Source of the DNA: Tardiphaga alba
GTDB taxonomy: Bacteria; Pseudomonadota; Alphaproteobacteria; Rhizobiales; Xanthobacteraceae
Length of the DNA: 64,000 nucleotides
Assembly (NCBI RefSeq): GCF_018279705.1
Contig: NZ_CP036498.1
Location: 5,597,001-5,661,000, forward strand
Reading direction: 5' to 3'
In this document: positions 1 through 64,000 of the stretch, one piece after another
How positions within the stretch are numbered: the first letter of the stretch is position 1
How the letters are laid out: each line of letters opens with the position of its first letter
Program-made: the position numbers and the translations under genes
The notes under the pieces: generated by a model
What the model saw: the letters and a program-made list of their open reading frames with translations, nothing else
What the model was told of the DNA's origin: nothing
The model's database searches: none

Positions 1-69
1 AGAGCAGACGTCGTCTAGCCGATATTCACGCGTGAAGCTCTGCAGCCGCTCTCGGGCGGCTGCTTCCAT
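1..69 (-). CDS. Possible 5' end of a gene running off the left edge
   Basis: An open frame starts at an ATG at 69-67 and stays open for 23 codons to the window edge (MEAAARERLQSFTREY...). The peptide is charged and helix-like, as expected for real coding, but too short to assign. A GTG three codons upstream is an alternative start. No strong ribosome binding site is visible. The call rests only on the open frame and its composition. Confidence 0.3.
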   Translation of the reverse strand, partial: MEAAARERLQSFTREYRLDDVCS

Positions 70-225
70 ATGCGTCACACTTATCTGTCTCGGCAATCTG
101 CAACTCTCAGGCACATGCGGACATCAGGTTGCAGCCCCCAAATGCTCTCTTTGCTGGGAATACGTAAGCCGAATGAGTGTTAGGCAAACGATTAAATCGC
201 CTTCATTTTTGCGCATTCGTTCGAT

Positions 226-846
226 TTGAAAAAGGTCCGTCTGTGGTGCAAGAAAGCGGAGTTGGTCGTGCTTGCAAAGCTGTTGGGTGTCGCCGGATTG
301 CTTCTGGTTTCCACGAGCGTGACGGCGCGTTGTCAGAATGCGTTGACCGGAGATTGGCTGGTCGAGGACAAAAGCATTCGCGTCCGCGTGATTAGCTGCC
401 CGCCGGCCCTTTGGGGGTACATCGCAGCAGAAAAGACACCTGGAAAGGACATGAACAATCCGGATCCGGCGATGCGCGGTCGGCCCATGCTTGGCGTGCC
501 TCTCCTGATCAATCTTCACGAGACTGAGCAAGGGCTCTGGGCCGGAAAGATTTATGATCCGAAAGGAACGGCAGTGACGGCGGGCGGCAAACAATATGAC
601 GTCACGGCGCGACTAACGCCTAAAGGGCAACTCGAAGTTCGCGGCTGCATGGGAAAGATCTTCTGCGGCGGGCAGGATTGGACCAAGGTCACAGACCCGG
701 CCACTCCCCCAGTCCCCTCGCCCACGCCCATTTTTGCCGGCCCGCCTGCAACCTCACCTGCCAAGTTGACCAAGCCAGGTGCCCAATCCGCACAGGATCC
801 GGCATGCTCATCGATTGCCGCGATGGTCCCAAGAGTTAACAACTGA
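226..846 (+). CDS. DUF2147-type exported protein
   Basis: The mature part (TGDWLVEDKSIRVRVISC... with GKIYDPKGTAVTAGGKQYDV and CGGQDWTKV) matches the DUF2147 family, small exported proteins with a beta-rich fold and no established activity. A hydrophobic signal segment (LLGVAGLLLVSTSVTA) precedes it. The frame opens at TTG 226, but GTG 268, with GCGGAG seven bases upstream and directly before the signal sequence, is a better start. The C-terminus is a Pro/Ala/Thr-rich low-complexity tail. It stands alone, with no convincing gene in the following 250 bp. Confidence 0.7.
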   Translation: MKKVRLWCKKAELVVLAKLLGVAGLLLVSTSVTARCQNALTGDWLVEDKSIRVRVISCPPALWGYIAAEKTPGKDMNNPDPAMRGRPMLGVPLLINLHETEQGLWAGKIYDPKGTAVTAGGKQYDVTARLTPKGQLEVRGCMGKIFCGGQDWTKVTDPATPPVPSPTPIFAGPPATSPAKLTKPGAQSAQDPACSSIAAMVPRVNN

Positions 847-1095
847 CCGCGGAGGATTTCGCAAACAATCTGCTTGCTGGGCGCTGTGGCGTTGGGCTCA
901 TGCGCCGCACGCAGCGACTGCCCACTTCTCAGGATGGGCGCGTCTGTCGTTTCATCTGGGAAACTACTCCTTACGATCTCCCGGGCCCGCTGTCATGGTC
1001 GACCAGCGATCCGACCGCGGCGTGAAAAGCCATAAACGGTGCGACCCAAGAAGCTGCAAGATTGTTAAGTAGAAGGATGCCTAGCACGGTCTGCG

Positions 1096-1341
1096 TCATC
1101 CTGCGTATCCCCCATTTTCACTAAGTGCCTGAATTGCCCGGCTCTCTCTCGCAATTCGATCTATGTAGAGTTGTCTCTCACCTGCATCGTTTGTGTTAGC
1201 AATCAGACGCTTATAGTGATCTGCGACTTTCCTGCTTCCTGCGATTAGGAAATTGCGCACGTCAGACGCAAGATGCCCGTACGCCACTTCTGAGCGATGT
1301 GCAGCGCGCGATCGCGATCGATCTGTGATAGTGTCCGTCAT
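1096..1341 (-). CDS. Small hypothetical protein
   Basis: About 81 residues from the ATG at 1341-1339 (MTDTITDRSRSRAAHRSE...). The central part (VRNFLIAGSRKVADHYKRLIANTNDAGERQLYIDRIARESRAIQAL) looks like one amphipathic helical domain, a common style of small hypothetical protein in Bradyrhizobium-like genomes. An in-frame ATG 33 bp upstream is an alternative start. No motif gives a function. Confidence 0.45.
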   Translation of the reverse strand: MTDTITDRSRSRAAHRSEVAYGHLASDVRNFLIAGSRKVADHYKRLIANTNDAGERQLYIDRIARESRAIQALSENGGYAG

Positions 1342-1506
1342 TCCTGACTGCCTTGTCGATTTGCTTACGTGCAATTCTGCCGGCCGCCGCCTGACTAATG
1401 CTCATACGTCAAGACATGGCGCGTACCTTGTCAACGACAGCACAGCAGCTCGCGATTAGCGTCGGGTGACGCCGACGTTAATGTCTTTTGGACATTCACA
1501 CCTTCA

Positions 1507-2430
1507 TCATCCAGAAGCCCCAAAACTCGGTTGCTTAGGCAAACTGACAGTGCCGTGACGAGCAGCCCCTCCCAAGGCAGATGCGATAGCGACACGAACC
1601 TTCTGAATCGCGCGTTCCTCGACCTGCCGGACACGTTCTCGGGAGATTCCTAATTCTGCGCTCAGTTCATCCAGGATCAGTGGATTGTCTGTGAGCCATC
1701 TTGCCCTGATGATACGTTGCTCTCTTGCGGAAAGTCCGCTGAGCGCTTGTTCGAGCGCTTGTCGACGTCGTGCGCCATCGCTCCGCTCTGCGTAGACTTC
1801 TTCGACGTCCATATCGTCCGCAAGACGATCCTGCCATTCCAGCCCTTCATCGTCGTCGTCAACCGACCTTGCGTTCAGCGACATGTCGCCCTGCAGACGC
1901 CTGTTCATGTCGATGACTTCGCTCTCGGCAGCGTTCAGACGTCGCGCGATGCGCGTGACCTGCTCAGCTTGCATATCCCCGTCTTCCAATGCGCCGATTT
2001 TACTCTTCAGACGACGCAAATTGAAAAAGAGGCGCTTCTGGGAATTGGAAGCCGCGATCCGGACAACGGACCAGGACCGCAGAATGTATTCGTGGATGGT
2101 CGCCTTGATCCACCAGGTCGCATAGGTTGCGAGCCGGAATCCGCGATCCGGGTCGAAGCGTTTGACGGCCTGCATCAGTCCGATATTGCCCTCCGAAATG
2201 ACGTCGGAGATCGGCAGTCCGTAGCCGCGGTAGCGCATCGCGATCTTTGCGACGAGACGAAGATGGCTCGTCACCAACTGATACGCGGCCTCTTCGTCGT
2301 CCGTCTCACGAAGCCGACGCCCGTAGGCAGCCTCCTGATCCGGCGAAAGCATTGGAAAGCTTTTGATCGCGTTCATATAGCGCGTGAACCCGCCCCCTGC
2401 TTCCAGGGCGGGAAGAGCCATTGCGGCCAT
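1507..2430 (-). CDS. rpoH: RNA polymerase sigma-32 (heat-shock sigma factor)
   Basis: This is a group-3 sigma factor that directs RNA polymerase to heat-shock promoters. Region 2 is clear (ISEGNIGLMQAVKRFDPDRGFRLATYATWWIKATI). The RpoH-specific box (QKRLFFNLRRLK) follows, and region 4 ends with the helix-turn-helix LSAELGISRERVRQVEERAIQKV. Length (about 307 aa) is normal. The ATG at 2430 is preferred over the upstream TTG because CGGAG lies seven bases before it. It sits directly downstream of hsp20 on the same strand, separated by a GC-rich hairpin, so it may be partly co-transcribed. Bradyrhizobia usually carry several rpoH copies, so which paralog this is cannot be said. Confidence 0.95.
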   Translation of the reverse strand: MAAMALPALEAGGGFTRYMNAIKSFPMLSPDQEAAYGRRLRETDDEEAAYQLVTSHLRLVAKIAMRYRGYGLPISDVISEGNIGLMQAVKRFDPDRGFRLATYATWWIKATIHEYILRSWSVVRIAASNSQKRLFFNLRRLKSKIGALEDGDMQAEQVTRIARRLNAAESEVIDMNRRLQGDMSLNARSVDDDDEGLEWQDRLADDMDVEEVYAERSDGARRRQALEQALSGLSAREQRIIRARWLTDNPLILDELSAELGISRERVRQVEERAIQKVRVAIASALGGAARHGTVSLPKQPSFGASG

Positions 2431-2463
2431 CGTCAAACTCCGTAGTGGATGTCTGGAATAAAG

Positions 2464-2486
2464 GCGCGCCGGAAAAACCGGCGCGC
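2464..2486 (-). terminator. GC-rich hairpin between hsp20 and rpoH
   Basis: A perfect 9-bp inverted repeat (GCGCGCCGG, five-base A loop, CCGGCGCGC) lies in the 72 bp between the hsp20 stop and the rpoH start. On the minus strand it is followed by CTTTATT, a weak U tract. It could be a leaky terminator that lowers rpoH readthrough, or an mRNA-stabilising hairpin. Confidence 0.55.
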
Positions 2487-2502
2487 GGGGTCGAAGGCTG
2501 GG

Positions 2503-2955
2503 TCAGGCAGCCTTCGCTTCCAGTTGTTCGACGTTATTGCGAACGCCCTGTCCGATCGGGATTTTGCGGGGCTTCTTGGCCTCGGGCACTTCGCGCTTCA
2601 GGCCGATCCGAAGCAGCCCGTTGTCGAGATATGCATCCGTAACGGTAACTTGCTCAGCTAGATTGAACTGCCGCTTAAAGCTACGCGCGGAAATGCCCTT
2701 GTAGAGCAAGTCCCGCTTCTGCTCATCCTTGCGGCCCTCTACCGTGAGGACGTTCTGCTCCGCGGTCAACGAGATGTTCTCGGGAGCATAGCCCGCCAGT
2801 GCAAGGGATATGCGGTAGCTGTCCTCGCCGAGACGCTCGATATCGTAGGGCGGAGAGCCCTCTTCATTGGCACGCTGGGTCGCGTCCAGAAGGTCGAACA
2901 GGCGATCGAAACCGATGCTCGAGCGCCAGAGCGGGGCGAAATCGTAAGTCCTCAT
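2503..2955 (-). CDS. Small heat-shock protein, Hsp20/alpha-crystallin family
   Basis: An ATP-independent holdase chaperone of about 150 residues that binds unfolding proteins during heat stress. The N-terminus (MRTYDFAPLWRSSIGFDRLFDLLD) is the class-A rhizobial Hsp20 signature. The alpha-crystallin domain follows (YDIERLGEDSYRISLALAGYAPENISLTAEQNVLTVEGRK), and the GLLRIGLKREVPEAKKPRKIPI tail carries the C-terminal IXI-type motif. The ATG at 2955 follows GGAGGAT. An upstream in-frame start would add 17 residues unlike the family. Regulation is probably double: an RpoH-like promoter and a ROSE thermometer in the leader. Confidence 0.95.
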   Translation of the reverse strand: MRTYDFAPLWRSSIGFDRLFDLLDATQRANEEGSPPYDIERLGEDSYRISLALAGYAPENISLTAEQNVLTVEGRKDEQKRDLLYKGISARSFKRQFNLAEQVTVTDAYLDNGLLRIGLKREVPEAKKPRKIPIGQGVRNNVEQLEAKAA

Positions 2956-3042
2956 AGCCAAATCCTCCGTTGAGCAAGATGGGTATGAGCAGACGCCGGA
3001 CACCACCAGCGCCCGCCTTTGCCGGACCCTGAGGCATCCGAC
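2956..3042 (-). ncRNA. ROSE-type RNA thermometer in the hsp20 leader
   Basis: The roughly 87-nt leader ends with CTTGCTCAACGGAGGATTTGGCT before the ATG. ROSE elements of bradyrhizobial small heat-shock genes carry a conserved U(U/C)GCU that pairs with the AGGA Shine-Dalgarno and opens on heating. Here UUGCU lies just upstream of GGAGGAU, as in that family. Further upstream the leader is GC-rich with self-complementary stretches. The motif is seen. Thermometer function is inferred from family knowledge, and the 5' boundary is estimated from the promoter. Confidence 0.7.
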
Positions 3043-3048
3043 ATCCGA

Positions 3049-3079
3049 TATTTAGAAAAAACGGCCGGTCGATTTCAAG
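3049..3079 (-). promoter_or_regulatory. RpoH/sigma-70-like promoter for hsp20
   Basis: On the minus strand CTTGAAA (complement of 3073-3079) is followed after 18 bases by TAAATA (complement of 3049-3054). This resembles the alphaproteobacterial RpoH consensus (CTTG... -35) with an AT-rich -10 and would give a leader of the length expected for a ROSE element. Confidence 0.6.
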
Positions 3080-3215
3080 AGGTCAGCGCAAAATTTTTGC
3101 CAGGCTTTGACGGCCATATCATTCTGCAACCAGCCGCAATCTGCCCGTCTGGTAAATGCGATCCTCTGCCCTAGCCGACATCAGACGGTCCTGGACCAGC
3201 CACCGTGTGAGCAGT

Positions 3216-3524
3216 CTAATCCGCGCCGACACACGATCGTGCGGGCATTAAGTAGCTGTGACCGACGAGGACCGTGGGCCCATCCTGCAATGATAGGACA
3301 CGCTTGGTAGCGGCGATGTCGTCGGCGAGTGAGGTCAGCGGCTGCTGCACGATCGTCACCGTAAAGCCTTCTGCCGTCAGCTTATCGCTCACCGCACGCC
3401 AGCCGGAGCCATCGGCGAAGGCGCCATGCACGATCACTACGTTTTTCGCATCCGCCGTCAATGCGGGCGTCGCGCCAAGAGATAGAAACGCAATCAGCAG
3501 CGCCGCTCGCTTCGAAACCATCAT
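3216..3524 (-). pseudogene. Truncated exported alpha/beta hydrolase (N-terminal part only)
   Basis: The reading begins with a signal peptide (KRAALLIAFLSLGATPALTADA) and the alpha/beta-hydrolase start (NVVIVHGAFADGSGWRAVSDKLTAEGFTVTIVQQPLTSLADDIAATKRVL). It reaches the nucleophile elbow GHSY and then breaks into an unrelated tail (LMPARSCVGAD) at the point where GHSYGG is expected. Such proteins are normally about 250-270 residues; only 102 remain, and the acid and histidine of the triad are missing. The start is supported by GGGAG before the ATG. It is probably a decayed remnant. Confidence 0.75.
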
Positions 3525-3683
3525 GTCTTTCTCCCATATCTGCAGGTAGATGCCTGCTATCCGCCCGGCATCTGAGCGCGATCCGATCTGTCATGAGATG
3601 TCGCGCTCGGATTGTACAAAAGCGATCTCAAACTCGGCTACCGCATACTTGACTGACCATTCCAGAAATGCGAGGTTTGCGCC

Positions 3684-4250
3684 ATGGCGAGAACGAAAGA
3701 ATTTGACAAGGCCGAGGCACTGAATGCCGCCGTGGAGGTCTTCCGCGAACATGGGTTTGCTGGTTCCTCTGCGGAGATGCTGACGCGGGCCATGGGTATC
3801 GGACGGCAGAGCCTTTACGACACGTTCGGAGACAAATGGCAGTTGTACTGCGAAGCGGTCCGACGTTATGCGGATGCTGAACGTGAGCAACATCTCCAAG
3901 CTCTGAATGGTAGCGCGCGTGCGATCGACGGCATTGCACGCATGCTTGATCGCGTTGTTGCAGATGCAAAGCGCGCTTGCCTCGGCGTAAGTTCGATCTC
4001 GGAGTTTGGTTGTTCACGCAAGGAACTGCGCGACATTCACTCGGCCGCCGACCGCGCCCTCCGGGCGGCCGTCGTGAAAAAGGCTGACGAGGCGTATGCA
4101 CAAGGCGACATCAGGCGAGATCTGGCTTCTCCAGATGCCGCCGCTTTTGTCCTTGCGAATTTGGCTGCGATCAGGCTGGCGGCCAGGGGCGGAGCCTCAT
4201 TGGCTCAACTTAGATCTCTAAGCGCGTGCGTACTCCAAGCCTTAAAGTAA
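3684..4250 (+). CDS. TetR-family transcriptional regulator
   Basis: A 188-residue one-component regulator with the TetR helix-turn-helix at residues 10-50 (ALNAAVEVFREHGFAGSSAEMLTRAMGIGRQSLYDTFGDKWQLY). The C-terminal ligand domain ends in a pattern seen in TetR_C repressors of electrophile and quinone responses. GAGG precedes the ATG. It is 46 bp upstream of and co-directional with a quinone-oxidoreductase gene, and a perfect palindrome lies between them, so it probably represses that gene. Confidence 0.9.
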   Translation: MARTKEFDKAEALNAAVEVFREHGFAGSSAEMLTRAMGIGRQSLYDTFGDKWQLYCEAVRRYADAEREQHLQALNGSARAIDGIARMLDRVVADAKRACLGVSSISEFGCSRKELRDIHSAADRALRAAVVKKADEAYAQGDIRRDLASPDAAAFVLANLAAIRLAARGGASLAQLRSLSACVLQALK

Positions 4251-4268
4251 ATTTTTTGACTTAAAATG

Positions 4269-4280
4269 GAACGATCGTTC
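4269..4280. promoter_or_regulatory. Palindromic operator between TetR regulator and oxidoreductase
   Basis: GAACGATCGTTC is a perfect 12-bp palindrome lying 16 bp before the oxidoreductase start, just downstream of a TTGACT (4256-4261) that could be a -35 element. The size and symmetry fit a TetR dimer site. Binding by the neighbouring TetR protein is inferred. Confidence 0.6.
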
Positions 4281-4296
4281 AAGAAAGGAAGCTGAT

Positions 4297-5265
4297 ATGA
4301 GAGCAGTCGTGATGAATCGGCCTGGCGGGGTCGAGGTCTTGCAGTACATCCAGTTGCCAGATCCTGCCCCCGGACCCGGCCAAGTCCGCGTCGAGCTCGC
4401 AGCCGCAGGCGTGAACTTTATGGACGTCGGTGTGCGCCGGGGAATGCTATGGAAAGATCAGTCTGGTCCGGCGACACTGGGTGTCGAGGGCGCGGGCATC
4501 GTCGCTGCACTTGGCTCAGGGGTGCATGATTTCAAGATCGGGCAACGGGTGGCTTGGGTTTATGCTCCCGGGAGCTACGCGGAAAGCGCGGTTATGCCAG
4601 CCGCATCGCTGGTCTCCATTCCCGACGGCATAGATGATTTGACCGCTGCGGCCGTGATGATGCAGGGGCTTACAGCAAGTCACTTCACGACTGACTTCTA
4701 TCCAATACAGATCGGCGACGTCGCTCTGGTTCACGCTGCGGCGGGCGGCCTCGGCCTTTTGATCACGCAGATCGTCAAAGCTCGGGGCGGTAAAGTAATC
4801 GGAAGAGTGTCCTCGACCCAGAAGGCAGCTGCTGCGAGAGACGCTGGGGCCGATCATGTCATCGTGGACAAGGAAGGAGATTTCGCCGACGAGGTCTTGC
4901 GTTTGACGGACGGCCGGGGCGTCGATGTCGTCTATGACGGATCAGGTCCGAGCACTTTCGAGGGATCTTTAAAAGCGTTGAGGCGGTCGGGCACATTCTG
5001 CTGGTATGGACCAGTGCTCGGAGGTCCCGGTCCACTCGACATTATGAGCCTGCCAAAGAGCATCAAATTAGGGTACGCGGTTTTTCTAGACCACATTCCC
5101 ACAGTTGATGCCCTGAGAACGAAATCCGGACGACTGTTCGACTGGATTCTGAAAGGTCATTTGCGGGTTCGTATCGGTGCGAAGTACTCGCTCCAGGATG
5201 CCGCAAAAGCGCACTCGGATATGGAAAGCCGGGCGTCCACCGGAAAACTTCTCCTCATACCTTAA
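4297..5265 (+). CDS. Quinone oxidoreductase, zinc-independent MDR family (NADPH:quinone reductase type)
   Basis: A medium-chain dehydrogenase/reductase of 322 residues. The GroES-like N-terminal domain (MRAVVMNRPGGVEVLQY..PGPGQVRVELAAAGVNFMDVGVRRGM) lacks the zinc-ligand pattern. The Rossmann domain carries the AAAGGLGLLITQIVKARGGKVIG nucleotide-binding motif, as in QOR/CurA-type enzymes that reduce quinones or enones with NADPH. AAGGAAG precedes the ATG. It probably detoxifies small electrophiles under control of the upstream TetR protein. Substrate unknown. Confidence 0.9.
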   Translation: MRAVVMNRPGGVEVLQYIQLPDPAPGPGQVRVELAAAGVNFMDVGVRRGMLWKDQSGPATLGVEGAGIVAALGSGVHDFKIGQRVAWVYAPGSYAESAVMPAASLVSIPDGIDDLTAAAVMMQGLTASHFTTDFYPIQIGDVALVHAAAGGLGLLITQIVKARGGKVIGRVSSTQKAAAARDAGADHVIVDKEGDFADEVLRLTDGRGVDVVYDGSGPSTFEGSLKALRRSGTFCWYGPVLGGPGPLDIMSLPKSIKLGYAVFLDHIPTVDALRTKSGRLFDWILKGHLRVRIGAKYSLQDAAKAHSDMESRASTGKLLLIP

Positions 5266-5935
5266 GGCGCGAGGCCAGCCGCACAGCCACATATATCAAT
5301 CGCGTTGTTGTGCGGCGACTCCGGGGGCGCCATGGCAGCCAGGAAGACCCGCCATCGCTGGTCGAACAGGCCAGCCATGGTGGCGGGCCGGTTCCGAACG
5401 ACATCTCCGAGCCTCATGTGGTTGTTCACACCTTCAAGGAGATCGATAAGAATGGCAGTCGCAAATGCCGGATCGGCGTCCTTCAAACTGCCCGCCTTCT
5501 GGGTGGCGACGACCGCCGTCACGATGGGTTCGAGCGAAATCGCCGCCCAAGACGCAAGCTGTCTTCGCAGTGCCGCGGACCTGACGGCCTCCGCCATGCC
5601 CCTAGATAGAACGCAGCATAGTCGCGCGACGACCCGATCTCCACGTAGCGGCGCGCCGTTTCGCGTAGTCCATCTATGGCCGTGTCCGCGCAGTCGTAGG
5701 CCTGCGCAAGTTGATGCCCGAAGCGATGAATGTCTCGTACTGCGACCGCTTCGAGCAGCGACGTCTTACCCGCATATCGACGATAGATTGTGTGTTTTGA
5801 CAGCTTCAATCTTGCTGCGATCTTGTCAATCGACGCTCCGTCGATTCCGCGCTTGCAGAATACCGATCTCGCTCCGTCAAGGATGCGCTCAGCAATCTCG
5901 GCTGCCTCCTCTTTTGTTGGCCGGCCGATCATCAC
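5262..5935 (-). pseudogene. TetR-family regulator split by a single-base frameshift
   Basis: The first frame (5935 to about 5600) encodes a clear TetR DNA-binding domain (RILDGARSVFCKRGIDGASIDKIAARLKLSKHTIYRRYAGKTSLLEAV) and continues to DYAAFYLG. The expected continuation (MAEAVRSAALRRQLASWAAISLEPIVTAVVATQKAG...) is in the next frame and runs to 5262. Restoring one base in the CCCC run at 5599-5602 rejoins them into a normal protein of about 224 residues. It converges with the oxidoreductase, overlapping by 4 bp. Either recent inactivation or a base-call error. Confidence 0.8.
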
Positions 5936-6004
5936 TGGGCGTCACGCTTTGGCGCCCGTTTAGCACGTCGGTCGGATGTCACATCCCGTCTGAAAGCAAG
6001 CCGC

Positions 6005-6157
6005 TTACCTGGCAGTGTCAGCGTGCGCTGGGGAGGACCATGTAGCTAGGGCTAAACCGGCAATCACGGACTCCTCAGCAGCCTTCTTTGGGGCATCCCA
6101 AGCACATGGGATGCCCCTGATGGCGACAACCGCGAACAGAACGACAAAAAACCGCAT
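6005..6157 (-). CDS. Possible 50-residue exported peptide
   Basis: The ATG at 6157 has GAGG five bases upstream and opens a frame starting MRFFVVLFAVVAIRGIPCAW, resembling a signal peptide, and ending ...SSPAHADTAR. It is divergent from the MarR gene, with an AT-rich inverted repeat between them. It may be a small exported protein or the truncated start of a larger periplasmic one. No family is recognised. Confidence 0.3.
   Translation of the reverse strand: MRFFVVLFAVVAIRGIPCAWDAPKKAAEESVIAGLALATWSSPAHADTAR
6090..6117. repeat. Perfect 11-bp hairpin
   Basis: GGGGCATCCCA and TGGGATGCCCC flank a six-base loop. The hairpin has no U tract on either side, so it is not a typical terminator. It lies inside the weak 50-residue frame on the minus strand and may be the mark of an old insertion. 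Confidence 0.5.
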
Positions 6158-6185
6158 GACAACCTCGTATTTTGATTACCATCAC

Positions 6186-6204
6186 AATTATTATTTCGAT
6201 AATT
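6186..6204. promoter_or_regulatory. AT-rich inverted repeat, candidate MarR operator
   Basis: AATTAT and ATAATT are separated by seven bases in an AT-rich patch 48 bp upstream of the MarR start. MarR/OhrR proteins typically bind such short AT-rich dyads in their own divergent promoter. Regulation is inferred from position only. Confidence 0.45.
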
Positions 6205-6251
6205 AAGTTCTGAATGTGGCTGGTGGTGCCGGCTCTTGGGTGGAGGGTGCA

Positions 6252-6704
6252 ATGAAGAGCGTCGAGAATGAGTATGCTAGGCTTTCAGACTTTCTCTGCT
6301 TCACGATATACTCAACAAACTTGGCCTACTCGCGGGTTTACAAGCCTGTACTTGAGAAGCTCGGCGTCACCTATCCGCAGTATGTCGCCATCGTTTCGCT
6401 CTGCGAGGACGATCACCAGACCGTCAAGTCGCTAAGCGAACGATTGTTTTTAGAGCCGAGTACAATCACTCCCATGTTGCAACGTCTGGAGAAGATGGAC
6501 TACGTGAGCCGATATCGCGACGACTTAGATGAGCGCAGTGTCCGCATAGCCATCACCGACAAGGGGCGCCGCCTCCAGAAGAAGGCACTTCAATTTGCTG
6601 CAGTCACGGTCAGCGCCACGGGCCTCAACGAGCGGAAATTTCGTCACCTTCAGGAGGAAGTCGCGAGACTGCGTAACTCCCTAATGGCATCGACAAAGAC
6701 TTAA
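6252..6704 (+). CDS. MarR-family regulator, OhrR-like
   Basis: A 150-residue winged-helix repressor. The N-terminal pattern LSDFLCFTIYSTNLAYSRVYKPVLEKLGVTYPQYVAIVSL is typical of OhrR-type organic hydroperoxide sensors, including the reactive cysteine in the LCF motif. The wing helix (VKSLSERLFLEPSTITPMLQRLEKMDYVSRYRDDLDERSVRIAITDKG) is complete. The ATG at 6252 with GGAGG upstream is chosen over an earlier in-frame start. No ohr gene lies nearby, so the regulated partner is unclear; the divergent small frame or the MOSC gene are candidates. Confidence 0.85.
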   Translation: MKSVENEYARLSDFLCFTIYSTNLAYSRVYKPVLEKLGVTYPQYVAIVSLCEDDHQTVKSLSERLFLEPSTITPMLQRLEKMDYVSRYRDDLDERSVRIAITDKGRRLQKKALQFAAVTVSATGLNERKFRHLQEEVARLRNSLMASTKT

Positions 6705-6844
6705 TCACGGGACCTCAAACGCGAGTTCGCATCGCGTTTGAACAAGTCGACCGCGCGGCAGCCCGATAGGGTCAGGGTTCGGCTCTGGATAGCGGAGCCG
6801 GTCATGTCAGCAGGACGATTTACTCAAAGCAACGGAGACAAAAG

Positions 6845-7645
6845 GTGGCCGCTCTCACTCGCATCAGCCGGTATCCCGTAAAGGGACTCTCAGCCGAAGA
6901 CCTTGCAGAAGTGGGACTATCAGCAGGCCGCGGCTTGCCCGGGGACCGCATATTTGCGCTTGCGTTAGCCGACACCGATTTTGACGAGTTGAATCCGCGA
7001 CCTATCCCTAAAACCAAGTTTGCAGTTCTTGCGCGCTTCCCGCGGCTCGCCGCTTTGAAAACAAAGCTTGACGTTCCCAGTTCGATTTTTTCAATGCGAC
7101 ATGAAGAATCTACCGTCGCTACGGGGAATCTGGAAACGCAGACCGGTCGCGACGCGATAGAGGAGGCCGTTCATTCCTTTATGGGTGACGAACTCGGAGG
7201 TCGACCGCGGGTGGTGAAAGGTACCGGACATCGTTTCACCGACGTCAGCGTCCATTCACCGATGCTCATGGAAGCAATATCTGTGATCAACTTGGCATCA
7301 GTCCGTGACCTGGAGAGCAAACTCGGGCGTCGCGTTGATCCGAGGCGTTTCCGCGCAAACCTCCTGCTTGACGGGCTTGATCCTTGGATCGAATTCGATT
7401 GGATCGATCGCGAGCTTCAGATCGGAAACGTTAAGTTCCGGGGTGTCCGGCGCACTAGGCGATGCCCTGCTACCGAGGTCAATCCCGATACTGCTCAAAC
7501 GGATATCCGCGTCCCGCTTGAGCTACGCGATCACTACGGGCACGCAGATATGGGCATCTACATCACCGTTCTTGCTGGGGGAACGCTCAGGATTGGTGAC
7601 GTTGCGAAAACACTAGGCGGCGGTGATATCAGACATGATAATTAG
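6845..7645 (+). CDS. MOSC-domain protein
   Basis: A 266-residue protein with an N-terminal MOSC beta-barrel (LTRISRYPVKGLSAEDLAEVGLSAGRGLPGDRIFAL) and a C-terminal MOSC domain with the conserved cysteine in RRTRRCPATEVNPDTA. MOSC proteins bind molybdenum cofactor or transfer sulfur; YiiM, YcbX and mARC proteins reduce N-hydroxylated compounds. The GTG start follows GGAGAC. The domain pair is clear, but cofactor and substrate cannot be deduced. Confidence 0.85.
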   Translation: MAALTRISRYPVKGLSAEDLAEVGLSAGRGLPGDRIFALALADTDFDELNPRPIPKTKFAVLARFPRLAALKTKLDVPSSIFSMRHEESTVATGNLETQTGRDAIEEAVHSFMGDELGGRPRVVKGTGHRFTDVSVHSPMLMEAISVINLASVRDLESKLGRRVDPRRFRANLLLDGLDPWIEFDWIDRELQIGNVKFRGVRRTRRCPATEVNPDTAQTDIRVPLELRDHYGHADMGIYITVLAGGTLRIGDVAKTLGGGDIRHDN

Positions 7646-7913
7646 GCCGGCTTGGGATATCGCTGTCGCTATCGAGCGACTGTGACGTTACTGCTGGTAA
7701 ATTATCGGTCGAGAACACAAGCTTCGCGGCCATCAACCCCAACTGCTGGCCTGACATCTCAACCGTGCAACGCGCTATTGCGGCCCCAAAGCCGGCAGCA
7801 AGGCTGGCTTCGCACAAATTGTTAGCACTTCGAAAATACGAACCAAAGTACTCCATGGCATTGCTTGGCCAGCTTCGATACGGTTCAGCGAACAGGGCAG
7901 AGACACGTAAATA
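7646..7913. other. Interval after the MOSC gene, no firm gene
   Basis: A minus-strand frame of 75 codons (7629-7856, MEYFGSYFRSANNLCEASLAAGFGAAIARCTVE...) overlaps the MOSC 3' end by 17 bp. It has a faint phasin-like look but no ribosome binding site and no clear family. I do not annotate it as a gene. Confidence 0.4.
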
Positions 7914-7935
7914 AGCGGAGGCAGGCGCCTCCGCT
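7914..7935 (-). terminator. Rho-independent terminator of the 44-residue membrane protein gene
   Basis: AGCGGAGGC and GCCTCCGCT form a perfect 9-bp stem with a four-base loop. On the minus strand the stem is followed by TTATTT, and it lies 27 bp after the stop of the small membrane protein gene. Confidence 0.65.
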
Positions 7936-7961
7936 AAGAAGGCGTGAGCGTCGGTCGATGA

Positions 7962-8096
7962 TCAAACCGTTGCGAACAGTAGTCGCAAACCGGCTGTGAC
8001 GACCGCCGCCAGTATGAGGGACAGTGCTGCGGCAAGTTGCACCTCTAATCGTTGATCTTCGGTCTCCGCCCACCATTTTGCGATTTTTTGGAGCAT
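7962..8096 (-). CDS. Tiny single-pass membrane protein (44 aa)
   Basis: The frame reads MLQKIAKWWAETEDQRLEVQ followed by a 22-residue hydrophobic helix (LAAALSLILAAVVTAGLRLLF). It has the charged head and single transmembrane helix typical of small stress-associated membrane proteins in this group, and its own terminator follows. Function unknown. Confidence 0.6.
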   Translation of the reverse strand: MLQKIAKWWAETEDQRLEVQLAAALSLILAAVVTAGLRLLFATV

Positions 8097-8146
8097 CCGT
8101 TCGCCCTACCAACTGGACTTACAAACGGCTTGGCCTTTCTGCTCAC

Positions 8147-8593
8147 TTAAGCGCCCTTATCGCGGGGCGACATTTGAAGGATCCTCGCAGTCGCTGAAGC
8201 TGTGGCGAGTAGCCTTCCTTCTCCCTTCAGTTCACCCTGGAGAAACACGAAGTCGCGCCCTCGGTGGACGACACGTCCGATGCCAATCACCAGCCCTTCA
8301 GTCACGCCACGGACGAAACTCGTCTTCATTTCTAAGGTCGGCAGCATCGAACCACCACCGAGGGCCGCAGTCCCTGCAAATGACATGGCATCGTCGAGCA
8401 TGGCAGTGATGATGCCGCCTTGTAGAAATCCACCCGCATTCATGAATTCGGAAGCTGCTCGAAATTCAGATTCAAGAATCCCCTCCTCCGGAACAACGCG
8501 GATCAGGCGGAACCCCAAGAGAGCGGAGCTTCTAGGCAGTGGCGCGCGCCCTTCGATCATGTCCCAGAACGGTCCATAACGATTTTCCGCCAT
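8147..8593 (-). CDS. PaaI-family acyl-CoA thioesterase (hotdog fold)
   Basis: A 148-residue single hotdog domain. The helix motif NAGGFLQGGIITAMLDDAMSFAG and the strand SFVRGVTEGLVIGIGRVVHRGRDFVFLQGEL match the PaaI/YdiI-type thioesterases, which hydrolyse aryl- or acyl-CoA. The ATG at 8593 follows AAGGA. An upstream in-frame start would add 29 residues not typical of the family. No pathway genes lie nearby, so the substrate is open. Confidence 0.85.
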   Translation of the reverse strand: MAENRYGPFWDMIEGRAPLPRSSALLGFRLIRVVPEEGILESEFRAASEFMNAGGFLQGGIITAMLDDAMSFAGTAALGGGSMLPTLEMKTSFVRGVTEGLVIGIGRVVHRGRDFVFLQGELKGEGRLLATASATARILQMSPRDKGA

Positions 8594-8909
8594 ATTTTCA
8601 TCCTTTGCGGGACTGCGGTGCGCGAGGTTCGGGGGCGAGTTCGGTGCATCGACTTGCAGAAAAACTGCTCGCGCAACCATTCATAGTTACGCTTTAGCGT
8701 GGATAGCCAACACTCGGTTCGTTGCCCATAACCACGAAAGGCAAATCGCTAACACCTTGGTGTTAGGTCACCAAGGGTAAGGCGGCCTTATCAGATTTCA
8801 TTGCCGACCTTTGGGTTGCATTAAAAGAGATGCGATTGATGGCTACGAATGGGCCGCGTTCGCTATCAACCGATGACGTCACCGACGAAATAGTGAACGA
8901 CCATCGCAA
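8594..8909. other. Non-coding interval left of the IS30 element
   Basis: No convincing reading frame on either strand. It does not contain the missing 3' part of the exonuclease gene found on the other side of the IS, so the IS did not simply interrupt that gene. Confidence 0.5.
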
Positions 8910-8923
8910 CGTCCGCTTTGCGC
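8910..8923. repeat. Left half of a palindromic repeat split by IS30
   Basis: CGTCCGCTTTGCGC here and GCCATGAGCCGACATTG at 10150-10166 join, after removing one copy of the duplicated GC, into a sequence closely matching the intact repeat at 41752-41780. The repeat is therefore the insertion target of the IS. Confidence 0.7.
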
Positions 8924-8950
8924 GGTAGACCCAATCGGTCGGCGCAACAC
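8924..8950 (+). repeat. IS30 left terminal inverted repeat
   Basis: Begins GGTAGACCCAATCGG and ends GCAACAC. It pairs with the complement of 10123-10149; the inner seven bases GCAACAC are identical in both ends. Confidence 0.75.
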
Positions 8951-8981
8951 TCTAATCTTCTAGCAAAGATGGAGTGTAGAC

Positions 8982-10142
8982 ATGGGACGACGGCAACGCA
9001 TCAATTACTCGGCGGCACAACGATCCGAAATCTGGGATCGTTGGCGAGCAGGCGAGCCGATGAGTTCTATCGGACGCCGGTTTGATCGCGATTCCTCATC
9101 AGTATTCTCGATCATATCGCCGACTGGCGGCATCCAACCACCGGATCGGCGTCGTGCCAAGCGAGCGCTCAGTCTGTCTGAACGGGAAGAAATCTCTCGT
9201 TGGCTCAGCACGGGCTGCTCTTTGCGGTCGATCGCGCGTCATTTGGGACGATCTGCTTCGACCATCAGCCGCGAGGTCCATCGCAATGGTGGGACAAATC
9301 GGTACAGGGCGGCTCCGTCTGATCAGGCGGCTTGGGATCGGTCGCGAAGACCCAAGCTCTGTAAGCTGGCTTGTCGTCCGTTCTTGAGACGGACAGTATC
9401 GAAGCTGTTGCAGAAACAATGGTCGCCGGAGCAGATCGCCGGTCGGCTGAAGCGCATGCACCCGGCGGAGCCCGAAAAGCAGGTGTCACACGAAACGATC
9501 TATCGCAGCCTTTTCATCCAGGCGCGCGGCGTCCTGAAAAAAGAGCTTCTTGAGCACCTAAGAGCCAAGCGTACTGTTCGTCGCTCGCGGCATGCGAGCA
9601 TGAAGCGGAACGGGCTCGGCCAGATCAAGAACGCTGTCTCCATCAGAGAGCGGCCACCTTCCGTTGAAGACCGCGCAGTCCCCGGCCATTGGGAAGGTGA
9701 TCTGATCGGCGGATCGAAGAATAGCTATATCGCAACGCTTGTTGAACGCCATTCGCGCTACGTGATGCTGATCAAGGTCGCGAACAAGGATACCGAAAGC
9801 GTCGTCTCAGCGCTGATTAAGCAATCGCGGCGGTTGCCCAGCGAACTTTACAGGTCGCTGACCTGGGACCGGGGTAAAGAGCTTGCCGATCATCAGCGGC
9901 TGGCGCTGGCCGCCGAAGTCGATATCTATTTTTGTGACCCACGTTCTCCCTGGCAGCGCGGATCAAACGAAAACACTAACAGGTTGCTGCGCCAATATCT
10001 TCCGCGTGGCACCGACCTTTCCTTGCATAGCCAGGCCCAGCTCGGCGCCATTGCAAGGCAGCTCAATGAGCGACCACGGAAAACCTTGCTTTATGAGACG
10101 CCGGCTGAAAGGTTTGCCGAATGTGTTGCAGCGATCGGTTGA
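8982..10142 (+). CDS. IS30-family transposase
   Basis: A 386-residue DDE transposase. The N-terminus has two helix-turn-helix regions (about residues 8-45 and ALSLSEREEISRWLSTGCSLRSIARHLGRSASTISREVHRN, residues 62-102), as in IS30 family proteins. The catalytic core shows the first D in VPGHWEGDLIGG, the second in SLTWDRGKEL and the E in SNENTNRLLRQYLPRGTDL. GGAG lies before the ATG. It is full length and uninterrupted, unlike many neighbouring genes. Confidence 0.95.
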   Translation: MGRRQRINYSAAQRSEIWDRWRAGEPMSSIGRRFDRDSSSVFSIISPTGGIQPPDRRRAKRALSLSEREEISRWLSTGCSLRSIARHLGRSASTISREVHRNGGTNRYRAAPSDQAAWDRSRRPKLCKLACRPFLRRTVSKLLQKQWSPEQIAGRLKRMHPAEPEKQVSHETIYRSLFIQARGVLKKELLEHLRAKRTVRRSRHASMKRNGLGQIKNAVSIRERPPSVEDRAVPGHWEGDLIGGSKNSYIATLVERHSRYVMLIKVANKDTESVVSALIKQSRRLPSELYRSLTWDRGKELADHQRLALAAEVDIYFCDPRSPWQRGSNENTNRLLRQYLPRGTDLSLHSQAQLGAIARQLNERPRKTLLYETPAERFAECVAAIG

Positions 10143-10149
10143 ACTCACC
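10123..10149 (-). repeat. IS30 right terminal inverted repeat
   Basis: Its complement starts GGTGAGTTCAACCG and ends GCAACAC, pairing with 8924-8950. It overlaps the transposase stop codon. Confidence 0.75.
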
Positions 10150-10166
10150 GCCATGAGCCGACATTG
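10150..10166. repeat. Right half of the palindromic repeat split by IS30
   Basis: GCCATGAGCCGACATTG continues the left half at 8910-8923. It lies only about 20 bp from the point where exonuclease III homology ends. Confidence 0.65.
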
Positions 10167-10188
10167 CAGCGAGCTTAGAGATCGGTTT

Positions 10189-10385
10189 GGCCACGCCGTT
10201 CCACGTACGCTGCCCGACCCAGGCGGCCGAATACTCGGCCTTACGCAAGGCGGCTTCTGGAAAGTCTGCCTGACCGGGGTTGAGTTCCTGTAGACAAACG
10301 ATGTCCGGCTTCGACGATTTCGACCAAGCGGGCAGATTTTGAGACGCTTCTTGACGTTATTGATGTTGAACGTCGCAACCTTCAT
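10189..10385 (-). pseudogene. xthA: Exonuclease III N-terminal fragment (copy 1)
   Basis: The start MKVATFNINNVKKRL is the exonuclease III N-terminus. A one-base loss then shifts frame, and the next frame continues LPAWSKSSKPDIVCLQELNPGQADFPEAALRKAEYSAAWVGQRTWNGVA, where homology stops. The catalytic glutamate motif (LQEL) is present, but about three quarters of the roughly 260-residue enzyme is gone. The ATG overlaps the stop of the upstream pseudogene (ATGA). The missing part is not on the other side of the IS. Confidence 0.85.
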
Positions 10386-10720
10386 GCGCAACGTCTCCGG
10401 CCTCGTCTAAGCTCCGTAAACCAGTCCGCGTAGGCAGTATTCTTGGTCATATGGCGATTCAGGTCGGGGCGCCGTCATGCCACCACACGGGCACTCGCTC
10501 TCTCAACGCTCGCTTGGCCTCATACACCGCGCGATGAGCGCCGCTTTCCGCATCAGCATCGCCTTGCGCTCGCGCGGCTTTGACAGCCCGACGCGCATCC
10601 ATGAGATCGGACACAAGTACGGCTTTTCGTGCTTCAGAGCTTCGGGTCAGCGAGCCGCCAGAGTCGTCCGCGAACGCCGAAATATCGTCCGTCCGGTGTG
10701 ACAGGATGCTGTAGCGCCAT
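10382..10720 (-). pseudogene. Hypothetical gene copy 1 with two frameshifts (paralog of the gene at 17.8-18.2 kb)
   Basis: The first frame gives [28 protein letters not shown]. After a one-base shift the next reads EARKAVLVSDLMDARRAVKAARAQGDADAESGAHRAVYEAKRALRERVPVWWHDGAP. After a second shift the end is DLNRHMTKNTAYADWFTELRRGRRRCA. Each segment aligns with the protein at 17809-18234 ([55 protein letters not shown]). AGGGGAAC precedes the ATG. Family function unknown. In both copies it immediately precedes an exonuclease III fragment. Confidence 0.75.
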
Positions 10721-10799
10721 GTTCCCCTTGCTCGCCCGTCGCCATGCTGCGGCCGGGCCGAAAACGCTGACGGGGACGCGACGTTCCCGACCTGCTCCG

Positions 10800-11300
10800 T
10801 CAGCTTGTCAAATCGATGAGCGTTGGATGGATGTCGTCTTCGTCGAACTCAAGAAGAGCAAGAGTGATCGGCAGCTTAAAGCGACGGCGGCCAGCGCTTC
10901 CGGGATTTAGAAAAAAGACGTCATTCACGATTTCGACCTTTGGTATATGCGAATGGCCAGATATCACGATGTCACAGCCCGCGGGTAGCGAAGCCATCGC
11001 CTTGAGATCGTGCAGCACGAAGATGGAGCGACTTGCGAAGCTGATTCTTTGGGTCTCGGGATAGGCTTTAGCCCATGCTGCCGTGTCAACGTTGCCCCGG
11101 ATGGCGGTCACGGGCGCAATCCGGGCGAGGGTCGCGACAATGTCCCGATGACCGATGTCCCCGGCATGAATGATGTGATCAACCCCGGCCAAGCTTCGCT
11201 CTGCTTCCGGTCTCAGCAGGCCATGGGTGTCGGAGATGACCCCGAGGCGGCCTATCGTAGACTGCTTCCGAGACTTGACTGACCGAGACGACTGCATCAT
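10800..11300 (-). CDS. YfcE/MJ0936-type metallophosphoesterase
   Basis: A small calcineurin-like phosphodiesterase (166 aa). The metal-binding motifs are in order: GVISDTHG near residue 21, HAGDIGHRD near 45, GNVD near 70, GHSHIPK near 115, NPGSAGRRR near 132. Such enzymes cleave phosphodiesters with Mn or Ni; the natural substrate is unclear. Its ATG overlaps the stop of the upstream NUDIX-like remnant (ATGA), so it belonged to a translationally coupled operon with that gene and the Mfd-like helicase. Confidence 0.85.
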   Translation of the reverse strand: MMQSSRSVKSRKQSTIGRLGVISDTHGLLRPEAERSLAGVDHIIHAGDIGHRDIVATLARIAPVTAIRGNVDTAAWAKAYPETQRISFASRSIFVLHDLKAMASLPAGCDIVISGHSHIPKVEIVNDVFFLNPGSAGRRRFKLPITLALLEFDEDDIHPTLIDLTS

Positions 11301-11573
11301 GTGAACAGTTTGTCGCGAATGTAGCGGGACGTGGGCGTCAGCCGGACACGATGAGGCTTGCGCCAGACTGCCTTGTCCAGCTCCATCTTGTCACCGATCT
11401 CCAGGCGCCCTGACGTCTTCTTGGCGATAAACAGGGCATCGCTCATTCTGCGACCGGAATACTTGTTCTTCGTTGTCGCTTCCCGCCAAAGAACTAGACG
11501 ACCGAGTTTGAGCTGGGGCAGCTCTTCCGCGATCTCGCGCCGAAGACATTCTCCACGGCATCAAGTCCGGCGT
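11297..11573 (-). pseudogene. NUDIX-like protein remnant (C-terminal part)
   Basis: One minus-strand frame reads GECLRREIAEELPQLKLGRLVLWREATTKNKYSGRRMSDALFIAKKTSGRLEIGDKMELDKAVWRKPHRVRLTPTSRYIRDKLFT. It starts within a NUDIX-box-like REIAEEL motif but has a stop directly upstream. The preceding box residues (GLDAVENVFGA) lie in another frame. The N-terminal half is absent, its place taken by the end of the Mfd-like gene. Assignment rests on the box alone. Confidence 0.5.
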
Positions 11574-14500
11574 CATGCGTCCGCTCGCGGGTTGCGGGCC
11601 TTGCGCGGCCGCGAAGACTGCGTGCTGTCGTCATCCGTCGCAATTACGCGTCCAATCGTGGCAATAAACGCTTCGAGAACGGCCAGGCGCTGCGACGGCG
11701 GTGCCGATCGGCGATACGTCAACCGGTCGTCTTTCCATTCGAGCATGGTTTTGGGATCAAAGGCCTTCGGCAGATCGGCACACCGTTGCTGGTCAAATGT
11801 GGCAGCCAAAGATTTTGGTCCGGCATCGACGCTCGCGATGCCGAGCCGCATGCATCCGAGTTCGAAGCGCGCCAGTCCCATAAGATTACGCGCTTCGGTC
11901 GGCAGTTGTCCAAAGCGCTCGTCGATCTCGTCTTCCAACTCTTCCAACTGGCTGTCACGTTCCGCCCGGAAGATGCGGGCGTATAGCTCCAGCCGAATGC
12001 CTGCATCCTTGACATAGGGGATCGGTAACAAGGCCGGTATGTCGAGATTGACCTCCGGACGCCGGTCAAACACCGGCGGTAGATCGGCTTGGCTCATCGC
12101 CCGATCCAGCAGATGACCAGACAATTCGGTCCCGAGAAGCTGAATGTGTCCGCTCTGCTTGTCCGATAGCAGGTCTCCGCCTCCGCGCATATCCATGTCA
12201 CCTGCGCTGACCAAGAAGCCGGCGCCTTGGTCCCGCAGATTCTTCAGCGTGTCCAACCGCTTGGCCGCCGCGCCCGAAACGGCGTTTTCGGCGTCAGTCA
12301 GAAACAATGCAAACGATCTTGTGCTTCGGCGCCCCACCCGGCCTCGCAACTGGTGCAATTGCGCTAGGCCGAACCTGTCCGGACGCCACACGATGATCGT
12401 GTTGGCTCGCGGGAGATCCAAGCCGCTTTCGATGATGTTGGTCGCGAGAAGAATGTCGGCTTCACCTGCAGCGAAACTCATCATCGCAGCATCAATATCG
12501 GCGGCCGGCATTTTGCCGTGCACCGCGATTGTCTTCAGTTCCGGCGCGGCGTCCTTGAGACGCCGCGCCATTGGCGAGATATCTTCGATCCGTGGGCATA
12601 CGACAAAGGATTGTCCACGGCGCCGATGTTCGCGGCGCAACGCGGCCGCGACAGTCGCTTCATGAAATGGCTCGACGGCGGTCATGACCGGGACACGTCT
12701 GACCGGCGCCGTTGCAATCATGCTGAGCGCACGCAATCCTGCACGTACTTCACTCAAGGTTCTGGGGATCGGAGTGGCCGTCATGGTCAGGACATTCAGA
12801 CCTTCAGCCAGAGCCTCGAGTTTGGATTTTTGCACTTTTCCGAAATGCTGTTCCTCGTCGATCACTAACACGCCGAGGTCCTTGAATTCGACGCCCTTGG
12901 CGGCCAATGCATGGGTTCCGATCACGACGGATAGCGAGCCATCCGCCAACGTCGCCTTGATGGCGCGGGCCTCGGCGGCCGTCGTGAAGCGTGACAGCAA
13001 CCCCACCTCAATGCCGAAAGGCGCGAAGCGACGACGGAAGGTCTCAAAATGCTGTCGGGCCAGCACCGTCGTTGGCACAGCCACCGCAACCTGCTTTCCC
13101 GCGAACACCGCCGCTGCGGCCGCACGCAGCGCGACTTCTGTCTTGCCGTATCCGACGTCACCGCACACCAGCCTGTCCATCGGACTATCGGACGCAAGGT
13201 CGGTCAGGACGTCGGTGATGGCCACAGCCTGATCGGCTGTGGGAATGTAATCGAAGGCCGCAGCAAACGTCTCGTAATCCGCGACTTCTGGCACGATAGG
13301 ATCGACCCGGCGTTGCTGACGTTCGCTCACGCGGTCGGCGATGTGCTCCGCTGTCGCCGCAATGTCGTCTTCGGCTCGCGATCGACGTTCGAGCCAAGAC
13401 GAGCCGTCAGCCTTGTCGAGGGAAACGCCATCGGAATCTGACGAATAGCGCCAGATCAATCGGAGATCCGATAATGGCAGCAAAACGTGGTCATCGTCTG
13501 CGAATTGCAGCCGGATCATTTCCGCATCCGGAACACCGGCCGCCGACAAAGGGACCAGATCGCGCAGAATGGCCATGCCGCGGTCCATGTGGATAACGAC
13601 ATCGCCCGGCGACAGTGATTGATCACAGATACTTCGTCGCAGACCAACCGTCATGATGTCCTGATGCGTCGCACGGCTACCGAGGAGATCGGCCGCAGCC
13701 ACGACGACCACGCCGTCGGTCCAGGCGAAACCACAATCGAGATCGGCAAACATCGCTGCAGGACGATTGGGCTTCGCCTGCGCGGTGGCTTGTTTCCAGT
13801 CCGGGCATAGGGTGCTGGCCAACCCCGCCCGTCGCTCCATTGACCGCAGGTCCCGCTTCGACACAGCCGTGAAGATCACCAGACGACCACTATCCTGCTG
13901 TTGCTGAAGAAACAGCCGGAAGGCTCGCGTTGGCGCGGCTTCTTTAAAGAACGTTCGCGGCTCTGACCCGGAAGATGTCTCGGGCAGGACAACGGCGTTG
14001 CGACGCGAGAGACTCTGTTTCCATTCGTTGAAGGACATGACGGTCGACGCCTTCTCGGCGTCGACACTGCCTAGCCACCGTTTCGCAAGCGACTCCACGC
14101 CATGATCAACGACAACTATCGAAGACGGGCAGTAGTCGAAAAACGTCGTCGCGATCCGCGATTTCCCCAAGCCGCCGGATTTTTCAGCTCCACATGGACT
14201 TGTTTCGTCAACCACGTCGATCACGACCGCGTTGATTGCTTCGAGATCTCTCTGATCCATCAAATCGTATAGGTGGATATCCGTGACCCGATCTGCCTCG
14301 TATCCGATACGCACCGGGCCCAGAGCGCCCGCCGGAAAAATTTCAAGCGCATTTCCGAGAAAGATGGCGGTGCCGGGCGCTTCGATCCGATCATCAAGCA
14401 GATATCCGCTGCTGGTCAGAAAGCTACGCACCTTGTCTTCAGCGAACGGCCCACCATTCGAAAGGTGCAGCGCCGATGTCAACATGGTTTCCGGCGCCGG

Positions 14501-14887
14501 CACCCGTCTTGCGAGAGCATGGACCGTAGTGATGACAAGTGCGCCTTCCGCCTCCGCGAGACGGCGCAGCACCGAACTGCGCCGCCCTGCGATCTCCGGC
14601 GACGGTTCGATATCATCCATTGCCGTCGGTCCAAGGCTTGGCAGCACCATGACCCGGGAACTGGGCTCAAAGGCATGAACGGCAGCGCCCAATTGCTCCG
14701 CGCGGCGCTCGTCATCGCAAATGAAGATCAATCCGGCGCGGCATGCGGAACGCCAGACCTCGAGCAGATAGAGCGCTGCCTGACCCAACGGAGCATCGGA
14801 CGATATCGGCGGAGGCGACGGGCTGAATGAACGACTCCGTGTTTTCGCTGTAGACGACTTCGGCGGTTTGGATTGCATGCCACTCAT
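11573..14887 (-). CDS. Mfd-like transcription-repair coupling helicase (divergent paralog)
   Basis: A 1104-residue protein with the Mfd domain order: degenerate UvrB-like N-terminus (residues 30-180), a CarD/RID-type RNA polymerase-interaction domain near 425-490 (GDVVIHMDRGMAILRDL...VSLDKADGSSW), then the RecG-like motor. Walker A is GDVGYGKTEVALR near 576, the DEAD-type box is DEEQHFG near 677, then TATPIPRT, ATNIIESGLDLPRANTIIV and the QLHQLRGRVGR motif. A TRCF C-terminal domain closes it. Canonical Mfd is usually slightly longer, and its sequence is better conserved than here, so this is probably a second, specialised copy. It translocates DNA and may remove stalled polymerase. Operonic with the NUDIX remnant and phosphoesterase. 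Confidence 0.85.
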   Translation of the reverse strand: MSGMQSKPPKSSTAKTRSRSFSPSPPPISSDAPLGQAALYLLEVWRSACRAGLIFICDDERRAEQLGAAVHAFEPSSRVMVLPSLGPTAMDDIEPSPEIAGRRSSVLRRLAEAEGALVITTVHALARRVPAPETMLTSALHLSNGGPFAEDKVRSFLTSSGYLLDDRIEAPGTAIFLGNALEIFPAGALGPVRIGYEADRVTDIHLYDLMDQRDLEAINAVVIDVVDETSPCGAEKSGGLGKSRIATTFFDYCPSSIVVVDHGVESLAKRWLGSVDAEKASTVMSFNEWKQSLSRRNAVVLPETSSGSEPRTFFKEAAPTRAFRLFLQQQQDSGRLVIFTAVSKRDLRSMERRAGLASTLCPDWKQATAQAKPNRPAAMFADLDCGFAWTDGVVVVAAADLLGSRATHQDIMTVGLRRSICDQSLSPGDVVIHMDRGMAILRDLVPLSAAGVPDAEMIRLQFADDDHVLLPLSDLRLIWRYSSDSDGVSLDKADGSSWLERRSRAEDDIAATAEHIADRVSERQQRRVDPIVPEVADYETFAAAFDYIPTADQAVAITDVLTDLASDSPMDRLVCGDVGYGKTEVALRAAAAAVFAGKQVAVAVPTTVLARQHFETFRRRFAPFGIEVGLLSRFTTAAEARAIKATLADGSLSVVIGTHALAAKGVEFKDLGVLVIDEEQHFGKVQKSKLEALAEGLNVLTMTATPIPRTLSEVRAGLRALSMIATAPVRRVPVMTAVEPFHEATVAAALRREHRRRGQSFVVCPRIEDISPMARRLKDAAPELKTIAVHGKMPAADIDAAMMSFAAGEADILLATNIIESGLDLPRANTIIVWRPDRFGLAQLHQLRGRVGRRSTRSFALFLTDAENAVSGAAAKRLDTLKNLRDQGAGFLVSAGDMDMRGGGDLLSDKQSGHIQLLGTELSGHLLDRAMSQADLPPVFDRRPEVNLDIPALLPIPYVKDAGIRLELYARIFRAERDSQLEELEDEIDERFGQLPTEARNLMGLARFELGCMRLGIASVDAGPKSLAATFDQQRCADLPKAFDPKTMLEWKDDRLTYRRSAPPSQRLAVLEAFIATIGRVIATDDDSTQSSRPRKARNPRADA

Positions 14888-15175
14888 CTCACAGGCCGGC
14901 TCTTCAGCCGCAGTTCTATCGCCATTTTTTACCTACGCTGTCGGGACGACCTTGATGCATCGATACTTCTTAGCGCGGAAGGTCTCATAGAGGGCTGAGC
15001 CGTCATCGAACGCGTAAGAACATAACGATCTCCGATCGTTTGAGTGATTGGGGGCCCAACAGAGCGTCTTGCAGCTTGTTCCTACAGGTCTGGTTCTTTC
15101 CCAACGCAAATCGAATAGACGAGGCAATCTTCCCGGCAAGAAATTCAAAGGCGCGCATGTGAAAGGCAATCAGCA
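14888..15175. other. Interval upstream of the lysine-rich protein
   Basis: No intact gene. A short minus-strand reading near 14937-15015 (FDDGSALYETFRAKKYRCIKVVPTA, ending at a stop) looks like the tail of a small protein whose start is out of frame. It may be a remnant. Confidence 0.4.
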
Positions 15176-15200
15176 GGAACCGCGCTTCGCTACTCTCGTT
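15176..15200 (+). promoter_or_regulatory. EcfG-type general stress promoter
   Basis: GGAAC (15176-15180), 17 bases, then GTT (15198-15200), with C before GTT so that it reads N16-CGTT, the alphaproteobacterial EcfG consensus. It is 26 bp upstream of the lysine-rich protein start. Confidence 0.65.
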
Positions 15201-15225
15201 GCCATTCTTTCAAGGAGGATTTTCA

Positions 15226-15486
15226 GTGGCGAAAAAGGCAAAGACATCGAAGAAGGCACCGTGGGACAAAGCTAACCCCAAGAAGAAGGCAGGCAAGAAG
15301 TCCAAGAAGCTGACGCCTGCCAAGAAAGCCAAAGCAAAAAAAGCAGCCAAGAAGGCCGGTCGCAAATATCCCAGCCTTGTGGACAACATGAACGCGGCGA
15401 AAGCAAAGAAGACGAAGAAGGCCTCGGTCAAGAAATCCGCCGCCAAGAAATCAAGGAAGGCCAAAACGAAGAAATCGGCCAAATAG
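15226..15486 (+). CDS. Lysine-rich basic protein, histone H1-like composition
   Basis: About 86 residues, nearly half lysine and alanine (AKKAKTSKKAPWDKANPKKKAGKKSKKLTPAKKAKAKKAAKKAGRKYPSLVDNMNAAKAKK...). The central KLTPAKKAKAKK..GRKYPSLVDNM segment is a recurring motif in small rhizobial proteins. The GTG at 15226 with AAGGAGG eight bases upstream is the start. An EcfG promoter precedes it, so it is likely made in general stress or stationary phase and may bind nucleic acid. That role is inferred from charge alone. Confidence 0.75.
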   Translation: MAKKAKTSKKAPWDKANPKKKAGKKSKKLTPAKKAKAKKAAKKAGRKYPSLVDNMNAAKAKKTKKASVKKSAAKKSRKAKTKKSAK

Positions 15487-15659
15487 ATTGATATCAAAAA
15501 ATAAGGGCGGGTGCTTGCGCGGCATCCGCCTTATCTTCGCAGCTCAAAGCCCATCCCGCTTCAGCGCCCGCTTCAAGCCACACTATCTTGGCAACGATGC
15601 GCCCGTCCGTAGCGATGCAGGTGTCACCGATAAGTCCGATCCGCATCGTGACGATATGC

Positions 15660-15800
15660 TCACGTGCCGATGATATGGAACAGCGCTGGCAGGCTAATGG
15701 CCAGCAATCCGAGCGTCACGATGCCAATCACCAGGCCTTCAGGCTCGTCCTTGTCCGGCGGGGGCTCCGGTCCAATTCGGTCGGTGAGTAATCCGAACAT
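15660..15800 (-). CDS. Tiny membrane protein (46 aa)
   Basis: Reads MFGLLTDRIGPEPPPDKDEPEG followed by one hydrophobic helix (LVIGIVTLGLLAISLPALFHIIG). GAGG lies seven bases before the ATG. Charged proline-rich head plus one transmembrane segment, as in other tiny membrane proteins of this window. Its start overlaps the 3' part of the upstream hypothetical gene. Confidence 0.6.
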   Translation of the reverse strand: MFGLLTDRIGPEPPPDKDEPEGLVIGIVTLGLLAISLPALFHIIGT

Positions 15801-16144
15801 GTCCGAGCCTCACATTTTGCAAGCCACTTATCCAAAAGCCACCCGATCTTCGCCCGGTGTCGTTTCGCCTTACGTCCGCTGCCCGTCACCATCGACATCA
15901 GGACACGCGGTCCATAGGTCGTCCCACGCGCGCCCATCGACACTGATCGATTGCTCGGTTCGAAAGCATGCAGGCGGCTTCGCACGCCCTGCCGGATCAT
16001 CGCTTCAACGAATTTCGCGAGGAAGCGGCTGCAGTGTGCCGCATCGTCTACATCCCCGGAGCTCTCCAGGTTTTCCCGAGCGATCTGGACAGCGTTCTCC
16101 ACAACGAATGAAAGACTTGCGACTTGGTCGGTGTGGTGCGCCAT
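15728..16144 (-). CDS. Hypothetical protein
   Basis: The N-terminal 70 residues (MAHHTDQVASLSFVVENAVQIARENLESSGDVDDAAHCSRFLAKFVEAMIRQGVRSRLHAFEPSN) look genuinely coded and helical. The last 30 codons overlap the start of the tiny membrane protein gene in another frame and are basic and unstructured, so the true end may lie earlier, behind an undetected shift. Family unknown. Confidence 0.4.
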   Translation of the reverse strand: MAHHTDQVASLSFVVENAVQIARENLESSGDVDDAAHCSRFLAKFVEAMIRQGVRSRLHAFEPSNRSVSMGARGTTYGPRVLMSMVTGSGRKAKRHRAKIGWLLDKWLAKCEARTCSDYSPTELDRSPRRTRTSLKAW

Positions 16145-16218
16145 GGAGATGAAAGAGGTGCGTGTGAGATTAGTTCCGTTGCCAACGGAACGTACGAACT
16201 CAGGCAGGTTGGCAAAAT

Positions 16219-16510
16219 CTGCAGCCTGGAGACTCAGCCGCGAAAAACGTCAAAGACAACCGAGCAAGCGAAAAGGTCAAGCCCGATCCCCGCACCGAGC
16301 GGGACAAAGGTAGCCTCGCCCAGAGCGACCATCCTTTTGGGAGAAGAACCCGCAAAACACGACCGATCCGGGATCGGCCGATCCTGCGAAGCCTGATCTC
16401 GAGAAGTGGCCGAGGACGAACACCCACTGATGGGCAAGCTCGTCCTCTTTGGTCTGGTGGTTACGATGGGTCTTATGCTGACTGCGACCGTCGTGATCAT
16501 CACGGCATAA
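16219..16510 (+). pseudogene. Small membrane protein gene with two frameshifts
   Basis: Three consecutive frames give one plausible small protein: LQPGDSAAKNVKDNRASEKVKPDPRTERDKGSLAQSDHPF, then WEKNPQNTTDPGSADPAKPDLEKW, then EDEHPLMGKLVLFGLVVTMGLMLTATVVIITA ending in TAA at 16508. The last part is a clear transmembrane helix. The acidic Asp/Pro/Lys-rich linker plus C-terminal helix resembles other small rhizobial proteins. The start codon is uncertain. Confidence 0.5.
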
Positions 16511-16551
16511 AAGACACTTCACGCTTAAGGGTTTCATTCCTCGGTTCGGCG

Positions 16552-17567
16552 CTATGGCTGCCCCGAACCTCCAGCCGAGCCATAGACCTGACCGGTGGCG
16601 TAACTGGCGTCCGCGGCGGCGAGCTGCACGTAGATCGAGCCAAGCTCGGCTGGTTGGCCCGCGCGACCAAGCGGCGTCATGCCGCCGAATTTCTCCAGTT
16701 TTTCCATGGTCGCGCCACCCGATACCTGCAGTGGCGTCCAGATCGGACCGGGGGCGACGGCGTTCACGCGGATACCCTTGGGCGCCAACTGCTTGGCCAG
16801 CGACTTCACATAATTCGTGGTCGCCGCTTTGGTCTGAGCGTAATCGTAGAGCTCGGCCGACGGGTCCATGGCCTGCTCGGACGACGTACCGATGATCACG
16901 GAGCCCGGCTTCAGATGCGGAAGCGCCGCCTTGATCGTCCAGAACGGCGCATAGATGTTGGTTTTCATTGTCGCGTCGAACGCTTCCGACGTGATGTCCA
17001 TGATCGACGCCTGGGTCTGCTGCCGGCCGGCGTTGTTGACCAGGATGTCCAGGCCTCCAAGGTCTTTGACAGCCTTGGCCACCATTTCCTGGCAGAATGC
17101 TTCTGAGCGCAGATCACCCGGAATAGCTACAGCGACCCGGCCTTCGGCCTTGATCAGCTCGATCACCTGCTTTGCGTCCTGCTCTTCGTCTGGCAGATAA
17201 TTGATGGCGACGTCGGCTCCTTCCCGCGCGTAGGCGATTGCCGCCGCGCGGCCCATCCCAGAGTCGCCACCGGTGATCAAAGCCTTCCGGCCATTGAGAC
17301 GTCCGGACCCCTTATAGGTCTTCTCGCCATGGTCGGGCACAGGATCCATATCGCTGGCGAGACCCGGCCACTTCTGCGACTGTTTCTTGTAGGGCGGCTG
17401 CGGATATTGCGTGCGGGGTCTTGCAGAGTTTTCGGAGCCATCGGAATCTGTCCTTGCGCGAATGCTGGTCTGGCGAACGCGGCGGCTGACAAGCTTATGC
17501 CTGCTGCGCCCACGACCTCTCTTCGAGTCACGGATAGCGGTGCGGAATACTTGTCGTTCGTCGGCAT
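16552..17567 (-). pseudogene. Tat-signal short-chain dehydrogenase with a frameshift
   Basis: The first frame from 17567 gives a twin-arginine signal (VTRREVVGAAGISLSAAAFARPAFAQGQIPMAPKTLQDP). A one-base loss in the G run at 17414-17417 shifts frame, and the next frame carries QYPQPPYKKQSQKWPGLASDMDPVPDHGEKTYKGSGRLNGRKALITGGDSGMGRA, then the catalytic YDYAQTKAA and the C-terminal TGQVYGSAGG. This is the YhdF-like SDR family (NAD(P)-dependent). In the second frame alone, 372 codons are open from 17670, but that N-terminus is not family-like. An EcfG-type promoter precedes 17567. Confidence 0.75.
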
Positions 17568-17591
17568 CTGCTATCCCTCGAGAGAAAAACG

Positions 17592-17616
17592 AACTCGCCT
17601 TCAATGCAATCGTTCC
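17592..17616 (-). promoter_or_regulatory. EcfG-type promoter of the Tat-SDR gene
   Basis: On the minus strand GGAAC (complement of 17612-17616), 17 bases, GTT (complement of 17592-17594), 25 bp before the Tat-SDR start. Confidence 0.55.
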
Positions 17617-17749
17617 GAGCCGAACTTTTGAACGGTAGAGGAGGAGCGGCGTCGATCCGCACGCCGTCAATCATCTCGTGCAAGCCTGATAAACGTCCGT
17701 GCGCAGGCACTCGGATCTGCCGTGCCGAGGGTCCCCCATCGGGCTTCGA

Positions 17750-17812
17750 CGACTTCAGCCACGCCAGCAGGTTGCGGAGCCGTTAGTTGAAGTCGAAGGT
17801 CACGATTTTCAC
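17750..17812 (-). pseudogene. xthA: Exonuclease III N-terminal fragment (copy 2)
   Basis: From GTG 17812 the frame reads VKIVTFDFN, an in-frame TAA, then RLRNLLAWLKSSKPD, matching the exonuclease III start (MKVATFNINNVKKRL.NLLAWLKSSKPDIV). Homology then ends. The GTG overlaps the stop of the upstream hypothetical gene (GTGA), the same arrangement as in copy 1 at 10.38 kb. A downstream VRID peptide could be a shred of the C-terminus, but this is weak. Confidence 0.7.
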
Positions 17813-18234
17813 GCGGATCGCTTACCCCGATTTGCCTTGAGGCCGGCAAACCATGACGCGTAGGACGTGTTCTTCACCATGTGCCTGTTGAGGTCCGGAT
17901 CGCCGTTCCCCCACCAGACCGCTCCGCGTTCGCCCAGCGCCTGCTTGGCGGCGTCCACGTCGCGATGCGCCGCAGCTTCCGCCTGTTCGTCGCCTGCCTG
18001 TTTGGCGGTCCTCACTGCCCGGCGCGCCCGCATGAGCTCCGATACGAGCGCAGACTTTTTTGCCTCTGGCAATGAGGGATCCGCCAGACGCCAGAGCCGG
18101 CCTTTCACGACAAAGTATCTGCCGTCCGGCGTCGAACGGGGCGGCCGCGACCCAACCGGCTCCGGTTTTGAATTCTCGCACGGAAAAACCATTCGGACGG
18201 TCGTGCCGAGCCCTTCCTCGGAGTAAATGCTCAA
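17809..18234 (-). CDS. Hypothetical protein with a histidine-kinase-derived N-terminus
   Basis: The body ([103 protein letters not shown]) is the same family as the broken copy at 10.4-10.7 kb. The first 19 codons ([18 protein letters not shown], from TTG 18234) are not part of that family. They match the last strands of a histidine-kinase ATPase domain ([19 protein letters not shown]). So the gene is fused to a kinase fragment, and its own start is lost or unclear. Function unknown. Confidence 0.55.
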
Positions 18235-18587
18235 TGGTCGGCATAGGGATCCAGTAGCAGCTTGTTGGGATTAAACCGGTGCCCGACATCAGGCTCGAAT
18301 GGGCCATGGACGCGGTATCCGTAGACAGTGCCTGGCCGAGCGTTTGGCAAGTAGCCGTGCCAAACTTCGTCGGTATATTCCGGGAGATCGACGCGTTCCA
18401 GTTCTCGGTCGCCCTTTTCGTCGAATAGGCAAAGCTCGACCCGCGTGGCGTGTGCGGAAAACAATGCGAAATTGACGCCCACTCCGTCCCATGTCGCACC
18501 TAGCGGGAATGGCTTGCCTTCGCGAATGACAGATCGCCGCAACCGCTGCACAGCCATTCGGAGCGGTTCGTTTGCCGTTCGTGTCAT
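18231..18587 (-). pseudogene. glgX: Glycogen debranching enzyme N-terminal fragment
   Basis: The frame from ATG 18587 (GGGGAT upstream) gives the GlgX N-terminal CBM48 domain: [93 protein letters not shown]. It stops immediately after, at the junction with the histidine-kinase fragment. GlgX enzymes have about 690-730 residues; the GH13 catalytic domain is entirely missing, so the product is not an active enzyme. Confidence 0.85.
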
Positions 18588-18963
18588 ATTGCGATCCCCG
18601 TGGCTTTCAGGCGGCCAATACCGTCCACGCCGCGCGCGGGCTGTCCGGCGGGATGCTATGAACATAATGGTGCTATGAAGAAATTTACTTCTGCGGCAGC
18701 TTGAACGGAACGCGCCTACAACCTCATGGTTCCTCAGCAGAATGAGCATTCCCAACGACAGGTTATGATTAAAGGAAAGTGCGTGAAGCGATCTACGAAC
18801 TGTCGATGTGGGGATGAGGGGTGTAGATGTCTCGCGTACGCAGTCCGTTCAGTAACACACCGCGGGCGTACGGTGATCCGCCGCGATGCGCATTCGTCGC
18901 CGCGGCCGCGCGGTAACGGAAAGCTTTCGTCGCGGTCGCCGATCAGATCCGCCGACATGTCGG
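18588..18963. other. Non-coding interval
   Basis: No frame on either strand looks coding. It separates two truncated genes (glgX and dnaE2) and probably marks deleted sequence. Confidence 0.45.
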
Positions 18964-19165
18964 TCAGTTGTATGCTACGAGGTGGACGACATCCCCTCTG
19001 GCCGCACGTGTCCTGGGGCCCTGATCATCGAGGAGCCGAGAATGACGGGGGCATGCCGCTCGTAATGCGACGAGCAGACGACTAGGCTGGCGACGCCGCA
19101 TTCGTCCTCGATAGTGATGAAAATGACGCCCTTCGCAGTACCGCTTTTTGGGCACAAGAAAGATC
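18964..19165 (-). pseudogene. dnaE2: Fragment of the 3' end of dnaE2 (error-prone DNA polymerase)
   Basis: The minus strand reads SGTAKGVIFITIEDECGVASLVVCSSHYERHAPVILGSSMIRAPGHVRPEG and, after a one-base shift in GGGG, GDVVHLVAYN then stop. This matches the C-terminal OB-fold of DnaE2 (GSAKGVMFITIEDETGVANLVVWP...MMAVxGxxQREGEVVHLVA). The rest of the roughly 1100-residue polymerase is absent, as are imuA and imuB. Confidence 0.75.
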
Positions 19166-19296
19166 CGTGCTCGCCGCTCTCTATTGTTGACCTGCGGGAT
19201 CGCCGGATCGCGGGTCGGCCGGAGCCGCCCAGCTTGGCTAGTTCAGCCATCAGCTCCCGTAACATCTTAGGTGGGAAACGTCCGCACCGAGCGAAT

Positions 19297-20535
19297 TTAA
19301 AAACCGAACCCCAGTTGCTCTGCCTTTGGCTTGAACCGCTCGATCAACCGCGCGCTGTCAAGTTGGGTGATGACCGGGCGATGGTCCGGCAGGACGATGA
19401 AGGGCAACGCTTTCCTGTACGGCACGTGGAGCCGCGCGAGATCGCCGGTTCGGATCGAACTGATGCGCCGCGTCTCGATGATCCGCTGGACGGTCCGCGC
19501 GCCGAAGCCCGGAACGCGAAGCAGTTCTTCCCGACTGGCCCGGTTGACGTCCAGCGGGAAGCGCTCGCGGTTACGCAGTGCCCATGCAAGCTTCGGATCC
19601 ATGTCGAGAGGCAGCATTCCACCCTCACCTTCCACGATCTCGTCGGCGTCGAAACCATAAAACCGCATCAGCCAGTCCGCCTGGTACAGGCGATGCTCGC
19701 GCATCAGGGGCGGCGCACGGAGCGGCAAGGCCCGGCTGGCATCCGGGATCGGACTGAAGGCGGAGTAATAGACCCGCTTGAGGTTGTAGGAGCCGTAGAG
19801 ATTGGCCGATGTCTTGATGATGGTCGCGTCATTGGCGCTGTCTGCGCCAACGATCATCTGCGTGCTCTGTCCGCCCGGCGCAAAGCGCGGTGCGGTGCGG
19901 CCGCGCGGCGTCGGCTTCGCCCCTTCCTTGGCCTCATCGAGCTTCAGGCGCAGACGTCCCATCGTGCGCCGGATCGCGCGGACATCCTTCTCCGGAGCCA
20001 GGTTCTTCAGGCTGCCTTCTTCCGGAACCTCGATATTGATCGAAAGTCGGTCGGCATACTTCCCCGCTTCCGTGATCAATGCGTCGCCGGCTTCCGGAAT
20101 GGTCTTGAGGTGGATGTATCCTCGAAAGTGATGCTCCTCACGCAGCTTGCGTGCGACGGCGACCACCTGCTCCATCGTGTAATCCGGGCTTTTGATGATT
20201 CCGGACGACAGAAACAGGCCTTCGATATAGTTGCGGCGGTAGAAGTCCAGCGTGAGCTTTACGACTTCGTCCACGGTGAACCGGGCGCGCGGGACATTGC
20301 TGGAGGCACGATTGACGCAATAGAGGCAATCGAAATTGCACGCGTTCGTCAGAAGGATTTTGAGCAACGAGATGCAACGGCCGTCCGGCGCGTAGGAATG
20401 GCAGATGCCCATCCCTTCGGTAGAGCCTATGCCCTTGCCGTCACGCGAGTCGCGTTTTTCCGTGCCGCTCGACGCGCAGGAGGCATCGTATTTCGCGGCG
20501 TCGGCGAGGATTTCGAGTTTGCGACGGACATCCAT
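19297..20535 (-). CDS. Putative DNA modification/repair radical SAM protein
   Basis: About 412 residues. The cluster-binding motif is CNFDCLYC near residue 60 (KILLTNACNFDCLYCVNRASSNV). The C-terminus has a helix-hairpin-helix DNA-binding motif (DVNRASREELLRVPGFGARTVQRII). This architecture matches the radical SAM family genetically linked to a uracil-DNA-glycosylase-like protein (TIGR03916-type); the reaction is unknown. The start at 20535 (MDVRRKLEILADAAKYDASCASSG) fits the family. The usual linked partner is not adjacent; downstream lies only a dnaE2 fragment. Confidence 0.85.
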   Translation of the reverse strand: MDVRRKLEILADAAKYDASCASSGTEKRDSRDGKGIGSTEGMGICHSYAPDGRCISLLKILLTNACNFDCLYCVNRASSNVPRARFTVDEVVKLTLDFYRRNYIEGLFLSSGIIKSPDYTMEQVVAVARKLREEHHFRGYIHLKTIPEAGDALITEAGKYADRLSINIEVPEEGSLKNLAPEKDVRAIRRTMGRLRLKLDEAKEGAKPTPRGRTAPRFAPGGQSTQMIVGADSANDATIIKTSANLYGSYNLKRVYYSAFSPIPDASRALPLRAPPLMREHRLYQADWLMRFYGFDADEIVEGEGGMLPLDMDPKLAWALRNRERFPLDVNRASREELLRVPGFGARTVQRIIETRRISSIRTGDLARLHVPYRKALPFIVLPDHRPVITQLDSARLIERFKPKAEQLGFGF

Positions 20536-20594
20536 GAGAAAACCGATCAGGCATGTGAGGCACCGAGGCCGCGGCATCCGCGAGGCTCTCGCGC

Positions 20595-21110
20595 CTACTT
20601 GTTTCCTTGCTTCGCCTCAGGGACGTCGTCCCAAGGGCGATAGTACAATTCGGCGCATTCGGACCGAAGGACGCCCCCAACGATCTCGATATCTTCTCGG
20701 AAAGCGTCAGCGACGAAATCGAGCGTGTTAACGTGACGCGCCTCGAAATACATCGGATGCACGTCGTCGCGACCTGCGCCGTAGACGATCCTGCCGACCT
20801 TGCTCCAGATCGAAGCCATCGTACACATGCCGCATGGCTGTAGTGTGGTGTAGAGGACTGCGCCCCTCAGTTCGCCGTCATTGAACGAACGCCCGGCGGC
20901 ACGAATGGCTTCGATCTCAGCATGAGCGGTGGAGTCATGCTTCTCAGCAACGTGATTGCGCTCGGTCGCAACAATTCGCCCATCGAGCACAATCACACAT
21001 CCGATTGGTGAGAGATCCGGATCGCTGCCGCGCTCGGTGGCGACCTCGATCGCCATGCGCATGAAGTGCTCGTCCGACTTGTAACCCGTATGCGGCACGC
21101 TTCCGCCCAA
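20595..21110 (-). CDS. Nucleoside/cytidine-type deaminase
   Basis: A 171-residue zinc deaminase of the CMP/dCMP-deaminase fold. The HAEIEAIR motif supplies the catalytic glutamate and one zinc ligand; LQPCGMCTMA supplies the two cysteines. The family includes guanine deaminase and tRNA adenosine deaminase TadA. The long C-terminal part (YGAGRDDVHPMYFEARHVNTLDFVADAF) is closer to free base or nucleoside deaminases. Same strand as the radical SAM gene, 59 bp upstream of it. Confidence 0.85.
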   Translation of the reverse strand: MGGSVPHTGYKSDEHFMRMAIEVATERGSDPDLSPIGCVIVLDGRIVATERNHVAEKHDSTAHAEIEAIRAAGRSFNDGELRGAVLYTTLQPCGMCTMASIWSKVGRIVYGAGRDDVHPMYFEARHVNTLDFVADAFREDIEIVGGVLRSECAELYYRPWDDVPEAKQGNK

Positions 21111-21344
21111 ATTAATTCCGCCGCACTTTGTCCTAAGACAATTGCTGACGCAAGAACATAGTACGAACGAAAGAAAATAGAGACCTACCTAGATACCGCG
21201 TTGGTACGTTATCAGTGGTCTTCAGTTTGAACAGTTTGCCGACGACGTGAAGCGATCTCCTTAGATCCGTCCGGTCTCGCCAGTACCTGCGGCCAGCGTC
21301 GAAATTCCGGTTCGAGGAGTGGCCAAAAAACTGGTCAGGGTTGA

Positions 21345-21521
21345 TCAGCGTTTGCTTGGCCCGATGACGCGTTCGACAACCTCGTGACTGTCCCGGTAGT
21401 CCTCGGCGCCGAGCATCCGCACAATCTCCGAGAAGTCCGAACCGTTGCTGCTACGCCGGAGGGCGCTCGTGGACCTTGCCTCTTCCCGCACAACATCACC
21501 GAACAGCAGCTTCATCAACAT
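21345..21521 (-). CDS. Small hypothetical protein (58 aa)
   Basis: The ATG at 21521 has CGGAGG seven bases upstream and gives MLMKLLFGDVVREEARSTSALRRSSNGSDFSEIVRMLGAEDYRDSHEVVERVIGPSKR, a compact helical sequence. A near-match to the EcfG promoter lies upstream (GGAAC, 16 bases, GTT on the minus strand, 21551-21574). Family unknown. Confidence 0.5.
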   Translation of the reverse strand: MLMKLLFGDVVREEARSTSALRRSSNGSDFSEIVRMLGAEDYRDSHEVVERVIGPSKR

Positions 21522-21732
21522 TGAAATCCTCCGTCTTTTCCGTCGATGTAAACACCGCGCGCCGAGTTTGTTCCGTTTTTCCAAGGCAGAAATGCGCGTG
21601 GTCGGAACGTTCAGTTATCAACGCAATTGTCAGGTTCGGCTGAAGGTTGGCGAAATTGCGAGGCTTCCTTCTACAGACAGTCGATCGACAAAGGCTCGCG
21701 CCTCCGGCCGACAAACGAGCTCGGGAACGGCG

Positions 21733-23730
21733 ATGAAGATCGGCAAAGCGCAATCGGTCGAAGATGTCGCAGGGCTCGTTGGCGCCTGCGCGGTGACAAT
21801 CCTCGCAATGATCATCGTGGCGACGCTGTACGTTGCACGCGAGGTGTTCGTGCCGATGGCTCTGGCTATCCTGCTGAGCTTCGTACTGGCGCGCCCGGTC
21901 GAGTGGCTCGAGGACATTCGCCTGCCTCGACCGATCGCCGCCATTATTTCCGTGTTGTGCGCTTTCGCGGTCATTTTTGCTCTCGGGAGCCTCATCGCAT
22001 CGCAGGCCACCCGCCTCGCGGGAGACCTACCGAAGTACCAGTCCACTATCCAGGGGAAGATCTCGTCCCTCCGGGGCGTCGCCGGCGGCTCGACCACGAT
22101 GGAGCGTGCAGAGGGGATGCTGCAGGAATTGAGCAAAGAGCTGAACAAACCGAAAGGCACGTCGTCCCCGTCCCTTACACAGGCCGATGTCCAGACCGAT
22201 GGCAAAACCCGCACACCTGTCCCGGTCGAAGTCTTGCAGCCCGATCCCGGCACCCTCAGCAATCTCAGGTCTTTGATCGCACCTCTGATATCGCCGTTGG
22301 CAACAACGGGCATCATCGTTATCTTCGTGATCTTCATTCTTCTGCAGAGAGAAGATCTCCGAAACCGCTTGATACGGCTGGCGGGGACGCATGACCTTCA
22401 GCGCACGACGGCTGCGCTAGACGACGCCGCACGTCGTCTGAGTCGCCTCTTTCTCAATCAACTCCTCATCAATTCCGGCTTCGGCATTCTGATCGGCATA
22501 GGTCTTTGGATCATCGGCGTGCCCAGCCCCGCGCTGTGGGGCATTCTGGCCGCCGTCCTTCGCTTCGTCCCGTATATCGGCTCGATCATCGCCGCCGCCT
22601 TCCCGCTGACGCTCGCTCTTGCCGTAGATCCAGGCTGGTCCATGCTCATCTGGACCGCGATCCTCTTCTTTGTGATCGAGCCGGGCATCGGACAGGTTAT
22701 AGAACCCTTGGTGTACGGACGAAGCACTGGATTGTCTCCGGTGGCCGTTGTCGTCTCGGCGACGTTCTGGACGGCACTATGGGGGCCGATCGGCCTGATC
22801 CTCGCGACGCCACTTACCGTATGCCTCGTCGTCCTTGGCCGCCATGTCGAACGCCTCGAATTCCTTGATGTCATGTTCGGAGACCGACCTGCCTTATCGC
22901 CGCCCGAGATTTTCTATCAACGCATGCTCGCCGGCGACCCGACCGAGGCGGCCGAGAAAGCAGAGCAGTTCTTGAAGGAGCGCTCTCTCGGTGCGTTTTA
23001 CGACGACGTTGCGCTGCCCGGCTTGATGCTTGCGCAAGCAGACCTCGAACGCGAAGCTCTCGACGACGAGCGCCTATCCAAGATCAGCGAAACGGTCATC
23101 GAGTTCACGGCTGATCTGTCCGATCAAGTTTTGCAGAAATCCAATGGTGCGGGGGCGCTGACAGATGCAGAAGCGAGCGCTGCGCTCGAGCATGTGCCTC
23201 CGGAACAGCAGCTCGCCGTGGTTGAAAAGCAAAGCCTGCTCCCCGCGTGGCAGGGCGACACCCCAGCTCTCTTCATTGCCGGACGGACGGCGCTAGATGA
23301 AAGCGTCGCGGTCATGCTCGCCCATCTTTGCCGCGTACATGGCATTGGCGCGCGTTCAGAAGCTTCTGACGCGTTGACGACGAAAAACATCTTCAAACTG
23401 AATGTCGCCGGTGTCGCGTTGGTATGCTTGACGTATTTGGAGTGGCGAAACACGTCCCATATGCGGTACGCCGTCCGTCGTGTACGCCGCAAGGCGCCGG
23501 ATGCCGTCGTCGTGATTTCTGCATCGTCAGCAACAGAAGCGGAAAAATCTGTAATACAGGAGGCCACCGGCGCAGATTACGTGTGTGGCTCGCTGCGAGA
23601 GGTGGCTGAGTTCAGCATCGCTAGGGCGTCGCAAGCCAAGGGCGATGCTCAGAAAGCGATGAACGACACGAAGAACGCCGCGAAAGACGCGGTCGATAAC
23701 ACAGTGGATGCGCTCAAGAACCCATCTTGA
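21733..23730 (+). CDS. AI-2E/PerM-family transporter with a long C-terminal domain
   Basis: A 665-residue inner-membrane protein. The first 360 residues carry the AI-2E transporter pattern: paired N-terminal helices, the RPVEWLEDIRLPRPIAAIISVL region, an amphipathic extracytoplasmic part (110-190), then four or more helices with IGLWIIGVPSPALWGILAAVLRFVPYIGSIIAAAFPLTLAL, which holds the family signature. The last 300 residues (after LGRHVERLEFLDVMFGDRPAL) are cytosolic and include a possible Rossmann-like segment. The ATG at 21733 starts the conserved protein; the frame is open upstream but unlike the family. Substrate unknown. Confidence 0.85.
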   Translation: MKIGKAQSVEDVAGLVGACAVTILAMIIVATLYVAREVFVPMALAILLSFVLARPVEWLEDIRLPRPIAAIISVLCAFAVIFALGSLIASQATRLAGDLPKYQSTIQGKISSLRGVAGGSTTMERAEGMLQELSKELNKPKGTSSPSLTQADVQTDGKTRTPVPVEVLQPDPGTLSNLRSLIAPLISPLATTGIIVIFVIFILLQREDLRNRLIRLAGTHDLQRTTAALDDAARRLSRLFLNQLLINSGFGILIGIGLWIIGVPSPALWGILAAVLRFVPYIGSIIAAAFPLTLALAVDPGWSMLIWTAILFFVIEPGIGQVIEPLVYGRSTGLSPVAVVVSATFWTALWGPIGLILATPLTVCLVVLGRHVERLEFLDVMFGDRPALSPPEIFYQRMLAGDPTEAAEKAEQFLKERSLGAFYDDVALPGLMLAQADLEREALDDERLSKISETVIEFTADLSDQVLQKSNGAGALTDAEASAALEHVPPEQQLAVVEKQSLLPAWQGDTPALFIAGRTALDESVAVMLAHLCRVHGIGARSEASDALTTKNIFKLNVAGVALVCLTYLEWRNTSHMRYAVRRVRRKAPDAVVVISASSATEAEKSVIQEATGADYVCGSLREVAEFSIARASQAKGDAQKAMNDTKNAAKDAVDNTVDALKNPS

Positions 23731-23936
23731 TGCAAACCAAACTTGGGGCCGGCAGCCCACCTTGTTGGCGGTACGCATAACTCAGCGGCCTATGATGAGC
23801 GCATGTAATCCATAACCGAGACTTCGAGCTGCACGATGGTTTCGTAAGCGATGGGCTGATGTTCACCGCGAAATTCTCTGGAACATATTGCCGCACAGCA
23901 GCTTGTAGCGCGGGCAATGTCTCATGGAGGTTCACT

Positions 23937-24356
23937 ATGACTTTTCGTTTCAAATCGTTTGTCGCAGTCGCTGCTTTGATCGCAACCAGCCAGGTCGCAG
24001 TGGCTCAGGGCGTCCCCGGCGGCATGGAGCGTGGCGCCCGTGATGGCGAACGTGCAGCCGGTCCGGTAGGCGCTGCGGTCGGCGCGGCGGTGGGTGGTGT
24101 TGTCGGCGGCGTGGCTGGCGTGCTCGGTGTGGACGACCGTCCCCGCTTCCGCACCTACGTCCAAGGCCGCAACGTCCGCTCGTACTCCTATTCTGAGCCG
24201 GTCGCTGTTGGTACCGTGCTGCCCGCTGATGGCGTGACCTATTACGACGTGCCAGATGATTATGCTTCGGTGCGAGAATACCGCTTCACCGTCGTGAATG
24301 ACCGCACGGTGCTGGTCGATCCGCGTACTCGTCGCATTGTGCAGATCGTCGAGTAA
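23937..24356 (+). CDS. DUF1236 exported protein (copy 1)
   Basis: A signal peptide (MTFRFKSFVAVAALIATSQVAVAQ), a Gly/Ala-rich hydrophobic stretch (VGAAVGAAVGGVVGGVAGVLG, a possible membrane-inserting glycine-zipper), then the DUF1236 domain (VPDDYASVREYRFTVVNDRTVLVDPRTRRIVQIVE). TGGAGG precedes the ATG. The closest relative in this window is the gene at 49.2 kb. DUF1236 proteins are common periplasmic stress proteins in bradyrhizobia; activity unknown. Confidence 0.85.
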   Translation: MTFRFKSFVAVAALIATSQVAVAQGVPGGMERGARDGERAAGPVGAAVGAAVGGVVGGVAGVLGVDDRPRFRTYVQGRNVRSYSYSEPVAVGTVLPADGVTYYDVPDDYASVREYRFTVVNDRTVLVDPRTRRIVQIVE

Positions 24357-24377
24357 CAACGCTCGGACAATGTTGAT

Positions 24378-24407
24378 AAACGGCCTGCTGTTAACGGCAG
24401 GCCGTTT
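24378..24407 (+). terminator. Hairpin terminator after the DUF1236 gene
   Basis: AAACGGCCTGC and GCAGGCCGTTT form a perfect 11-bp stem with an eight-base loop, 21 bp after the stop, followed by GCGTTTGCG. The same position and TTTGCGTT tail occur after the second DUF1236 gene. Confidence 0.7.
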
Positions 24408-24606
24408 GCGTTTGCGACACATTGAGAAGGGATCAGTTAGCGCCTGAGCTGTTGTAGTCTCATCGAGGCGCACCGCTCATATGTTACGACCGCCTCGCGA
24501 AGCCGGAGGGAACGGTCGCGTTGTATGGCCTGTTGTCATGGACAAGCAACGGCGCTAGGAACACGCCCGTGATTAACCAAGCACTAACCCTGACGGCAGG
24601 CTCATA

Positions 24607-24631
24607 GGAACGCTCTAATTTAACTCTTGTT
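24607..24631 (+). promoter_or_regulatory. EcfG-type promoter
   Basis: GGAAC (24607-24611), 17 bases, GTT (24629-24631), 27 bp upstream of a small frame with a good ribosome binding site. Confidence 0.5.
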
Positions 24632-24657
24632 GTCTGCTTGAAAGTCAGGAGCAGAAA

Positions 24658-24852
24658 ATGAGCGAAGCGACGTTGATTTTCCCGAACATGCGCGGCGGCT
24701 GTGCAACTGTCGATGGCAAGGTGCACGCGCTCTTCCGTGTGAACGGTCGGCGGCCAGGTTTGAAGTCGCTGATGTCGTCAAGGGATCGAAAAGATCAAAC
24801 CCCATGCGACCAGTCAGCCCTGACAACCGACGGTGGCCCATCTGAGACATAA
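24658..24852 (+). CDS. Small hypothetical protein (64 aa)
   Basis: MSEATLIFPNMRGGCATVDGKVHALFRVNGRRPGLKSL... preceded by CAGGAG and an EcfG-type promoter at the right distance. The second half is hydrophilic and repetitive, so the true end could be earlier if a shift is present. Kept because the promoter, ribosome binding site and start agree. Confidence 0.4.
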   Translation: MSEATLIFPNMRGGCATVDGKVHALFRVNGRRPGLKSLMSSRDRKDQTPCDQSALTTDGGPSET

Positions 24853-25001
24853 AGGCCTGGCTCCGCGCCAAAGCAATTTTGGCCGTTAGCAAGGGAATTC
24901 GACAACTACGCCCTTCCCGGTTTTGTGGCGATTATTGCGCTTTGTTAGGACGCCGTTTACCACGATCCGCCACACGTTCCGCAGCGCAATAGGAGCTGCA
25001 A

Positions 25002-25214
25002 ATGCAAGACATCGAAAATTCGATACGTGAGCGGGCCTACCATCTGTGGGACGATGCGGGCCGACCGGATGGCCAAGCTGATAATTTCTGGCTGATTGCG
25101 CAGCATCAGTTACTGGAAGCTTCCCTCGACCAGCTCGTTGCCGTTGCAAAGGTGTCCAAGAAGCCTCGAGCTGTTAAGAAGCCTGCCTCGACCAAGAAAA
25201 CGAAAGCCGCATAA
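25002..25214 (+). CDS. DUF2934 protein
   Basis: The sequence IRERAYHLWDDAGRPDGQADNFWLIAQHQLL is the DUF2934 signature, a short helical domain frequent in alphaproteobacteria. It is followed by a lysine-rich tail (KVSKKPRAVKKPASTKKTKAA). AGGAG precedes the ATG. Function unknown; often found among stress genes. Confidence 0.85.
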   Translation: MQDIENSIRERAYHLWDDAGRPDGQADNFWLIAQHQLLEASLDQLVAVAKVSKKPRAVKKPASTKKTKAA

Positions 25215-25423
25215 GGCGGCCCGACGTCGATCTGGGCGACGTCGAGCCTAGCCAGTTCGCGGGTCTGGAACCACGTTCCGGCTGTTGGCAGGTAGCGTGT
25301 TTCTTCCGCGACCCTCAATCGTGCCCCGCGGTTAACGTTACTAGCTTGAATCCCATCGAGCGCGATGACCGATGAGCTGTTCGGTCATGCACCTAAAGTG
25401 CCTGTGGACTGAGCCGGGTAACT

Positions 25424-25903
25424 GTGGACAATTCCACGCCGAAGCGGATAGCCGACACAGATCTGTCAGGATCGGTTGTCCGGCAGCGTGAGAGCGTAGG
25501 CGTGTCGTTGCAAGTTCAGATTATGTTGGTGTTGTCGGGCCACCCGAACGGCCGAGCGACGCTTGCGGCGATGAACGCCGATCTGAAGGTGCTTGCGGGC
25601 GCCGGGCCTGCATGGACGCAGCGCATCAATAAGCTGGCCTCGAATGCGCCAGGCCTCGACATTTTCACCGAAGGTTTCGTCATACGTGACGCAAACGGCT
25701 GGCAGATTACCGACGCCGGACGGAAAGCGCTGCAGCGAATGGACACTGCACCTCCAATGCCCGCGATCGAGAAGCCGCTTACGACCGTGTCTGGCAAGCC
25801 CGTTATCGCCCTTGTGGTCAGCGGAACGCCGCTCCCTCCGAAGCCAGCTGCCAACGTGATCACGATGGACGGTTGGCTAAGCCTATCGCGGCGCGCCATG
25901 TAA
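25424..25903 (+). CDS. Hypothetical protein, winged-helix-like
   Basis: The core (VQIMLVLSGHPNGRATLAAMNADLKVLAGAGPAWTQRINKLASNAPGLDIFTEGFVIRDANGWQITDAGRKALQRMD) ends in the ITDxGRKAL pattern of winged-helix proteins. A Pro-rich tail follows. The frame opens at GTG 25424; the in-frame GTG 25502 directly before the conserved part is another candidate start. The DNA-binding idea rests on the pattern only. Confidence 0.55.
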   Translation: MDNSTPKRIADTDLSGSVVRQRESVGVSLQVQIMLVLSGHPNGRATLAAMNADLKVLAGAGPAWTQRINKLASNAPGLDIFTEGFVIRDANGWQITDAGRKALQRMDTAPPMPAIEKPLTTVSGKPVIALVVSGTPLPPKPAANVITMDGWLSLSRRAM

Positions 25904-25978
25904 GCGCACGAATTTGGCCTGCGCCCTAAGGATGGGGGCCCTTGGCGACGAACGCCGGCTCCTGCTAAACCCGCCTGT

Positions 25979-26206
25979 ATGGCGATGAGGCTTACATTAC
26001 GACCGAACCGAAAATGGACCGCGGCCGATCATGAGACAATGGTCGCGCTTCTTGTTGCCGGCGTGTCTGTGGCCAAGGTGGCGAGGAAACTCCGCCGGAG
26101 CGAGCCAGCAATAAGGGTGCAAGCCACCAAGCTCGGAGTGTCCGCTGCGAGAGATTTGCGACAGCGCAATGCCAACAACGAGAAACGGCAAACCCAGGTG
26201 GAATGA
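25979..26206 (+). CDS. Small SANT/Myb-like helix-turn-helix protein
   Basis: RKWTAADHETMVALLVAGVSVAKVARKLRRSEPAIRVQATKLGVS has the W(T/S)..D.....L...G.S...A..L.R....V...A..LG pattern of small SANT/GcrA-like domains. The same pattern recurs in the proteins at 26839-27075 and 42557-42799. It is probably a small DNA-binding protein. Two ATGs six bases apart could start it. Confidence 0.5.
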   Translation: MAMRLTLRPNRKWTAADHETMVALLVAGVSVAKVARKLRRSEPAIRVQATKLGVSAARDLRQRNANNEKRQTQVE

Positions 26207-26371
26207 AGACTTGGCAGGGAACGCATCTGAAAAACCGACCTTAGTAGATGCGTCGGTGCACGTGGCGCGGGGACGTTCCCGCTCTTTCCAGCCCCTCAGC
26301 CTTGGGGCGGGACCCGAACCCCGGTTAACGAGGTTAGCGAATGGTTCAACGAACTGAAATCGCGCAGAGGC

Positions 26372-26509
26372 GTGTCGACCGAACTTTGGTGGTCGCACTT
26401 TGCTCTCACCCCCGCGGTCGCTGTCAAATTAGAGCAAATTGTATCCGAAATTGCGGATAGGGAGAAGAGGGTCGCAATGGCGCCTTTAAACGCGCCGACG
26501 CAGGGCTGA
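26372..26509 (+). CDS. Possible small hypothetical protein
   Basis: The frame around NEVSEWFNELKSRRGVSTELWWSHFALTPAVAVKLEQIVSEIADREKRVA looks coding (amphipathic, aromatic) and extends upstream of the GTG at 26372, but no start codon exists in that frame before a stop. Either a short form starts at 26372 or the 5' end is frameshifted. Confidence 0.35.
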   Translation: MSTELWWSHFALTPAVAVKLEQIVSEIADREKRVAMAPLNAPTQG

Positions 26510-26838
26510 CGCTCATTCGCGCACATCCTGGCGCCTACGGACCGCTAGTGGCTGCCCGGCTTGATTGCCAAGAGCAGTCATTCACGTTTGTCGCCAGATC
26601 ACCGCGTCCGAGGCGGCCGTTGAACGGAGAGTATCTCAACCATATCGACCGCCGCATCCAACTGATCAGCTTGGATCAACAGGCGGTCACGGTCCTCGCC
26701 AAGCGGCAACGTCTCGGCACGCTTTCGGAGATCGGCGGCTTGTTCAGCCCATACGGCTGCTGTTGGCTTCATTGCGATTGTTTACACGGGTCTAGCTCGC
26801 CTTGCCTATCACGTCGTCTCTGCGTTGTGCCGTCTCGT
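26510..26838. other. Interval without a supportable gene
   Basis: A plus-strand frame begins at GTG 26548 (MAARLDCQEQSFTFVARSPRPRRPL...), but it runs antisense through the gene at 26839-27075 and its second half is low in coding character. No signal or motif is seen. Confidence 0.4.
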
Positions 26839-27075
26839 TTACGAGCGTGCAGGCCTGCGCCCGATTTCGATAGCGCCCGACTTTCGAAGAGCCTCTCGAA
26901 CTGCCCGCACACCGGGAAAAGCCACCCCTAATTCGCGACCTTTTTTCTGAACCGAGCTCGTGTTCCTGCTCAACGCACCCGCAGCCCGTGCGAGCGTCGC
27001 GCCAGCTTTCGAGAGCTCGACTAGCTTTGCCGCATCCTCGTCTGTCCATTTTTGAGTCAGCAATTTGCGGGGCAT
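26839..27075 (-). CDS. Small SANT/Myb-like helix-turn-helix protein (78 aa)
   Basis: MPRKLLTQKWTDEDAAKLVELSKAGATLARAAGALSRNTSSVQKKGRELGVAFPGVRAVREAL is clearly paralogous to the protein at 42557-42799 (RVWTEDDLAKLLRLSEAGATLMRASAALDRPSSSVQQKARELGFKLPGLRDVR). A tri-helical DNA-binding fold is inferred. The ATG at 27075 starts the conserved part; longer in-frame starts add unrelated sequence. Confidence 0.65.
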   Translation of the reverse strand: MPRKLLTQKWTDEDAAKLVELSKAGATLARAAGALSRNTSSVQKKGRELGVAFPGVRAVREALRKSGAIEIGRRPARS

Positions 27076-27383
27076 AGGAGACCAGCCTGGCGAGTACTGT
27101 GATTCAATAGCCAATGACAGAGTTCCCGTCGGTCTGCTAGGCGACACTCGATGGTCGCGCGTCGCAAATGCTAAATAATGCAGCAAAGGGCGACGACTGC
27201 GCACCTCGATTGCATTTCCAACTAAAAGCGATCTTCACGTGCCCATTTATGGCCAGCGGTATTTGGAGTATGTACGTAGTGCCCTGAGGAGCAGAATGGA
27301 CGCGCGCTATACCCCCACTATCAGTCTTCTTCTTATCGCTACGCGCGGCAAATCTCTCGAGGGCTGCTGACGCATCCCCCGAT
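27076..27383. other. Interval with a decayed small gene
   Basis: GAGGAG at about 27287 precedes an ATG at 27297 with only 24 codons. The adjacent frame continues into the SPDVQEQVELVTQALRW reading below, suggesting that a one-base shift separates the start from the body of one small gene. Confidence 0.4.
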
Positions 27384-27488
27384 GTGCAAGAGCAGGTGGA
27401 GCTCGTAACGCAAGCGTTACGATGGATTCAGCTGGCAGAAAACGAAGAGTTCCTCGCGCACTATCGACATCTAGCCAACGACAATTAG
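27384..27488 (+). CDS. Small hypothetical protein or remnant
   Basis: The reading VQEQVELVTQALRWIQLAENEEFLAHYRHLANDN has the look of real coding and ends cleanly in TAG. The plausible start with a ribosome binding site (27297) is in another frame. GTG 27384 is the only in-frame start close by. Confidence 0.35.
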   Translation: MQEQVELVTQALRWIQLAENEEFLAHYRHLANDN

Positions 27489-27658
27489 TGGCATCTCGGC
27501 TGTATAGACGCTTCGGCGGCTAATTCCGCTCTTCCAGCGTTGCATGAGAGGCGGGATCTGACCTCATCGCAGTTACCACGCCGGGGACGGCGACATACGA
27601 TCGACCGTTTTAAGTGAGGGCGCTCGCATTGCCGTCACGCGTGCGAAAACCACCCTGT

Positions 27659-27862
27659 TCAAGCAGTATGTTGACGCTGCGGCCGTTCATCACGACACGC
27701 GTATAGATCAAGCGCGATACGATGTGCGGAGTGAAGCTGCGCCCGTACGACAGGATCCGGGATGTGGTCGGATCGGACGATCGCTGCGCCAAGATAGCCG
27801 ATCAGTTCGAGCAGCGCATCGGTCTGAGGAGACGGGGCGATCGGAGGCGCTAAAGCTTTCAT
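27659..27862 (-). CDS. Small hypothetical protein
   Basis: MKALAPPIAPSPQTDALLELIGYLGAAIVRSDHIPDPVVRAQLHSAHRIALDLYA... The ATG overlaps the stop of the preceding gene (ATGA), indicating translational coupling. The last dozen codons are basic and out of character, and the adjacent frame (TRVVMNGRSVNILLEQGGFRTR) reads better, so a shift near the 3' end is possible. Confidence 0.5.
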   Translation of the reverse strand: MKALAPPIAPSPQTDALLELIGYLGAAIVRSDHIPDPVVRAQLHSAHRIALDLYACRDERPQRQHTA

Positions 27863-28209
27863 CGGCTTAGCCTCAGCGGCGTCTCGCGCTCTGGTCGAAC
27901 ATGCTGATGCACGAAATCCTCAAGCCACGTGGGCAGGTCCTCATAAGCAAGGTCGCAACGTTCCTGGATCTCGCGGGCAATGTCGGCGGTTACGTCCCGC
28001 GACCAGTTTTCTGTGGTGTTAAAGGCCACGATGCAGAGAGGGTCTGAATACTCGCCGCGTATAAGATCTGTGATGACGGTCTCCAGATCGGTGCCGTTGA
28101 TATCTGCCTCTCGCCAAACGCAACCGCCGGGACCGTGGCAATCGACGACGAGATACACAGTGTCGTGGACGCCGGCCGGCACCACGGATGGGCTCCATCC
28201 TGAACGCAT
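27859..28209 (-). CDS. Hypothetical protein (116 aa)
   Basis: An acidic protein: VYLVVDCHGPGGCVWREADINGTDLETVITDLIRGEYSDPLCIVAFNTTENWSRDVTADIAREIQERCDLAYEDLPTWLEDFVHQHVRPE. No family is recognised; similar short proteins are frequent in Bradyrhizobium genomes. It is coupled by a 4-bp overlap to the small gene downstream. Confidence 0.65.
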   Translation of the reverse strand: MRSGWSPSVVPAGVHDTVYLVVDCHGPGGCVWREADINGTDLETVITDLIRGEYSDPLCIVAFNTTENWSRDVTADIAREIQERCDLAYEDLPTWLEDFVHQHVRPERETPLRLSR

Positions 28210-28371
28210 AACGCAACTCCGCTACTGACAGCGATTCAAAACAAGCTCTGATGTTTCGTTCCGGATGGCTGCGGCGACGGAAAATATGCACCTTCCATTA
28301 CCGCTTTCGCCCTTGCTGCATTCTTCAGCGGAACGTCGGTCGACCTCTATGCGTCTAGCTACAAAGAGGAG

Positions 28372-28605
28372 ATGAAGTTGGCGAAAGACGCTCGATCCAC
28401 AAAACGAAACGGTGCCCGCCAACTTGTTCTCGATCTGCAATCAGACCCGGCGGGCCTTCGAGATAGGGCAGCTCGGCTCAGGGACGATGCAGAGGCCATG
28501 TCAGACGGCGCCATGAAAGCTGGGCTGATCGCGGCAGCTTCGGACGCTGAGCACCGAGCCGAGTCTGCAGAAATTTCGGCATTGTGGACGACGCCGATGC
28601 GCTGA
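28372..28605 (+). CDS. Small hypothetical protein (77 aa)
   Basis: MKLAKDARSTKRNGARQLVLDLQSDPAGLRDRAARLRDDAEAMSDGAMKAGLIAAASDAEHRAESAEISALWTTPMR is a helical, Ala/Arg-rich protein of a type common in this group. GAGGAG precedes the ATG, with little spacing. A GGAAC at 28330 followed by CGTC gives only a partial promoter match. Function unknown. Confidence 0.5.
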   Translation: MKLAKDARSTKRNGARQLVLDLQSDPAGLRDRAARLRDDAEAMSDGAMKAGLIAAASDAEHRAESAEISALWTTPMR

Positions 28606-28611
28606 ACGAGA

Positions 28612-28776
28612 CTATCCGCGGCCCTGGAGCAGATAGCTGTAGGTGCCAAGGACAGCCAAACCGCCCAAAACGAGCCAGACGACAAGACTGATCGTCAAGA
28701 CCTTGGCGGGAAACGGCGTGTGATCGTTCTGCGGAGTTTCGTGTTCGGCGACGGCCGTCTCATTGTGCTGTGGCAT
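28612..28776 (-). CDS. Tiny membrane protein (54 aa) under an EcfG promoter
   Basis: MPQHNETAVAEHETPQNDHTPFPAKVLTISLVVWLVLGGLAVLGTYSYLLQGRG: polar N-terminus and one C-terminal helix. It is a clear paralog of the protein at 39338-39499 (ALSIGLVVWIIAGGLAVLGVFSFLQSHG), and both have an EcfG-type promoter. It probably belongs to a stress-induced family of single-helix inner-membrane proteins. Confidence 0.75.
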   Translation of the reverse strand: MPQHNETAVAEHETPQNDHTPFPAKVLTISLVVWLVLGGLAVLGTYSYLLQGRG

Positions 28777-28820
28777 CAGGATCCTCGTTGATGCAGCAGG
28801 TCTGCTGCAAGGCGAGGAAG

Positions 28821-28845
28821 AACCGACGGCATCAATTGCCGTTCC
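28821..28845 (-). promoter_or_regulatory. EcfG-type promoter of the tiny membrane protein
   Basis: On the minus strand GGAAC (complement of 28841-28845), 17 bases, GTT (complement of 28821-28823), 45 bp before the start codon at 28776. Confidence 0.65.
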
Positions 28846-28873
28846 ACATCACTGCTGCGACAATTCCACCAGT

Positions 28874-29071
28874 TCACGTGGGCGACTGCAGAGCAGCCGA
28901 ATTTGCCCAATTTCCAGCTTTAGCCTCAGCGTCAAGTTGCCGGGCCTGCTTTATAAGCCGGTCACGCTCAACGCCGGGCGGCATCTTTTGAGCCTGTGCT
29001 CGTAACACCGCTGCTTGGTCGATCAGTATCTGTCGGGTGTCGCGTCGCGCTGAAGAAATAAGCCAGATCAT
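28874..29071 (-). CDS. Small hypothetical protein (65 aa)
   Basis: MIWLISSARRDTRQILIDQAAVLRAQAQKMPPGVERDRLIKQARQLDAEAKAGNWANSAALQSPT, an Ala/Gln/Arg-rich helical protein with the pattern L...A......PPG.ERD.L...AR..D, frequent in small bradyrhizobial proteins. The ATG at 29071, with GGAAGG upstream, is preferred; an ATG 18 bp earlier is possible. Confidence 0.55.
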   Translation of the reverse strand: MIWLISSARRDTRQILIDQAAVLRAQAQKMPPGVERDRLIKQARQLDAEAKAGNWANSAALQSPT

Positions 29072-29363
29072 GCGCAATTTCCCTTCCATTTGAGGAGGGC
29101 GGGAGCGCTTCGGGGCGTTCTCATCACCGGTATAAGCCACGAACCGTGCGGTGACGTGACAGAACATAACAGGACCGGCTCTCAATGTCAGTCGGTTAGG
29201 CGACTCAACAGTCGCAGGTTTTTTGCGGCAAAGAGAGGCCGCATTGTCGCCTTGCCTATGTGCGGTCAAAGCTTCAAGTCAATGCAAAGCGGTCGACGAA
29301 GCAAAACTTGCCGAAGCGTGGATCAATCGTGACCTGAGCGACTTGCTTCGCGTGGAGAAGCAA

Positions 29364-29783
29364 ATGTTCGACGATCAAGATTTAACGCCGTATGCCCTCA
29401 TTGCGGATGATGATGCCTTCATCCGCATGGATGCGGCGGACATCCTCGAAGCAGCCGGCTTCTTGGTGCACGAAGCCTCCAACGTTGCCGAGGCGATAGA
29501 GCTGCTGGAGCACCACGCCGAAAGCGTCCAACTTCTCTTCACTGATGTGCATATGCCGCCAGGAGAACTGACGGGTTTTGATCTGGCCAGGCAATGTGCC
29601 GAGCGCTGGCCCGACATCGGCATTTTGATCGCTTCCGGAGCCGCCAAACCAGCTGTCGGCGACATGCCTGACGGCGCAATATTCATCAACAAGCCGTTCA
29701 GTGCAGACGTCGTTCACGATCGGTTGCAGGAACTTCTGCCTGACGGCAAAAAACCCCTCCCCCTGAAGCGGAAGGCCACTTGA
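29364..29783 (+). CDS. Single-domain response regulator
   Basis: A 139-residue receiver domain: acidic pocket ADDDAFIRMDAADILE, phosphoacceptor aspartate in LLFTDVHMPP, conserved lysine in INKPFSADVV. There is no output domain, so it acts by protein interaction or as a phosphate sink. GTGGAG precedes the ATG at 29364. It ends 4 bp before the Crp/Fnr gene, so the two form an operon. A similar receiver lies at 33.0-33.4 kb. Confidence 0.85.
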   Translation: MFDDQDLTPYALIADDDAFIRMDAADILEAAGFLVHEASNVAEAIELLEHHAESVQLLFTDVHMPPGELTGFDLARQCAERWPDIGILIASGAAKPAVGDMPDGAIFINKPFSADVVHDRLQELLPDGKKPLPLKRKAT

Positions 29784-29787
29784 AGAA

Positions 29788-30516
29788 ATGAACATCCCCG
29801 CAGATATCGAAGTGGCCCGAGATAGCGAGTTTCTATCCGGCCTCGGTGCTGAAGCCCGGAAACTGATCCAGCCACATCTGAACCTAGTTAGTCTAGAAGC
29901 AGGGGCTGTAGTCGCTCGACCCTATTCAAAAATTGAGAAGGCTTACTTTCCGGTCAGCACAACCTTTGTGGTCGATATTGAACTGAAGAATGACGCCTCA
30001 TTCACTACAGGTCTCATTGGAAGTGATGGTCTGCTTGGCGCCGGAATGGCTCTTGATGATAGAGTCAGTCTTTATAGTGTGAGCGCCCTATCCATCGGAT
30101 ATGCCTATTCGATCGCGGTTCAGACACTCAAAGAGCTTCTGCTTACCGTTCCAGAATTTCGCAAAAGGGCTCTCGCTTATGAGCAATACTTTCTTGCTCA
30201 AGTTCAGCAGACGGCTGCGTGTAGTGCTCTTCATGAGCTGTCAGGGCGACTAAGTTCATGGCTTCTCAGGTTGCAAGAACTCGCCGGAGATGAGCTGAGC
30301 CTGACACAAAGCGACATTTCGCGGATGTTAGGTGTTCGGCGCACAAGCATTACAGAATGTGCGCTCGAACTCCAACGGGACGGCGCCATCGACTACCGTC
30401 GGGGTGAAATTTCGATTTTAAGCAAGCGCAAACTGGTTAAAGCGTCATGCGGGTGCCACGCTGAAGTTGGTGATCACTTCTCTCGGCTTTTCGAAGAAAG
30501 CTTTGAAGACGATTGA
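29788..30516 (+). CDS. Crp/Fnr-family transcriptional regulator
   Basis: A 242-residue regulator: a cyclic-nucleotide-binding-like beta-barrel (residues 20-130, VVARPYSKIEKAYFPVSTTFVVDIELKNDASFTTGLIGSDGLLGAG) and a winged helix (residues 150-225) with DISRMLGVRRTSITECALELQRDGAIDYRRGEISI. The PxxE/RxS-like cAMP-binding residues are not evident, so the ligand is unknown. This subtype (poorly conserved barrel, HTH with a VRRTSITECA-type helix) is very abundant in bradyrhizobia. Operonic with the receiver. Confidence 0.85.
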   Translation: MNIPADIEVARDSEFLSGLGAEARKLIQPHLNLVSLEAGAVVARPYSKIEKAYFPVSTTFVVDIELKNDASFTTGLIGSDGLLGAGMALDDRVSLYSVSALSIGYAYSIAVQTLKELLLTVPEFRKRALAYEQYFLAQVQQTAACSALHELSGRLSSWLLRLQELAGDELSLTQSDISRMLGVRRTSITECALELQRDGAIDYRRGEISILSKRKLVKASCGCHAEVGDHFSRLFEESFEDD

Positions 30517-30799
30517 GCGCTACGACCTGCTTGGCGTTATTTCATCCGAAGTCCGCGCGACGCTGGTTCCGACATTTACTGTTAAGCACTCTTGCTCGAC
30601 CACCTGCGCTTTCTGATCAACGCGATCGGCGAGCATGCGGACCCGTCATCTGATCAGCGTTGACATGTTCGGGAAACATTCACCCTGCCCAGGACGCCGC
30701 CCGAGCCAAAGCCCGCGAGATTGTACAGCGCAATTCCGCCGGGGGCTGCTACCACGATTGGGTTCTGCCGCAAACTTGCTGACGGTCAGATCGAATCTG
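30517..30799. other. Interval without a supportable gene
   Basis: A short plus-strand reading (AKAREIVQRNSAGGCYHDWVLPQTC) looks faintly coding but has no start. Nothing else is seen. Confidence 0.35.
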
Positions 30800-31000
30800 C
30801 TACGCGACGGCTTCCGACGGCTGACTAGGCCGATCTATCAGCTTTTGAACTGAGCGGCCTCGAAGCTCGTATTCTGTGATGACGCCGCAGGATGTGCAGT
30901 CGAACAATCGAATTTCCGCGCCCAGCGAACCTTTGCACATTCCTGCAAAGTGGCGACGCGTATTACACTTGGGACAAGGGACAAGGCTGTTCGTAGGCAT
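30800..31000 (-). CDS. Small zinc-ribbon protein (66 aa)
   Basis: Two cysteine pairs (CPKCNTRRHFAGMCKG and FDCTSCGVITEYE) form a zinc-ribbon-like pattern in MPTNSLVPCPKCNTRRHFAGMCKGSLGAEIRLFDCTSCG. GAGGGTGAT lies before the ATG at 31000. The 60-codon upstream extension is not chosen. Probably a small nucleic-acid or protein-binding zinc protein. A second zinc-ribbon protein lies at 42786-43007. Confidence 0.65.
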   Translation of the reverse strand: MPTNSLVPCPKCNTRRHFAGMCKGSLGAEIRLFDCTSCGVITEYELRGRSVQKLIDRPSQPSEAVA

Positions 31001-31121
31001 GCTATCACCCTCGAATCTGGCAACAGCAGTTTCTCTCAACATATAATAACCCTGCATCACTCAGATGGGTGAAAGCCGTCGTTACTAACAGACCTGAGCG
31101 ATAACAGTCCGTCCGTTGCGC

Positions 31122-31340
31122 TCAATTTTTTCGGTATTCCTCAAGTCGAACCACCCGCCTTGACGGGGGTCCGAGCTGCTCCACGTAGCCACTTGAGTGC
31201 CGAGCGACCCACTTTTTAGCGTCAATCGAAGTTTCGAACACGCCGACAAGCTGTTCAACATGACCTTTAGGCCACGACGCGATGATAACGAAGCCGGCGC
31301 TGGAATGAGGCCGAACTGAAAACGTGGGGACACATGGCAT
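31122..31340 (-). CDS. Small hypothetical protein (72 aa)
   Basis: MPCVPTFSVRPHSSAGFVIIASWPKGHVEQLVGVFETSIDAKKWVARHSSGYVEQL resembles small alpha/beta proteins whose closing helix follows the pattern ...VGVF.S...A..WI......W. AGGAG precedes the ATG at 31340. No function known. Confidence 0.6.
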   Translation of the reverse strand: MPCVPTFSVRPHSSAGFVIIASWPKGHVEQLVGVFETSIDAKKWVARHSSGYVEQLGPPSRRVVRLEEYRKN

Positions 31341-32127
31341 GTGCGGCTCCTGAGTTGAGGTGCTATACCACCAAAACGCAGCCGTGTCCCCTCCCGCGCT
31401 TAGGGCGCAGCAGTGCGACAACGCCACAAGCCGCCCGGGCGCAACACCGGACGGCTTTCGGATGCGATTGTTGCACTCAGACCGATTTTATCTCCTGGCG
31501 AGAGGCCTTGAGGCTTTGGCCGCCCGGTCATCTGGACGTCTTGGGGTATTCCACAGTGACGCGCGCCAACCCGCCCACGGCGATCGCCCCACCGCGCGTG
31601 GCTGCGGTCGATGCATCGGCCGCGCACGAAGGGCCGTCAATCACTGATGCGCCGCGTGAGACCTCATCGTTAGCTTACGGTCGGGGGTCGCCTATCGAAC
31701 CGAGGCGCGCAACGCAGCGCTCTTGGCGAACGCAGGCAGGCGACTTGAAAACGTCCTACGGATGACTGCTTCGCGCCAACCGCGGACTCGTGAACGTTGT
31801 CTTCCAGTCGTGACAGCCAATTGGCTCGCTCATGCCTCACGTGATTTCTTATTATCGGATTGTTGATGGACGAGGCGCCCGCCGATCATATTGCCTATGC
31901 TAATACCTTGCCCGTACAAACCAACGCGCCCTTGTCACTGTGGCGAAAGCAAGATTTCTGAGAATCGTATTCTTGGCCGCGATCGTCGGAGATCCCGGCC
32001 CTCCTTGGCTCGGTCATAGCTTCGCGGGTGTCACCAGAACACGTTCGAGCCACCCCGACAGAGGATATCGCATTTCAATTAGTTAAGTGCTCTGACCATT
32101 TGATGAGCCTGCACGGTGAACCCGCAG
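31341..32127. other. Non-coding interval (787 bp)
   Basis: Several frames are open (for example 31334-31765 on the plus strand), but their products are Arg/Pro/Ser-rich and lack motifs, ribosome binding sites or family resemblance. No structural RNA or repeat recognised. Confidence 0.45.
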
Positions 32128-32586
32128 TCAGCCTGGCGGCTGCATAAATTCTATCGTGATGTGATCCGGTCCTGAAACATAGGCGGTCAGTGTCCCCACT
32201 CGTGGCCCGCCTGGAATCGGCTGCGGGCTTCCTTTCACCTTCCACCCCGCGACCTCGACACGAGTGATGGCGGCGTGGATGTCTTTCACGGTTAAAGCCA
32301 AGTGGGCAGCCCCGATAGCGCCCGCGCTCTCCGGCACGGCCCCATTTTGGCGGCCTCTTGAATATTGCAGCAATTCAACCACGAACCCGTCCGGCGCCTT
32401 GACAATTGCGGTCCGGACGTACGGATCATCTAAACCTGTAACTTGATGCAGGAAATCGCCTTCCATCTCCGACTGCCGTTGCAGCTCGAAGCCGAGCGCT
32501 TCCGTCCAGAAGCGGATCGACTCCTTTAACGAGGAAACGGCAAAGCCCGTGTGATCCACGGCGGCTACGTTTGCGAGATTGGTCAC
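32128..32586 (-). CDS. VOC-family (glyoxalase/dioxygenase fold) protein
   Basis: About 152 residues with two beta-alpha-beta-beta-beta modules: VDHTGFAVSSLKESIRFWTEALGFELQRQSEM and GAAHLALTVKDIHAAITRVEVAGWKVKG, with metal-ligand-like H, E (FVVELLQY), H and E (ITIEFMQPPG). VOC members include glyoxalases, epimerases and ring-cleaving dioxygenases; substrate unknown. The GTG at 32586 after GGGGAT is a better start than the upstream ATG at 32643. Confidence 0.8.
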   Translation of the reverse strand: MTNLANVAAVDHTGFAVSSLKESIRFWTEALGFELQRQSEMEGDFLHQVTGLDDPYVRTAIVKAPDGFVVELLQYSRGRQNGAVPESAGAIGAAHLALTVKDIHAAITRVEVAGWKVKGSPQPIPGGPRVGTLTAYVSGPDHITIEFMQPPG

Positions 32587-32710
32587 TGCTGCATCCCCAC
32601 TGTGGCAGAGCTGAGAGGTAAATTTTGCGCGCTCCAGCAACAACCGGCAGCAGCATGATGATTATGGATTTGACTGGGGCCTTTTTTGGTCCAGATTTTA
32701 CTTCAAGCAA

Positions 32711-32962
32711 ATGCAGCTACGCTGGACGGCCGAGGCAAATTCGGAGCGGTTTTCAGATGATCAGCCTAGGTTTGGGCAAGTGAGGGGTCGGCTGATCATT
32801 GGATCCTGCATTTTCCAGAGGCATTGGGTCGTAGCTAACGAGGCTGGGCAGTTGCGCGAGGTCACGCCATCCGCCGATCCACTGCCGTTTGCTCCGCATT
32901 ATCCGCGTATTGGACGGTTTGAAGAAATGCCGACGGAGATTGTCCTGCTCGACGGCGGCTAA
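32711..32962 (+). CDS. Possible small hypothetical protein (83 aa)
   Basis: MQLRWTAEANSERFSDDQPRFGQVRGRLIIGSCIFQRHWVVANEAGQLREVTPSADPLPFAPHYPRIGRFEEMPTEIVLLDGG. The composition is balanced and strand-like, more plausible than the antisense frame, but there is no clear ribosome binding site and no family. Confidence 0.4.
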   Translation: MQLRWTAEANSERFSDDQPRFGQVRGRLIIGSCIFQRHWVVANEAGQLREVTPSADPLPFAPHYPRIGRFEEMPTEIVLLDGG

Positions 32963-32978
32963 ACGACGAGCGTCCATA

Positions 32979-32998
32979 CGATGATCAGGCAGAAACCC
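32979..32998. repeat. 20-bp direct repeat, copy 1
   Basis: CGATGATCAGGCAGAAACCC occurs identically at 63274-63293. Both copies lie just past the 3' end of a minus-strand gene that ends in a receiver domain. Confidence 0.6.
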
Positions 32999-33018
32999 CA
33001 AACATCGACACGCTTCGG

Positions 33019-33389
33019 CTACACTGTCTCGATCAGCTTCAAAACCTCAGAGGCAAGGTAAGGTTTGGCAAGAAAATGGAATTCTCCGGCAGCTCCTGTC
33101 TGGATGTCTGCCTCTTGCCACTTGCTATGATGATCTTTCTCTGAGGATTGGTTGTGCGAACAAGCTTGGCCAACGCGATACCATCCATCGAGCCGGGCAT
33201 GTCGATGTCGGTAAAAAGGACGTCAAACTGACTGTCCTTCATGATGTTGAGCGCCAAGTCGGCGTTTGCGGCCAGAACGACGCCGTGGCCTGCCTCCGAA
33301 AGCGCGTCTTCCAGAACGAATGCGATAAGGCAATCGTCCTCCACTACCAAAACCTGCGCCACGATGCCCCCATTCCGAGCGGATACCAA
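33019..33389 (-). pseudogene. Response regulator receiver with a 3' frameshift
   Basis: The reading AQVLVVEDDCLIAFVLEDALSEAGHGVVLAANADLALNIMKDSQFDVLFTDIDMPGSMDGIALAKLVRTTNPQRKIIIASGKRQTSRQELPENSIFL is a normal receiver with D in FTDIDMP. It then ends in an aberrant tail. Restoring one base near 33067 gives AKPYLASEVLKLIETV with the conserved lysine, ending at 33019. The start is either ATG 33389 or GTG 33362 after GGGGG. Either recently inactivated or a base error. Confidence 0.7.
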
Positions 33390-33740
33390 TTCGATGTCAG
33401 AACAAAAGTTTCATCGAGGATGATAGGCAGCAGGGATTGACGGTCTTGGTGGCTTGCTAAAGTGTGTTGATCCGCGCACTTCAACGGTGCTGGCCAGAAA
33501 GCTTCTGTGTTCACAAGGTCCAAAATCAGCCTGTTCGGCTTGTTGGCTACGGCATGTTTGATGAGCAGCTTCGGCCTTTTGCCGTGCATTGATCGGCCGT
33601 CCCTGGTCTCTCACTTGCATCGCGAGTGGAATGCCGATCCTAGACCGACCGAGACCTCAGAACGCGTGAGGCCGGCTCCTACTCCGAAACCGACTGTGGC
33701 TCGACCGGTTTTCGCATAAAGCCAGACGCGCGTTGCCGAT
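33390..33740. other. Interval with one weak plus-strand frame
   Basis: The frame 33507-33719 (MFTRSKISLFGLLATACLMSSFGLLPCIDRPSLVSHLHREWNADPRP...) has a hydrophobic N-terminus followed by a polar Pro/Arg-rich tail, like a small anchored exported protein, but no ribosome binding site stands out. Left as possible only. Confidence 0.35.
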
Positions 33741-36374
33741 TCACAAAGGCAGCTTCGGCGTATCCAGAACCTCGCGAACTTTCTCGGCCAATTGGTCCAA
33801 TCCGTAAGGCTTGGCTAAGAAGTTGGTGCCGGGATCAAGGACGCCGTTGTTGAGCACGGCATTGCGTGAGTAGCCGGTCACATAAAGAACGTGCAACGAT
33901 GGTCGTTTCGCCAGCGCAAGATCGGCGAGCTGTTTGCCGTTCATTTCCGGCATGACGACGTCCGTGAGCAGTAGCGTGACAGGCTGATCGCTATCTAAAA
34001 TTTTCAGAGCTTCTCGGCCACTGGATGCCAGCAGAACCGTGTAGCCAAATTCACGAAGCGCTTCGACTGTCAGATTGCGGACGCGATCCTCGTCTTCAAC
34101 AACCAAGATGATCTCGTCGAGATTGCCTGTGCGACGCCCACCGACGACACGGCGAGGGACGGGCTGTGGCGCAACTCCCCAAAAACGCGGGAGATACAGT
34201 TTCACTGTCGTGCCATATCCAACCTCGGAATAGATCTTTACGTGACCGCCAGACTGGCGAACGAAGCCGAACATCTGACTGAGCCCGAGACCGGTCCCCT
34301 TGCCGACTTCCTTGGTCGTGAAGAAAGGATCGAACGCTTTCGCGAGGACATCGGCGTTCATCCCCGTCCCAGTATCCGTGATCGAGATCAAAACGTACTG
34401 GCCGACAGAAATCGACTGCTGCCTCGCGTACTCGTCGTCCACTGAGGCATTGCTCGTCTCCAGCGTCAGCTTTCCACCGTCCGGCATTGCATCCCGGCCA
34501 TTTACGGCGGCGTTGACGATCGTGTTTTCAAGCTGTCCGGGGTCGGCCTTGATATTCCACAAACCGACACCAAGCGCGGTTTCCAATTGAATGTTCTCGC
34601 CGAGCGTCCTTGCCAGAAGCTCGCTCAGGTTCATGACAAGTCGATTGACGTCGATTGCTTCCGGAACGAGCGGTTGCTGACGGGAGAAAGCTAACAGTCG
34701 CTGGGTGAGGTTCGCCGCACGTGTCGCCCCCTCAAGAGCGTTATCGATGTACCGGGTGATATTCGTCTCGCCACGGGCTAACCGTCTTTGAGCGAAGTTC
34801 AGTCCGCCGATGATGATCGCGAGCATGTTGTTGAAGTCGTGGGCGATGCCACCCGTCAGTTGGCCGATCGCCTCCATTTTCTGGAGCTGGCGAATTTGGG
34901 TCTCGGCATCGGCCTGCTGCCTTGCCAGCGCCTCGACTTGCGATGCGACATTTGTGAGCTCCGCAGCTTGCTGGTCCAGTTGATGGTTTAGACGCATAAG
35001 CGCTTCGGCTCGATCAACGGATACAGCAATAAGGCCCGCGACTTCACGCGCAAGCGAGATCTCTGCCTGGGTCCAGTGACGCACACTGGCATGATGGAGG
35101 TAGACGCCTGCAGACCAGCGACCGCCCTCCATCAGCGGGACGCAAATCCCTGCCAGAACCCCATCCTCGCCATATGGTGCGAGTTTGCCGTCGCTATCGT
35201 GGCGGCTATCACTGAAAATTAAGGTGCGACCGCTTCGTCGCTCACCTTCGGCGAATTGGCCGTATGCATCGAGCGGCTGATCGCCGACCAACGCCAGCAT
35301 GCTCCCGTTAGACCAGCACCCGACGTGCTGCAATCTTTGGGAATTTAACAGCCTGTAGAATCCGGCGCGATGAACCCCCAGCCTTTGACCGAGCGCCTCC
35401 ATTGAGAGCCGGATAATCGAGAGCGGATCAGTCACCGCTCTCTGGCGGTTGGTCAGCGCAATGACAAAGTCGCGCTCTTCCTTTGCGTTTCTGATCTCAA
35501 GCTCAGTATCAATGCGTTCGGTGATATCGAAGCTCACGCCTGGAAAACGAATGCATCGCCCCTCAGAGTCTCGGACGCAACGACCCTGGGCCGCGACCCA
35601 ACGCACCGTCCCGTCGGATCGCTGAAGTCGATATTCGGACCTGAAGATATCGGATGACTTGATTGCCGTATCGACCTCCGCAAGCACGCGCGGCCGATCA
35701 TCCGGATGTATTCCACTGAAGAACTCGGCGATTGGCGCTCCCGCAGCGGCTCGACTGGCATCAACGCCATAAAGCGCGGCAAAACGACCGTCTGCACGAA
35801 CGATGTCGTTTTCGACGTCCCAATCCCATGCGCCGATCGAATTGCCTGCAGAAAGCGCAAGTTGTAGCCGCTCGTCGGCGGCATCGCGGTCGCGCAGCGC
35901 AACGACCCCTGTGGTCGTTTCGTCGGTCACGCAAAACATGCCGTACGGCTGGCCATCGTCGTCGAAGACCGGCGAATAGCTAAAGGTCCAGTAGCTCTCT
36001 TCGGGCACGCCTTCACGACTGAGGTCGAGCCTCATATTCACAACGCGCGTATGACCGCCCGCAAGTGCTTCATCGACGAGCGGCGCGATATCGGACCAGA
36101 GGCTCGACCACAGTTCCGGGAACGGCTTTCCCAGCGCCGTCGCCTCCCGGTATCCGAGAAGCGGTCGGTAGGCGTCGTTGTAAAAAGATATGAGGTCTGG
36201 GCCCCACGCAACGTAAATCGGCGTCGGACATGCCAGCATCGTCGCCAACGTGTTCCGCAGCGATATCGGCCATTGCTCAATCGGGCCGAGTGAAGTCGCT
36301 CCCCAGTTGAAGGCGGCAATGTCAGCCGCCAATTGGCTTTTACTGTTACGGAGAAATGCAGGCAGATTGTTCAC
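33741..36374 (-). CDS. Hybrid sensor histidine kinase (PAS-PAS-GAF-HisKA-HATPase-REC)
   Basis: An 877-residue soluble hybrid kinase without transmembrane helices. Domains in order: PAS (about 30-160, [38 protein letters not shown]), PAS/PAC (170-290, ending [13 protein letters not shown]), GAF (300-455), a coiled coil (460-500), HisKA with [11 protein letters not shown], HATPase ([29 protein letters not shown]), and a receiver with D in [14 protein letters not shown] and K in FLAKPYG. It autophosphorylates and passes phosphate to its own receiver. It is downstream of the bacteriophytochrome on the same strand, 54 bp apart, suggesting co-transcription. Confidence 0.9.
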
Positions 36375-36428
36375 GTGATTGCCGGGTTGGATGTACGAAC
36401 GATGGACGAATTAGCCAGTTTTTTGATC

Positions 36429-39011
36429 CTAACGGTCATCCGCACCGAACAACGTCGCAAAGGCGCGAGCGAGGTTTTCGACCGTGTAAGGCTTTTGCAC
36501 CACTTTGCGCGCACGGTGATCGGCTGGCATTCGGGCTTGCTCGCCATACCCGCTCGCGAAGAAAAACGGAACGCCAAGCTCGGCCAGACGGTCGGCGACC
36601 GGAAATGAATTGGCGTCGCCGAGGTTGATGTCTAGAACCGCGACCGACGGCTTCTCCCGGTCGATAGCATCGAGCGCGCCTTGCACGGTGGCATAGGTTT
36701 GCACTTCACGCGCCCCCAGTTGCGCGGCAATGTCCTCGACGTCGAGTGCGATGATCAAGCTGTCTTCGACCAGGAGCAGGGTCTTGTCGATCAGAACGCC
36801 GGGCGGTGGCAGCTTCTTGTGAAGTCCGCGGTTATCGTGTGTCTTGCCCCAGAGGTTCAGCTTGGGCCCTGCACTATTCTTGGCATCTACGACATGCCGC
36901 GCCGGGATGACAAACTCGAACTTGGCGCCGTCGGGATTGTATGTGGCCTTTGCCGCGCCTCCCAAATCGTATGGCACCGAGCGCTCGACGATCGTGGTGC
37001 CGAAACCCTTTCGGGTCGGCGGCTTCACTGGCGGCCCTTTAACGTCCTCCCATGTCAGCACAAGATCGCGGGCATTGGACCGATGCCATTCGATCTGCAC
37101 CTCGCCATTCGGCGTGGAGAGGCTTCCGTATTTGATGGAATTCGTCACAAGTTCATGGAGAACGAGTGCCAATGTCGAATAAGCGGCCGGATTGAGCAAA
37201 ACCGCGGGGCCATGCGCACGGATTGAGGACGGCCTGTTGGCGAATGCAGCCGCCTCCGCCGCAATCAGCGCTTCCAACGGCGCGGGTCCCCAGTGGTCGT
37301 CGGTGATCTGATTGTGCGCGCGGGCTAATGCGTGAATGCGGCCATCAACGACCTTCACGAATTCCTTAACGCCCGGCTCTTCTGGCTGCGATTGTCTTAT
37401 CAGACCTCGGATCACGCCCAGAATGTTGCGGACGCGATGATTGAGCTCTGCAATCAGAACTTCCTGTCGCGCACTGGCTTGATGCCTCTCGGCTGCTGCT
37501 TCGTCCGCGAGGCGCAACACGACTTCGATCAGGGTCGCACGCAATGTCTCGGCCACGCGCAATTGCGGCACTGTAAACGGCTCTGACCGCCCCTGAACGA
37601 GCTCCTTCCATTCCTCGAAGCTTTCTCGCGGCGTCAGACGAGGCCCATTCGGACCATACTCGACTGGCTTGTGCGGATCGCCTGCCCAGCGAACAGACTT
37701 GACCAGCTCAGATCTGAACAAGACCACGTAGTCTCGCGGGGACCTTGAGATCGGGATCGCGAGGAGTCCGGCGGCTTGCGAGGCGTACTCGTCAGCGCCA
37801 GGGACGATGGAAGCAATATGGTCGGTGGCGAAGATCTTCCCGGCTGCCATGCCGTTCAACGCACGAATGATGCGCCGAAACGCTTCGGTCGGGGGTGTGA
37901 CGCCGCTGAATGCATAATTGCCATTAAGCCAGACACCGACGCCGTCGGCAGGAATGGCGTGGGTCAGGATATCGGCAAGCCAATCAGGATCTTTGAGAAG
38001 CGTCTCGTCTGACGCGACGGCGCTGAGGAGCTGGTCGGAAATATCGCGTGCCCGCGCCTCGTATTGAATCGCGGCCTGCCGCTCGCGGCTTTCGAGTTGA
38101 AGCGAAAACATTTGCGTGAAAAGCTGGGCGACCGACCTTTTCTGCAACGGCGGGCAAAAGGCCGAATAGTGATGGCAAGCAATCAGCCCCCAGAGTTCGC
38201 CTTCTACGACGATTGAAATAGACAACGAGGCGCCCACGCCCATATTCTTCAGGTATTCGATGTGGATCGGAGATACCGATCTGAGCACGGACATCGAAAG
38301 ATCGAGTGGCCGACCGTCTTCGTCCCGTTCCGGAGTAACCGGGATAGCCTCGGCGTTCACGTCGGAGATGACGCGCAACAGATTACGCTTGTAAAGAGCT
38401 CGCGCCTGAACGGGGATGTCGCTGGCCGGGTAGCGAAGGCCCTTGAAGGTGCCGATGCCGCCTCGCACCGCTTCGCCAACGACCTCACCTGAGCCACCGC
38501 GGTCAAATTTGTAAATCATCACTCGGTCGTAACCGAGGTAGCCCCTCACCTGTCTCGCGGCTTCGCGGTAAAGAGCCGTGATGTCCGGCGTGTTGTCGAG
38601 GCGGGCGACCATCGACGTCACCATGGACGTTGTGTCACCCGCTGGCCCCTCGGAAGGCTGAGCTTCGATGACGATCTGACCGAACGACATGTGGAGGGAG
38701 ATATCGAAGGCGGGAGCGCCCTTTACGATGGAGCAGTGAAATAGTCGCTCCACGGCATCCGGTCCGCGCAGCGCCGTTATTCGGTTGCGCAGGTCATGGA
38801 TCAGCGATGCCGGAAAAATATCGGCAAGCGGTCTGCCGATCAGGTCTGCATGATCGTGCCCGATAAATTCGGCAACGTTGGCGGACGCCCGAGCAATGAT
38901 CCAGTCATTAGATGCGGCAAGGAGAAAGCCGATCGGCTGAATGGCGCCCAACAGGTGAATCGGCTCTTTGTCGCAATTGGTCAGATCCACCTGGGAAACA
39001 ATTTGGCTCAA
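36429..39011 (-). CDS. Bacteriophytochrome: PAS-GAF-PHY photosensor with HWE kinase and receiver
   Basis: An 860-residue red/far-red photoreceptor. The biliverdin-binding cysteine is C13 in DLTNCDKEPIHLLGAIQPIG. The GAF domain has the PASDIP motif near 196-201 and IACHHYS near 278. PHY shows VVLFRSE near 430 and the tongue motif PRESF near 461. The output is an HWE kinase (H525 in ELNHRVRNILGV, then WEDVKGPPVKPPTRKGFGTTIVERSV) followed by a receiver (LLVEDSLIIALDVEDIAAQL, D in AVLDINLGD, K in VVQKPY). All chromophore-contact motifs checked are present, so it is likely functional. An EcfG-type promoter lies 51 bp upstream. Confidence 0.95.
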   Translation of the reverse strand: MSQIVSQVDLTNCDKEPIHLLGAIQPIGFLLAASNDWIIARASANVAEFIGHDHADLIGRPLADIFPASLIHDLRNRITALRGPDAVERLFHCSIVKGAPAFDISLHMSFGQIVIEAQPSEGPAGDTTSMVTSMVARLDNTPDITALYREAARQVRGYLGYDRVMIYKFDRGGSGEVVGEAVRGGIGTFKGLRYPASDIPVQARALYKRNLLRVISDVNAEAIPVTPERDEDGRPLDLSMSVLRSVSPIHIEYLKNMGVGASLSISIVVEGELWGLIACHHYSAFCPPLQKRSVAQLFTQMFSLQLESRERQAAIQYEARARDISDQLLSAVASDETLLKDPDWLADILTHAIPADGVGVWLNGNYAFSGVTPPTEAFRRIIRALNGMAAGKIFATDHIASIVPGADEYASQAAGLLAIPISRSPRDYVVLFRSELVKSVRWAGDPHKPVEYGPNGPRLTPRESFEEWKELVQGRSEPFTVPQLRVAETLRATLIEVVLRLADEAAAERHQASARQEVLIAELNHRVRNILGVIRGLIRQSQPEEPGVKEFVKVVDGRIHALARAHNQITDDHWGPAPLEALIAAEAAAFANRPSSIRAHGPAVLLNPAAYSTLALVLHELVTNSIKYGSLSTPNGEVQIEWHRSNARDLVLTWEDVKGPPVKPPTRKGFGTTIVERSVPYDLGGAAKATYNPDGAKFEFVIPARHVVDAKNSAGPKLNLWGKTHDNRGLHKKLPPPGVLIDKTLLLVEDSLIIALDVEDIAAQLGAREVQTYATVQGALDAIDREKPSVAVLDINLGDANSFPVADRLAELGVPFFFASGYGEQARMPADHRARKVVQKPYTVENLARAFATLFGADDR

Positions 39012-39061
39012 CGGTATTTCCGAAAATACGAGGGTGCGCCCGCTTTGGCGCGTGAATGCTA

Positions 39062-39086
39062 AACGAGCACGGTCTCTGTCGGTTCC
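39062..39086 (-). promoter_or_regulatory. EcfG-type promoter of the bacteriophytochrome
   Basis: On the minus strand GGAAC (complement of 39082-39086), 17 bases, GTT (complement of 39062-39064), with C before GTT: a full GGAAC-N16-CGTT consensus, 51 bp before the start at 39011. Confidence 0.65.
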
Positions 39087-39280
39087 GTCGAGGAACTGGC
39101 GCGTATGGGTATTTGGCCGCGTTGACGGTCGGCACTAAAGCTACGGGGGGAAAATGCCTGCGGGTTTTGGGCTGCGCATCACAAATTACCTAAGCACCTC
39201 TCAAACTCCATCCATTTATGCTCGATGCCCATACGAATGACGACATGCGTTAATGCCGCGTAGGCTGCGCGGGTCGATCC

Positions 39281-39305
39281 GGAACGCTCATTGCTTTTGA
39301 CGGTT
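39281..39305 (+). promoter_or_regulatory. EcfG-type promoter
   Basis: GGAAC (39281-39285), 17 bases, GTT (39303-39305), 33 bp before the tiny membrane protein gene at 39338. Confidence 0.65.
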
Positions 39306-39337
39306 CAAAATGACCGTATACAAAGGACAAAAGCATC

Positions 39338-39499
39338 ATGGCATCCGAAGAAACTTCTCTCGTTGCATCGCATGAAACACCTGCAACGGATCGAACCCCG
39401 GGCCCCGCAAAAGCCCTATCGATTGGCTTGGTCGTCTGGATTATCGCCGGCGGTCTCGCTGTTCTCGGCGTTTTCTCGTTTCTGCAAAGTCATGGCTGA
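39338..39499 (+). CDS. Tiny membrane protein (53 aa) under an EcfG promoter
   Basis: MASEETSLVASHETPATDRTPGPAKALSIGLVVWIIAGGLAVLGVFSFLQSHG. Polar head, one C-terminal transmembrane helix. Paralog of the protein at 28612-28776. AAGGAC precedes the ATG and an EcfG-type promoter lies upstream. Probably a stress-induced inner-membrane protein; function unknown. Confidence 0.75.
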   Translation: MASEETSLVASHETPATDRTPGPAKALSIGLVVWIIAGGLAVLGVFSFLQSHG

Positions 39500-39605
39500 G
39501 CTCTGGCGAAGCGTTTGGATTGCGACGGATCGGGTTGGAAAAACCTCGATCCGCACGGCTGAAGTGTGCCAATGAACGAGACAAAAGGTCCGACTGCAGT
39601 CGGCC

Positions 39606-41128
39606 TTGTCTCGGAAACTGAAATTGACCAATCAGCGTGAGCACGACCGACTTGTTTCCGAGCTATCTCGGCACGGTCGAACCACAGACCCCTTCGCGGC
39701 CGCCGTTCAGGCGACCCGCATGCCAATGCTGATCACCGACCCTCATCAGCCAGACAACCCAATCGTCTTCGTGAATGATGCGTTCACAAGGCTTACAGGC
39801 TACTCGCGCGAAGAAATTCTCGGCCGTAACTGCAGATTTCTGCAGGGGCCCGAGACGAAACCAGCGCTTGTCGGACAGATACGGTCGGCGATCGAGCGCC
39901 GCGTGCCGATCGAGATCGAGCTTCTCAATCATAAGAAAAGCGGCGAGATTTCTACAATCGTCTACTCATCTCACCGGTATTCGACGAAGAAGGACAGCTC
40001 ACTTACTTCTTCGCATCGCAGTTCGATATCACGCTCGAACGGGATCGCTTTGTTCGTGTTCGGCAGGACCGCGACGCGCTTGAAGACGAGATCGAACGTT
40101 GGAATGAAGATCTTCGCCGTCGCGAAGCAAAGATGGAGTTCATGCTTAAGGCGGGCCGATTTGGAACGTGGACGCTTGACCTCGCTGACCGTCGGCTCGT
40201 GGCGTCCGATATCTGCAAGGAGAATTTCGGGCGCAACGTGACGGACCCGTTTTCCTATCCGGAGTTGCTAGAAGCAATCTTCCCGGAGGACCGAGCGCGG
40301 ATGGAAGCCACCGTCGCGGAATCGATCGGAAATGGCATTGACTACGACATCGAGTATCGGGTGGTCACGCCATCCCGCGAGATCAGATGGGTTCAAATTC
40401 GCGGGAAGACCTTCTATCGCGCCGACGGGACACCGTTGAGCATGGCTGGCGTTTCAATCGACATCACTGCCAGGAAAAGGGGCGAAGAACATCGCGCGCT
40501 TCTGGCTGGTGAACTGAACCATCGCGTCAAGAACTCGATGGCAACAATGCAGTCGATTGCCTATCAGACGTTTCGTTCGGCGGGTTCTCTCGAAGAAGCA
40601 AGAAAGAGCCTGGAATCCCGCCTGCAGTCTATGGCGGTTGCGCATGACGTCCTCACCCGCGAAAACTGGGAGGGCGCGACGATGGCTGAAGTTGTCGATA
40701 ACGCCCTCCTTCCGTTCCGAACCAAGAGCGGTTCACTCATCAGCACGGTCGGGCCCGACCTTCGCTTGAATCCTCGCTCGTCCATCGCCTTCGCAATGGC
40801 GTTGCATGAGTTGGCCACGAACGCAGCAAAGTATGGCGCGCTGTCAGGTGATATCGGCCGGGTCATCGTAAATTGGGAGATCGTGACCGGGAACGGCGCA
40901 GATCAGGTCGAATTGCGATGGGAAGAAATCGGCGGTCCTCCCGTCAAGCCACCTACCCGCACCGGCTTCGGCAGCCGGATGATTGAGCGCATACTAAATG
41001 CTGAAATCGGCGGTTAGGCAAAAATTGACTATCGCCCACGAGGTGTCGTTTGCGTCATCAAGACGCCGCTCGACAACCTGCGACACGACGCCAATGAAAT
41101 GCTCGCGGTGAAACCTGCGCGGACATAG
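39606..41128 (+). pseudogene. LOV-PAS-HWE histidine kinase, degraded
   Basis: The first frame holds a LOV domain with the flavin-binding cysteine ([58 protein letters not shown]). At about 39948 a base is missing; the next frame continues [33 protein letters not shown], a PAS domain and an HWE kinase (ELNHRVKNSMATMQSIA). An in-frame TAG at 41015 interrupts the C-terminal GG-AKIDYRPRGVVCVIKTPL. A shift plus a nonsense codon indicate a true pseudogene of a blue-light sensor kinase. An ATG at 39572 in another frame may be the original start, implying one more shift. Confidence 0.8.
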
Positions 41129-41162
41129 TCGTGGGATCAGCTTCGCTTGATGCCCGCAATCC

Positions 41163-41315
41163 TCACGTCTTAAAGAAGATGAGCCAGATAACGGCCATGA
41201 AGGCCAGCGCGAGCGCCACGCTGATAACGAGGACGTTGCGAACCGTCGGCCCAGGTTCTGCCTGACGAGCCTCCGTCGCGGTCTGCGTAACCCTACCGTC
41301 TTCGATCTTTGCCAT
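41163..41315 (-). CDS. Tiny membrane protein (50 aa)
   Basis: MAKIEDGRVTQTATEARQAEPGPTVRNVLVISVALALAFMAVIWLIFFKT: a charged head and one C-terminal helix. AAGGAG lies eight bases before the ATG. Same design as the other tiny membrane proteins here but with no EcfG-type match upstream. Confidence 0.65.
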   Translation of the reverse strand: MAKIEDGRVTQTATEARQAEPGPTVRNVLVISVALALAFMAVIWLIFFKT

Positions 41316-41505
41316 TAGCTGCTCCTTTGTGGCAGGCGGCCCAGCCGTTGGGACAAAACCGGACCACCTGGCGGATGCAAGGATCTAGGGCAATGCGCTC
41401 CGCGCAGAAACTACATCCGAAATTGGAGAAAGGTCCGCAGCAAAGAGCGGAATCAGGCCAATTTTTCCAGACGCTTGATGTATGTGCGGAGCCATCACGA
41501 TCCGG

Positions 41506-41657
41506 TCAAAAAAATCCCGGACTGAGATCGACCCCGTAGGAGAGAGCGATGACCGACACCAACAGCCCCGCCACGATGAAGCATAGGATATGCGTGAAAG
41601 GACTGGGCGGGTATCCAGGTCTGCCGAGAATTCCGAGCGCTTCAGTGCAACTGGCAT
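41506..41657 (-). pseudogene. Tiny membrane protein with a frameshift
   Basis: From the ATG at 41657 the reading starts MPVALKRS. Adding one G in a short run (near 41632) gives GILGRPGYPPSPFTHILCFIVAGLLVSVIALSYGVDLSPGFF, a C-terminal helix ending in the ...YG.DLSPGFF pattern seen in small rhizobial membrane proteins. Without the extra base the product lacks the helix. Confidence 0.6.
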
Positions 41658-41751
41658 GATGACCTCCATGAGCCGGCCCTCACTTGTGCGGCAGGCTGCC
41701 GCACAGGTTCATCGCGCGAGAAAATAGAAATGCATTCGCATTTCAGAAGAG

Positions 41752-41780
41752 TGTCCGCTTTGCGCCATCAACGGACATTG
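41752..41780. repeat. Palindromic repeat, intact copy
   Basis: TGTCCGCTTTGCGCCATCAA followed by CGGACATTG; the ends TGTCCG and CGGACA are inverted. Related copies: 8910-8923 plus 10150-10166 (split by IS30), 60456-60480 and 63224-63250. This copy sits exactly where the bacteriophytochrome fragment loses homology. Confidence 0.7.
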
Positions 41781-42340
41781 GCCCCGTCTTACTCGATATA
41801 CCTCGCCGACCACCTCTCCCGATCCTAACCGATCGAACTTGTAGACCATCACCCGATCGTAGCCGAGATAAGCCCGAACCTGGCGCGCCACTTCGCGATA
41901 CAGCGATGGAATGTCTGGTGTGACGTCCAGACGGGACACCATCGAGGTCACAGTCGATGTCGTGTCCCCGGCCGGTCCTTCCGACAGTTGAGCCTCAACG
42001 ATAATCTGGCCGAACGAAATATGGAGCGAAATGTCGAACTCCGACGCCCCCTTCACAATTTGACAGTTGAAAAGGCGCTCCACCGCATCAGGCCCTCGCA
42101 GGATCGTCATCCGATTGCGAAGATCATGCAGGAGCGCCGCAGGGAAGATCTCGGCCATCGGTCTGCCGATCAACTCAGCATGGCCATGTCCAATGAAATC
42201 ACCGACATTCGTCGAGGCACGCACGATGATCCAGTCGATCGAAGCCGCGATGAGAAGCCAATAGGCTGGATACCGCCCAGAAGATGAATGGGTTCACGAT
42301 CGCAATTTGTGAGATCGACCTGAGAGCTTGGCTTGTTAAC
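41781..42340 (-). pseudogene. Bacteriophytochrome N-terminal fragment
   Basis: It reads SSQVDLTNCDREPIHLLGGIQPIGF, then after a one-base loss near 42253 RASTNVGDFIGHGHAELIGRPMAEIFPAALLHDLRNRMTILRGPDAVERLF...MVYKFDRLGSGEVVGEVY. This is closely similar to the first 180 residues of the intact protein at 36429-39011. The start codon is lost, and homology stops early in GAF at the palindromic repeat. It is a decayed second copy of a phytochrome gene. Confidence 0.85.
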
Positions 42341-42556
42341 GTTCTGCTTTCAAGGGCTTGGGATAATGTCAGTAACATCGTTGTCGTATAAATCATTCGG
42401 CAATATTAGTTTACCAAGTTTTCCCGATACTATGGGCGGGACTGAGGTGTCCGGTAACCGAAGCTGATAGGTTGTGTGGTCAAAATTGACCTATCCATTC
42501 AGCCGCATGGGACTGATCGTCCTATCTATCCAGGCCTCAGGTACTGAAGGGCACAA

Positions 42557-42799
42557 ATGTCGCGGCGTCCACTTTCCAGGGTTTGGACGGAAGACGATCT
42601 TGCCAAGCTGCTCCGTCTGAGTGAAGCCGGTGCGACGTTGATGCGCGCCTCGGCCGCTCTCGATCGTCCATCGTCATCGGTTCAGCAAAAGGCGCGTGAG
42701 CTCGGTTTCAAATTGCCAGGTCTTCGTGACGTGCGTTCAGACTTACGGGCCAGCAATCCGGCAAACCCCAACCCACGGAAAAACGATGAATACCGTTGA
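42557..42799 (+). CDS. Small SANT/Myb-like helix-turn-helix protein (80 aa)
   Basis: MSRRPLSRVWTEDDLAKLLRLSEAGATLMRASAALDRPSSSVQQKARELGFKLPGLRDVRSDL. Paralog of the 26839-27075 protein: the conserved core is W(T)xDD.AKLl.Ls.AGATL.RA..AL.R..SSVQ.K.RELG. It begins a run of three overlapping small genes (42557-43150). Probably a small DNA-binding protein. Confidence 0.65.
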   Translation: MSRRPLSRVWTEDDLAKLLRLSEAGATLMRASAALDRPSSSVQQKARELGFKLPGLRDVRSDLRASNPANPNPRKNDEYR

Positions 42800-43007
42800 C
42801 GCGAAAATCAGCGATGATGAGGATGCTCATCGAAAGTGCCGGAAATGCGGTGGCTCGATGGTCCACTATCGAAGTGGCCCTCATCCGAGCAAAACGGCGT
42901 CCGAGGTCCAACGCTTTCAATGTCTGGATTGCAGATCTCAATTTGCGAGGACGGTTCTGCGGTCGGCCTCTTCTTTGAAGGCTGGCCATAGAAGCTCATG
43001 TACTTGA
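42786..43007 (+). CDS. Small zinc-ribbon protein (73 aa)
   Basis: CRKCGGSMVHYRSG and RFQCLDCRSQFART supply two cysteine pairs of a zinc ribbon resembling rubredoxin-like or transposase zinc fingers. The start overlaps the end of the preceding gene by 14 bp, and the next gene starts before this one ends, so translation is probably coupled. Confidence 0.6.
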   Translation: MNTVDAKISDDEDAHRKCRKCGGSMVHYRSGPHPSKTASEVQRFQCLDCRSQFARTVLRSASSLKAGHRSSCT

Positions 43008-43150
43008 GTACAATCCTCATCCTACTCGCGGGATTGACCTCGTTCGCCGCAGCCACAGGCCTGCTGCTCTGTCACAACGCGACATCAAGCAATCCGCCGT
43101 CGTCACCAAGAGACGCCACCGCGCCGGACTGGAACCCAGCGGTTCCATGA
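42998..43150 (+). CDS. Tiny exported or membrane protein (50 aa)
   Basis: MYLSTILILLAGLTSFAAATGLLLCHNATSSNPPSSPRDATAPDWNPAVP: an N-terminal hydrophobic helix (signal anchor) then a Pro/Ser-rich tail. It overlaps the zinc-ribbon gene by 10 bp and closes the three-gene cluster. Confidence 0.5.
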   Translation: MYLSTILILLAGLTSFAAATGLLLCHNATSSNPPSSPRDATAPDWNPAVP

Positions 43151-43221
43151 AGGCTCCCTTCAGTTTTCGTTCATTGGACAATGAATAAGGAGACGCAAAC
43201 GACGGCATGTAGGTGAGGATA

Positions 43222-43548
43222 ATGACCTTTGACCCGATGGCCGCTGCAATCGATTGGCTTGACGCTTACCGTGAGGAAGATCTTGATCTGATCATCGCCA
43301 TGTATGCCGATGATGCCACGGTCCACTGCAATTGCGTTGGTTCAACAATCGTCAGCGGAGCAAGCAAACTGCGCCACTACTGGATGGTCCGCTTGCGAGA
43401 CCACCCCGCTTCCGAATTGCTGGATCTCAACCCAATGGAGAACGGAGTCCGCATCTCGTTCGCAACACGCCTTGGAGCGATGAGCACTTTACTGAGTTTC
43501 AATTCAAACGGCCGAATCGTCGAACAGAACTTCGAGCGGTCCAATTAA
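43222..43548 (+). CDS. NTF2/SnoaL-like small protein
   Basis: A single-domain alpha+beta cone: AAIDWLDAYREEDLDLIIAMYADDATVHCNCVGSTIVSGASKLRHYWMVRL...FNSNGRIVEQNFERSN. Closely related to the gene at 47869-48204 (IDWLDAYRDCDLGVIVNLYGEDAEIRCRCTG). The ATG at 43222 after GAGG is the start. No catalytic residues can be assigned. Confidence 0.7.
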   Translation: MTFDPMAAAIDWLDAYREEDLDLIIAMYADDATVHCNCVGSTIVSGASKLRHYWMVRLRDHPASELLDLNPMENGVRISFATRLGAMSTLLSFNSNGRIVEQNFERSN

Positions 43549-43556
43549 GAATAAAA

Positions 43557-43589
43557 CGTGCGCTGTGCGAATCTTTCACACAGCGCACG
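43557..43589. terminator. Bidirectional terminator
   Basis: CGTGCGCTGTG and CACAGCGCACG form an 11-bp stem between two convergent genes, with AAAA on the left and CTTTTA on the right, so it can stop transcription in both directions. Confidence 0.7.
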
Positions 43590-43595
43590 ACGCTT

Positions 43596-43823
43596 TTAGT
43601 TGGTGGTGCAGACTTTGACAGTCTTCATCCCGGCGTCCGCTTCCGCCCGCGTCTTGTAGACGGTGTCACCGCTCACCACCGTCGTTTCGGTCGTCGTCGG
43701 CTTCGTCTCTGTGATTGTGCATTTTTTGGTCTTCACGTCCTGCACAACGTAGAAGGACTGAGCGAATGCCGGAGCGGCAAGCGACGTCAGAACCGCGGCA
43801 ATGGCAAGGGTCTTGGCTTTCAT
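43596..43823 (-). CDS. Small exported protein (75 aa) under an EcfG promoter
   Basis: A signal peptide (MKAKTLAIAAVLTSLAAPAFAQ) and a 53-residue mature part (SFYVVQDVKTKKCTITETKPTTTETTVVSGDTVYKTRAEADAGMKTVKVCTTN) with two cysteines, resembling small periplasmic proteins common in bradyrhizobia. GAGGAGG precedes the ATG at 43823; an EcfG-type promoter lies 44 bp upstream. Function unknown. Confidence 0.75.
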   Translation of the reverse strand: MKAKTLAIAAVLTSLAAPAFAQSFYVVQDVKTKKCTITETKPTTTETTVVSGDTVYKTRAEADAGMKTVKVCTTN

Positions 43824-43866
43824 CGTTTCCTCCTCATAAAGAGCCCCTCTGTGTGGGCGTGCAGAG

Positions 43867-43891
43867 AACACTGCCACTTGCCACTTGTTCC
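43867..43891 (-). promoter_or_regulatory. EcfG-type promoter of the small exported protein
   Basis: On the minus strand GGAAC (complement of 43887-43891), 17 bases, GTT (complement of 43867-43869). The surrounding CCACTTGTTCCCGATTT recurs at the promoter near 60392. Confidence 0.65.
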
Positions 43892-43970
43892 CGATTTATT
43901 TCCGCTTTCCACCACCGGAGCCGAACCTTCTTCCTGGCAAGACGTTGTCGCGTCGAAAAGGGAGGCATTC

Positions 43971-44189
43971 ATGAAATTGATACGAGCTCTGGCGGCGCCT
44001 TTCGCGCTGTTGATGATGACAATCGCCGCTACCGCCGATCCTGCCGCCCCCACTGCACCTAGCACGGAGCGAGCGCCACAAAACCGCGCCGTCAGGGTTA
44101 TCTTGCCCGCGCCTTGGGAAACAAGGACTCCCACCGAAGCGCCCCCGGCCGACACGCGGCAGATCCGAGCCGACAATCAGCCAAGATAA
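43971..44189 (+). CDS. Small exported protein (72 aa)
   Basis: A signal peptide (MKLIRALAAPFALLMMTIAATA) followed by a short Pro/Arg/Thr-rich mature part (DPAAPTAPSTERAPQNRAVRVILPAPWETRTPTEAPPADTRQIRADNQPR). GGGAGG precedes the ATG. No family recognised. Confidence 0.6.
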   Translation: MKLIRALAAPFALLMMTIAATADPAAPTAPSTERAPQNRAVRVILPAPWETRTPTEAPPADTRQIRADNQPR

Positions 44190-44243
44190 GACCTTTCTGA
44201 CTGCCGAAGTCCTTGCTTTCCATTCGACCACCCCACAACGAAA

Positions 44244-44268
44244 AACGGCCGCGGAAACCGCGGCCGTT
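44244..44268. terminator. Bidirectional terminator
   Basis: AACGGCCGCGG and CCGCGGCCGTT with a three-base loop, between the convergent exported-protein and PRC-barrel genes, with AAAA just upstream on the plus strand (UUUU on the minus strand). Confidence 0.7.
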
Positions 44269-44287
44269 CGCCAGACTGAGTTCGTTC

Positions 44288-44683
44288 TTACTTCGGATAC
44301 TTAAACTCTGGAGCAGCCTTCAACGCTTCCTTGGTCGTGTTCATCTTCGCGACCCACTTATTCGCTTTGGCATCATGGGTGATCGCAACCGATGAAGGTG
44401 AGACGGCCACGTAGCGCTCACCGACGCCCAGGAAGCCACCCACGGACAGGATCAGGGCATCGATGCGTTCTCCCTTGAGAGCGACATCGGAAATCTCACC
44501 GACCGTTTCGTCCTTCTGGTTCGTGATGTTCAGACCCTTGAGCTTGGACGAGAACATCTCATCCTTCGAAACCGAGGAGAACTTTGCTTCGGCGGGGGCC
44601 GCACCCGTCGTTTTCGCGGTTTCCGCGAACGCAGCGGTCGAGAAAACGGCGGCGGCGGCGACGATCGGCAAAATCTTTTTCAT
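44288..44683 (-). CDS. Exported PRC-barrel protein
   Basis: A signal peptide (MKKILPIVAAAAVFSTAAFAE) then a PRC-barrel-like domain (FSSKLKGLNITNQKDETVGEISDVALKGERIDALILSVGGFLGVGERYVAVSPSSV). PRC-barrel proteins bind partners or RNA; the exported form is typical of alphaproteobacterial stress regulons. A GTTCC upstream gives only a one-mismatch EcfG site. A terminator follows. Confidence 0.85.
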   Translation of the reverse strand: MKKILPIVAAAAVFSTAAFAETAKTTGAAPAEAKFSSVSKDEMFSSKLKGLNITNQKDETVGEISDVALKGERIDALILSVGGFLGVGERYVAVSPSSVAITHDAKANKWVAKMNTTKEALKAAPEFKYPK

Positions 44684-44797
44684 TAGGAATCTCCCTGTTT
44701 GAGGTTCCTTTCAAGTCTCCGGATTGCAACAAGTTCCCGACCATTCTAAACAGTCATTGGAATTGGTACATCGCATAAGAAATTGTTAGCTCTCGCC

Positions 44798-45010
44798 TTA
44801 CGTTTGATAGTGCGACGATGACTTGGTGCCGATCGGTTCAAGGCACGAGCGGTCAACCGGCCTGTCCGCAAGATCGGTTACCTCAATCTGGGTTGCGCCT
44901 TCCCGCCTGAGCCTCGACACGGCCGCCGCGGCTTCAGTCAGCGTCCCGACCAGCAACCCTGACGTGGAATCGCCGATACTGCCTCTAACTTTATAGGACA
45001 GAACTGTCAC
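44798..45010 (-). CDS. Small hypothetical protein (70 aa)
   Basis: MTVLSYKVRGSIGDSTSGLLVGTLTEAAAAVSRLRREGATQIEVTDLADRPVDRSCLEPIG resembles the small DUF-type proteins with ...A...A..LR..G...I.V.D..G. The GTG start follows AGGA. Role unknown. Confidence 0.55.
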   Translation of the reverse strand: MTVLSYKVRGSIGDSTSGLLVGTLTEAAAAVSRLRREGATQIEVTDLADRPVDRSCLEPIGTKSSSHYQT

Positions 45011-45146
45011 CCATTCCTGTTACCCGCGCCTGCGGATAAAAATACCCCGGCATGCAGCCGGGGCAAGGGAATGTGGAGCTTGTCGATCCAAATCGCGCAA
45101 GCATCCAAACGATTGCCAGTTTTTCCTGATTTTGCAAGCTCCAATT

Positions 45147-45171
45147 GGAACAGATCGCCGAAAGATCCGTT
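45147..45171 (+). promoter_or_regulatory. EcfG-type promoter
   Basis: GGAAC (45147-45151), 17 bases, GTT (45169-45171) with C before GTT (GGAAC-N16-CGTT), 72 bp before the anchored protein gene at 45243. Confidence 0.65.
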
Positions 45172-45242
45172 GTGCCCTGCAATCGCCGAGGCGTGACTCG
45201 CCAAAAAGAATTGGTCCACTCCGGCGAAACAGGGGCTTCCGC

Positions 45243-45443
45243 ATGCCAGTCGGCCGATATTTTCTCTTCGTAGGAAGCGCCCTGCTCTCCCTTCTGTTTT
45301 TGGCGGACGCCTATCTTCCGAAGCCTCCCGCGAGCCCGACAAGAGCCGAGATCGACAAATCAAGCATCAGAATTAAGTCCGCGAACACCGGTCCCACGCC
45401 GGTGGTGATTGAAGCTGCCGGCGGTGGCCGGTCAGGACTGTAG
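45243..45443 (+). CDS. Small membrane-anchored protein (66 aa)
   Basis: MPVGRYFLFVGSALLSLLFLADAYLPKPPASPTRAEIDKSSIRIKSANTGPTPVVIEAAGGGRSGL: an N-terminal anchor followed by a periplasmic tail with the ...DKS.IRI.SA...P..VV pattern, a recurring small protein type in Bradyrhizobium. Under a full-consensus EcfG promoter. Function unknown. Confidence 0.7.
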   Translation: MPVGRYFLFVGSALLSLLFLADAYLPKPPASPTRAEIDKSSIRIKSANTGPTPVVIEAAGGGRSGL

Positions 45444-45499
45444 CGACCGAATTTCGGCTTGGCTGGATCATCCCCATTGCCCGATCCAGTCAGCCGAAT

Positions 45500-45536
45500 A
45501 GCGGGTCGATTGCCGAACTCCGGCAATCGACCCGCT
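45500..45536. terminator. Long hairpin between convergent genes
   Basis: AGCGGGTCGATTGCCG and its exact complement form a perfect 16-bp stem with a five-base loop (AACTC). There is no U tract on the plus strand and only a weak one on the minus strand. It lies between two convergent small genes and probably ends both transcripts. Confidence 0.6.
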
Positions 45537-45557
45537 CCAATTCCACCCGCGCTACAC

Positions 45558-45647
45558 TCAGATGATTTGCCGTAACGCAAGCAAAACGGCGAAAAACACG
45601 AGGACTACGCATCCCTGCCATAAGGTGGCGGATACCACATCGCTCAT
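45558..45647 (-). CDS. Tiny membrane peptide (29 aa)
   Basis: MSDVVSATLWQGCVVLVFFAVLLALRQII: almost entirely one transmembrane helix. GGAGG lies ten bases before the ATG. Among the smallest of the tiny membrane proteins here; role unknown. Confidence 0.5.
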   Translation of the reverse strand: MSDVVSATLWQGCVVLVFFAVLLALRQII

Positions 45648-45738
45648 GCTCTTTGGCCTCCAAAGCTCTCAATGAGCCGACGGCCTAATTGATCCGAAAT
45701 ACGTTAGTTCCACTGATCGGGAAAAATTAGCAATCTGG

Positions 45739-47061
45739 TCAGCCAGCTAATGGCAATTCGCATGTGATTCTTGCGCCTGTAGCGTTGCGATGGAGCGCGA
45801 ATTTCCCGCCCAAAGCCTTCACGCGCTCGGACATCCCGCTCAATCCTCGTCCGACCGACAGGTCGTCAGGGAATCCGACTCCGTTGTCGCAAATTGAAAC
45901 CGAAATAGTGTCGCTACCTGATGTTCCCGGATTGACGGCAACGGAAACCTCGGCCTCCGTGGCGTGTGAGTGTCGCTGAATGTTGAGAATTGCTTCCTGA
46001 AGTAGTCGATAGACAGTCCGTGACACCGCTTCCGCTGCTTTATCCAGACCTGGTTGTGTGTTCAACGAGATCCTGAGGCCTGGATCCACGTTCGCAGAAC
46101 GCTCAACCAATGCCGCAATGCTTCGGGTGAGCCCGACTTCCCGGATTTCCATGGGACGCAAGCGGTCGAGGATCTGGCGATGAGCGCCTTGCAGGGCGGC
46201 AATGGAGTTTTCCATTTCGACGGCTCGGTTTCTGCATCCCTCAATCGATGCGGTTTGCTGAAGGGAGATCGCATTGGCACGTAAACCGAATAGCATCGGT
46301 CCGAGTTCATCATGCAGGTCGCGAGAGACTTCGTCTCGTTCACGATCCTGGAGAGCGACCATCGACCTCAACAATTCATTATTCTCTCGCCGAAGCCCGG
46401 ACATCGCGACACCAATCTCGTTTGTTTTTTCGATGAGTCTGTTGATCTCCGGCGGTCCGTGCCCGGCGTCAGCACCGGGTAATGTTCCTCGCCCGATGGC
46501 CTCAAGCCCCTCTTCCAAGCTCGCCAGTGGACGAAGCATCGTTCCGAGACCAAAGTAGATGATCACCAAGGAACCTGTGCCGAACACAAGAAAGATGACG
46601 ACCACGGTCAAAAAGGTCAGCCATTTCTCGTAGACATCCGGGTACAAATCTTGAAAGAAGGTCAGATATCCCAGCTTTCTTCCTCCGACCTCAACCGGGT
46701 ACGACCGCGACCAGTTTTCTTGAAGCGGCAACAGATGCAGAAACCACGATGGAACGCGAGGCATCTTCCGCCGAACATCGTTTGTCGGTCGATCGGTTTG
46801 GAACGTGATTGCACCACTCGACGTTTCCAGCGATGTAACGAAGGCGCTTAAAACGCGATCGGGATTGTTAGAGGCGTTGATGACGGCATTGAGTGATGCA
46901 GCGACTTGTGCGCTTTGGCGTTCGAACGGCTCTCGTTCCGCCGTGATATCTTCATCATTTGCGATCCAAAGCCCGGCCATGGTGGCCAAGAAGACACCCG
47001 CGAGAAGTGCCGCAAGGAGCATTGCGATACGCTTGCGCAATGTCATGGACGACCACATCAT
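45739..47061 (-). CDS. NarX/UhpB-type sensor histidine kinase
   Basis: About 440 residues. Transmembrane helix near the N-terminus (IAMLLAALLAGVFLATMAGLWIA), a periplasmic domain of about 120 residues (resembling the LapD/MoxY N-terminal module), a second helix (LTFLTVVVIFLVFGTGSLVIIYFGL), a HAMP-like stretch, HisKA_3 with RDEVSRDLHDELGPMLFGLR, and an HATPase (EAILNIQRHSHAT, CDNGVGFPDD, GRGLSGMSERV). The cytoplasmic half fits class HPK7, which pairs with LuxR-type regulators. Divergent from such a regulator, 50 bp away. Start 47061 or 47046. Confidence 0.9.
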   Translation of the reverse strand: MMWSSMTLRKRIAMLLAALLAGVFLATMAGLWIANDEDITAEREPFERQSAQVAASLNAVINASNNPDRVLSAFVTSLETSSGAITFQTDRPTNDVRRKMPRVPSWFLHLLPLQENWSRSYPVEVGGRKLGYLTFFQDLYPDVYEKWLTFLTVVVIFLVFGTGSLVIIYFGLGTMLRPLASLEEGLEAIGRGTLPGADAGHGPPEINRLIEKTNEIGVAMSGLRRENNELLRSMVALQDRERDEVSRDLHDELGPMLFGLRANAISLQQTASIEGCRNRAVEMENSIAALQGAHRQILDRLRPMEIREVGLTRSIAALVERSANVDPGLRISLNTQPGLDKAAEAVSRTVYRLLQEAILNIQRHSHATEAEVSVAVNPGTSGSDTISVSICDNGVGFPDDLSVGRGLSGMSERVKALGGKFALHRNATGARITCELPLAG

Positions 47062-47111
47062 ACAGACCCGCTTTTGCCGATTTGACCCGAAATATTGACA
47101 GGACAGACCAG

Positions 47112-47744
47112 GTGGCTCGCAGTCAAGAGATAAAGGTTCTGGTCGTGGATGACCATCCGGTCGTGGTTTCAGGGTGCAAAGCCATGCTGGAGGCGGACGA
47201 CCAGCACGTCGTGGGCGCGGACAGCGCAAAAAGCGGTTTGAAGACGTATCTTAAAATGAAGCCCGATGTCGTACTCCTCGATATTACCCTCCCCGATGTA
47301 TCCGGATTTGAACTGCTCCGTCGCATTTTGAAAGCCGACCCGGATGCGCACGTCGTGATGTTCAGCATGAACACCGATCCCACGGTGGTGGTGCGTGCAA
47401 TCGAACTCGGCGCCAAGGGATACTTGGCGAAGAATGGCGACCCACGAGAACTGTCGGCAGCAATAAAATCCGTCGCGAAAGGTGAGGTATATATAAGCCC
47501 TGCGATCGCTACTTCGGTCGCATTCGACACCGCAAACGCCCGGGCTAAACCACTCTCCAGGTTGAATAAACGTGAGCTGGAAATCATTCGGTTATTGGCG
47601 AAGGGGCGAAAAATCGCGGAGATCGCGGACGCGCTCGATATCTCCTACAAGACGGTGGCCAATACGACCTCGCTTCTCAAGAAGAAGATGAATGCTCGCA
47701 GCCACTCGGACCTGATTCGACTCGCGATCGAGATCAATGTCTGA
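47112..47744 (+). CDS. NarL/FixJ-family response regulator
   Basis: A 210-residue regulator: receiver (VLVVDDHPVVVSGCKAML, phosphoacceptor in VVLLDITLPDVSGFE, lysine in GYLAKNGDPREL) and a LuxR-type helix-turn-helix (LNKRELEIIRLLAKGRKIAEIADALDISYKTVANTTSLLKKKM). GTG 47112 follows AGGACAG. The divergent kinase gene is its likely partner, a MoxX/MoxY-like arrangement. Targets unknown. Confidence 0.9.
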   Translation: MARSQEIKVLVVDDHPVVVSGCKAMLEADDQHVVGADSAKSGLKTYLKMKPDVVLLDITLPDVSGFELLRRILKADPDAHVVMFSMNTDPTVVVRAIELGAKGYLAKNGDPRELSAAIKSVAKGEVYISPAIATSVAFDTANARAKPLSRLNKRELEIIRLLAKGRKIAEIADALDISYKTVANTTSLLKKKMNARSHSDLIRLAIEINV

Positions 47745-47868
47745 CGGTTTATTCGGAAAACACACGCAGCTTCGTCGCAACAGGGCATCCGGTTGTTTCT
47801 CACCCTGCCCACCTCACGCGTGCATGGCTTGAACTAAAAACCGTTTAGACCGCGTTTCTGGCCAACAT

Positions 47869-48204
47869 TTATGCTCGGCGCAATGGACCGCATATCGATG
47901 TTGATACCCGCCCATCAGGCGCGAACGAAAAGGACGCTTCCACTACTCCGTCACCGGCGCAGTATGTGACGACGACATCGTCCCCTGTTGTACGCAAATC
48001 GATTAATTCGCCCGCAGGCAACTGCCGAAACCGATCGCGCCAGTACTTTTCGACTGCCAACCTCCCGCGCGAGGTCTCGCCTGTGCAGCGGCATCTAATC
48101 TCGGCATCTTCACCGTATAAATTGACGATCACACCAAGATCGCAGTCACGATAGGCGTCTAGCCAGTCGATCATGATGCCCAAGTGATCATGTGACGTCA
48201 TCAA
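47869..48204 (-). CDS. NTF2/SnoaL-like small protein
   Basis: MMTSHDHLGIMIDWLDAYRDCDLGVIVNLYGEDAEIRCRCTGETSRGRLAVEKYWRDRFRQLPAGELIDLRTTGDDVVVTYCAGDGVVEASFSFAPDGRVS: one alpha+beta cone domain with the same N-terminal pattern as the gene at 43222-43548. The two probably arose by duplication. The CRC pair also occurs in the paralog as CNC. Confidence 0.7.
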   Translation of the reverse strand: MMTSHDHLGIMIDWLDAYRDCDLGVIVNLYGEDAEIRCRCTGETSRGRLAVEKYWRDRFRQLPAGELIDLRTTGDDVVVTYCAGDGVVEASFSFAPDGRVSTSICGPLRRA

Positions 48205-48320
48205 GTATGCGACCTCGGAAAAACCGGAGTTTACCTACATCTAGAATGATTCCAAAAGCAATATGAAGGGAAGGTTTTCGATGGACTTGCCATAGTCACG
48301 AGCACCTCCCCGAAATACGA

Positions 48321-48342
48321 AAGGCCCTCTTGCGAGGGCCTT
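48321..48342 (-). terminator. Terminator of the His-rich protein gene
   Basis: AAGGCCCTC and GAGGGCCTT form a 9-bp stem with a four-base loop, followed on the minus strand by TTCGTATTTC, 21 bp after the stop. Confidence 0.65.
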
Positions 48343-48363
48343 CCAAACGATCCGGAGTTTTGC

Positions 48364-48555
48364 TTAGTGCCGGTGGCGATGCTTGATAATCACGACCTTC
48401 TTGGACGGACCGTGGCGATGCCACCCGCCATGATGGTGATGGCCGCCGCTCTTCTTGATGATGACGGTTTTGGCTTCGGCCTGGGTCGTGATGGCCATGG
48501 GCATAACGAAGCCGACGGTGGCAAGGGCGGCTAGTCCGAGAACGATCTTTCGCAT
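48364..48555 (-). CDS. His-rich exported protein
   Basis: Signal peptide (MRKIVLGLAALATVGFVMPMAITTQAEA) and a short mature part (KTVIIKKSGGHHHHGGWHRHGPSKKVVIIKHRHRH) with ten histidines, suggesting metal binding. AAGGAG precedes the ATG at 48555. A palindrome lies 77 bp upstream. Similar His/Gly/Arg-rich exported proteins occur at 51868 and 52259. Confidence 0.75.
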   Translation of the reverse strand: MRKIVLGLAALATVGFVMPMAITTQAEAKTVIIKKSGGHHHHGGWHRHGPSKKVVIIKHRHRH

Positions 48556-48631
48556 TTCCATCTCCTTGGGAACTTACATCGGGAAAATGCGGTAATAGCT
48601 CTGGCGTTCCTCGGCATAAACGCTGAATTTT

Positions 48632-48647
48632 CTGAACGTTCGTTCAG
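48632..48647. promoter_or_regulatory. Palindrome upstream of the His-rich gene
   Basis: CTGAAC-GTTC-GTTCAG, two inverted 6-bp arms in the divergent region between the His-rich gene and the gene at 48788. It resembles a TetR-type operator (compare GAACGATCGTTC at 4269), but no regulator is adjacent. Confidence 0.4.
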
Positions 48648-48787
48648 ATGATTTCCCTGCATTCTGATCCAAAACTAGCACTTGCCCGTCATCGCCTGAG
48701 CTCCACCTGAGAAAAAGGTGTTCGGGCATAAATACGCGGCGAATGCAGACGATTTTGTGAGGTAAGCCTTATTCCGGCGAGTGAAAA

Positions 48788-49090
48788 ATGAGCAGTCACG
48801 TTAGTTTTCTAAAGGCGCGCTACGCCGTAGCGCTTATGAATACCGCGTTGATCGGTTCAGATGGCGAAGCGCATCAGTTGATCCGCGCGCTCTCAACCGA
48901 GACACCCACACCGCGCGTCAGTGAAGGTCTGGCCTCTGTGGAACGGGCCGCGCTTGTGTCCATTTTGGCGCTTGCGAGAGCGATGGGCGGCCGTGGCATT
49001 TCATCCGCTTCCAGCGAATGGATTCGAGCCAAGAAAGCGGTCGATCATTGGGTGTCGGCCGCCTCTAATGAGATTGGCCTGGAGCGCTGA
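48788..49090 (+). CDS. Hypothetical protein (100 aa)
   Basis: MSSHVSFLKARYAVALMNTALIGSDGEAHQLIRALSTETPTPRVSEGLASVERAALVSILALARAMGGRGISSASSEWIRAKKAVDHWVSAASNEIGLER. Helical, Ala/Ser-rich, balanced composition. No family recognised and no clear promoter. Confidence 0.55.
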   Translation: MSSHVSFLKARYAVALMNTALIGSDGEAHQLIRALSTETPTPRVSEGLASVERAALVSILALARAMGGRGISSASSEWIRAKKAVDHWVSAASNEIGLER

Positions 49091-49206
49091 CGGGAAAGCG
49101 TGGCAAGCGGTTCAACTCTCGATCGCAACCTTACTCTACATTGAACGGAACATTTTGTTGCACCTGCACTTAGGATCCCGGGCAATACATGCATCTGGAG
49201 GATTAA

Positions 49207-49626
49207 ATGTCTACATACTTCAAAGGTTTCGTTGTTGCGGCTACCGTGGTTGCTTCCACTTCGTTCGCCATGGCGCAGGGTGTCCCTGGAGGGATCGAGC
49301 GCGGGGCTCATGAGGGCGCACGCGCGGCAGGCCCGGTCGGCGCCGTGGTCGGCGCTACGGTTGGTGGCGTCGTGGGCGGAGTGGCTGGCGTCTTGGGTGT
49401 CGATGACCGTCCGCGCTTTCACCGTTACGTGGCCGATCGCCACATCCGCTCATACACCTATGCGGAGCCGGTCGCCGTTGGCACCGTTCTCCCGTCGGAC
49501 GGCGTGACCTATTACGACGTTCCGGACGACTACGCTTCGGCCCGCGAATATCGGTACACCGTCGTGAACGATCGCACGGTGCTTGTCGATCCGCGGTCGC
49601 GACGGGTTGTCCAGATCATCGAATAA
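49207..49626 (+). CDS. DUF1236 exported protein (copy 2)
   Basis: A close paralog of the protein at 23937-24356: signal peptide (MSTYFKGFVVAATVVASTSFAMAQ), Gly-zipper stretch (VGAVVGATVGGVVGGVAGVLG), and DUF1236 domain (VPDDYASAREYRYTVVNDRTVLVDPRSRRVVQIIE), nearly identical in the C-terminal half. GGAGG precedes the ATG. Periplasmic or outer-envelope stress protein; function unknown. Confidence 0.85.
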   Translation: MSTYFKGFVVAATVVASTSFAMAQGVPGGIERGAHEGARAAGPVGAVVGATVGGVVGGVAGVLGVDDRPRFHRYVADRHIRSYTYAEPVAVGTVLPSDGVTYYDVPDDYASAREYRYTVVNDRTVLVDPRSRRVVQIIE

Positions 49627-49644
49627 TCGAGCTATTACCTCGTG

Positions 49645-49676
49645 AACAGCGGCCCATCGAAAGGCGGGCCGCTGTT
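49645..49676 (+). terminator. Terminator after DUF1236 copy 2
   Basis: AACAGCGGCCC and GGGCCGCTGTT form an 11-bp stem, followed by TGCGTTGCG. Same layout as the terminator of copy 1. Confidence 0.7.
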
Positions 49677-49734
49677 TGCGTTGCGGCGCTCTGACATCGC
49701 GACGCTCACCGCCTCCTTCGCTGACAGGTGATCC

Positions 49735-51423
49735 ATGATTGACGATCTCTGGTACAAGAACGCGGTCGTCTACTGCTTATCCGTCGGAAGTTTCATGGAC
49801 TCCAACGGCGATGGTATAGGCGACTTTCGCGGTCTCACGCGGCGTCTCGACTACTTGCACGGCCTCGGCATCACGGCGATTTGGCTCATGCCGTTTCAGG
49901 CCTCGCCCGGCAAGGACGATGGATACGACATTTCGGACTACTACAGCGTCGATCAGCGCTATGGCACTCTTGGCGACTTCGTTGAATTCACGCACGGCTG
50001 CCATCAACGCGGCATACGCGTCATTATCGACCTCGTCGTCAACCACACCTCAGATCGCCATCCGTGGTTCAAGGAAGCCCGCTCGTCGAAGAATTCATCC
50101 TACCGTGATTGGTATGTCTGGTCAGAAAAAAAGCCCGCCAATGCCAACAAAGGGATGGTGTTTCCTGGCGTCCAGAAGGCGACTTGGACGCACGATAAGG
50201 GTTCGAAGTCCTGGTATTTCCACCGCTTCTACGACTTCCAACCCGACCTCAACACCTCAAACCCACACGTCCAGGCCGAAATCCTCAAAATCATGGGGTT
50301 CTGGCTGCAGCTCGGGGTCTCCGGATTTCGGATGGACGCGGTCCCATTCGTGATCGCCACCAAGGGACCGAAGGTCAATAAACCGGTCGAGCAGTATGAC
50401 ATGCTGCGCACGTTCCGTGAATTTCTGCAGTGGCGCAAGGGTGACGCGATCGTGCTTGCAGAAGCCAACGTGCTACCGGAAACGGACATGGAGTATTTCG
50501 GCGACGACGGTGACCGGATGCACATGATGTTTAATTTCCACGTCAACCAGCATCTCTTCTACGCCATGGCCTCCGGCGATGCGCGGCCGCTCGCCGCCGC
50601 AATGAAGGTCACGAAGCCCCGGCCCGCCACAGCACAGTGGGGGCTGTTCCTGCGAAATCACGATGAACTTGATCTTGGCCGATTGACTGAGAAGCAGCGA
50701 GCGAAAGTCTTTGAGGCATTCGGTCCGGAAAAGTCGATGCAACTCTATGACCGCGGCATCCGCCGCCGTCTTGCGCCCATGCTGGGCGGTGACCGCAGAC
50801 GGCTCGAACTTGCCTACAGTCTCATGTACACCCTGCCCGGTACGCCGGTCTTGAGATATGGCGATGAAATCGCGATGGGCGACAATCTCGCTCTTCCGGA
50901 ACGCAACTGCGCTCGAACACCTATGCAATGGTCCACTGAACCACACGCAGGCTTCACCAAGAGCGCGCGCCTGAAGAACCCGGTGATAGACAAGGGGCCC
51001 TATGGCTACGATCACGTCAACGTTGCGATGCAACGACGCGATCCAGATTCGATGCTGAACTGGACCGAGCGCATGATACGAATGCGTAAGGAAGTGCCAG
51101 AGATCGGATGGGGAGACTTTTCGATTATCCCGACCCGCGATCCGTCAGTGCTGGCCATTCGATACGACTGGCGCAACAATTCCGCTCTCTTTGTTCACAA
51201 CTTTGACGAAGGCCCACGCGAAGTGACATTCGTGGTTGGTTTGGACGATGACCGCGACCTGCACCTCATCAACCTACTCTCCGAAAGCCATAGTCGCGCC
51301 GATGATCGCGGTAGGCACCATCTCATGCTGGAGGGTTTCGGTTATAGATGGTTTAGGACGGGAGGATTGGATTATTTGCTTCGGCGCAGCGACATTGACG
51401 TTCCCCCGCCTGGCCGAAAATGA
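49735..51423 (+). CDS. GH13 enzyme, trehalose-synthase-like
   Basis: A 562-residue alpha-amylase-family enzyme of the TreS subgroup: start WYKNAVVYCLSVGSFMDSNGDGIGDFRGLTRRLDYLHGLGITAIWLMPF, region I DLVVNHTS, region II GFRMDAVPF with the nucleophile aspartate, region III VLAEANVLP with the acid/base glutamate, region IV LRNHDELDL with the stabilising aspartate. Canonical TreS interconverts maltose and trehalose. The pattern matches, but related alpha-glucosidases cannot be excluded. AGGTGAT precedes the ATG. Trehalose is a stress protectant, which fits the neighbourhood. Confidence 0.85.
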   Translation: MIDDLWYKNAVVYCLSVGSFMDSNGDGIGDFRGLTRRLDYLHGLGITAIWLMPFQASPGKDDGYDISDYYSVDQRYGTLGDFVEFTHGCHQRGIRVIIDLVVNHTSDRHPWFKEARSSKNSSYRDWYVWSEKKPANANKGMVFPGVQKATWTHDKGSKSWYFHRFYDFQPDLNTSNPHVQAEILKIMGFWLQLGVSGFRMDAVPFVIATKGPKVNKPVEQYDMLRTFREFLQWRKGDAIVLAEANVLPETDMEYFGDDGDRMHMMFNFHVNQHLFYAMASGDARPLAAAMKVTKPRPATAQWGLFLRNHDELDLGRLTEKQRAKVFEAFGPEKSMQLYDRGIRRRLAPMLGGDRRRLELAYSLMYTLPGTPVLRYGDEIAMGDNLALPERNCARTPMQWSTEPHAGFTKSARLKNPVIDKGPYGYDHVNVAMQRRDPDSMLNWTERMIRMRKEVPEIGWGDFSIIPTRDPSVLAIRYDWRNNSALFVHNFDEGPREVTFVVGLDDDRDLHLINLLSESHSRADDRGRHHLMLEGFGYRWFRTGGLDYLLRRSDIDVPPPGRK

Positions 51424-51488
51424 CGATCTTTGAGCCGAATGCTCTTGGTGCCCGCGGCAAGCGAGGGCATCGTATCGAGCGCGCCGCT

Positions 51489-51671
51489 TCACCGATCCTT
51501 ACGGCCAATTTCTTTCCGGACGGCTGCCGCCGAGGGACCTACCGTGGACACGGCCCGTTCGATCTCTGCCTTTGTGGCGCGAAGGTGCCGACACCAGCAT
51601 TTCATGGCTTCCGCGTCGGCGATGTCTATCTCGCGCCGGGCAGGTTGAGGTCGAAGGCTCTGCGTGTTCAT
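51489..51671 (-). CDS. DUF3606 protein (60 aa)
   Basis: IDIADAEAMKCWCRHLRATKAEIERAVSTVGPSAAAVRKEIGRK matches the DUF3606 pattern (I.....E...W...L.....EL..AV..VG....AVR..L), a helical domain of small alphaproteobacterial stress proteins. CGGAGAA precedes the ATG. Convergent with the trehalose-synthase-like gene. A GGAAC...GTT pair upstream has spacing 18, one base off consensus. Confidence 0.75.
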   Translation of the reverse strand: MNTQSLRPQPARREIDIADAEAMKCWCRHLRATKAEIERAVSTVGPSAAAVRKEIGRKDR

Positions 51672-51816
51672 CGGGGTTCTCCGTCGTACATCTCGAACTT
51701 ACTTAATCGGCTTTAAGTTCCGGGGCCGGGATGAAGTGGCAATGCCGGTAGTTGGCCGCCTTCGAATATTCCTACGTGAAAAGCCTAAGTTGATCGCAGC
51801 GAATTACGTGACGGAT

Positions 51817-51841
51817 GGAACGATTGCATGTTTTTCCCGTT
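51817..51841 (+). promoter_or_regulatory. EcfG-type promoter
   Basis: GGAAC (51817-51821), 17 bases, GTT (51839-51841) with C before GTT, 27 bp before the exported protein gene at 51868. Confidence 0.65.
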
Positions 51842-51867
51842 TTTCTGGCATTAACAGGAGAATCCAG

Positions 51868-52116
51868 ATGAAGCGCATATCATGCTTGGTCGCCGCGGTT
51901 TCCGCGATGACAATTCTTGGTCCCCTCACCGCCAGCGCACAGGATGTACGCATACGCGTAGGCGACGACCGGGGCTACGTTCGCCATCACGACCATGGAT
52001 TTCGCGGTTCACGCGCGGAGTATTTCGCCGGGCATGATCGCGGTTGGCATCGCGGCTGGCGCAATCGGGATCGTACCGTGATCATCAAGGAGCGGCGTCA
52101 CCGCCACTGGGATTAA
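51868..52116 (+). CDS. Exported His/Arg-rich protein (82 aa)
   Basis: Signal peptide (MKRISCLVAAVSAMTILGPLTASAQ) then DVRIRVGDDRGYVRHHDHGFRGSRAEYFAGHDRGWHRGWRNRDRTVIIKERRHRHWD, with the VIIKERRHRHWD ending typical of short basic exported proteins in bradyrhizobia. AGGAGAA precedes the ATG and an EcfG promoter lies upstream. Possible metal or surface binding. Confidence 0.75.
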   Translation: MKRISCLVAAVSAMTILGPLTASAQDVRIRVGDDRGYVRHHDHGFRGSRAEYFAGHDRGWHRGWRNRDRTVIIKERRHRHWD

Positions 52117-52125
52117 TACGAGCTA

Positions 52126-52156
52126 GTCGCCGGGGCCAATAAATGGCCCCAGCGAC
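52126..52156 (+). terminator. Terminator of the exported His/Arg-rich gene
   Basis: GTCGCCGGGGCCA and TGGCCCCAGCGAC form a 13-bp arm pair with a single mismatch and a five-base loop, 9 bp after the stop. Confidence 0.6.
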
Positions 52157-52258
52157 TCATAGTTTCAAATGCACTTCGTTCAGCACGCGGGTTCAACCAG
52201 GCGAACCGGCATGTGTATATGCGCTATCGAAATTCGAACCCCGAGATTGGAGACGAAT

Positions 52259-52480
52259 ATGATCAAGACTGCCCTCGCCGCAATAACCTTCGTCTTCACA
52301 CTATTCTGTAGCCCAGCATTCTCAATGACGCCCGCGCCGATTAGCCAATTGCAACAGGTTGACACTGTCCTCGTGAAAGGCGGCCACGGGCATGGTCATG
52401 GTCACCTGCGTCGAGGCGGTCGCGGTCATCACTACGGATGGTATCGCGGTCGTGGACATCATCGAGGCCACTATCGCTAA
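52259..52480 (+). CDS. Exported Gly/His-rich protein (73 aa)
   Basis: Signal peptide (MIKTALAAITFVFTLFCSPAFS), a short linker (MTPAPISQLQQVDTVLVKGG), then HGHGHGHLRRGGRGHHYGWYRGRGHHRGHYR, rich in His, Gly and Arg. Likely metal- or envelope-binding, inferred from composition. GGAGAC lies before the ATG. Confidence 0.7.
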   Translation: MIKTALAAITFVFTLFCSPAFSMTPAPISQLQQVDTVLVKGGHGHGHGHLRRGGRGHHYGWYRGRGHHRGHYR

Positions 52481-52778
52481 TGATTGCTCGACGCACGTGT
52501 TGGTGACGAGTTAGCCCACTGCTAACGGCGGCTATTCCGCTGCCTCCTGGTTCGCAGATATTGCCGAAGCGATTTTCACTTTCGCGCTTCTCAGCGAAAT
52601 TGCCGCGGGCACCAAACAACGTGGGTCTCGAGCCCACCTTGTTTAGAATTCCATTGATACCGCGACAAGATTTGAATGAACCGTCGAATGGTGAACTGGC
52701 GCATGGGATTATCGCATTGTTCATTTTGGCAATCAGCCTTCCGTTTCCCGCGGGCGTATGACCGGACGCAAGACGAAA

Positions 52779-52979
52779 ATGGACAAGACAATCAACGAGT
52801 CTTTTGATCTTGCATGCTTTAAGGCAGCGGCCGACGCCGTTGATGGCCGCTGGCACCGACGGGTATGGTTCGAGGTCTCCCGGCTCCGACAGTCCAGCAC
52901 CTCCGCCGGGCGAACCATCATTGTCGATCGCAGGGGCGCTTCGATCGTTGGCGCCACGATCCGCGATCATGTTCAATAA
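52779..52979 (+). CDS. Possible small hypothetical protein (66 aa)
   Basis: MDKTINESFDLACFKAAADAVDGRWHRRVWFEVSRLRQSSTSAGRTIIVDRRGASIVGATIRDHVQ reads well. An in-frame ATG at 52758 is an alternative start. The antisense frame (52341-52976) is longer but less plausible. The 298 bp before this frame hold nothing recognisable. Confidence 0.4.
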   Translation: MDKTINESFDLACFKAAADAVDGRWHRRVWFEVSRLRQSSTSAGRTIIVDRRGASIVGATIRDHVQ

Positions 52980-53224
52980 CGGACAGGATCGACTTTAACT
53001 TCCAGCCCACATTGTTCTGAGGCACGACCGGTCATCGCTAAGATCCAGAAAGACGCGACGCCCAAAGCTTACCATCGACTGGTTAAAGAGGGCGAGCTCT
53101 CGCAAGTTTGATGCGCCTGCCAACCCCGTTAGAGCCTGCGCTTGAATGATGATTTAGCGCCTTGAGCGGACATCGCGGTCGAATGAGGCGTCGAAACCCG
53201 CAACTCTATGGTGCTAAGCGCCTG

Positions 53225-54943
53225 CTACATGCGGAAAGCATTCGAAACAGAAAATAGAAATCGTGGATTGCGGTTGACGTTGTCAAATGGGCGATAGCTG
53301 AGAGGGACACCGACACCGAAATCGGCCTGTAGGTTTTCCGCGAGAAAAAGCCGAATGCCGCCGCCAGCCGACGCTAGGGATAGGCCATCTGTATACTGGT
53401 ATCCCACGTTCCAAACGACACCGGTCTCAGCAAAACCGTAGATCTGATATCCACGCAGAGGTCCGACGTTCAGTGTTCCATCGAAACGCAATTCGAAAGA
53501 TCCCGCCATGGCATTGTCGCCACTAATCTCGGCATTTCCGTAGCCTCGGCCAAAAGAGCTGCCCCCCAAATAGAACTGTTGCGAGGTAAGGAGTTGTGTC
53601 GATGCAAACTGACCAGCGCCAGCGATCTTCACAGACCAGTCATTGGCGAGAGACTGGTACCGCGCGTATTGAAGATTGAGCGTCGCAGCTTGTGCGGAGC
53701 CACCATATCGTGACAACATTTCATCGCCAGCTTTCGACGCACCAAAAACGTCAAGTCCTTTACGCAGCATCAGGGTCAGGTAGTTCGCGCCGCCGTACTC
53801 ATCCTTTAGTCGGTAGTCTCCGGTAAGATACAGCGTCCGCAGATGATCCCTATACAGCGGCCCGAATGCATCGCCCTCGGAAACCTCCGTGAACTGTGAT
53901 CCTACTGTGACAGTTAAGGTCTGGCGTTGGGTCTGGATCGGAACGGCGCTCGCGTGCAGTTCGGCGGACTGCGTTCTTGTGAGGTTGCCGTAATCTCGAC
54001 GCCAGTCCCCTGGCCGAACTTCGCTATAGAAAGCCGATCCGCCCAGTCGCACACCATTCACGCCGACCGGCGCTTCATATCCAATACGGCCGAACCCAAG
54101 TTGGCTTGGGTCGTTCGCTATTGTCGAACCGTTGATCGTTAGCGCGTCACCTGCAACGATATACGAATTGAATGCGCCCGTTGCGTAAGACTGCCATGGC
54201 CCTACGGAGCTTGACCCCAGATTGTCGATGCCAAGCGATGCGTACGTTTGCCATGACTTGACGAACACAGATAAACGAAAAGCTCCCGTCGTATTGCCTA
54301 TCTCCGTTAACGACGTATCCGAGACCCGGATTCCAGGAAGAGAATTAAGAAGTAGAAGCTGGCGTTCCAGCGTTTGCTGTCGCGATGGCGTCTCTGCCAA
54401 GATAGGTGACAACAGAGCTCTTACGCCGAACCGCCCTTGAGGTTCGCCGTCGATAACAAGTTCCGTGATACTTCCCTCAACGATTTTGATAACAAGGACG
54501 CCGCTCGCGACGTCTTGGGCCGGCACAATCGCCCTGGACAGGTGATAGCCATTAGCGCGGTAAAGTTCGCTGATCTTTTCAACAAGCTCACTGAGCTCGC
54601 CTTCGGTGATCCTGTCGCCAACAAACTTGCGATACAGAGGCTCGATGGCTGCTGTCGATATCGCTTTGTTTCCGACGAGCGATATGCCGCGCACCTTGAA
54701 GCTTCTGCCTCCTCCGACGGCGCCGATGCGGGCCGAGACTGCGGGAAGAGAAGTTTCCTCGCCGGCTCGCTCTGCTCCTTGCTTCATAGCTTCAAAGCGT
54801 TTCTCCGGCTGAAGTGGATCGAAGCCAGGACTGGCCGCTTGAGCGAGCGCTGCGTCCATTCCGCCGATGAGCGTTATGGCGACGAGACTTACGGCGAGTG
54901 CTGATTGGATCGGGCGATAAGCGGCAAAGCAGAACGGTGCCAT
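53225..54943 (-). CDS. TpsB-type outer-membrane transporter (ShlB/FhaC/HecB family)
   Basis: A 572-residue two-partner-secretion translocator. Signal peptide (SALAVSLVAITLIGGMDAALAQA), then two POTRA modules (about 80-235; FKVRGISLVGNKAISTAAIEPLYRKFVGDRITEGELSELVEKISELYRANGYHLSRAIVPAQDV and VVEGSITELVIDGE...LLNSLPGIRVSDTSL), then a 16-strand barrel with the conserved LGGSSFGRGYGN loop motif and a C-terminal FLFSVSNAFRM strand ending in M. It exports a TpsA passenger. No TpsA gene (filamentous haemagglutinin type) is present. It diverges from the FecR gene with 165 bp between. Confidence 0.85.
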   Translation of the reverse strand: MAPFCFAAYRPIQSALAVSLVAITLIGGMDAALAQAASPGFDPLQPEKRFEAMKQGAERAGEETSLPAVSARIGAVGGGRSFKVRGISLVGNKAISTAAIEPLYRKFVGDRITEGELSELVEKISELYRANGYHLSRAIVPAQDVASGVLVIKIVEGSITELVIDGEPQGRFGVRALLSPILAETPSRQQTLERQLLLLNSLPGIRVSDTSLTEIGNTTGAFRLSVFVKSWQTYASLGIDNLGSSSVGPWQSYATGAFNSYIVAGDALTINGSTIANDPSQLGFGRIGYEAPVGVNGVRLGGSAFYSEVRPGDWRRDYGNLTRTQSAELHASAVPIQTQRQTLTVTVGSQFTEVSEGDAFGPLYRDHLRTLYLTGDYRLKDEYGGANYLTLMLRKGLDVFGASKAGDEMLSRYGGSAQAATLNLQYARYQSLANDWSVKIAGAGQFASTQLLTSQQFYLGGSSFGRGYGNAEISGDNAMAGSFELRFDGTLNVGPLRGYQIYGFAETGVVWNVGYQYTDGLSLASAGGGIRLFLAENLQADFGVGVPLSYRPFDNVNRNPRFLFSVSNAFRM

Positions 54944-55108
54944 GGAGTCCAGTTCTTGACGCGCGACTACGGAATTGGCCGCTCATCAAGTGGGTAGGTT
55001 GGTATGGTCAACGAGACGTTAACGCGCGAGTTGTAGGTGTCCTTGCACGTAAATTTATTTTTGAATGTTTCCAGATAGCGTGGCGGTTCCCGGTTCTGGA
55101 GCATTTTT

Positions 55109-56418
<1,310 letters not shown>

Positions 56419-56439
56419 CGCTTAGAGCGGCTTACAATC

Positions 56440-59148
56440 ATGAAGCCATATCGCGCTCACCTTTTAGCGACGCTTGTCGTAGCCCTAGCGGCAGCGACTG
56501 GAATCGCCGCATCGCTGTTTAATTTTGCGGCCGATTGGCGCTTCTCCATGACCTCCCGCGCGCCGACGGGCAATATCGCTTTGATAGCTATCGACCCACA
56601 CTCAATCGAGGCAATGGGGGCCTGGCCCTGGTCTCGATCCATCCACGCCGATCTCATCAGAAAGCTCGACGCGATTGGTGTCAGCGATATCGTCTTCGAC
56701 GTTGATTTCAGCTCGCCGTCAACGCCAACCGCTGATGACGACTTGGCTCAAGCGATTAAACAGTCGAGCAGTTCAGTTGTCCTTCCAGCGTTTCAACAAT
56801 CGAAAAGGAGTAGTTCGCCCTCTGTCCACGACAACCTGCCAATTCCTCTTCTCGCGGCTGATGCATGGATCGCTTCGGCAAGCGTCAAAGTCGGAAAAGA
56901 CGGCCGCGCGCGGAAATACGATTACTCCGATCGAATTGGAACCAACCTGATCCCCTCCATCGCAACGGCTATGTCCGGAAGCGGTACAATCTCAAAGCCA
57001 GCCTTCTACATCGACCACGGTATCCGTTTCCGTGAAATACCGATGTTTTCCTATTCAGATGTACTCGATGAGAACTCAGTGTCACGCTTGAGCCTTCGAG
57101 GAAAGAAGGTCCTGATCGGTGGAACAGCCATAGAACTTGGAGATCGCTTCAGCGTACCCAACGCGTCCGTTCTGCCAGGCCCATTGCTGCAAATTCTCGC
57201 CGCTGAATCGATCACTCAAAACCGCGCATTGTCAGCGACATCTTGGGTGGTCAGCCTGGCGGGCGTGATCCTATCGATCATTGCGATGATGTATGTTTGG
57301 CCTCGAACGTCTGCGATGAGGCGGCTTATACTCATTGCTTTTGTTTCCGTCGCCGTCGAAGTTATCGCGCTTTGCATCCAAAACTACATCCCAGTGATCG
57401 CAGATACATCATTGCTGCAGATTACCTTCGCCGCCTACTTACTTGCGATCGCCCTTCAGGAAATCGACGTCCGGGGATTGATGACGCGTGTGGCGGAGCG
57501 AAGATTCCGTCGAATTGCGATGTCGATGGGCGACGCGCTCATCTGCATGGACGCGAATTTGCGCATCACAATCTGGAATCCCGCGGCCGAGTCAATTTTT
57601 GGCTATCTGTCGGTCGAGATGATCGGACGTTCATTCAGTGAATTGATGTCGGAATCAGGAGACTCGAACGCGATCTCGCACGTCACTGCCGACCTCGTTG
57701 GCGGCAACAACCGACGCCTCGTCGAGTTCCACGGCGTCCGAAAGGATGGACAGAAATTCGATGCTGAGGCTTGCTTTTCGTCATGGGAGGATACTGACGG
57801 CCTGAGCTATGGTGTCAGCCTCAGAGACGTTTCGATCCGGAAGAGAGAAGCCGAGAAAATCAAATACTTGGCAGACTTCGACTCCTTTACCGGCCTGCCC
57901 AATCGGCATCAAATTGAACGACGCGTTACAGAACTGCTGGCAAAGAAACGTCAACTTTGCCTTTTCGTCGTGCGGGTGAACAGAGTATCCGACACTAGTG
58001 TAATTTTCGGACCTTCATTCAGCGGCGAGTTGATCAAAGCAGTCGGCAGCTCACTTCGTCATCAATTTCATGAGGATCGATACTTTTTAGGTCGCATCGG
58101 CGATGAAATGTTCGCGTTGCTGGCGAGCGATTGCAGTTCAGAGGCTGCACCAAATGTTGCGGCAAGGGTAATGGCCCTCTTCAACACGCCATTGCAGGTT
58201 GGCGGAAGATTGCACCAAGCCCACGTTCGTATCGGCGCAGCAGACCTGCCTGAACATGGAGCATCGACCGAGGTCGCCTTCGCTAATGCCTATATCGCCT
58301 TGGATAAGGACAAAGCTGACGGGGCGGCGAATTTCTATGAAGCGCGAGACCGCGCTCTTGTCGAAAAGCGTCTCGCTACCGAGGCAGATCTGGTTCGAGC
58401 TCTGCAAAACGATGAGTTTGAGCTCTTCTATCAGCCGCAAGTTTGCCTGGACAGCAAACGAATAATCGGCGCTGAAGCGTTGATTAGGTGGCGCCATCCC
58501 GTGCGAGGACTTGTGCCTCCGATTGATTTCATTCCAATTGCAAACGCGACGGCGGTTTCGGTCGGAATGTCGCGCTGGGTTGTGGAGACTGCATGGCGAC
58601 AAGCAAGTCGTTGGGCGGCAGCGGGCCATGAGATACGCATGGGCATCAACCTGTCACCCTGCCAATTTTCAGATGGTTCGCTTAGCGTGCAGGTCGAGGC
58701 GCTACTGCACGCCGCTCCCATACGTCCAGACCTTATCGAGTTTGAGGTTACAGAAGACATTCTCCTTGACGACGAAGTCCAGGCCAAAAAAGCGATTGAG
58801 AGATTAAAGCGAAGCGGTGTGCGACTTGTCTTTGACGACTTTGGGACCGGGTTTGGCAGCCTCAGCTATTTGAAATCCTTCCCTCTCCACGGACTGAAAA
58901 TTGATCGATCGTTCGTGAAGGACGCTCTTTCATGTGAGAGCGATCGCACGATTGTTAGATCGGTTATCAGCCTCGCGGAAGGGCTCGATCTCTCAGTGAT
59001 TGCTGAAGGGATCGAGGATGCGGCGACCGCCGATCTCCTCTTAGCAATGGGTTGTCGCGAAGGGCAAGGTTACTTCTTTGGCAAACCATGCCCCGCAGAT
59101 GAGTTCGAACGCCTTCTCATGACCGCCGCCGGGTCCATTGCAGCTTAA
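56440..59148 (+). CDS. CHASE2-PAS-GGDEF-EAL protein (c-di-GMP turnover)
   Basis: A 902-residue membrane protein. N-terminal helix, a CHASE2 sensor domain outside the membrane (about 30-275; VFDVDFSSPST...VLIGGTAIELGDRFSVPNASVLPGPLLQILAAESI), three transmembrane helices (275-350), a PAS domain (365-480), GGDEF (490-640) and EAL (650-900). The GGDEF site is degenerate (RIGDEMFAL instead of GGDEF), so cyclase activity is unlikely. EAL motifs are intact (EALIRW, DDFGTGFGSLSYL, KIDRSFV, EGIED), so it should hydrolyse c-di-GMP. It follows the FecR gene by 21 bp. Confidence 0.9.
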   Translation: MKPYRAHLLATLVVALAAATGIAASLFNFAADWRFSMTSRAPTGNIALIAIDPHSIEAMGAWPWSRSIHADLIRKLDAIGVSDIVFDVDFSSPSTPTADDDLAQAIKQSSSSVVLPAFQQSKRSSSPSVHDNLPIPLLAADAWIASASVKVGKDGRARKYDYSDRIGTNLIPSIATAMSGSGTISKPAFYIDHGIRFREIPMFSYSDVLDENSVSRLSLRGKKVLIGGTAIELGDRFSVPNASVLPGPLLQILAAESITQNRALSATSWVVSLAGVILSIIAMMYVWPRTSAMRRLILIAFVSVAVEVIALCIQNYIPVIADTSLLQITFAAYLLAIALQEIDVRGLMTRVAERRFRRIAMSMGDALICMDANLRITIWNPAAESIFGYLSVEMIGRSFSELMSESGDSNAISHVTADLVGGNNRRLVEFHGVRKDGQKFDAEACFSSWEDTDGLSYGVSLRDVSIRKREAEKIKYLADFDSFTGLPNRHQIERRVTELLAKKRQLCLFVVRVNRVSDTSVIFGPSFSGELIKAVGSSLRHQFHEDRYFLGRIGDEMFALLASDCSSEAAPNVAARVMALFNTPLQVGGRLHQAHVRIGAADLPEHGASTEVAFANAYIALDKDKADGAANFYEARDRALVEKRLATEADLVRALQNDEFELFYQPQVCLDSKRIIGAEALIRWRHPVRGLVPPIDFIPIANATAVSVGMSRWVVETAWRQASRWAAAGHEIRMGINLSPCQFSDGSLSVQVEALLHAAPIRPDLIEFEVTEDILLDDEVQAKKAIERLKRSGVRLVFDDFGTGFGSLSYLKSFPLHGLKIDRSFVKDALSCESDRTIVRSVISLAEGLDLSVIAEGIEDAATADLLLAMGCREGQGYFFGKPCPADEFERLLMTAAGSIAA

Positions 59149-59214
59149 TTCGTCTGGAGCTGCAGCATCCATGTCGATCCGACGCGAAACTTGTAATCCC
59201 TTGTACGAGGAGGT

Positions 59215-60341
59215 TCAGAGCTCGGGCGTCTTAGACCCGTAGATCCATTCGCGCCAAACGGTTAGAGCGGCCGCCATAATGACCGGTCCGAGGAATAGCC
59301 CGAACAACCCAAACGCGGCTATTCCTCCAAAGATTCCGACAAATGCTAAAAGAAATGGCAGACGCGCTGAACCGCCGACTAACGTAGGCCACACGAAATG
59401 ATCGCCGGCAAGCATCACCGTAGCGCCCCACAGAAACACCGCCACGGCCGCGACACCGCTCCCGCCGCCAGTGACCAGAACTATTGCTGCGGCGGTGAAC
59501 GCCAGCCAGGCCCCGAACGGCAACAGCGCGAATGCTGTCGTCAGTACAGTGAACATCAGGGGGTTGGGCACGCCAGCGGCGACAAACCCAGCTCCGATAA
59601 GAAGCCCTCGCCAACGGCGACAAAAACTGTTCCGTTGACGGTGCCGCGAGTTGCTTCGACCATTTTTCCAACAAGCCCTTCTCCCGCATCGCCGAGAAGG
59701 CGATCGCAGGTTTCCAGGAAGCGCCTTCCAACGGCTCTTCCGTTACGAAGCAGAAAAAACAAAGCAAGAAGCGAAAAAAGCATGAGTGAGAAGCGGTGAA
59801 GTAGTTGCGCCCCGAAAGTCTTGAGTAGATCCGATGCGTTGTCCGCGTTGACGGTCTGAAGCCACGCGGCTGCGGCCTTTGGATCCGACAAATTGGTGCG
59901 CCACCAAGTCTGCAGGCTTTCTGCGGCGACGGGTAAACGCGCAATCCATTCAGGAACCTGAACACCGCTCTCCCGTGCTTGTTTCAGCCAACTGACGAAA
60001 AGGTCACTCTGTTGAGCTATCTGGTAAATCGCAAGCGAAATCGGGGTGAAGAGCGCCAATGCAACGAGTGCAGTGAAGAAAAACGCTGCGATGCTTGACT
60101 TGTCCGAAGAAAACCAGCCCGCGAACTTGAGGTATAGAGGCCATAGTGCAACAGCGATAATTGTTGCCCATATCAATGACGGCAGCAAAGCCCACGCAGT
60201 CCACACTCCAAAGGCAAAAACGATAAGGGCGAGCACAACTCGGGAATTCATCCGGGCCGCGGCGTCAAGGGGGAGCGGCTGCCTTTCTTGATCGCCGAAG
60301 AACTGATCTGTTTCCGGCTCCATCCTCGTTTTCTGTAACAT
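59215..60341 (-). pseudogene. AI-2E/PerM-family transporter with a frameshift
   Basis: The first frame gives MEPETDQFFGDQERQPLPLDAAARMNSRVVLALIVFAFGVWTAWALLPSLIWATIIAVALWPLYLKF...TVNGTVFVAVGEG. Restoring one G in a GGGG run near 59602 continues LLIGAGFVAAGVPNPLMFTVLTTAFALLPFGAWLAFTAAAIVLV...GLFLGPVIMAAALTVWREWIYG, the expected AI-2E C-terminus. Combined length would be about 375 residues. An EcfG-type promoter precedes it. Start 60341 or 60323. Confidence 0.8.
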
Positions 60342-60371
60342 TTAGCGCGGCCCCGTCATGGTTCTCATAAA

Positions 60372-60396
60372 AACATGACAGATTTCCACTTGTTCC
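60372..60396 (-). promoter_or_regulatory. EcfG-type promoter of the AI-2E transporter gene
   Basis: On the minus strand GGAAC (complement of 60392-60396), 17 bases, GTT (complement of 60372-60374), about 31 bp before the start. It shares CCACTTGTTCCCGATTT with the promoter at 43887. Confidence 0.65.
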
Positions 60397-60455
60397 CGAT
60401 TTCTTCCAAGCTGTTTATTGATAGCGGCTCATTTTCCATGAAGCCAATTGGTCAT

Positions 60456-60480
60456 TGTCCGCTTTGCGCCATTACCGGTC
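60456..60480. repeat. Palindromic repeat, degenerate copy
   Basis: TGTCCGCTTTGCGCCATTACCGGTC matches the left half of the intact repeat at 41752-41780 exactly (TGTCCGCTTTGCGCCAT). The right half has decayed. It lies just beyond the end of the LysR gene. Confidence 0.6.
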
Positions 60481-60485
60481 GGTTA

Positions 60486-61382
60486 CTAGCGTCCCAGATG
60501 CGAAGCCAAGAATTCGCTTAGTGCGTCGATCCGCGCCGGCCGTACCCGCGATGAAGGCGTGATGAAGTACAACCCACCGCCTGGCAGTTGCCAGTCCGGC
60601 AGCAGGATTTCGAGACGTCCGTCGGCGACATAGGGATCGGCGACGAAGGACGGGAGTTCGGCGATCCCGATCCCGTCCAGCAATGTCGGCAACACAGCGT
60701 CGATATTGGTCACCGAGAACGGGCCGGTCGGCGTCACCGAGACTTGCTCGCCGTCCTTGTGCGTGAAGTGCCAGCTGTTGGTCCGCGCGCGATAGGCATA
60801 GCCGAGGCAGTGATGGGCATTGAGCTCCGACGGCGACTGCGGCCGTCCATAGCGCACGATATAGGCCGGCGATGCCACGACGAAGCGGCTCATGGCGCGC
60901 AGGCGGCGTGCGATCAGGGATGAGTCCGGCAGCGCCGCGATCCGGATCGCCGCGTCGAAACCGTCGCCGATCAGGTCGACGGTGGCGTCGCTCAGATGCA
61001 GGTTGAGCGAAATCTCCGGATACTGGCGCAGGAAAGCCGGCACGATCGGCGCGATCTCGCGCAGGCCGAACGACATCGGCACCGCCAGATTGATCGTGCC
61101 GCGCGGCTGGCTCGACAGTTCGCGCGCGGCGTTCTCCGCCGCCTCGGCTTCCTGCAACACGCGCGCGGCACGCTCGGCCAGCCGATGGCCGAAATCGGTC
61201 AGCGCCACCTTGCGCGAGGTGCGGTTGAACACCTGCGCGCCGAGACGGTCTTCCAGCCGGGTGATGGCCCGCGACACCGTCGCCACCGAGAGGTTCAACG
61301 AGCGGGCGGCGCCGGCGAAGGAGCGCTCCTCTGCCACCTTGGCCAGTAGCGCCAGGCCTTCGAAATCGGGGAGCTTGGACAT
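60486..61382 (-). CDS. LysR-family regulator
   Basis: A 298-residue regulator with the winged-helix N-terminus (FEGLALLAKVAEERSFAGAARSLNLSVATVSRAITRLEDRLGAQVFNRTSRKVALTDFG) and a substrate-binding domain (GTINLAVPMSFGLREIAPIVPAFLRQYPEISLNLHLSD). The ATG at 61382 follows AGGATT. It is divergent from an SDR gene, with a perfect palindrome in between, the usual LysR layout. Base composition of this cluster is clearly GC-richer than the 43-59 kb part. Confidence 0.9.
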   Translation of the reverse strand: MSKLPDFEGLALLAKVAEERSFAGAARSLNLSVATVSRAITRLEDRLGAQVFNRTSRKVALTDFGHRLAERAARVLQEAEAAENAARELSSQPRGTINLAVPMSFGLREIAPIVPAFLRQYPEISLNLHLSDATVDLIGDGFDAAIRIAALPDSSLIARRLRAMSRFVVASPAYIVRYGRPQSPSELNAHHCLGYAYRARTNSWHFTHKDGEQVSVTPTGPFSVTNIDAVLPTLLDGIGIAELPSFVADPYVADGRLEILLPDWQLPGGGLYFITPSSRVRPARIDALSEFLASHLGR

Positions 61383-61392
61383 CGACAATCCT

Positions 61393-61416
61393 GCAACGAT
61401 AACTTTCAATCGTTGC
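61393..61416. promoter_or_regulatory. Palindromic operator between lysR and SDR
   Basis: GCAACGAT-8 bases-ATCGTTGC, perfect 8-bp arms in the 95-bp divergent spacer, 11 bp from the LysR start. Most likely the LysR recognition site; the effector is unknown. Confidence 0.7.
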
Positions 61417-61477
61417 TATATCGGAATACTCCAGCCGGCGCCATCTTCTGTTCGTCAACGAAGCAGGAGTGACCACC

Positions 61478-62233
61478 ATGTCCCAGAAGCTCATCGGAAA
61501 GATCGCAGTCGTCACCGGCGGCACCAGCGGCATCGGCCTCGCCACCGCCAAACGCTTTGCCGCCGAGGGCGCACAGGTCTTCATCACCGGCCGCCGCAAG
61601 CCCGAACTCGACGCCGCGGTGGCCAAGATCGGCCGCGCCGCCACCGGTGTCCAGGCCGACGCCGCCAAGCTCGGCGATCTCGACCAGCTCTACCAGAAGG
61701 TAAAGGCCGAAGCCGGCCGGATAGACGTGCTGTTCGTCAATGCGGGCGGCGGATCGATGCTGCCGCTCGGCCAGATCACCGAGCAGCAATATGCGGATAC
61801 GTTCGACCGCAACGTGAAGGGCGTGCTGTTCACCGTGCAGAAGGCGCTGCCGCTGCTGCAGGACGGCGCCTCGGTGATCCTCACCGGCTCCACCGCCGGC
61901 ATCAAGGGCACCCCCGCCTTCAGCGTCTATGCCGCCTCCAAGGCCGCGGTACGCTCCTTCGCGCGCAACTGGATCCTCGACCTCAAGGATCGCCGCATCC
62001 GCATCAACACGCTCAGCCCCGGTCCCATCCGCACGCCGGGTCTGGTCGAGCTGGCCGGTCCCGATGCCGCCCAGCAGCAGGGACTGCTCGACTATATGGC
62101 GTCGCTCGTTCCGATGGGCCGCGTCGGCGAGCCCGAAGAGACCGCCAAGGCGGCTGTCTTCTTGGCCTCTGAAGACTCCAGCTTCGTCAACGGCACCGAA
62201 CTCTTCGTCGATGGGGGACAGGCACAGATCTGA
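61478..62233 (+). CDS. Short-chain dehydrogenase/reductase
   Basis: A 251-residue classical [11 protein letters not shown] cofactor motif (residues 13-20), NAGGGS, catalytic serine in ILTGSTAG, YxxxK in [10 protein letters not shown], closing with [15 protein letters not shown] preference is suggested by the arginines after the second strand (GRRK). The ATG at 61478 with AGGAG eight bases upstream is chosen. Followed by two SnoaL-like genes and divergent from a LysR regulator, which probably controls it. Substrate unknown. Confidence 0.9.
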
Positions 62234-62295
62234 GCCCGCCGGCGCCGACCACCCTCTCCTCACGCATATCCACGATCAAGTGAAAGCAACCGACC

Positions 62296-62736
62296 ATGAC
62301 CGAGAATGAACGCATCATCCGCAATCTGTACGCCGTCGCCGAACTGCAGGACTCCAAGGGCTTCGCCGAACTGTTCACGCCGGACGGCTATTTCTGGGAT
62401 GTTTCCGCCGGCCAGAAATATTACGGCGCCGATATCGGCAACGTCGTCGACATCTATGCCAAGGCCTTCCCCGATATGCATCGTGCGCTCGACCTCATCT
62501 ATGTCGCCGGAGATGTCGTGGTCGTCGAACTGTCGCTCAACGGCACGCATAAAGGACCGCTGGCGCTCACGGCCGGCACTATCCCGGCCACCGGCAAGGA
62601 AATGCAAACGCCGTGCTGCGACGTCTTCCACCTCGAAAACGGCAAGGTGAAATCGTTCCACTGCTACACGGCAGCGACCATCCTGATGGCCCAGCTTGGC
62701 GTATTGGGAAATCTCCAGGCCGCCATCGCGGGCTGA
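62296..62736 (+). CDS. SnoaL/ester-cyclase-like protein
   Basis: A 146-residue NTF2-fold protein (RIIRNLYAVAELQDSKGFAELFTPDGYFWDVSAGQKYYGADIGNVVDIYAKAFPDMHRALDLIYVAGDVVVVELSLNGTHKGPLAL...HLENGKVKSFHCY) of the type annotated as SnoaL-like polyketide or ester cyclase. It begins 62 bp after the SDR, same strand. It probably acts on the same unknown small molecule. Confidence 0.8.
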   Translation: MTENERIIRNLYAVAELQDSKGFAELFTPDGYFWDVSAGQKYYGADIGNVVDIYAKAFPDMHRALDLIYVAGDVVVVELSLNGTHKGPLALTAGTIPATGKEMQTPCCDVFHLENGKVKSFHCYTAATILMAQLGVLGNLQAAIAG

Positions 62737-62840
62737 TCCAGTAGATTACCCGGCCGATATCTTCCTGCAGATCGGCCGGGCATCCCTTCGTATCCTGGTT
62801 CGCATATCTTGCGACACCGGACACCGCAAAGGACCACGTC

Positions 62841-63215
62841 ATGTCATCTCATAAACCCGACTACGACCATCTCCTGCGCACCAATATCGAGCGCGTCTTC
62901 GGCGAACGCGACGCGGCGAAACGCGACAAGGTGATCGCGGAGATCTACACGGCCGAACCGGTGCTGCTCGAGCCGACCGATATCGTGCAGGGACGGGACA
63001 ACATCTCGAAGACCGTCGACAAACTGCTCGAACAGTTCGGCCCCGACTTCGCCTTCATGCCGGTCGGACAGGCCAACGGCCATCACGGCCTCGCGCATCT
63101 GGCATGGCATGCCGGGCCGAAGAACGGCCCGGTCGTGGTTACCGGCGTCGATGTCGCCGAAATTGTCGACGGCCGGATCGCCCGTCTATGGGTGCTGCTG
63201 GATCCGCCGGTGTAG
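62841..63215 (+). CDS. SnoaL/NTF2-like protein
   Basis: A 124-residue NTF2-fold protein (NIERVFGERDAAKRDKVIAEIYTAEPVLLEPTDIVQGRDNISKTVDKLLEQFGPDFAFMPVGQANGHHGLAHLAWHAGPKNGPVVVTGVDVAEIVDGRIARLWVLLD). Together with the preceding SnoaL protein and the SDR it forms a three-gene cluster under the divergent LysR. Function unknown. Confidence 0.75.
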   Translation: MSSHKPDYDHLLRTNIERVFGERDAAKRDKVIAEIYTAEPVLLEPTDIVQGRDNISKTVDKLLEQFGPDFAFMPVGQANGHHGLAHLAWHAGPKNGPVVVTGVDVAEIVDGRIARLWVLLDPPV

Positions 63216-63223
63216 CGTTGAGA

Positions 63224-63250
63224 TGTCTGCTTTGCGCCAAAAGGAGACCA
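63224..63250. repeat. Palindromic repeat, degenerate copy
   Basis: TGTCTGCTTTGCGCCAAAAG followed by GAGACCA, similar to TGTCCGCTTTGCGCCA...CGGACAT at 41752. It lies immediately after the SnoaL cluster. Confidence 0.5.
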
Positions 63251-63273
63251 TGACAGTTTGCCATGATCCGCCT

Positions 63274-63293
63274 CGATGATCAGGCAGAAACCC
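63274..63293. repeat. 20-bp direct repeat, copy 2
   Basis: CGATGATCAGGCAGAAACCC, identical to 32979-32998; 13 bp past the stop of the hybrid kinase. Confidence 0.6.
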
Positions 63294-63305
63294 GCGAGTC
63301 CCTGA

Positions 63306-64000
63306 CTAATTCGATGAAATCAGCTCTTTGATCCGCGACGCCAGTCCGTCCATAGCGAATGGCTTGGTAAGAATGCCCATTCCGTCATCCAGCTGGGCTC
63401 CGCCCAGCACCGATGTTTCAGCATAGCCGGTGATGAACAAAATCTTGAGGCCGGGACGCGCGATCCGACCATAGTCGGCGACCTGCCGCCCATTCATGCC
63501 GCCGGGAAGACCGACGTCCGTCACTAGAAGATCGATGCGTACGTCTGACTCAAGGACGCGGAGCGCGCTCGATCCATCGGACGCCTCTATCGACGTATAG
63601 CCCAATTCGGCGAGCACTTCGGTAATGAGCATCCGCACGGACGGTTCGTCGTCAACGATGAGTACCGTTTGGCCCGCTTGGGCTCGAGGGGAGCGAGCGA
63701 GATCCACTGCCACGTCCGCTTCGACCTCACGCTGGTCGTGGCGGGGAAGGAATATCTCCACGGTCGTGCCGGCACCCACGTGCGAAGAGATACGGACCTG
63801 TCCACCGGACTGCTTAGCGAAGCCATAGATCATCGACAGGCCGAGGCCTGTGCCCTGCCCTAAAGGCTTTGTCGTGTAGAACGGATCGAAGGCACGCGCG
63901 ATGACGTCGTCGGGCATTCCTGTTCCGGAATCTGTAACTGAAAGACAAACGTAGTCGCCGCCACGCATTTCCAGCAATTGCGCATCTGCTTCAACGAATG
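63306..64000 (-). CDS. Hybrid histidine kinase, 3' part (runs off the right edge)
   Basis: Open on the minus strand to the window edge (FVEADAQLLEMRGGDYVCLSVTDSGTGMPDDVIARAFDPFYTTKPLGQGTGLGLSMIYGFAKQSGGQVRISSHVGAGTTVEIFLPRH). This is the ATPase G1-G2 part of a histidine kinase, followed by a receiver with D in LLVTDVGLPGGMNG and K in ILTKPFAMDGL. The architecture matches the hybrid kinase at 33741-36374. The N-terminal sensor and HisKA domains lie outside the window. Confidence 0.9.
   Translation of the reverse strand, partial: FVEADAQLLEMRGGDYVCLSVTDSGTGMPDDVIARAFDPFYTTKPLGQGTGLGLSMIYGFAKQSGGQVRISSHVGAGTTVEIFLPRHDQREVEADVAVDLARSPRAQAGQTVLIVDDEPSVRMLITEVLAELGYTSIEASDGSSALRVLESDVRIDLLVTDVGLPGGMNGRQVADYGRIARPGLKILFITGYAETSVLGGAQLDDGMGILTKPFAMDGLASRIKELISSN

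Follow-up and report, generated by a model that had tools for sequence, protein, structure and literature searches.

Predicted EcfG-type promoters in a gene-poor stretch of the Tardiphaga alba genome, among them one before a bacteriophytochrome gene

Motif sites and genes in the window

The stretch of DNA analyzed here, referred to as the window, comprises 64,000 nt of the forward strand of Tardiphaga alba (GCF_018279705.1, NZ_CP036498.1, positions 5,597,001-5,661,000). It holds 15 exact matches to GGAAC-N17-GTT, which are listed with their neighboring genes in Table 1, and all but one of them, 57706(-), are intergenic. A preliminary description of this DNA had counted ten such sites. Each of the ten exists and is oriented toward a possible start codon 25 to 72 nt downstream, but the count was short by five, namely 10763(-), 15058(-), the overlapping palindromic pair 18707(+)/18709(-), and 57706(-). 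The genes it had named as targets do stand behind sites, but those for the AI-2E transporter and the Tat-SDR protein look frameshifted or truncated.

Table 1. Motif sites and associated reading frames, in window coordinates
Feature	Position	Strand	Remarks
EcfG-type site	10763..10787	-	before broken 28-aa ORF 10634-10720(-), which by eye resembles an ORF at about 17.8-18.2 kb
Exact site	15058..15082	-	171 nt before Mfd/TRCF-like helicase gene 11573-14887(-); weakest case by position
Site	15176..15200	+	26 nt before lysine-rich protein
Lysine-rich 86-aa protein	15226..15486	+	GTG start; no Pfam match
Site	17592..17616	-	25 nt before Tat-leader ORF
ORF with Tat-like leader	17277..17567	-	SDR domain follows in another frame
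SDR dehydrogenase domain (PF13561)	16552..17349	-	frame differs from that of Tat-leader ORF
Site	18709..18733	-	palindromic partner 18707-18731(+); 122 nt before CBM48 ORF
118-aa ORF	18231..18587	-	CBM48 (isoamylase N-terminal) domain
Variant site GGAAC-N17-CTT	23880..23904	+	32 nt before DUF1236 protein 23937-24356
Site	24607..24631	+	27 nt before 64-aa ORF 24658-24852(+), no Pfam match
Site	28821..28845	-	45 nt before 54-aa single-TM-looking protein 28612-28776(-)
Hybrid kinase	33741..36374	-	PAS-PAS-GAF-HisKA-HATPase-receiver; directly downstream of bacteriophytochrome
Bacteriophytochrome	36429..39011	-	PAS_2-GAF-PHY-HWE_HK-receiver; receiver score just below Pfam cut-off; full length
Site	39062..39086	-	before bacteriophytochrome
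Site	39281..39305	+	divergent; 33 nt before 53-aa protein; LOV-like and HWE-kinase ORFs next on same strand
53-aa single-TM-looking protein	39338..39499	+	by eye resembles protein 28612-28776
LOV-like PAS ORF	39606..40241	+	NCRFLQ motif
PAS_3-HWE histidine kinase ORF	40142..41017	+	frame differs from that of LOV-like ORF
Site	43867..43891	-	44 nt before exported-looking 75-aa protein 43596-43823(-)
Variant site GGAAC-N17-CTT	44713..44737	-	29 nt before PRC-barrel protein 44288-44683(-)
Site	45147..45171	+	72 nt before 66-aa ORF 45243-45443(+); ribosome-binding site not clear
Variant site GGAAC-N17-ATT	48586..48610	-	30 nt before exported-looking 63-aa protein 48364-48555(-)
Variant site GGAAC-N17-CTT	49147..49171	+	35 nt before DUF1236 protein 49207-49626
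Site	51817..51841	+	27 nt before exported-looking 82-aa protein
Exported-looking 82-aa protein	51868..52116	+	reading frame
Exact match	57706..57730	-	inside CHASE2-PAS-GGDEF-EAL gene; treated as background
Site	60372..60396	-	before AI-2E family gene
AI-2E transporter, N-terminal ORF	59556..60341	-	261 aa; C-terminal part in another frame, 59215-59742, by match to relatives

The divergent sites 39062(-) and 39281(+), about 200 bp apart, separate the bacteriophytochrome gene from a pair of ORFs for a LOV-like domain and an HWE kinase. The first of these contains NCRFLQ, which we take to be a LOV-typical motif, and the two overlapping frames (39606-41017(+)) are possibly one split LOV histidine kinase gene. 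The CBM48 ORF looks like the beginning of a truncated GlgX-like gene, the name being given by eye. The look-alike small proteins at 28612-28776(-) and 39338-39499(+) each lie behind their own EcfG-type site, and the former has no Pfam match. The helicase at 11573-14887(-), of 1104 aa, is possibly a second Mfd.

Spacing of the motif

The 15 exact matches compare with a mean of 1.63 in shuffled sequence (standard deviation, 1.23), and none of 100 shuffles reached 15. Spacing 17 is the enriched feature, because the same two boxes at each of the spacers 12-16 and 18-23 give only 0 to 5 matches. With up to one mismatch allowed, spacer 17 gives 72 matches in the window, the 15 exact ones included, versus 33 to 49 at nine other spacers. 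Four further sites have CTT or ATT as the -10 box and the 17-nt spacer, 29 to 35 nt before starts at 23937, 44683(-), 48555(-), and 49207. For ATT the spacer control is clear (5 matches at spacer 17 and 0 to 2 at eight other spacers); for CTT it is not clean, spacer 14 giving as many matches as spacer 17 (5 each). Individual sites, 57706 and 15058 for example, may be chance matches. For the group as a whole, an origin in chance or base composition is refuted by the shuffles, the spacer control, the intergenic position, and conservation in relatives, and we give this explanation almost no credence even though raw genome-wide counts of the motif equal those of a reversed-pattern control.

Low coding density and broken genes

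The window is unusual in composition, with a GC content of 57.4% versus 61 to 64% in nine background stretches and a coding density of 58% versus 82 to 91% (44% versus 75 to 91% at a stricter setting), as called by a simple gene caller that undercounts small genes. The background stretches, placed at round-number positions, were chosen when 183 of the 190 exact sites in the genome had already been located; their zero N17 sites are accordingly not used as a test, and they serve only for coding density and intergenic share. Several genes in the window look broken, four of them site-bearing. The AI-2E gene is split relative to its close relatives, three of which have single open frames of 381 to 383 aa, and inspection by eye suggests splitting or truncation of the Tat-SDR gene, the LOV-like kinase, the CBM48 ORF, and the 10763 ORF. 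The Tat-SDR gene looks frameshifted, a judgment made by eye with no relative for comparison. Either mutation or assembly error may account for the split genes. We rejected a genomic island bounded by tRNA, as neither the window nor two 20-kb flanks contain a tRNA gene. An IS30 family transposase gene (8982-10142(+)) and a gene for a putative DNA modification/repair radical SAM protein (TIGR03916; 19297-20577(-)) also lie in the window.

Because some of the targets are broken genes, some promoters in the window may serve nothing. A stronger form of this idea is that the region is decaying, with relic promoters in front of genes that have ceased to matter. The low coding density, the split or truncated genes, and a bacteriophytochrome fragment at 41709-42293 are what such decay would leave. 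Against this, several of the small site-bearing genes have intact frames, the bacteriophytochrome is full length, a simple gene caller undercounts small genes, and relatives share the promoters of the 82-aa protein and the phytochrome, as described below. We consider general decay unlikely, though deserving of some weight.

Regulators of the general stress response

Model and similarity searches found no match to NepR, PhyR, or the nepR-linked sigma factor within the 64-kb window, as had been claimed from the sequence. The core system lies together at about 4.902-4.906 Mb, 0.7 Mb from the window, and comprises phyR, nepR, a sigma gene of ecfG type, and a CHASE-domain HWE kinase; the idea of a block of targets rather than a regulator locus is borne out. 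PhyR has PF22029, PF22233, and a receiver domain and scores above the NF006623 cut-off. NepR (PF18557) has a single match in the genome, at 4903087, which is above the Pfam cut-off and below the NCBIfam equivalog cut-off. The adjoining ECF sigma factor matches NF009192 with 388 bits against a cut-off of 307, a model named just "RNA polymerase sigma factor"; its position next to nepR and phyR makes it the putative EcfG. Both nepR and phyR have a one-mismatch site 91 nt upstream and no exact match. A second stress sigma factor is encoded in the window itself, where an RpoH-family sigma-32 gene (1507-2955(-); above the TIGR02392 cut-off) adjoins an Hsp20 gene.

The arrangement resembles known EcfG systems as far as these are set out in the parts of the literature available to us. 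There, the conventional motif is GGAAC-N16-CGTT with a flexible -10 box (Sphingopyxis granuli, PMC7083833), EcfG-regulated genes with putative sites include Ku, PRC-barrel, and GlgX (Sphingomonas melonis Fr1, PMC6599016), and the partner switch and locus layout, with phyR divergent from nepR-ecfG and a kinase nearby, are as outlined in PMC8103513. The T. alba genome encodes PhyR, NepR, and the predicted EcfG, has the same promoter type at fixed spacing upstream of genes, and shares targets with the published set, at least in its available part (Ku, PRC-barrel, GlgX), gene names outside the window being assigned mostly by eye. It differs in that many predicted targets lie close together in one gene-poor region and in that the putative core promoters are weaker matches. 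The EcfG stress programme itself is already known, and the window sites are of the same kind.

We conclude that the window sites are very probably promoters of EcfG, the sigma factor of the alphaproteobacterial general stress response, as predicted from motif, spacing, and regulator genes. We infer EcfG binding and transcription at the sites, and a partner switch working as in the species studied. Under stress, HWE kinases would phosphorylate PhyR, which would then sequester NepR and free EcfG to initiate transcription at GGAAC-N17-GTT sites. Of the 15 exact sites in the window, about 12 to 13 would be switched on together with up to four that have weaker -10 boxes, in a gene-poor region of lower GC content that holds about a tenth of the predicted EcfG promoters of the genome.

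The same motif could instead be read by another ECF sigma factor of the genome, alone or with EcfG. The nearest candidate, at 5028926-5029387, is 39% identical to the nepR-linked factor and possibly a second EcfG-like factor; in a comparison of sigma2 regions it scores 59 bits with the PhyR_sigma2 model versus 48 bits for the nepR-linked factor, and the one-mismatch sites before nepR and phyR also leave room for a second reader. However, the ORF after its gene has the look of an ordinary membrane anti-sigma factor (by eye), searches located neither a NepR nor a PhyR gene next to it, its own sigma2 region being the sole PhyR_sigma2 match there, and the motif, its spacing, and the targets agree with what is published for EcfG. 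Such a reader seems improbable to us, and we retain EcfG as the factor acting at these sites.

Distribution in the genome and in congeners

The genome, a single contig of 5.86 Mb, contains 190 exact sites and 198 matches to the reversed pattern, and the reversed pattern is the more frequent in 17 of 17 congeners. We therefore rejected the raw genome-wide count as evidence of enrichment; the genome-wide signal is seen only through spacer and intergenic position. Positions were available for 183 of the 190 sites (100 of 107 in one set and 83 of 83 in the other), the seven others all lying beyond 5657396. The preliminary description had proposed comparing a genome scan with start codons, and had held that equal frequency of the motif inside genes would speak against the regulon. 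With the exact pattern and a simple home-made gene caller, 141 of 184 sites examined (of the 190 counted) are intergenic, and 99 of those 141 have a start within 150 nt, 10 of the 99 falling in the window. Because 141 of 184 sites are intergenic, we regard the window as a portion of an ordinary regulon comprising roughly 100 promoters. In 22 large stretches, 54 of 59 N17 sites are intergenic versus 40 of 90 for eleven other spacers combined; eight of these stretches were picked by their sites, which biases the N17 total upward and may also bias the intergenic fraction, several of the picked stretches being gene-poor. The 39 N17 sites in those eight are not usable as evidence, given how the stretches were picked. 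Elsewhere in the genome the motif fronts genes that, on inspection of their N-terminal sequences by eye, look like Ku, LigD, DUF892, PRC-barrel, KaiC-like, and OtsA-like genes.

Motif density is higher in the window than in any other 64 kb of the genome (14 sites after merging of overlapping pairs), and under a uniform null the maximum in 5000 simulations was 13 (the seven sites beyond 5657396 excluded). When intergenic length is allowed for, with the genome's intergenic share extrapolated from the nine background stretches, the excess is 2.8- to 3.0-fold (P of 0.0006 to 0.0012 for the window alone, uncorrected for its being the best of about 90 windows). We therefore rejected clustering as a strong regional effect, the excess having come down to about 3-fold. 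The scarcity of genes in the region accounts for part of the block's density, and of the window-wide regulon block first described, the site excess is real but amounts to only about 3-fold given so much intergenic DNA. A second dense stretch, at 2547877-2594871, has 12 exact sites in 47 kb, several before genes for ferritin-like (by eye) and small proteins.

Four 20-kb stretches of congeners, selected by their AI-2E gene and not by motif, contain 5, 5, 5, and 3 N17 sites, 17 of the 18 intergenic, whereas any other spacer gives 0 to 3 matches in a given stretch. For the 82-aa protein, an almost identical promoter (51817 in the window) is present in three of the four (G017, G001, and G016), and DUF1236-type homologues have exact sites in G017 and G016. 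Before the AI-2E homologue, an exact site is present in G017, the spacer is 18 in G001 and G016, and no exact site precedes the gene in G006. The analysis catalogs nearly all predicted EcfG promoters of a Bradyrhizobiaceae genome that is uncharacterised, and such promoters also precede homologous accessory genes in congeners.

The motif before bacteriophytochrome genes

The recurring site before the bacteriophytochrome gene is the part of the block most worth experiment. An in-genome paralogue, 75% identical (1745286), and a homologue in congener G012, 76% identical, each have a site just upstream, and the G007 homologue (74%) has a one-mismatch site upstream; the G015 homologue begins at a contig end. 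The genome's third phytochrome (42%, 2258863) has no site among the positions listed. Among more remote phytochromes from the genus, family, and order (about 40 to 55% identical; loci L025-L043), an exact site shortly precedes the gene in L043 only, with L030 and L039 having little or no upstream DNA.

A wider survey took the best 80 of at least 583 phytochrome relatives in named genomes, 79 of them with enough upstream DNA. Ten of these 79 have an N17 site in the gene direction within 320 nt upstream and 69 have no exact site; in the same place, spacers 18 and 21 occur once each and nine others not at all. On the opposite strand upstream, N17 is found in 2 and any other spacer in 0, and a 340-nt piece inside the gene gave no match at any spacer. 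Among these best 80 of at least 583, the ten comprise 6 of 6 Caulobacter homologues, 1 of 3 in Brevundimonas, 1 of 5 in Novosphingobium, 1 of 2 in Bradyrhizobiaceae, and one in Sphingomonas (236 nt away), and no Rhizobium homologue has a site. The Bradyrhizobiaceae record is probably the same as the G012 homologue, a congener. In the six Caulobacter sites both boxes are kept and the spacer sequence varies; the species are related and do not represent six independent events. With the motif before 6 of the 6 Caulobacter homologues examined, control of the bacteriophytochrome by EcfG/SigmaT becomes a testable link.

A precedent exists in Caulobacter crescentus, where SigmaT directly regulates lovK and lovR, both of which have its motif, according to the available part of PMC4438053, which also links LovK to PhyR. 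As there, the gene in T. alba encodes an HWE-family kinase with a light-sensing domain and has the stress sigma motif. The photosensor with the recurring motif is here, in contrast, a bacteriophytochrome with a C-terminal receiver, and the neighboring LOV-like kinase lies in two frames, with phosphotransfer putative only. By analogy with LovK, the recurrence of the phytochrome site suggests that a light sensor feeds back into the stress response. A literature search of titles and abstract openings, weak in covering few subscription journals, found no paper tying a bacteriophytochrome to EcfG.

We tentatively propose, as a conjecture with somewhat less than an even claim to be right, that EcfG/SigmaT recurrently targets the red-light HWE-kinase bacteriophytochrome in several alphaproteobacterial groups (Bradyrhizobiaceae, Caulobacter, and some Brevundimonas and Novosphingobium) and that this kinase acts back on PhyR, forming a red-light counterpart of the LovK loop. 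The divergent pair of sites shared with the LOV-like kinase would then link both light colors to the stress response at a single place. The genome has two heme oxygenase genes elsewhere. The bacteriophytochrome fragment on the minus strand of the window is 77% identical to residues 28 to 184 of the intact protein.
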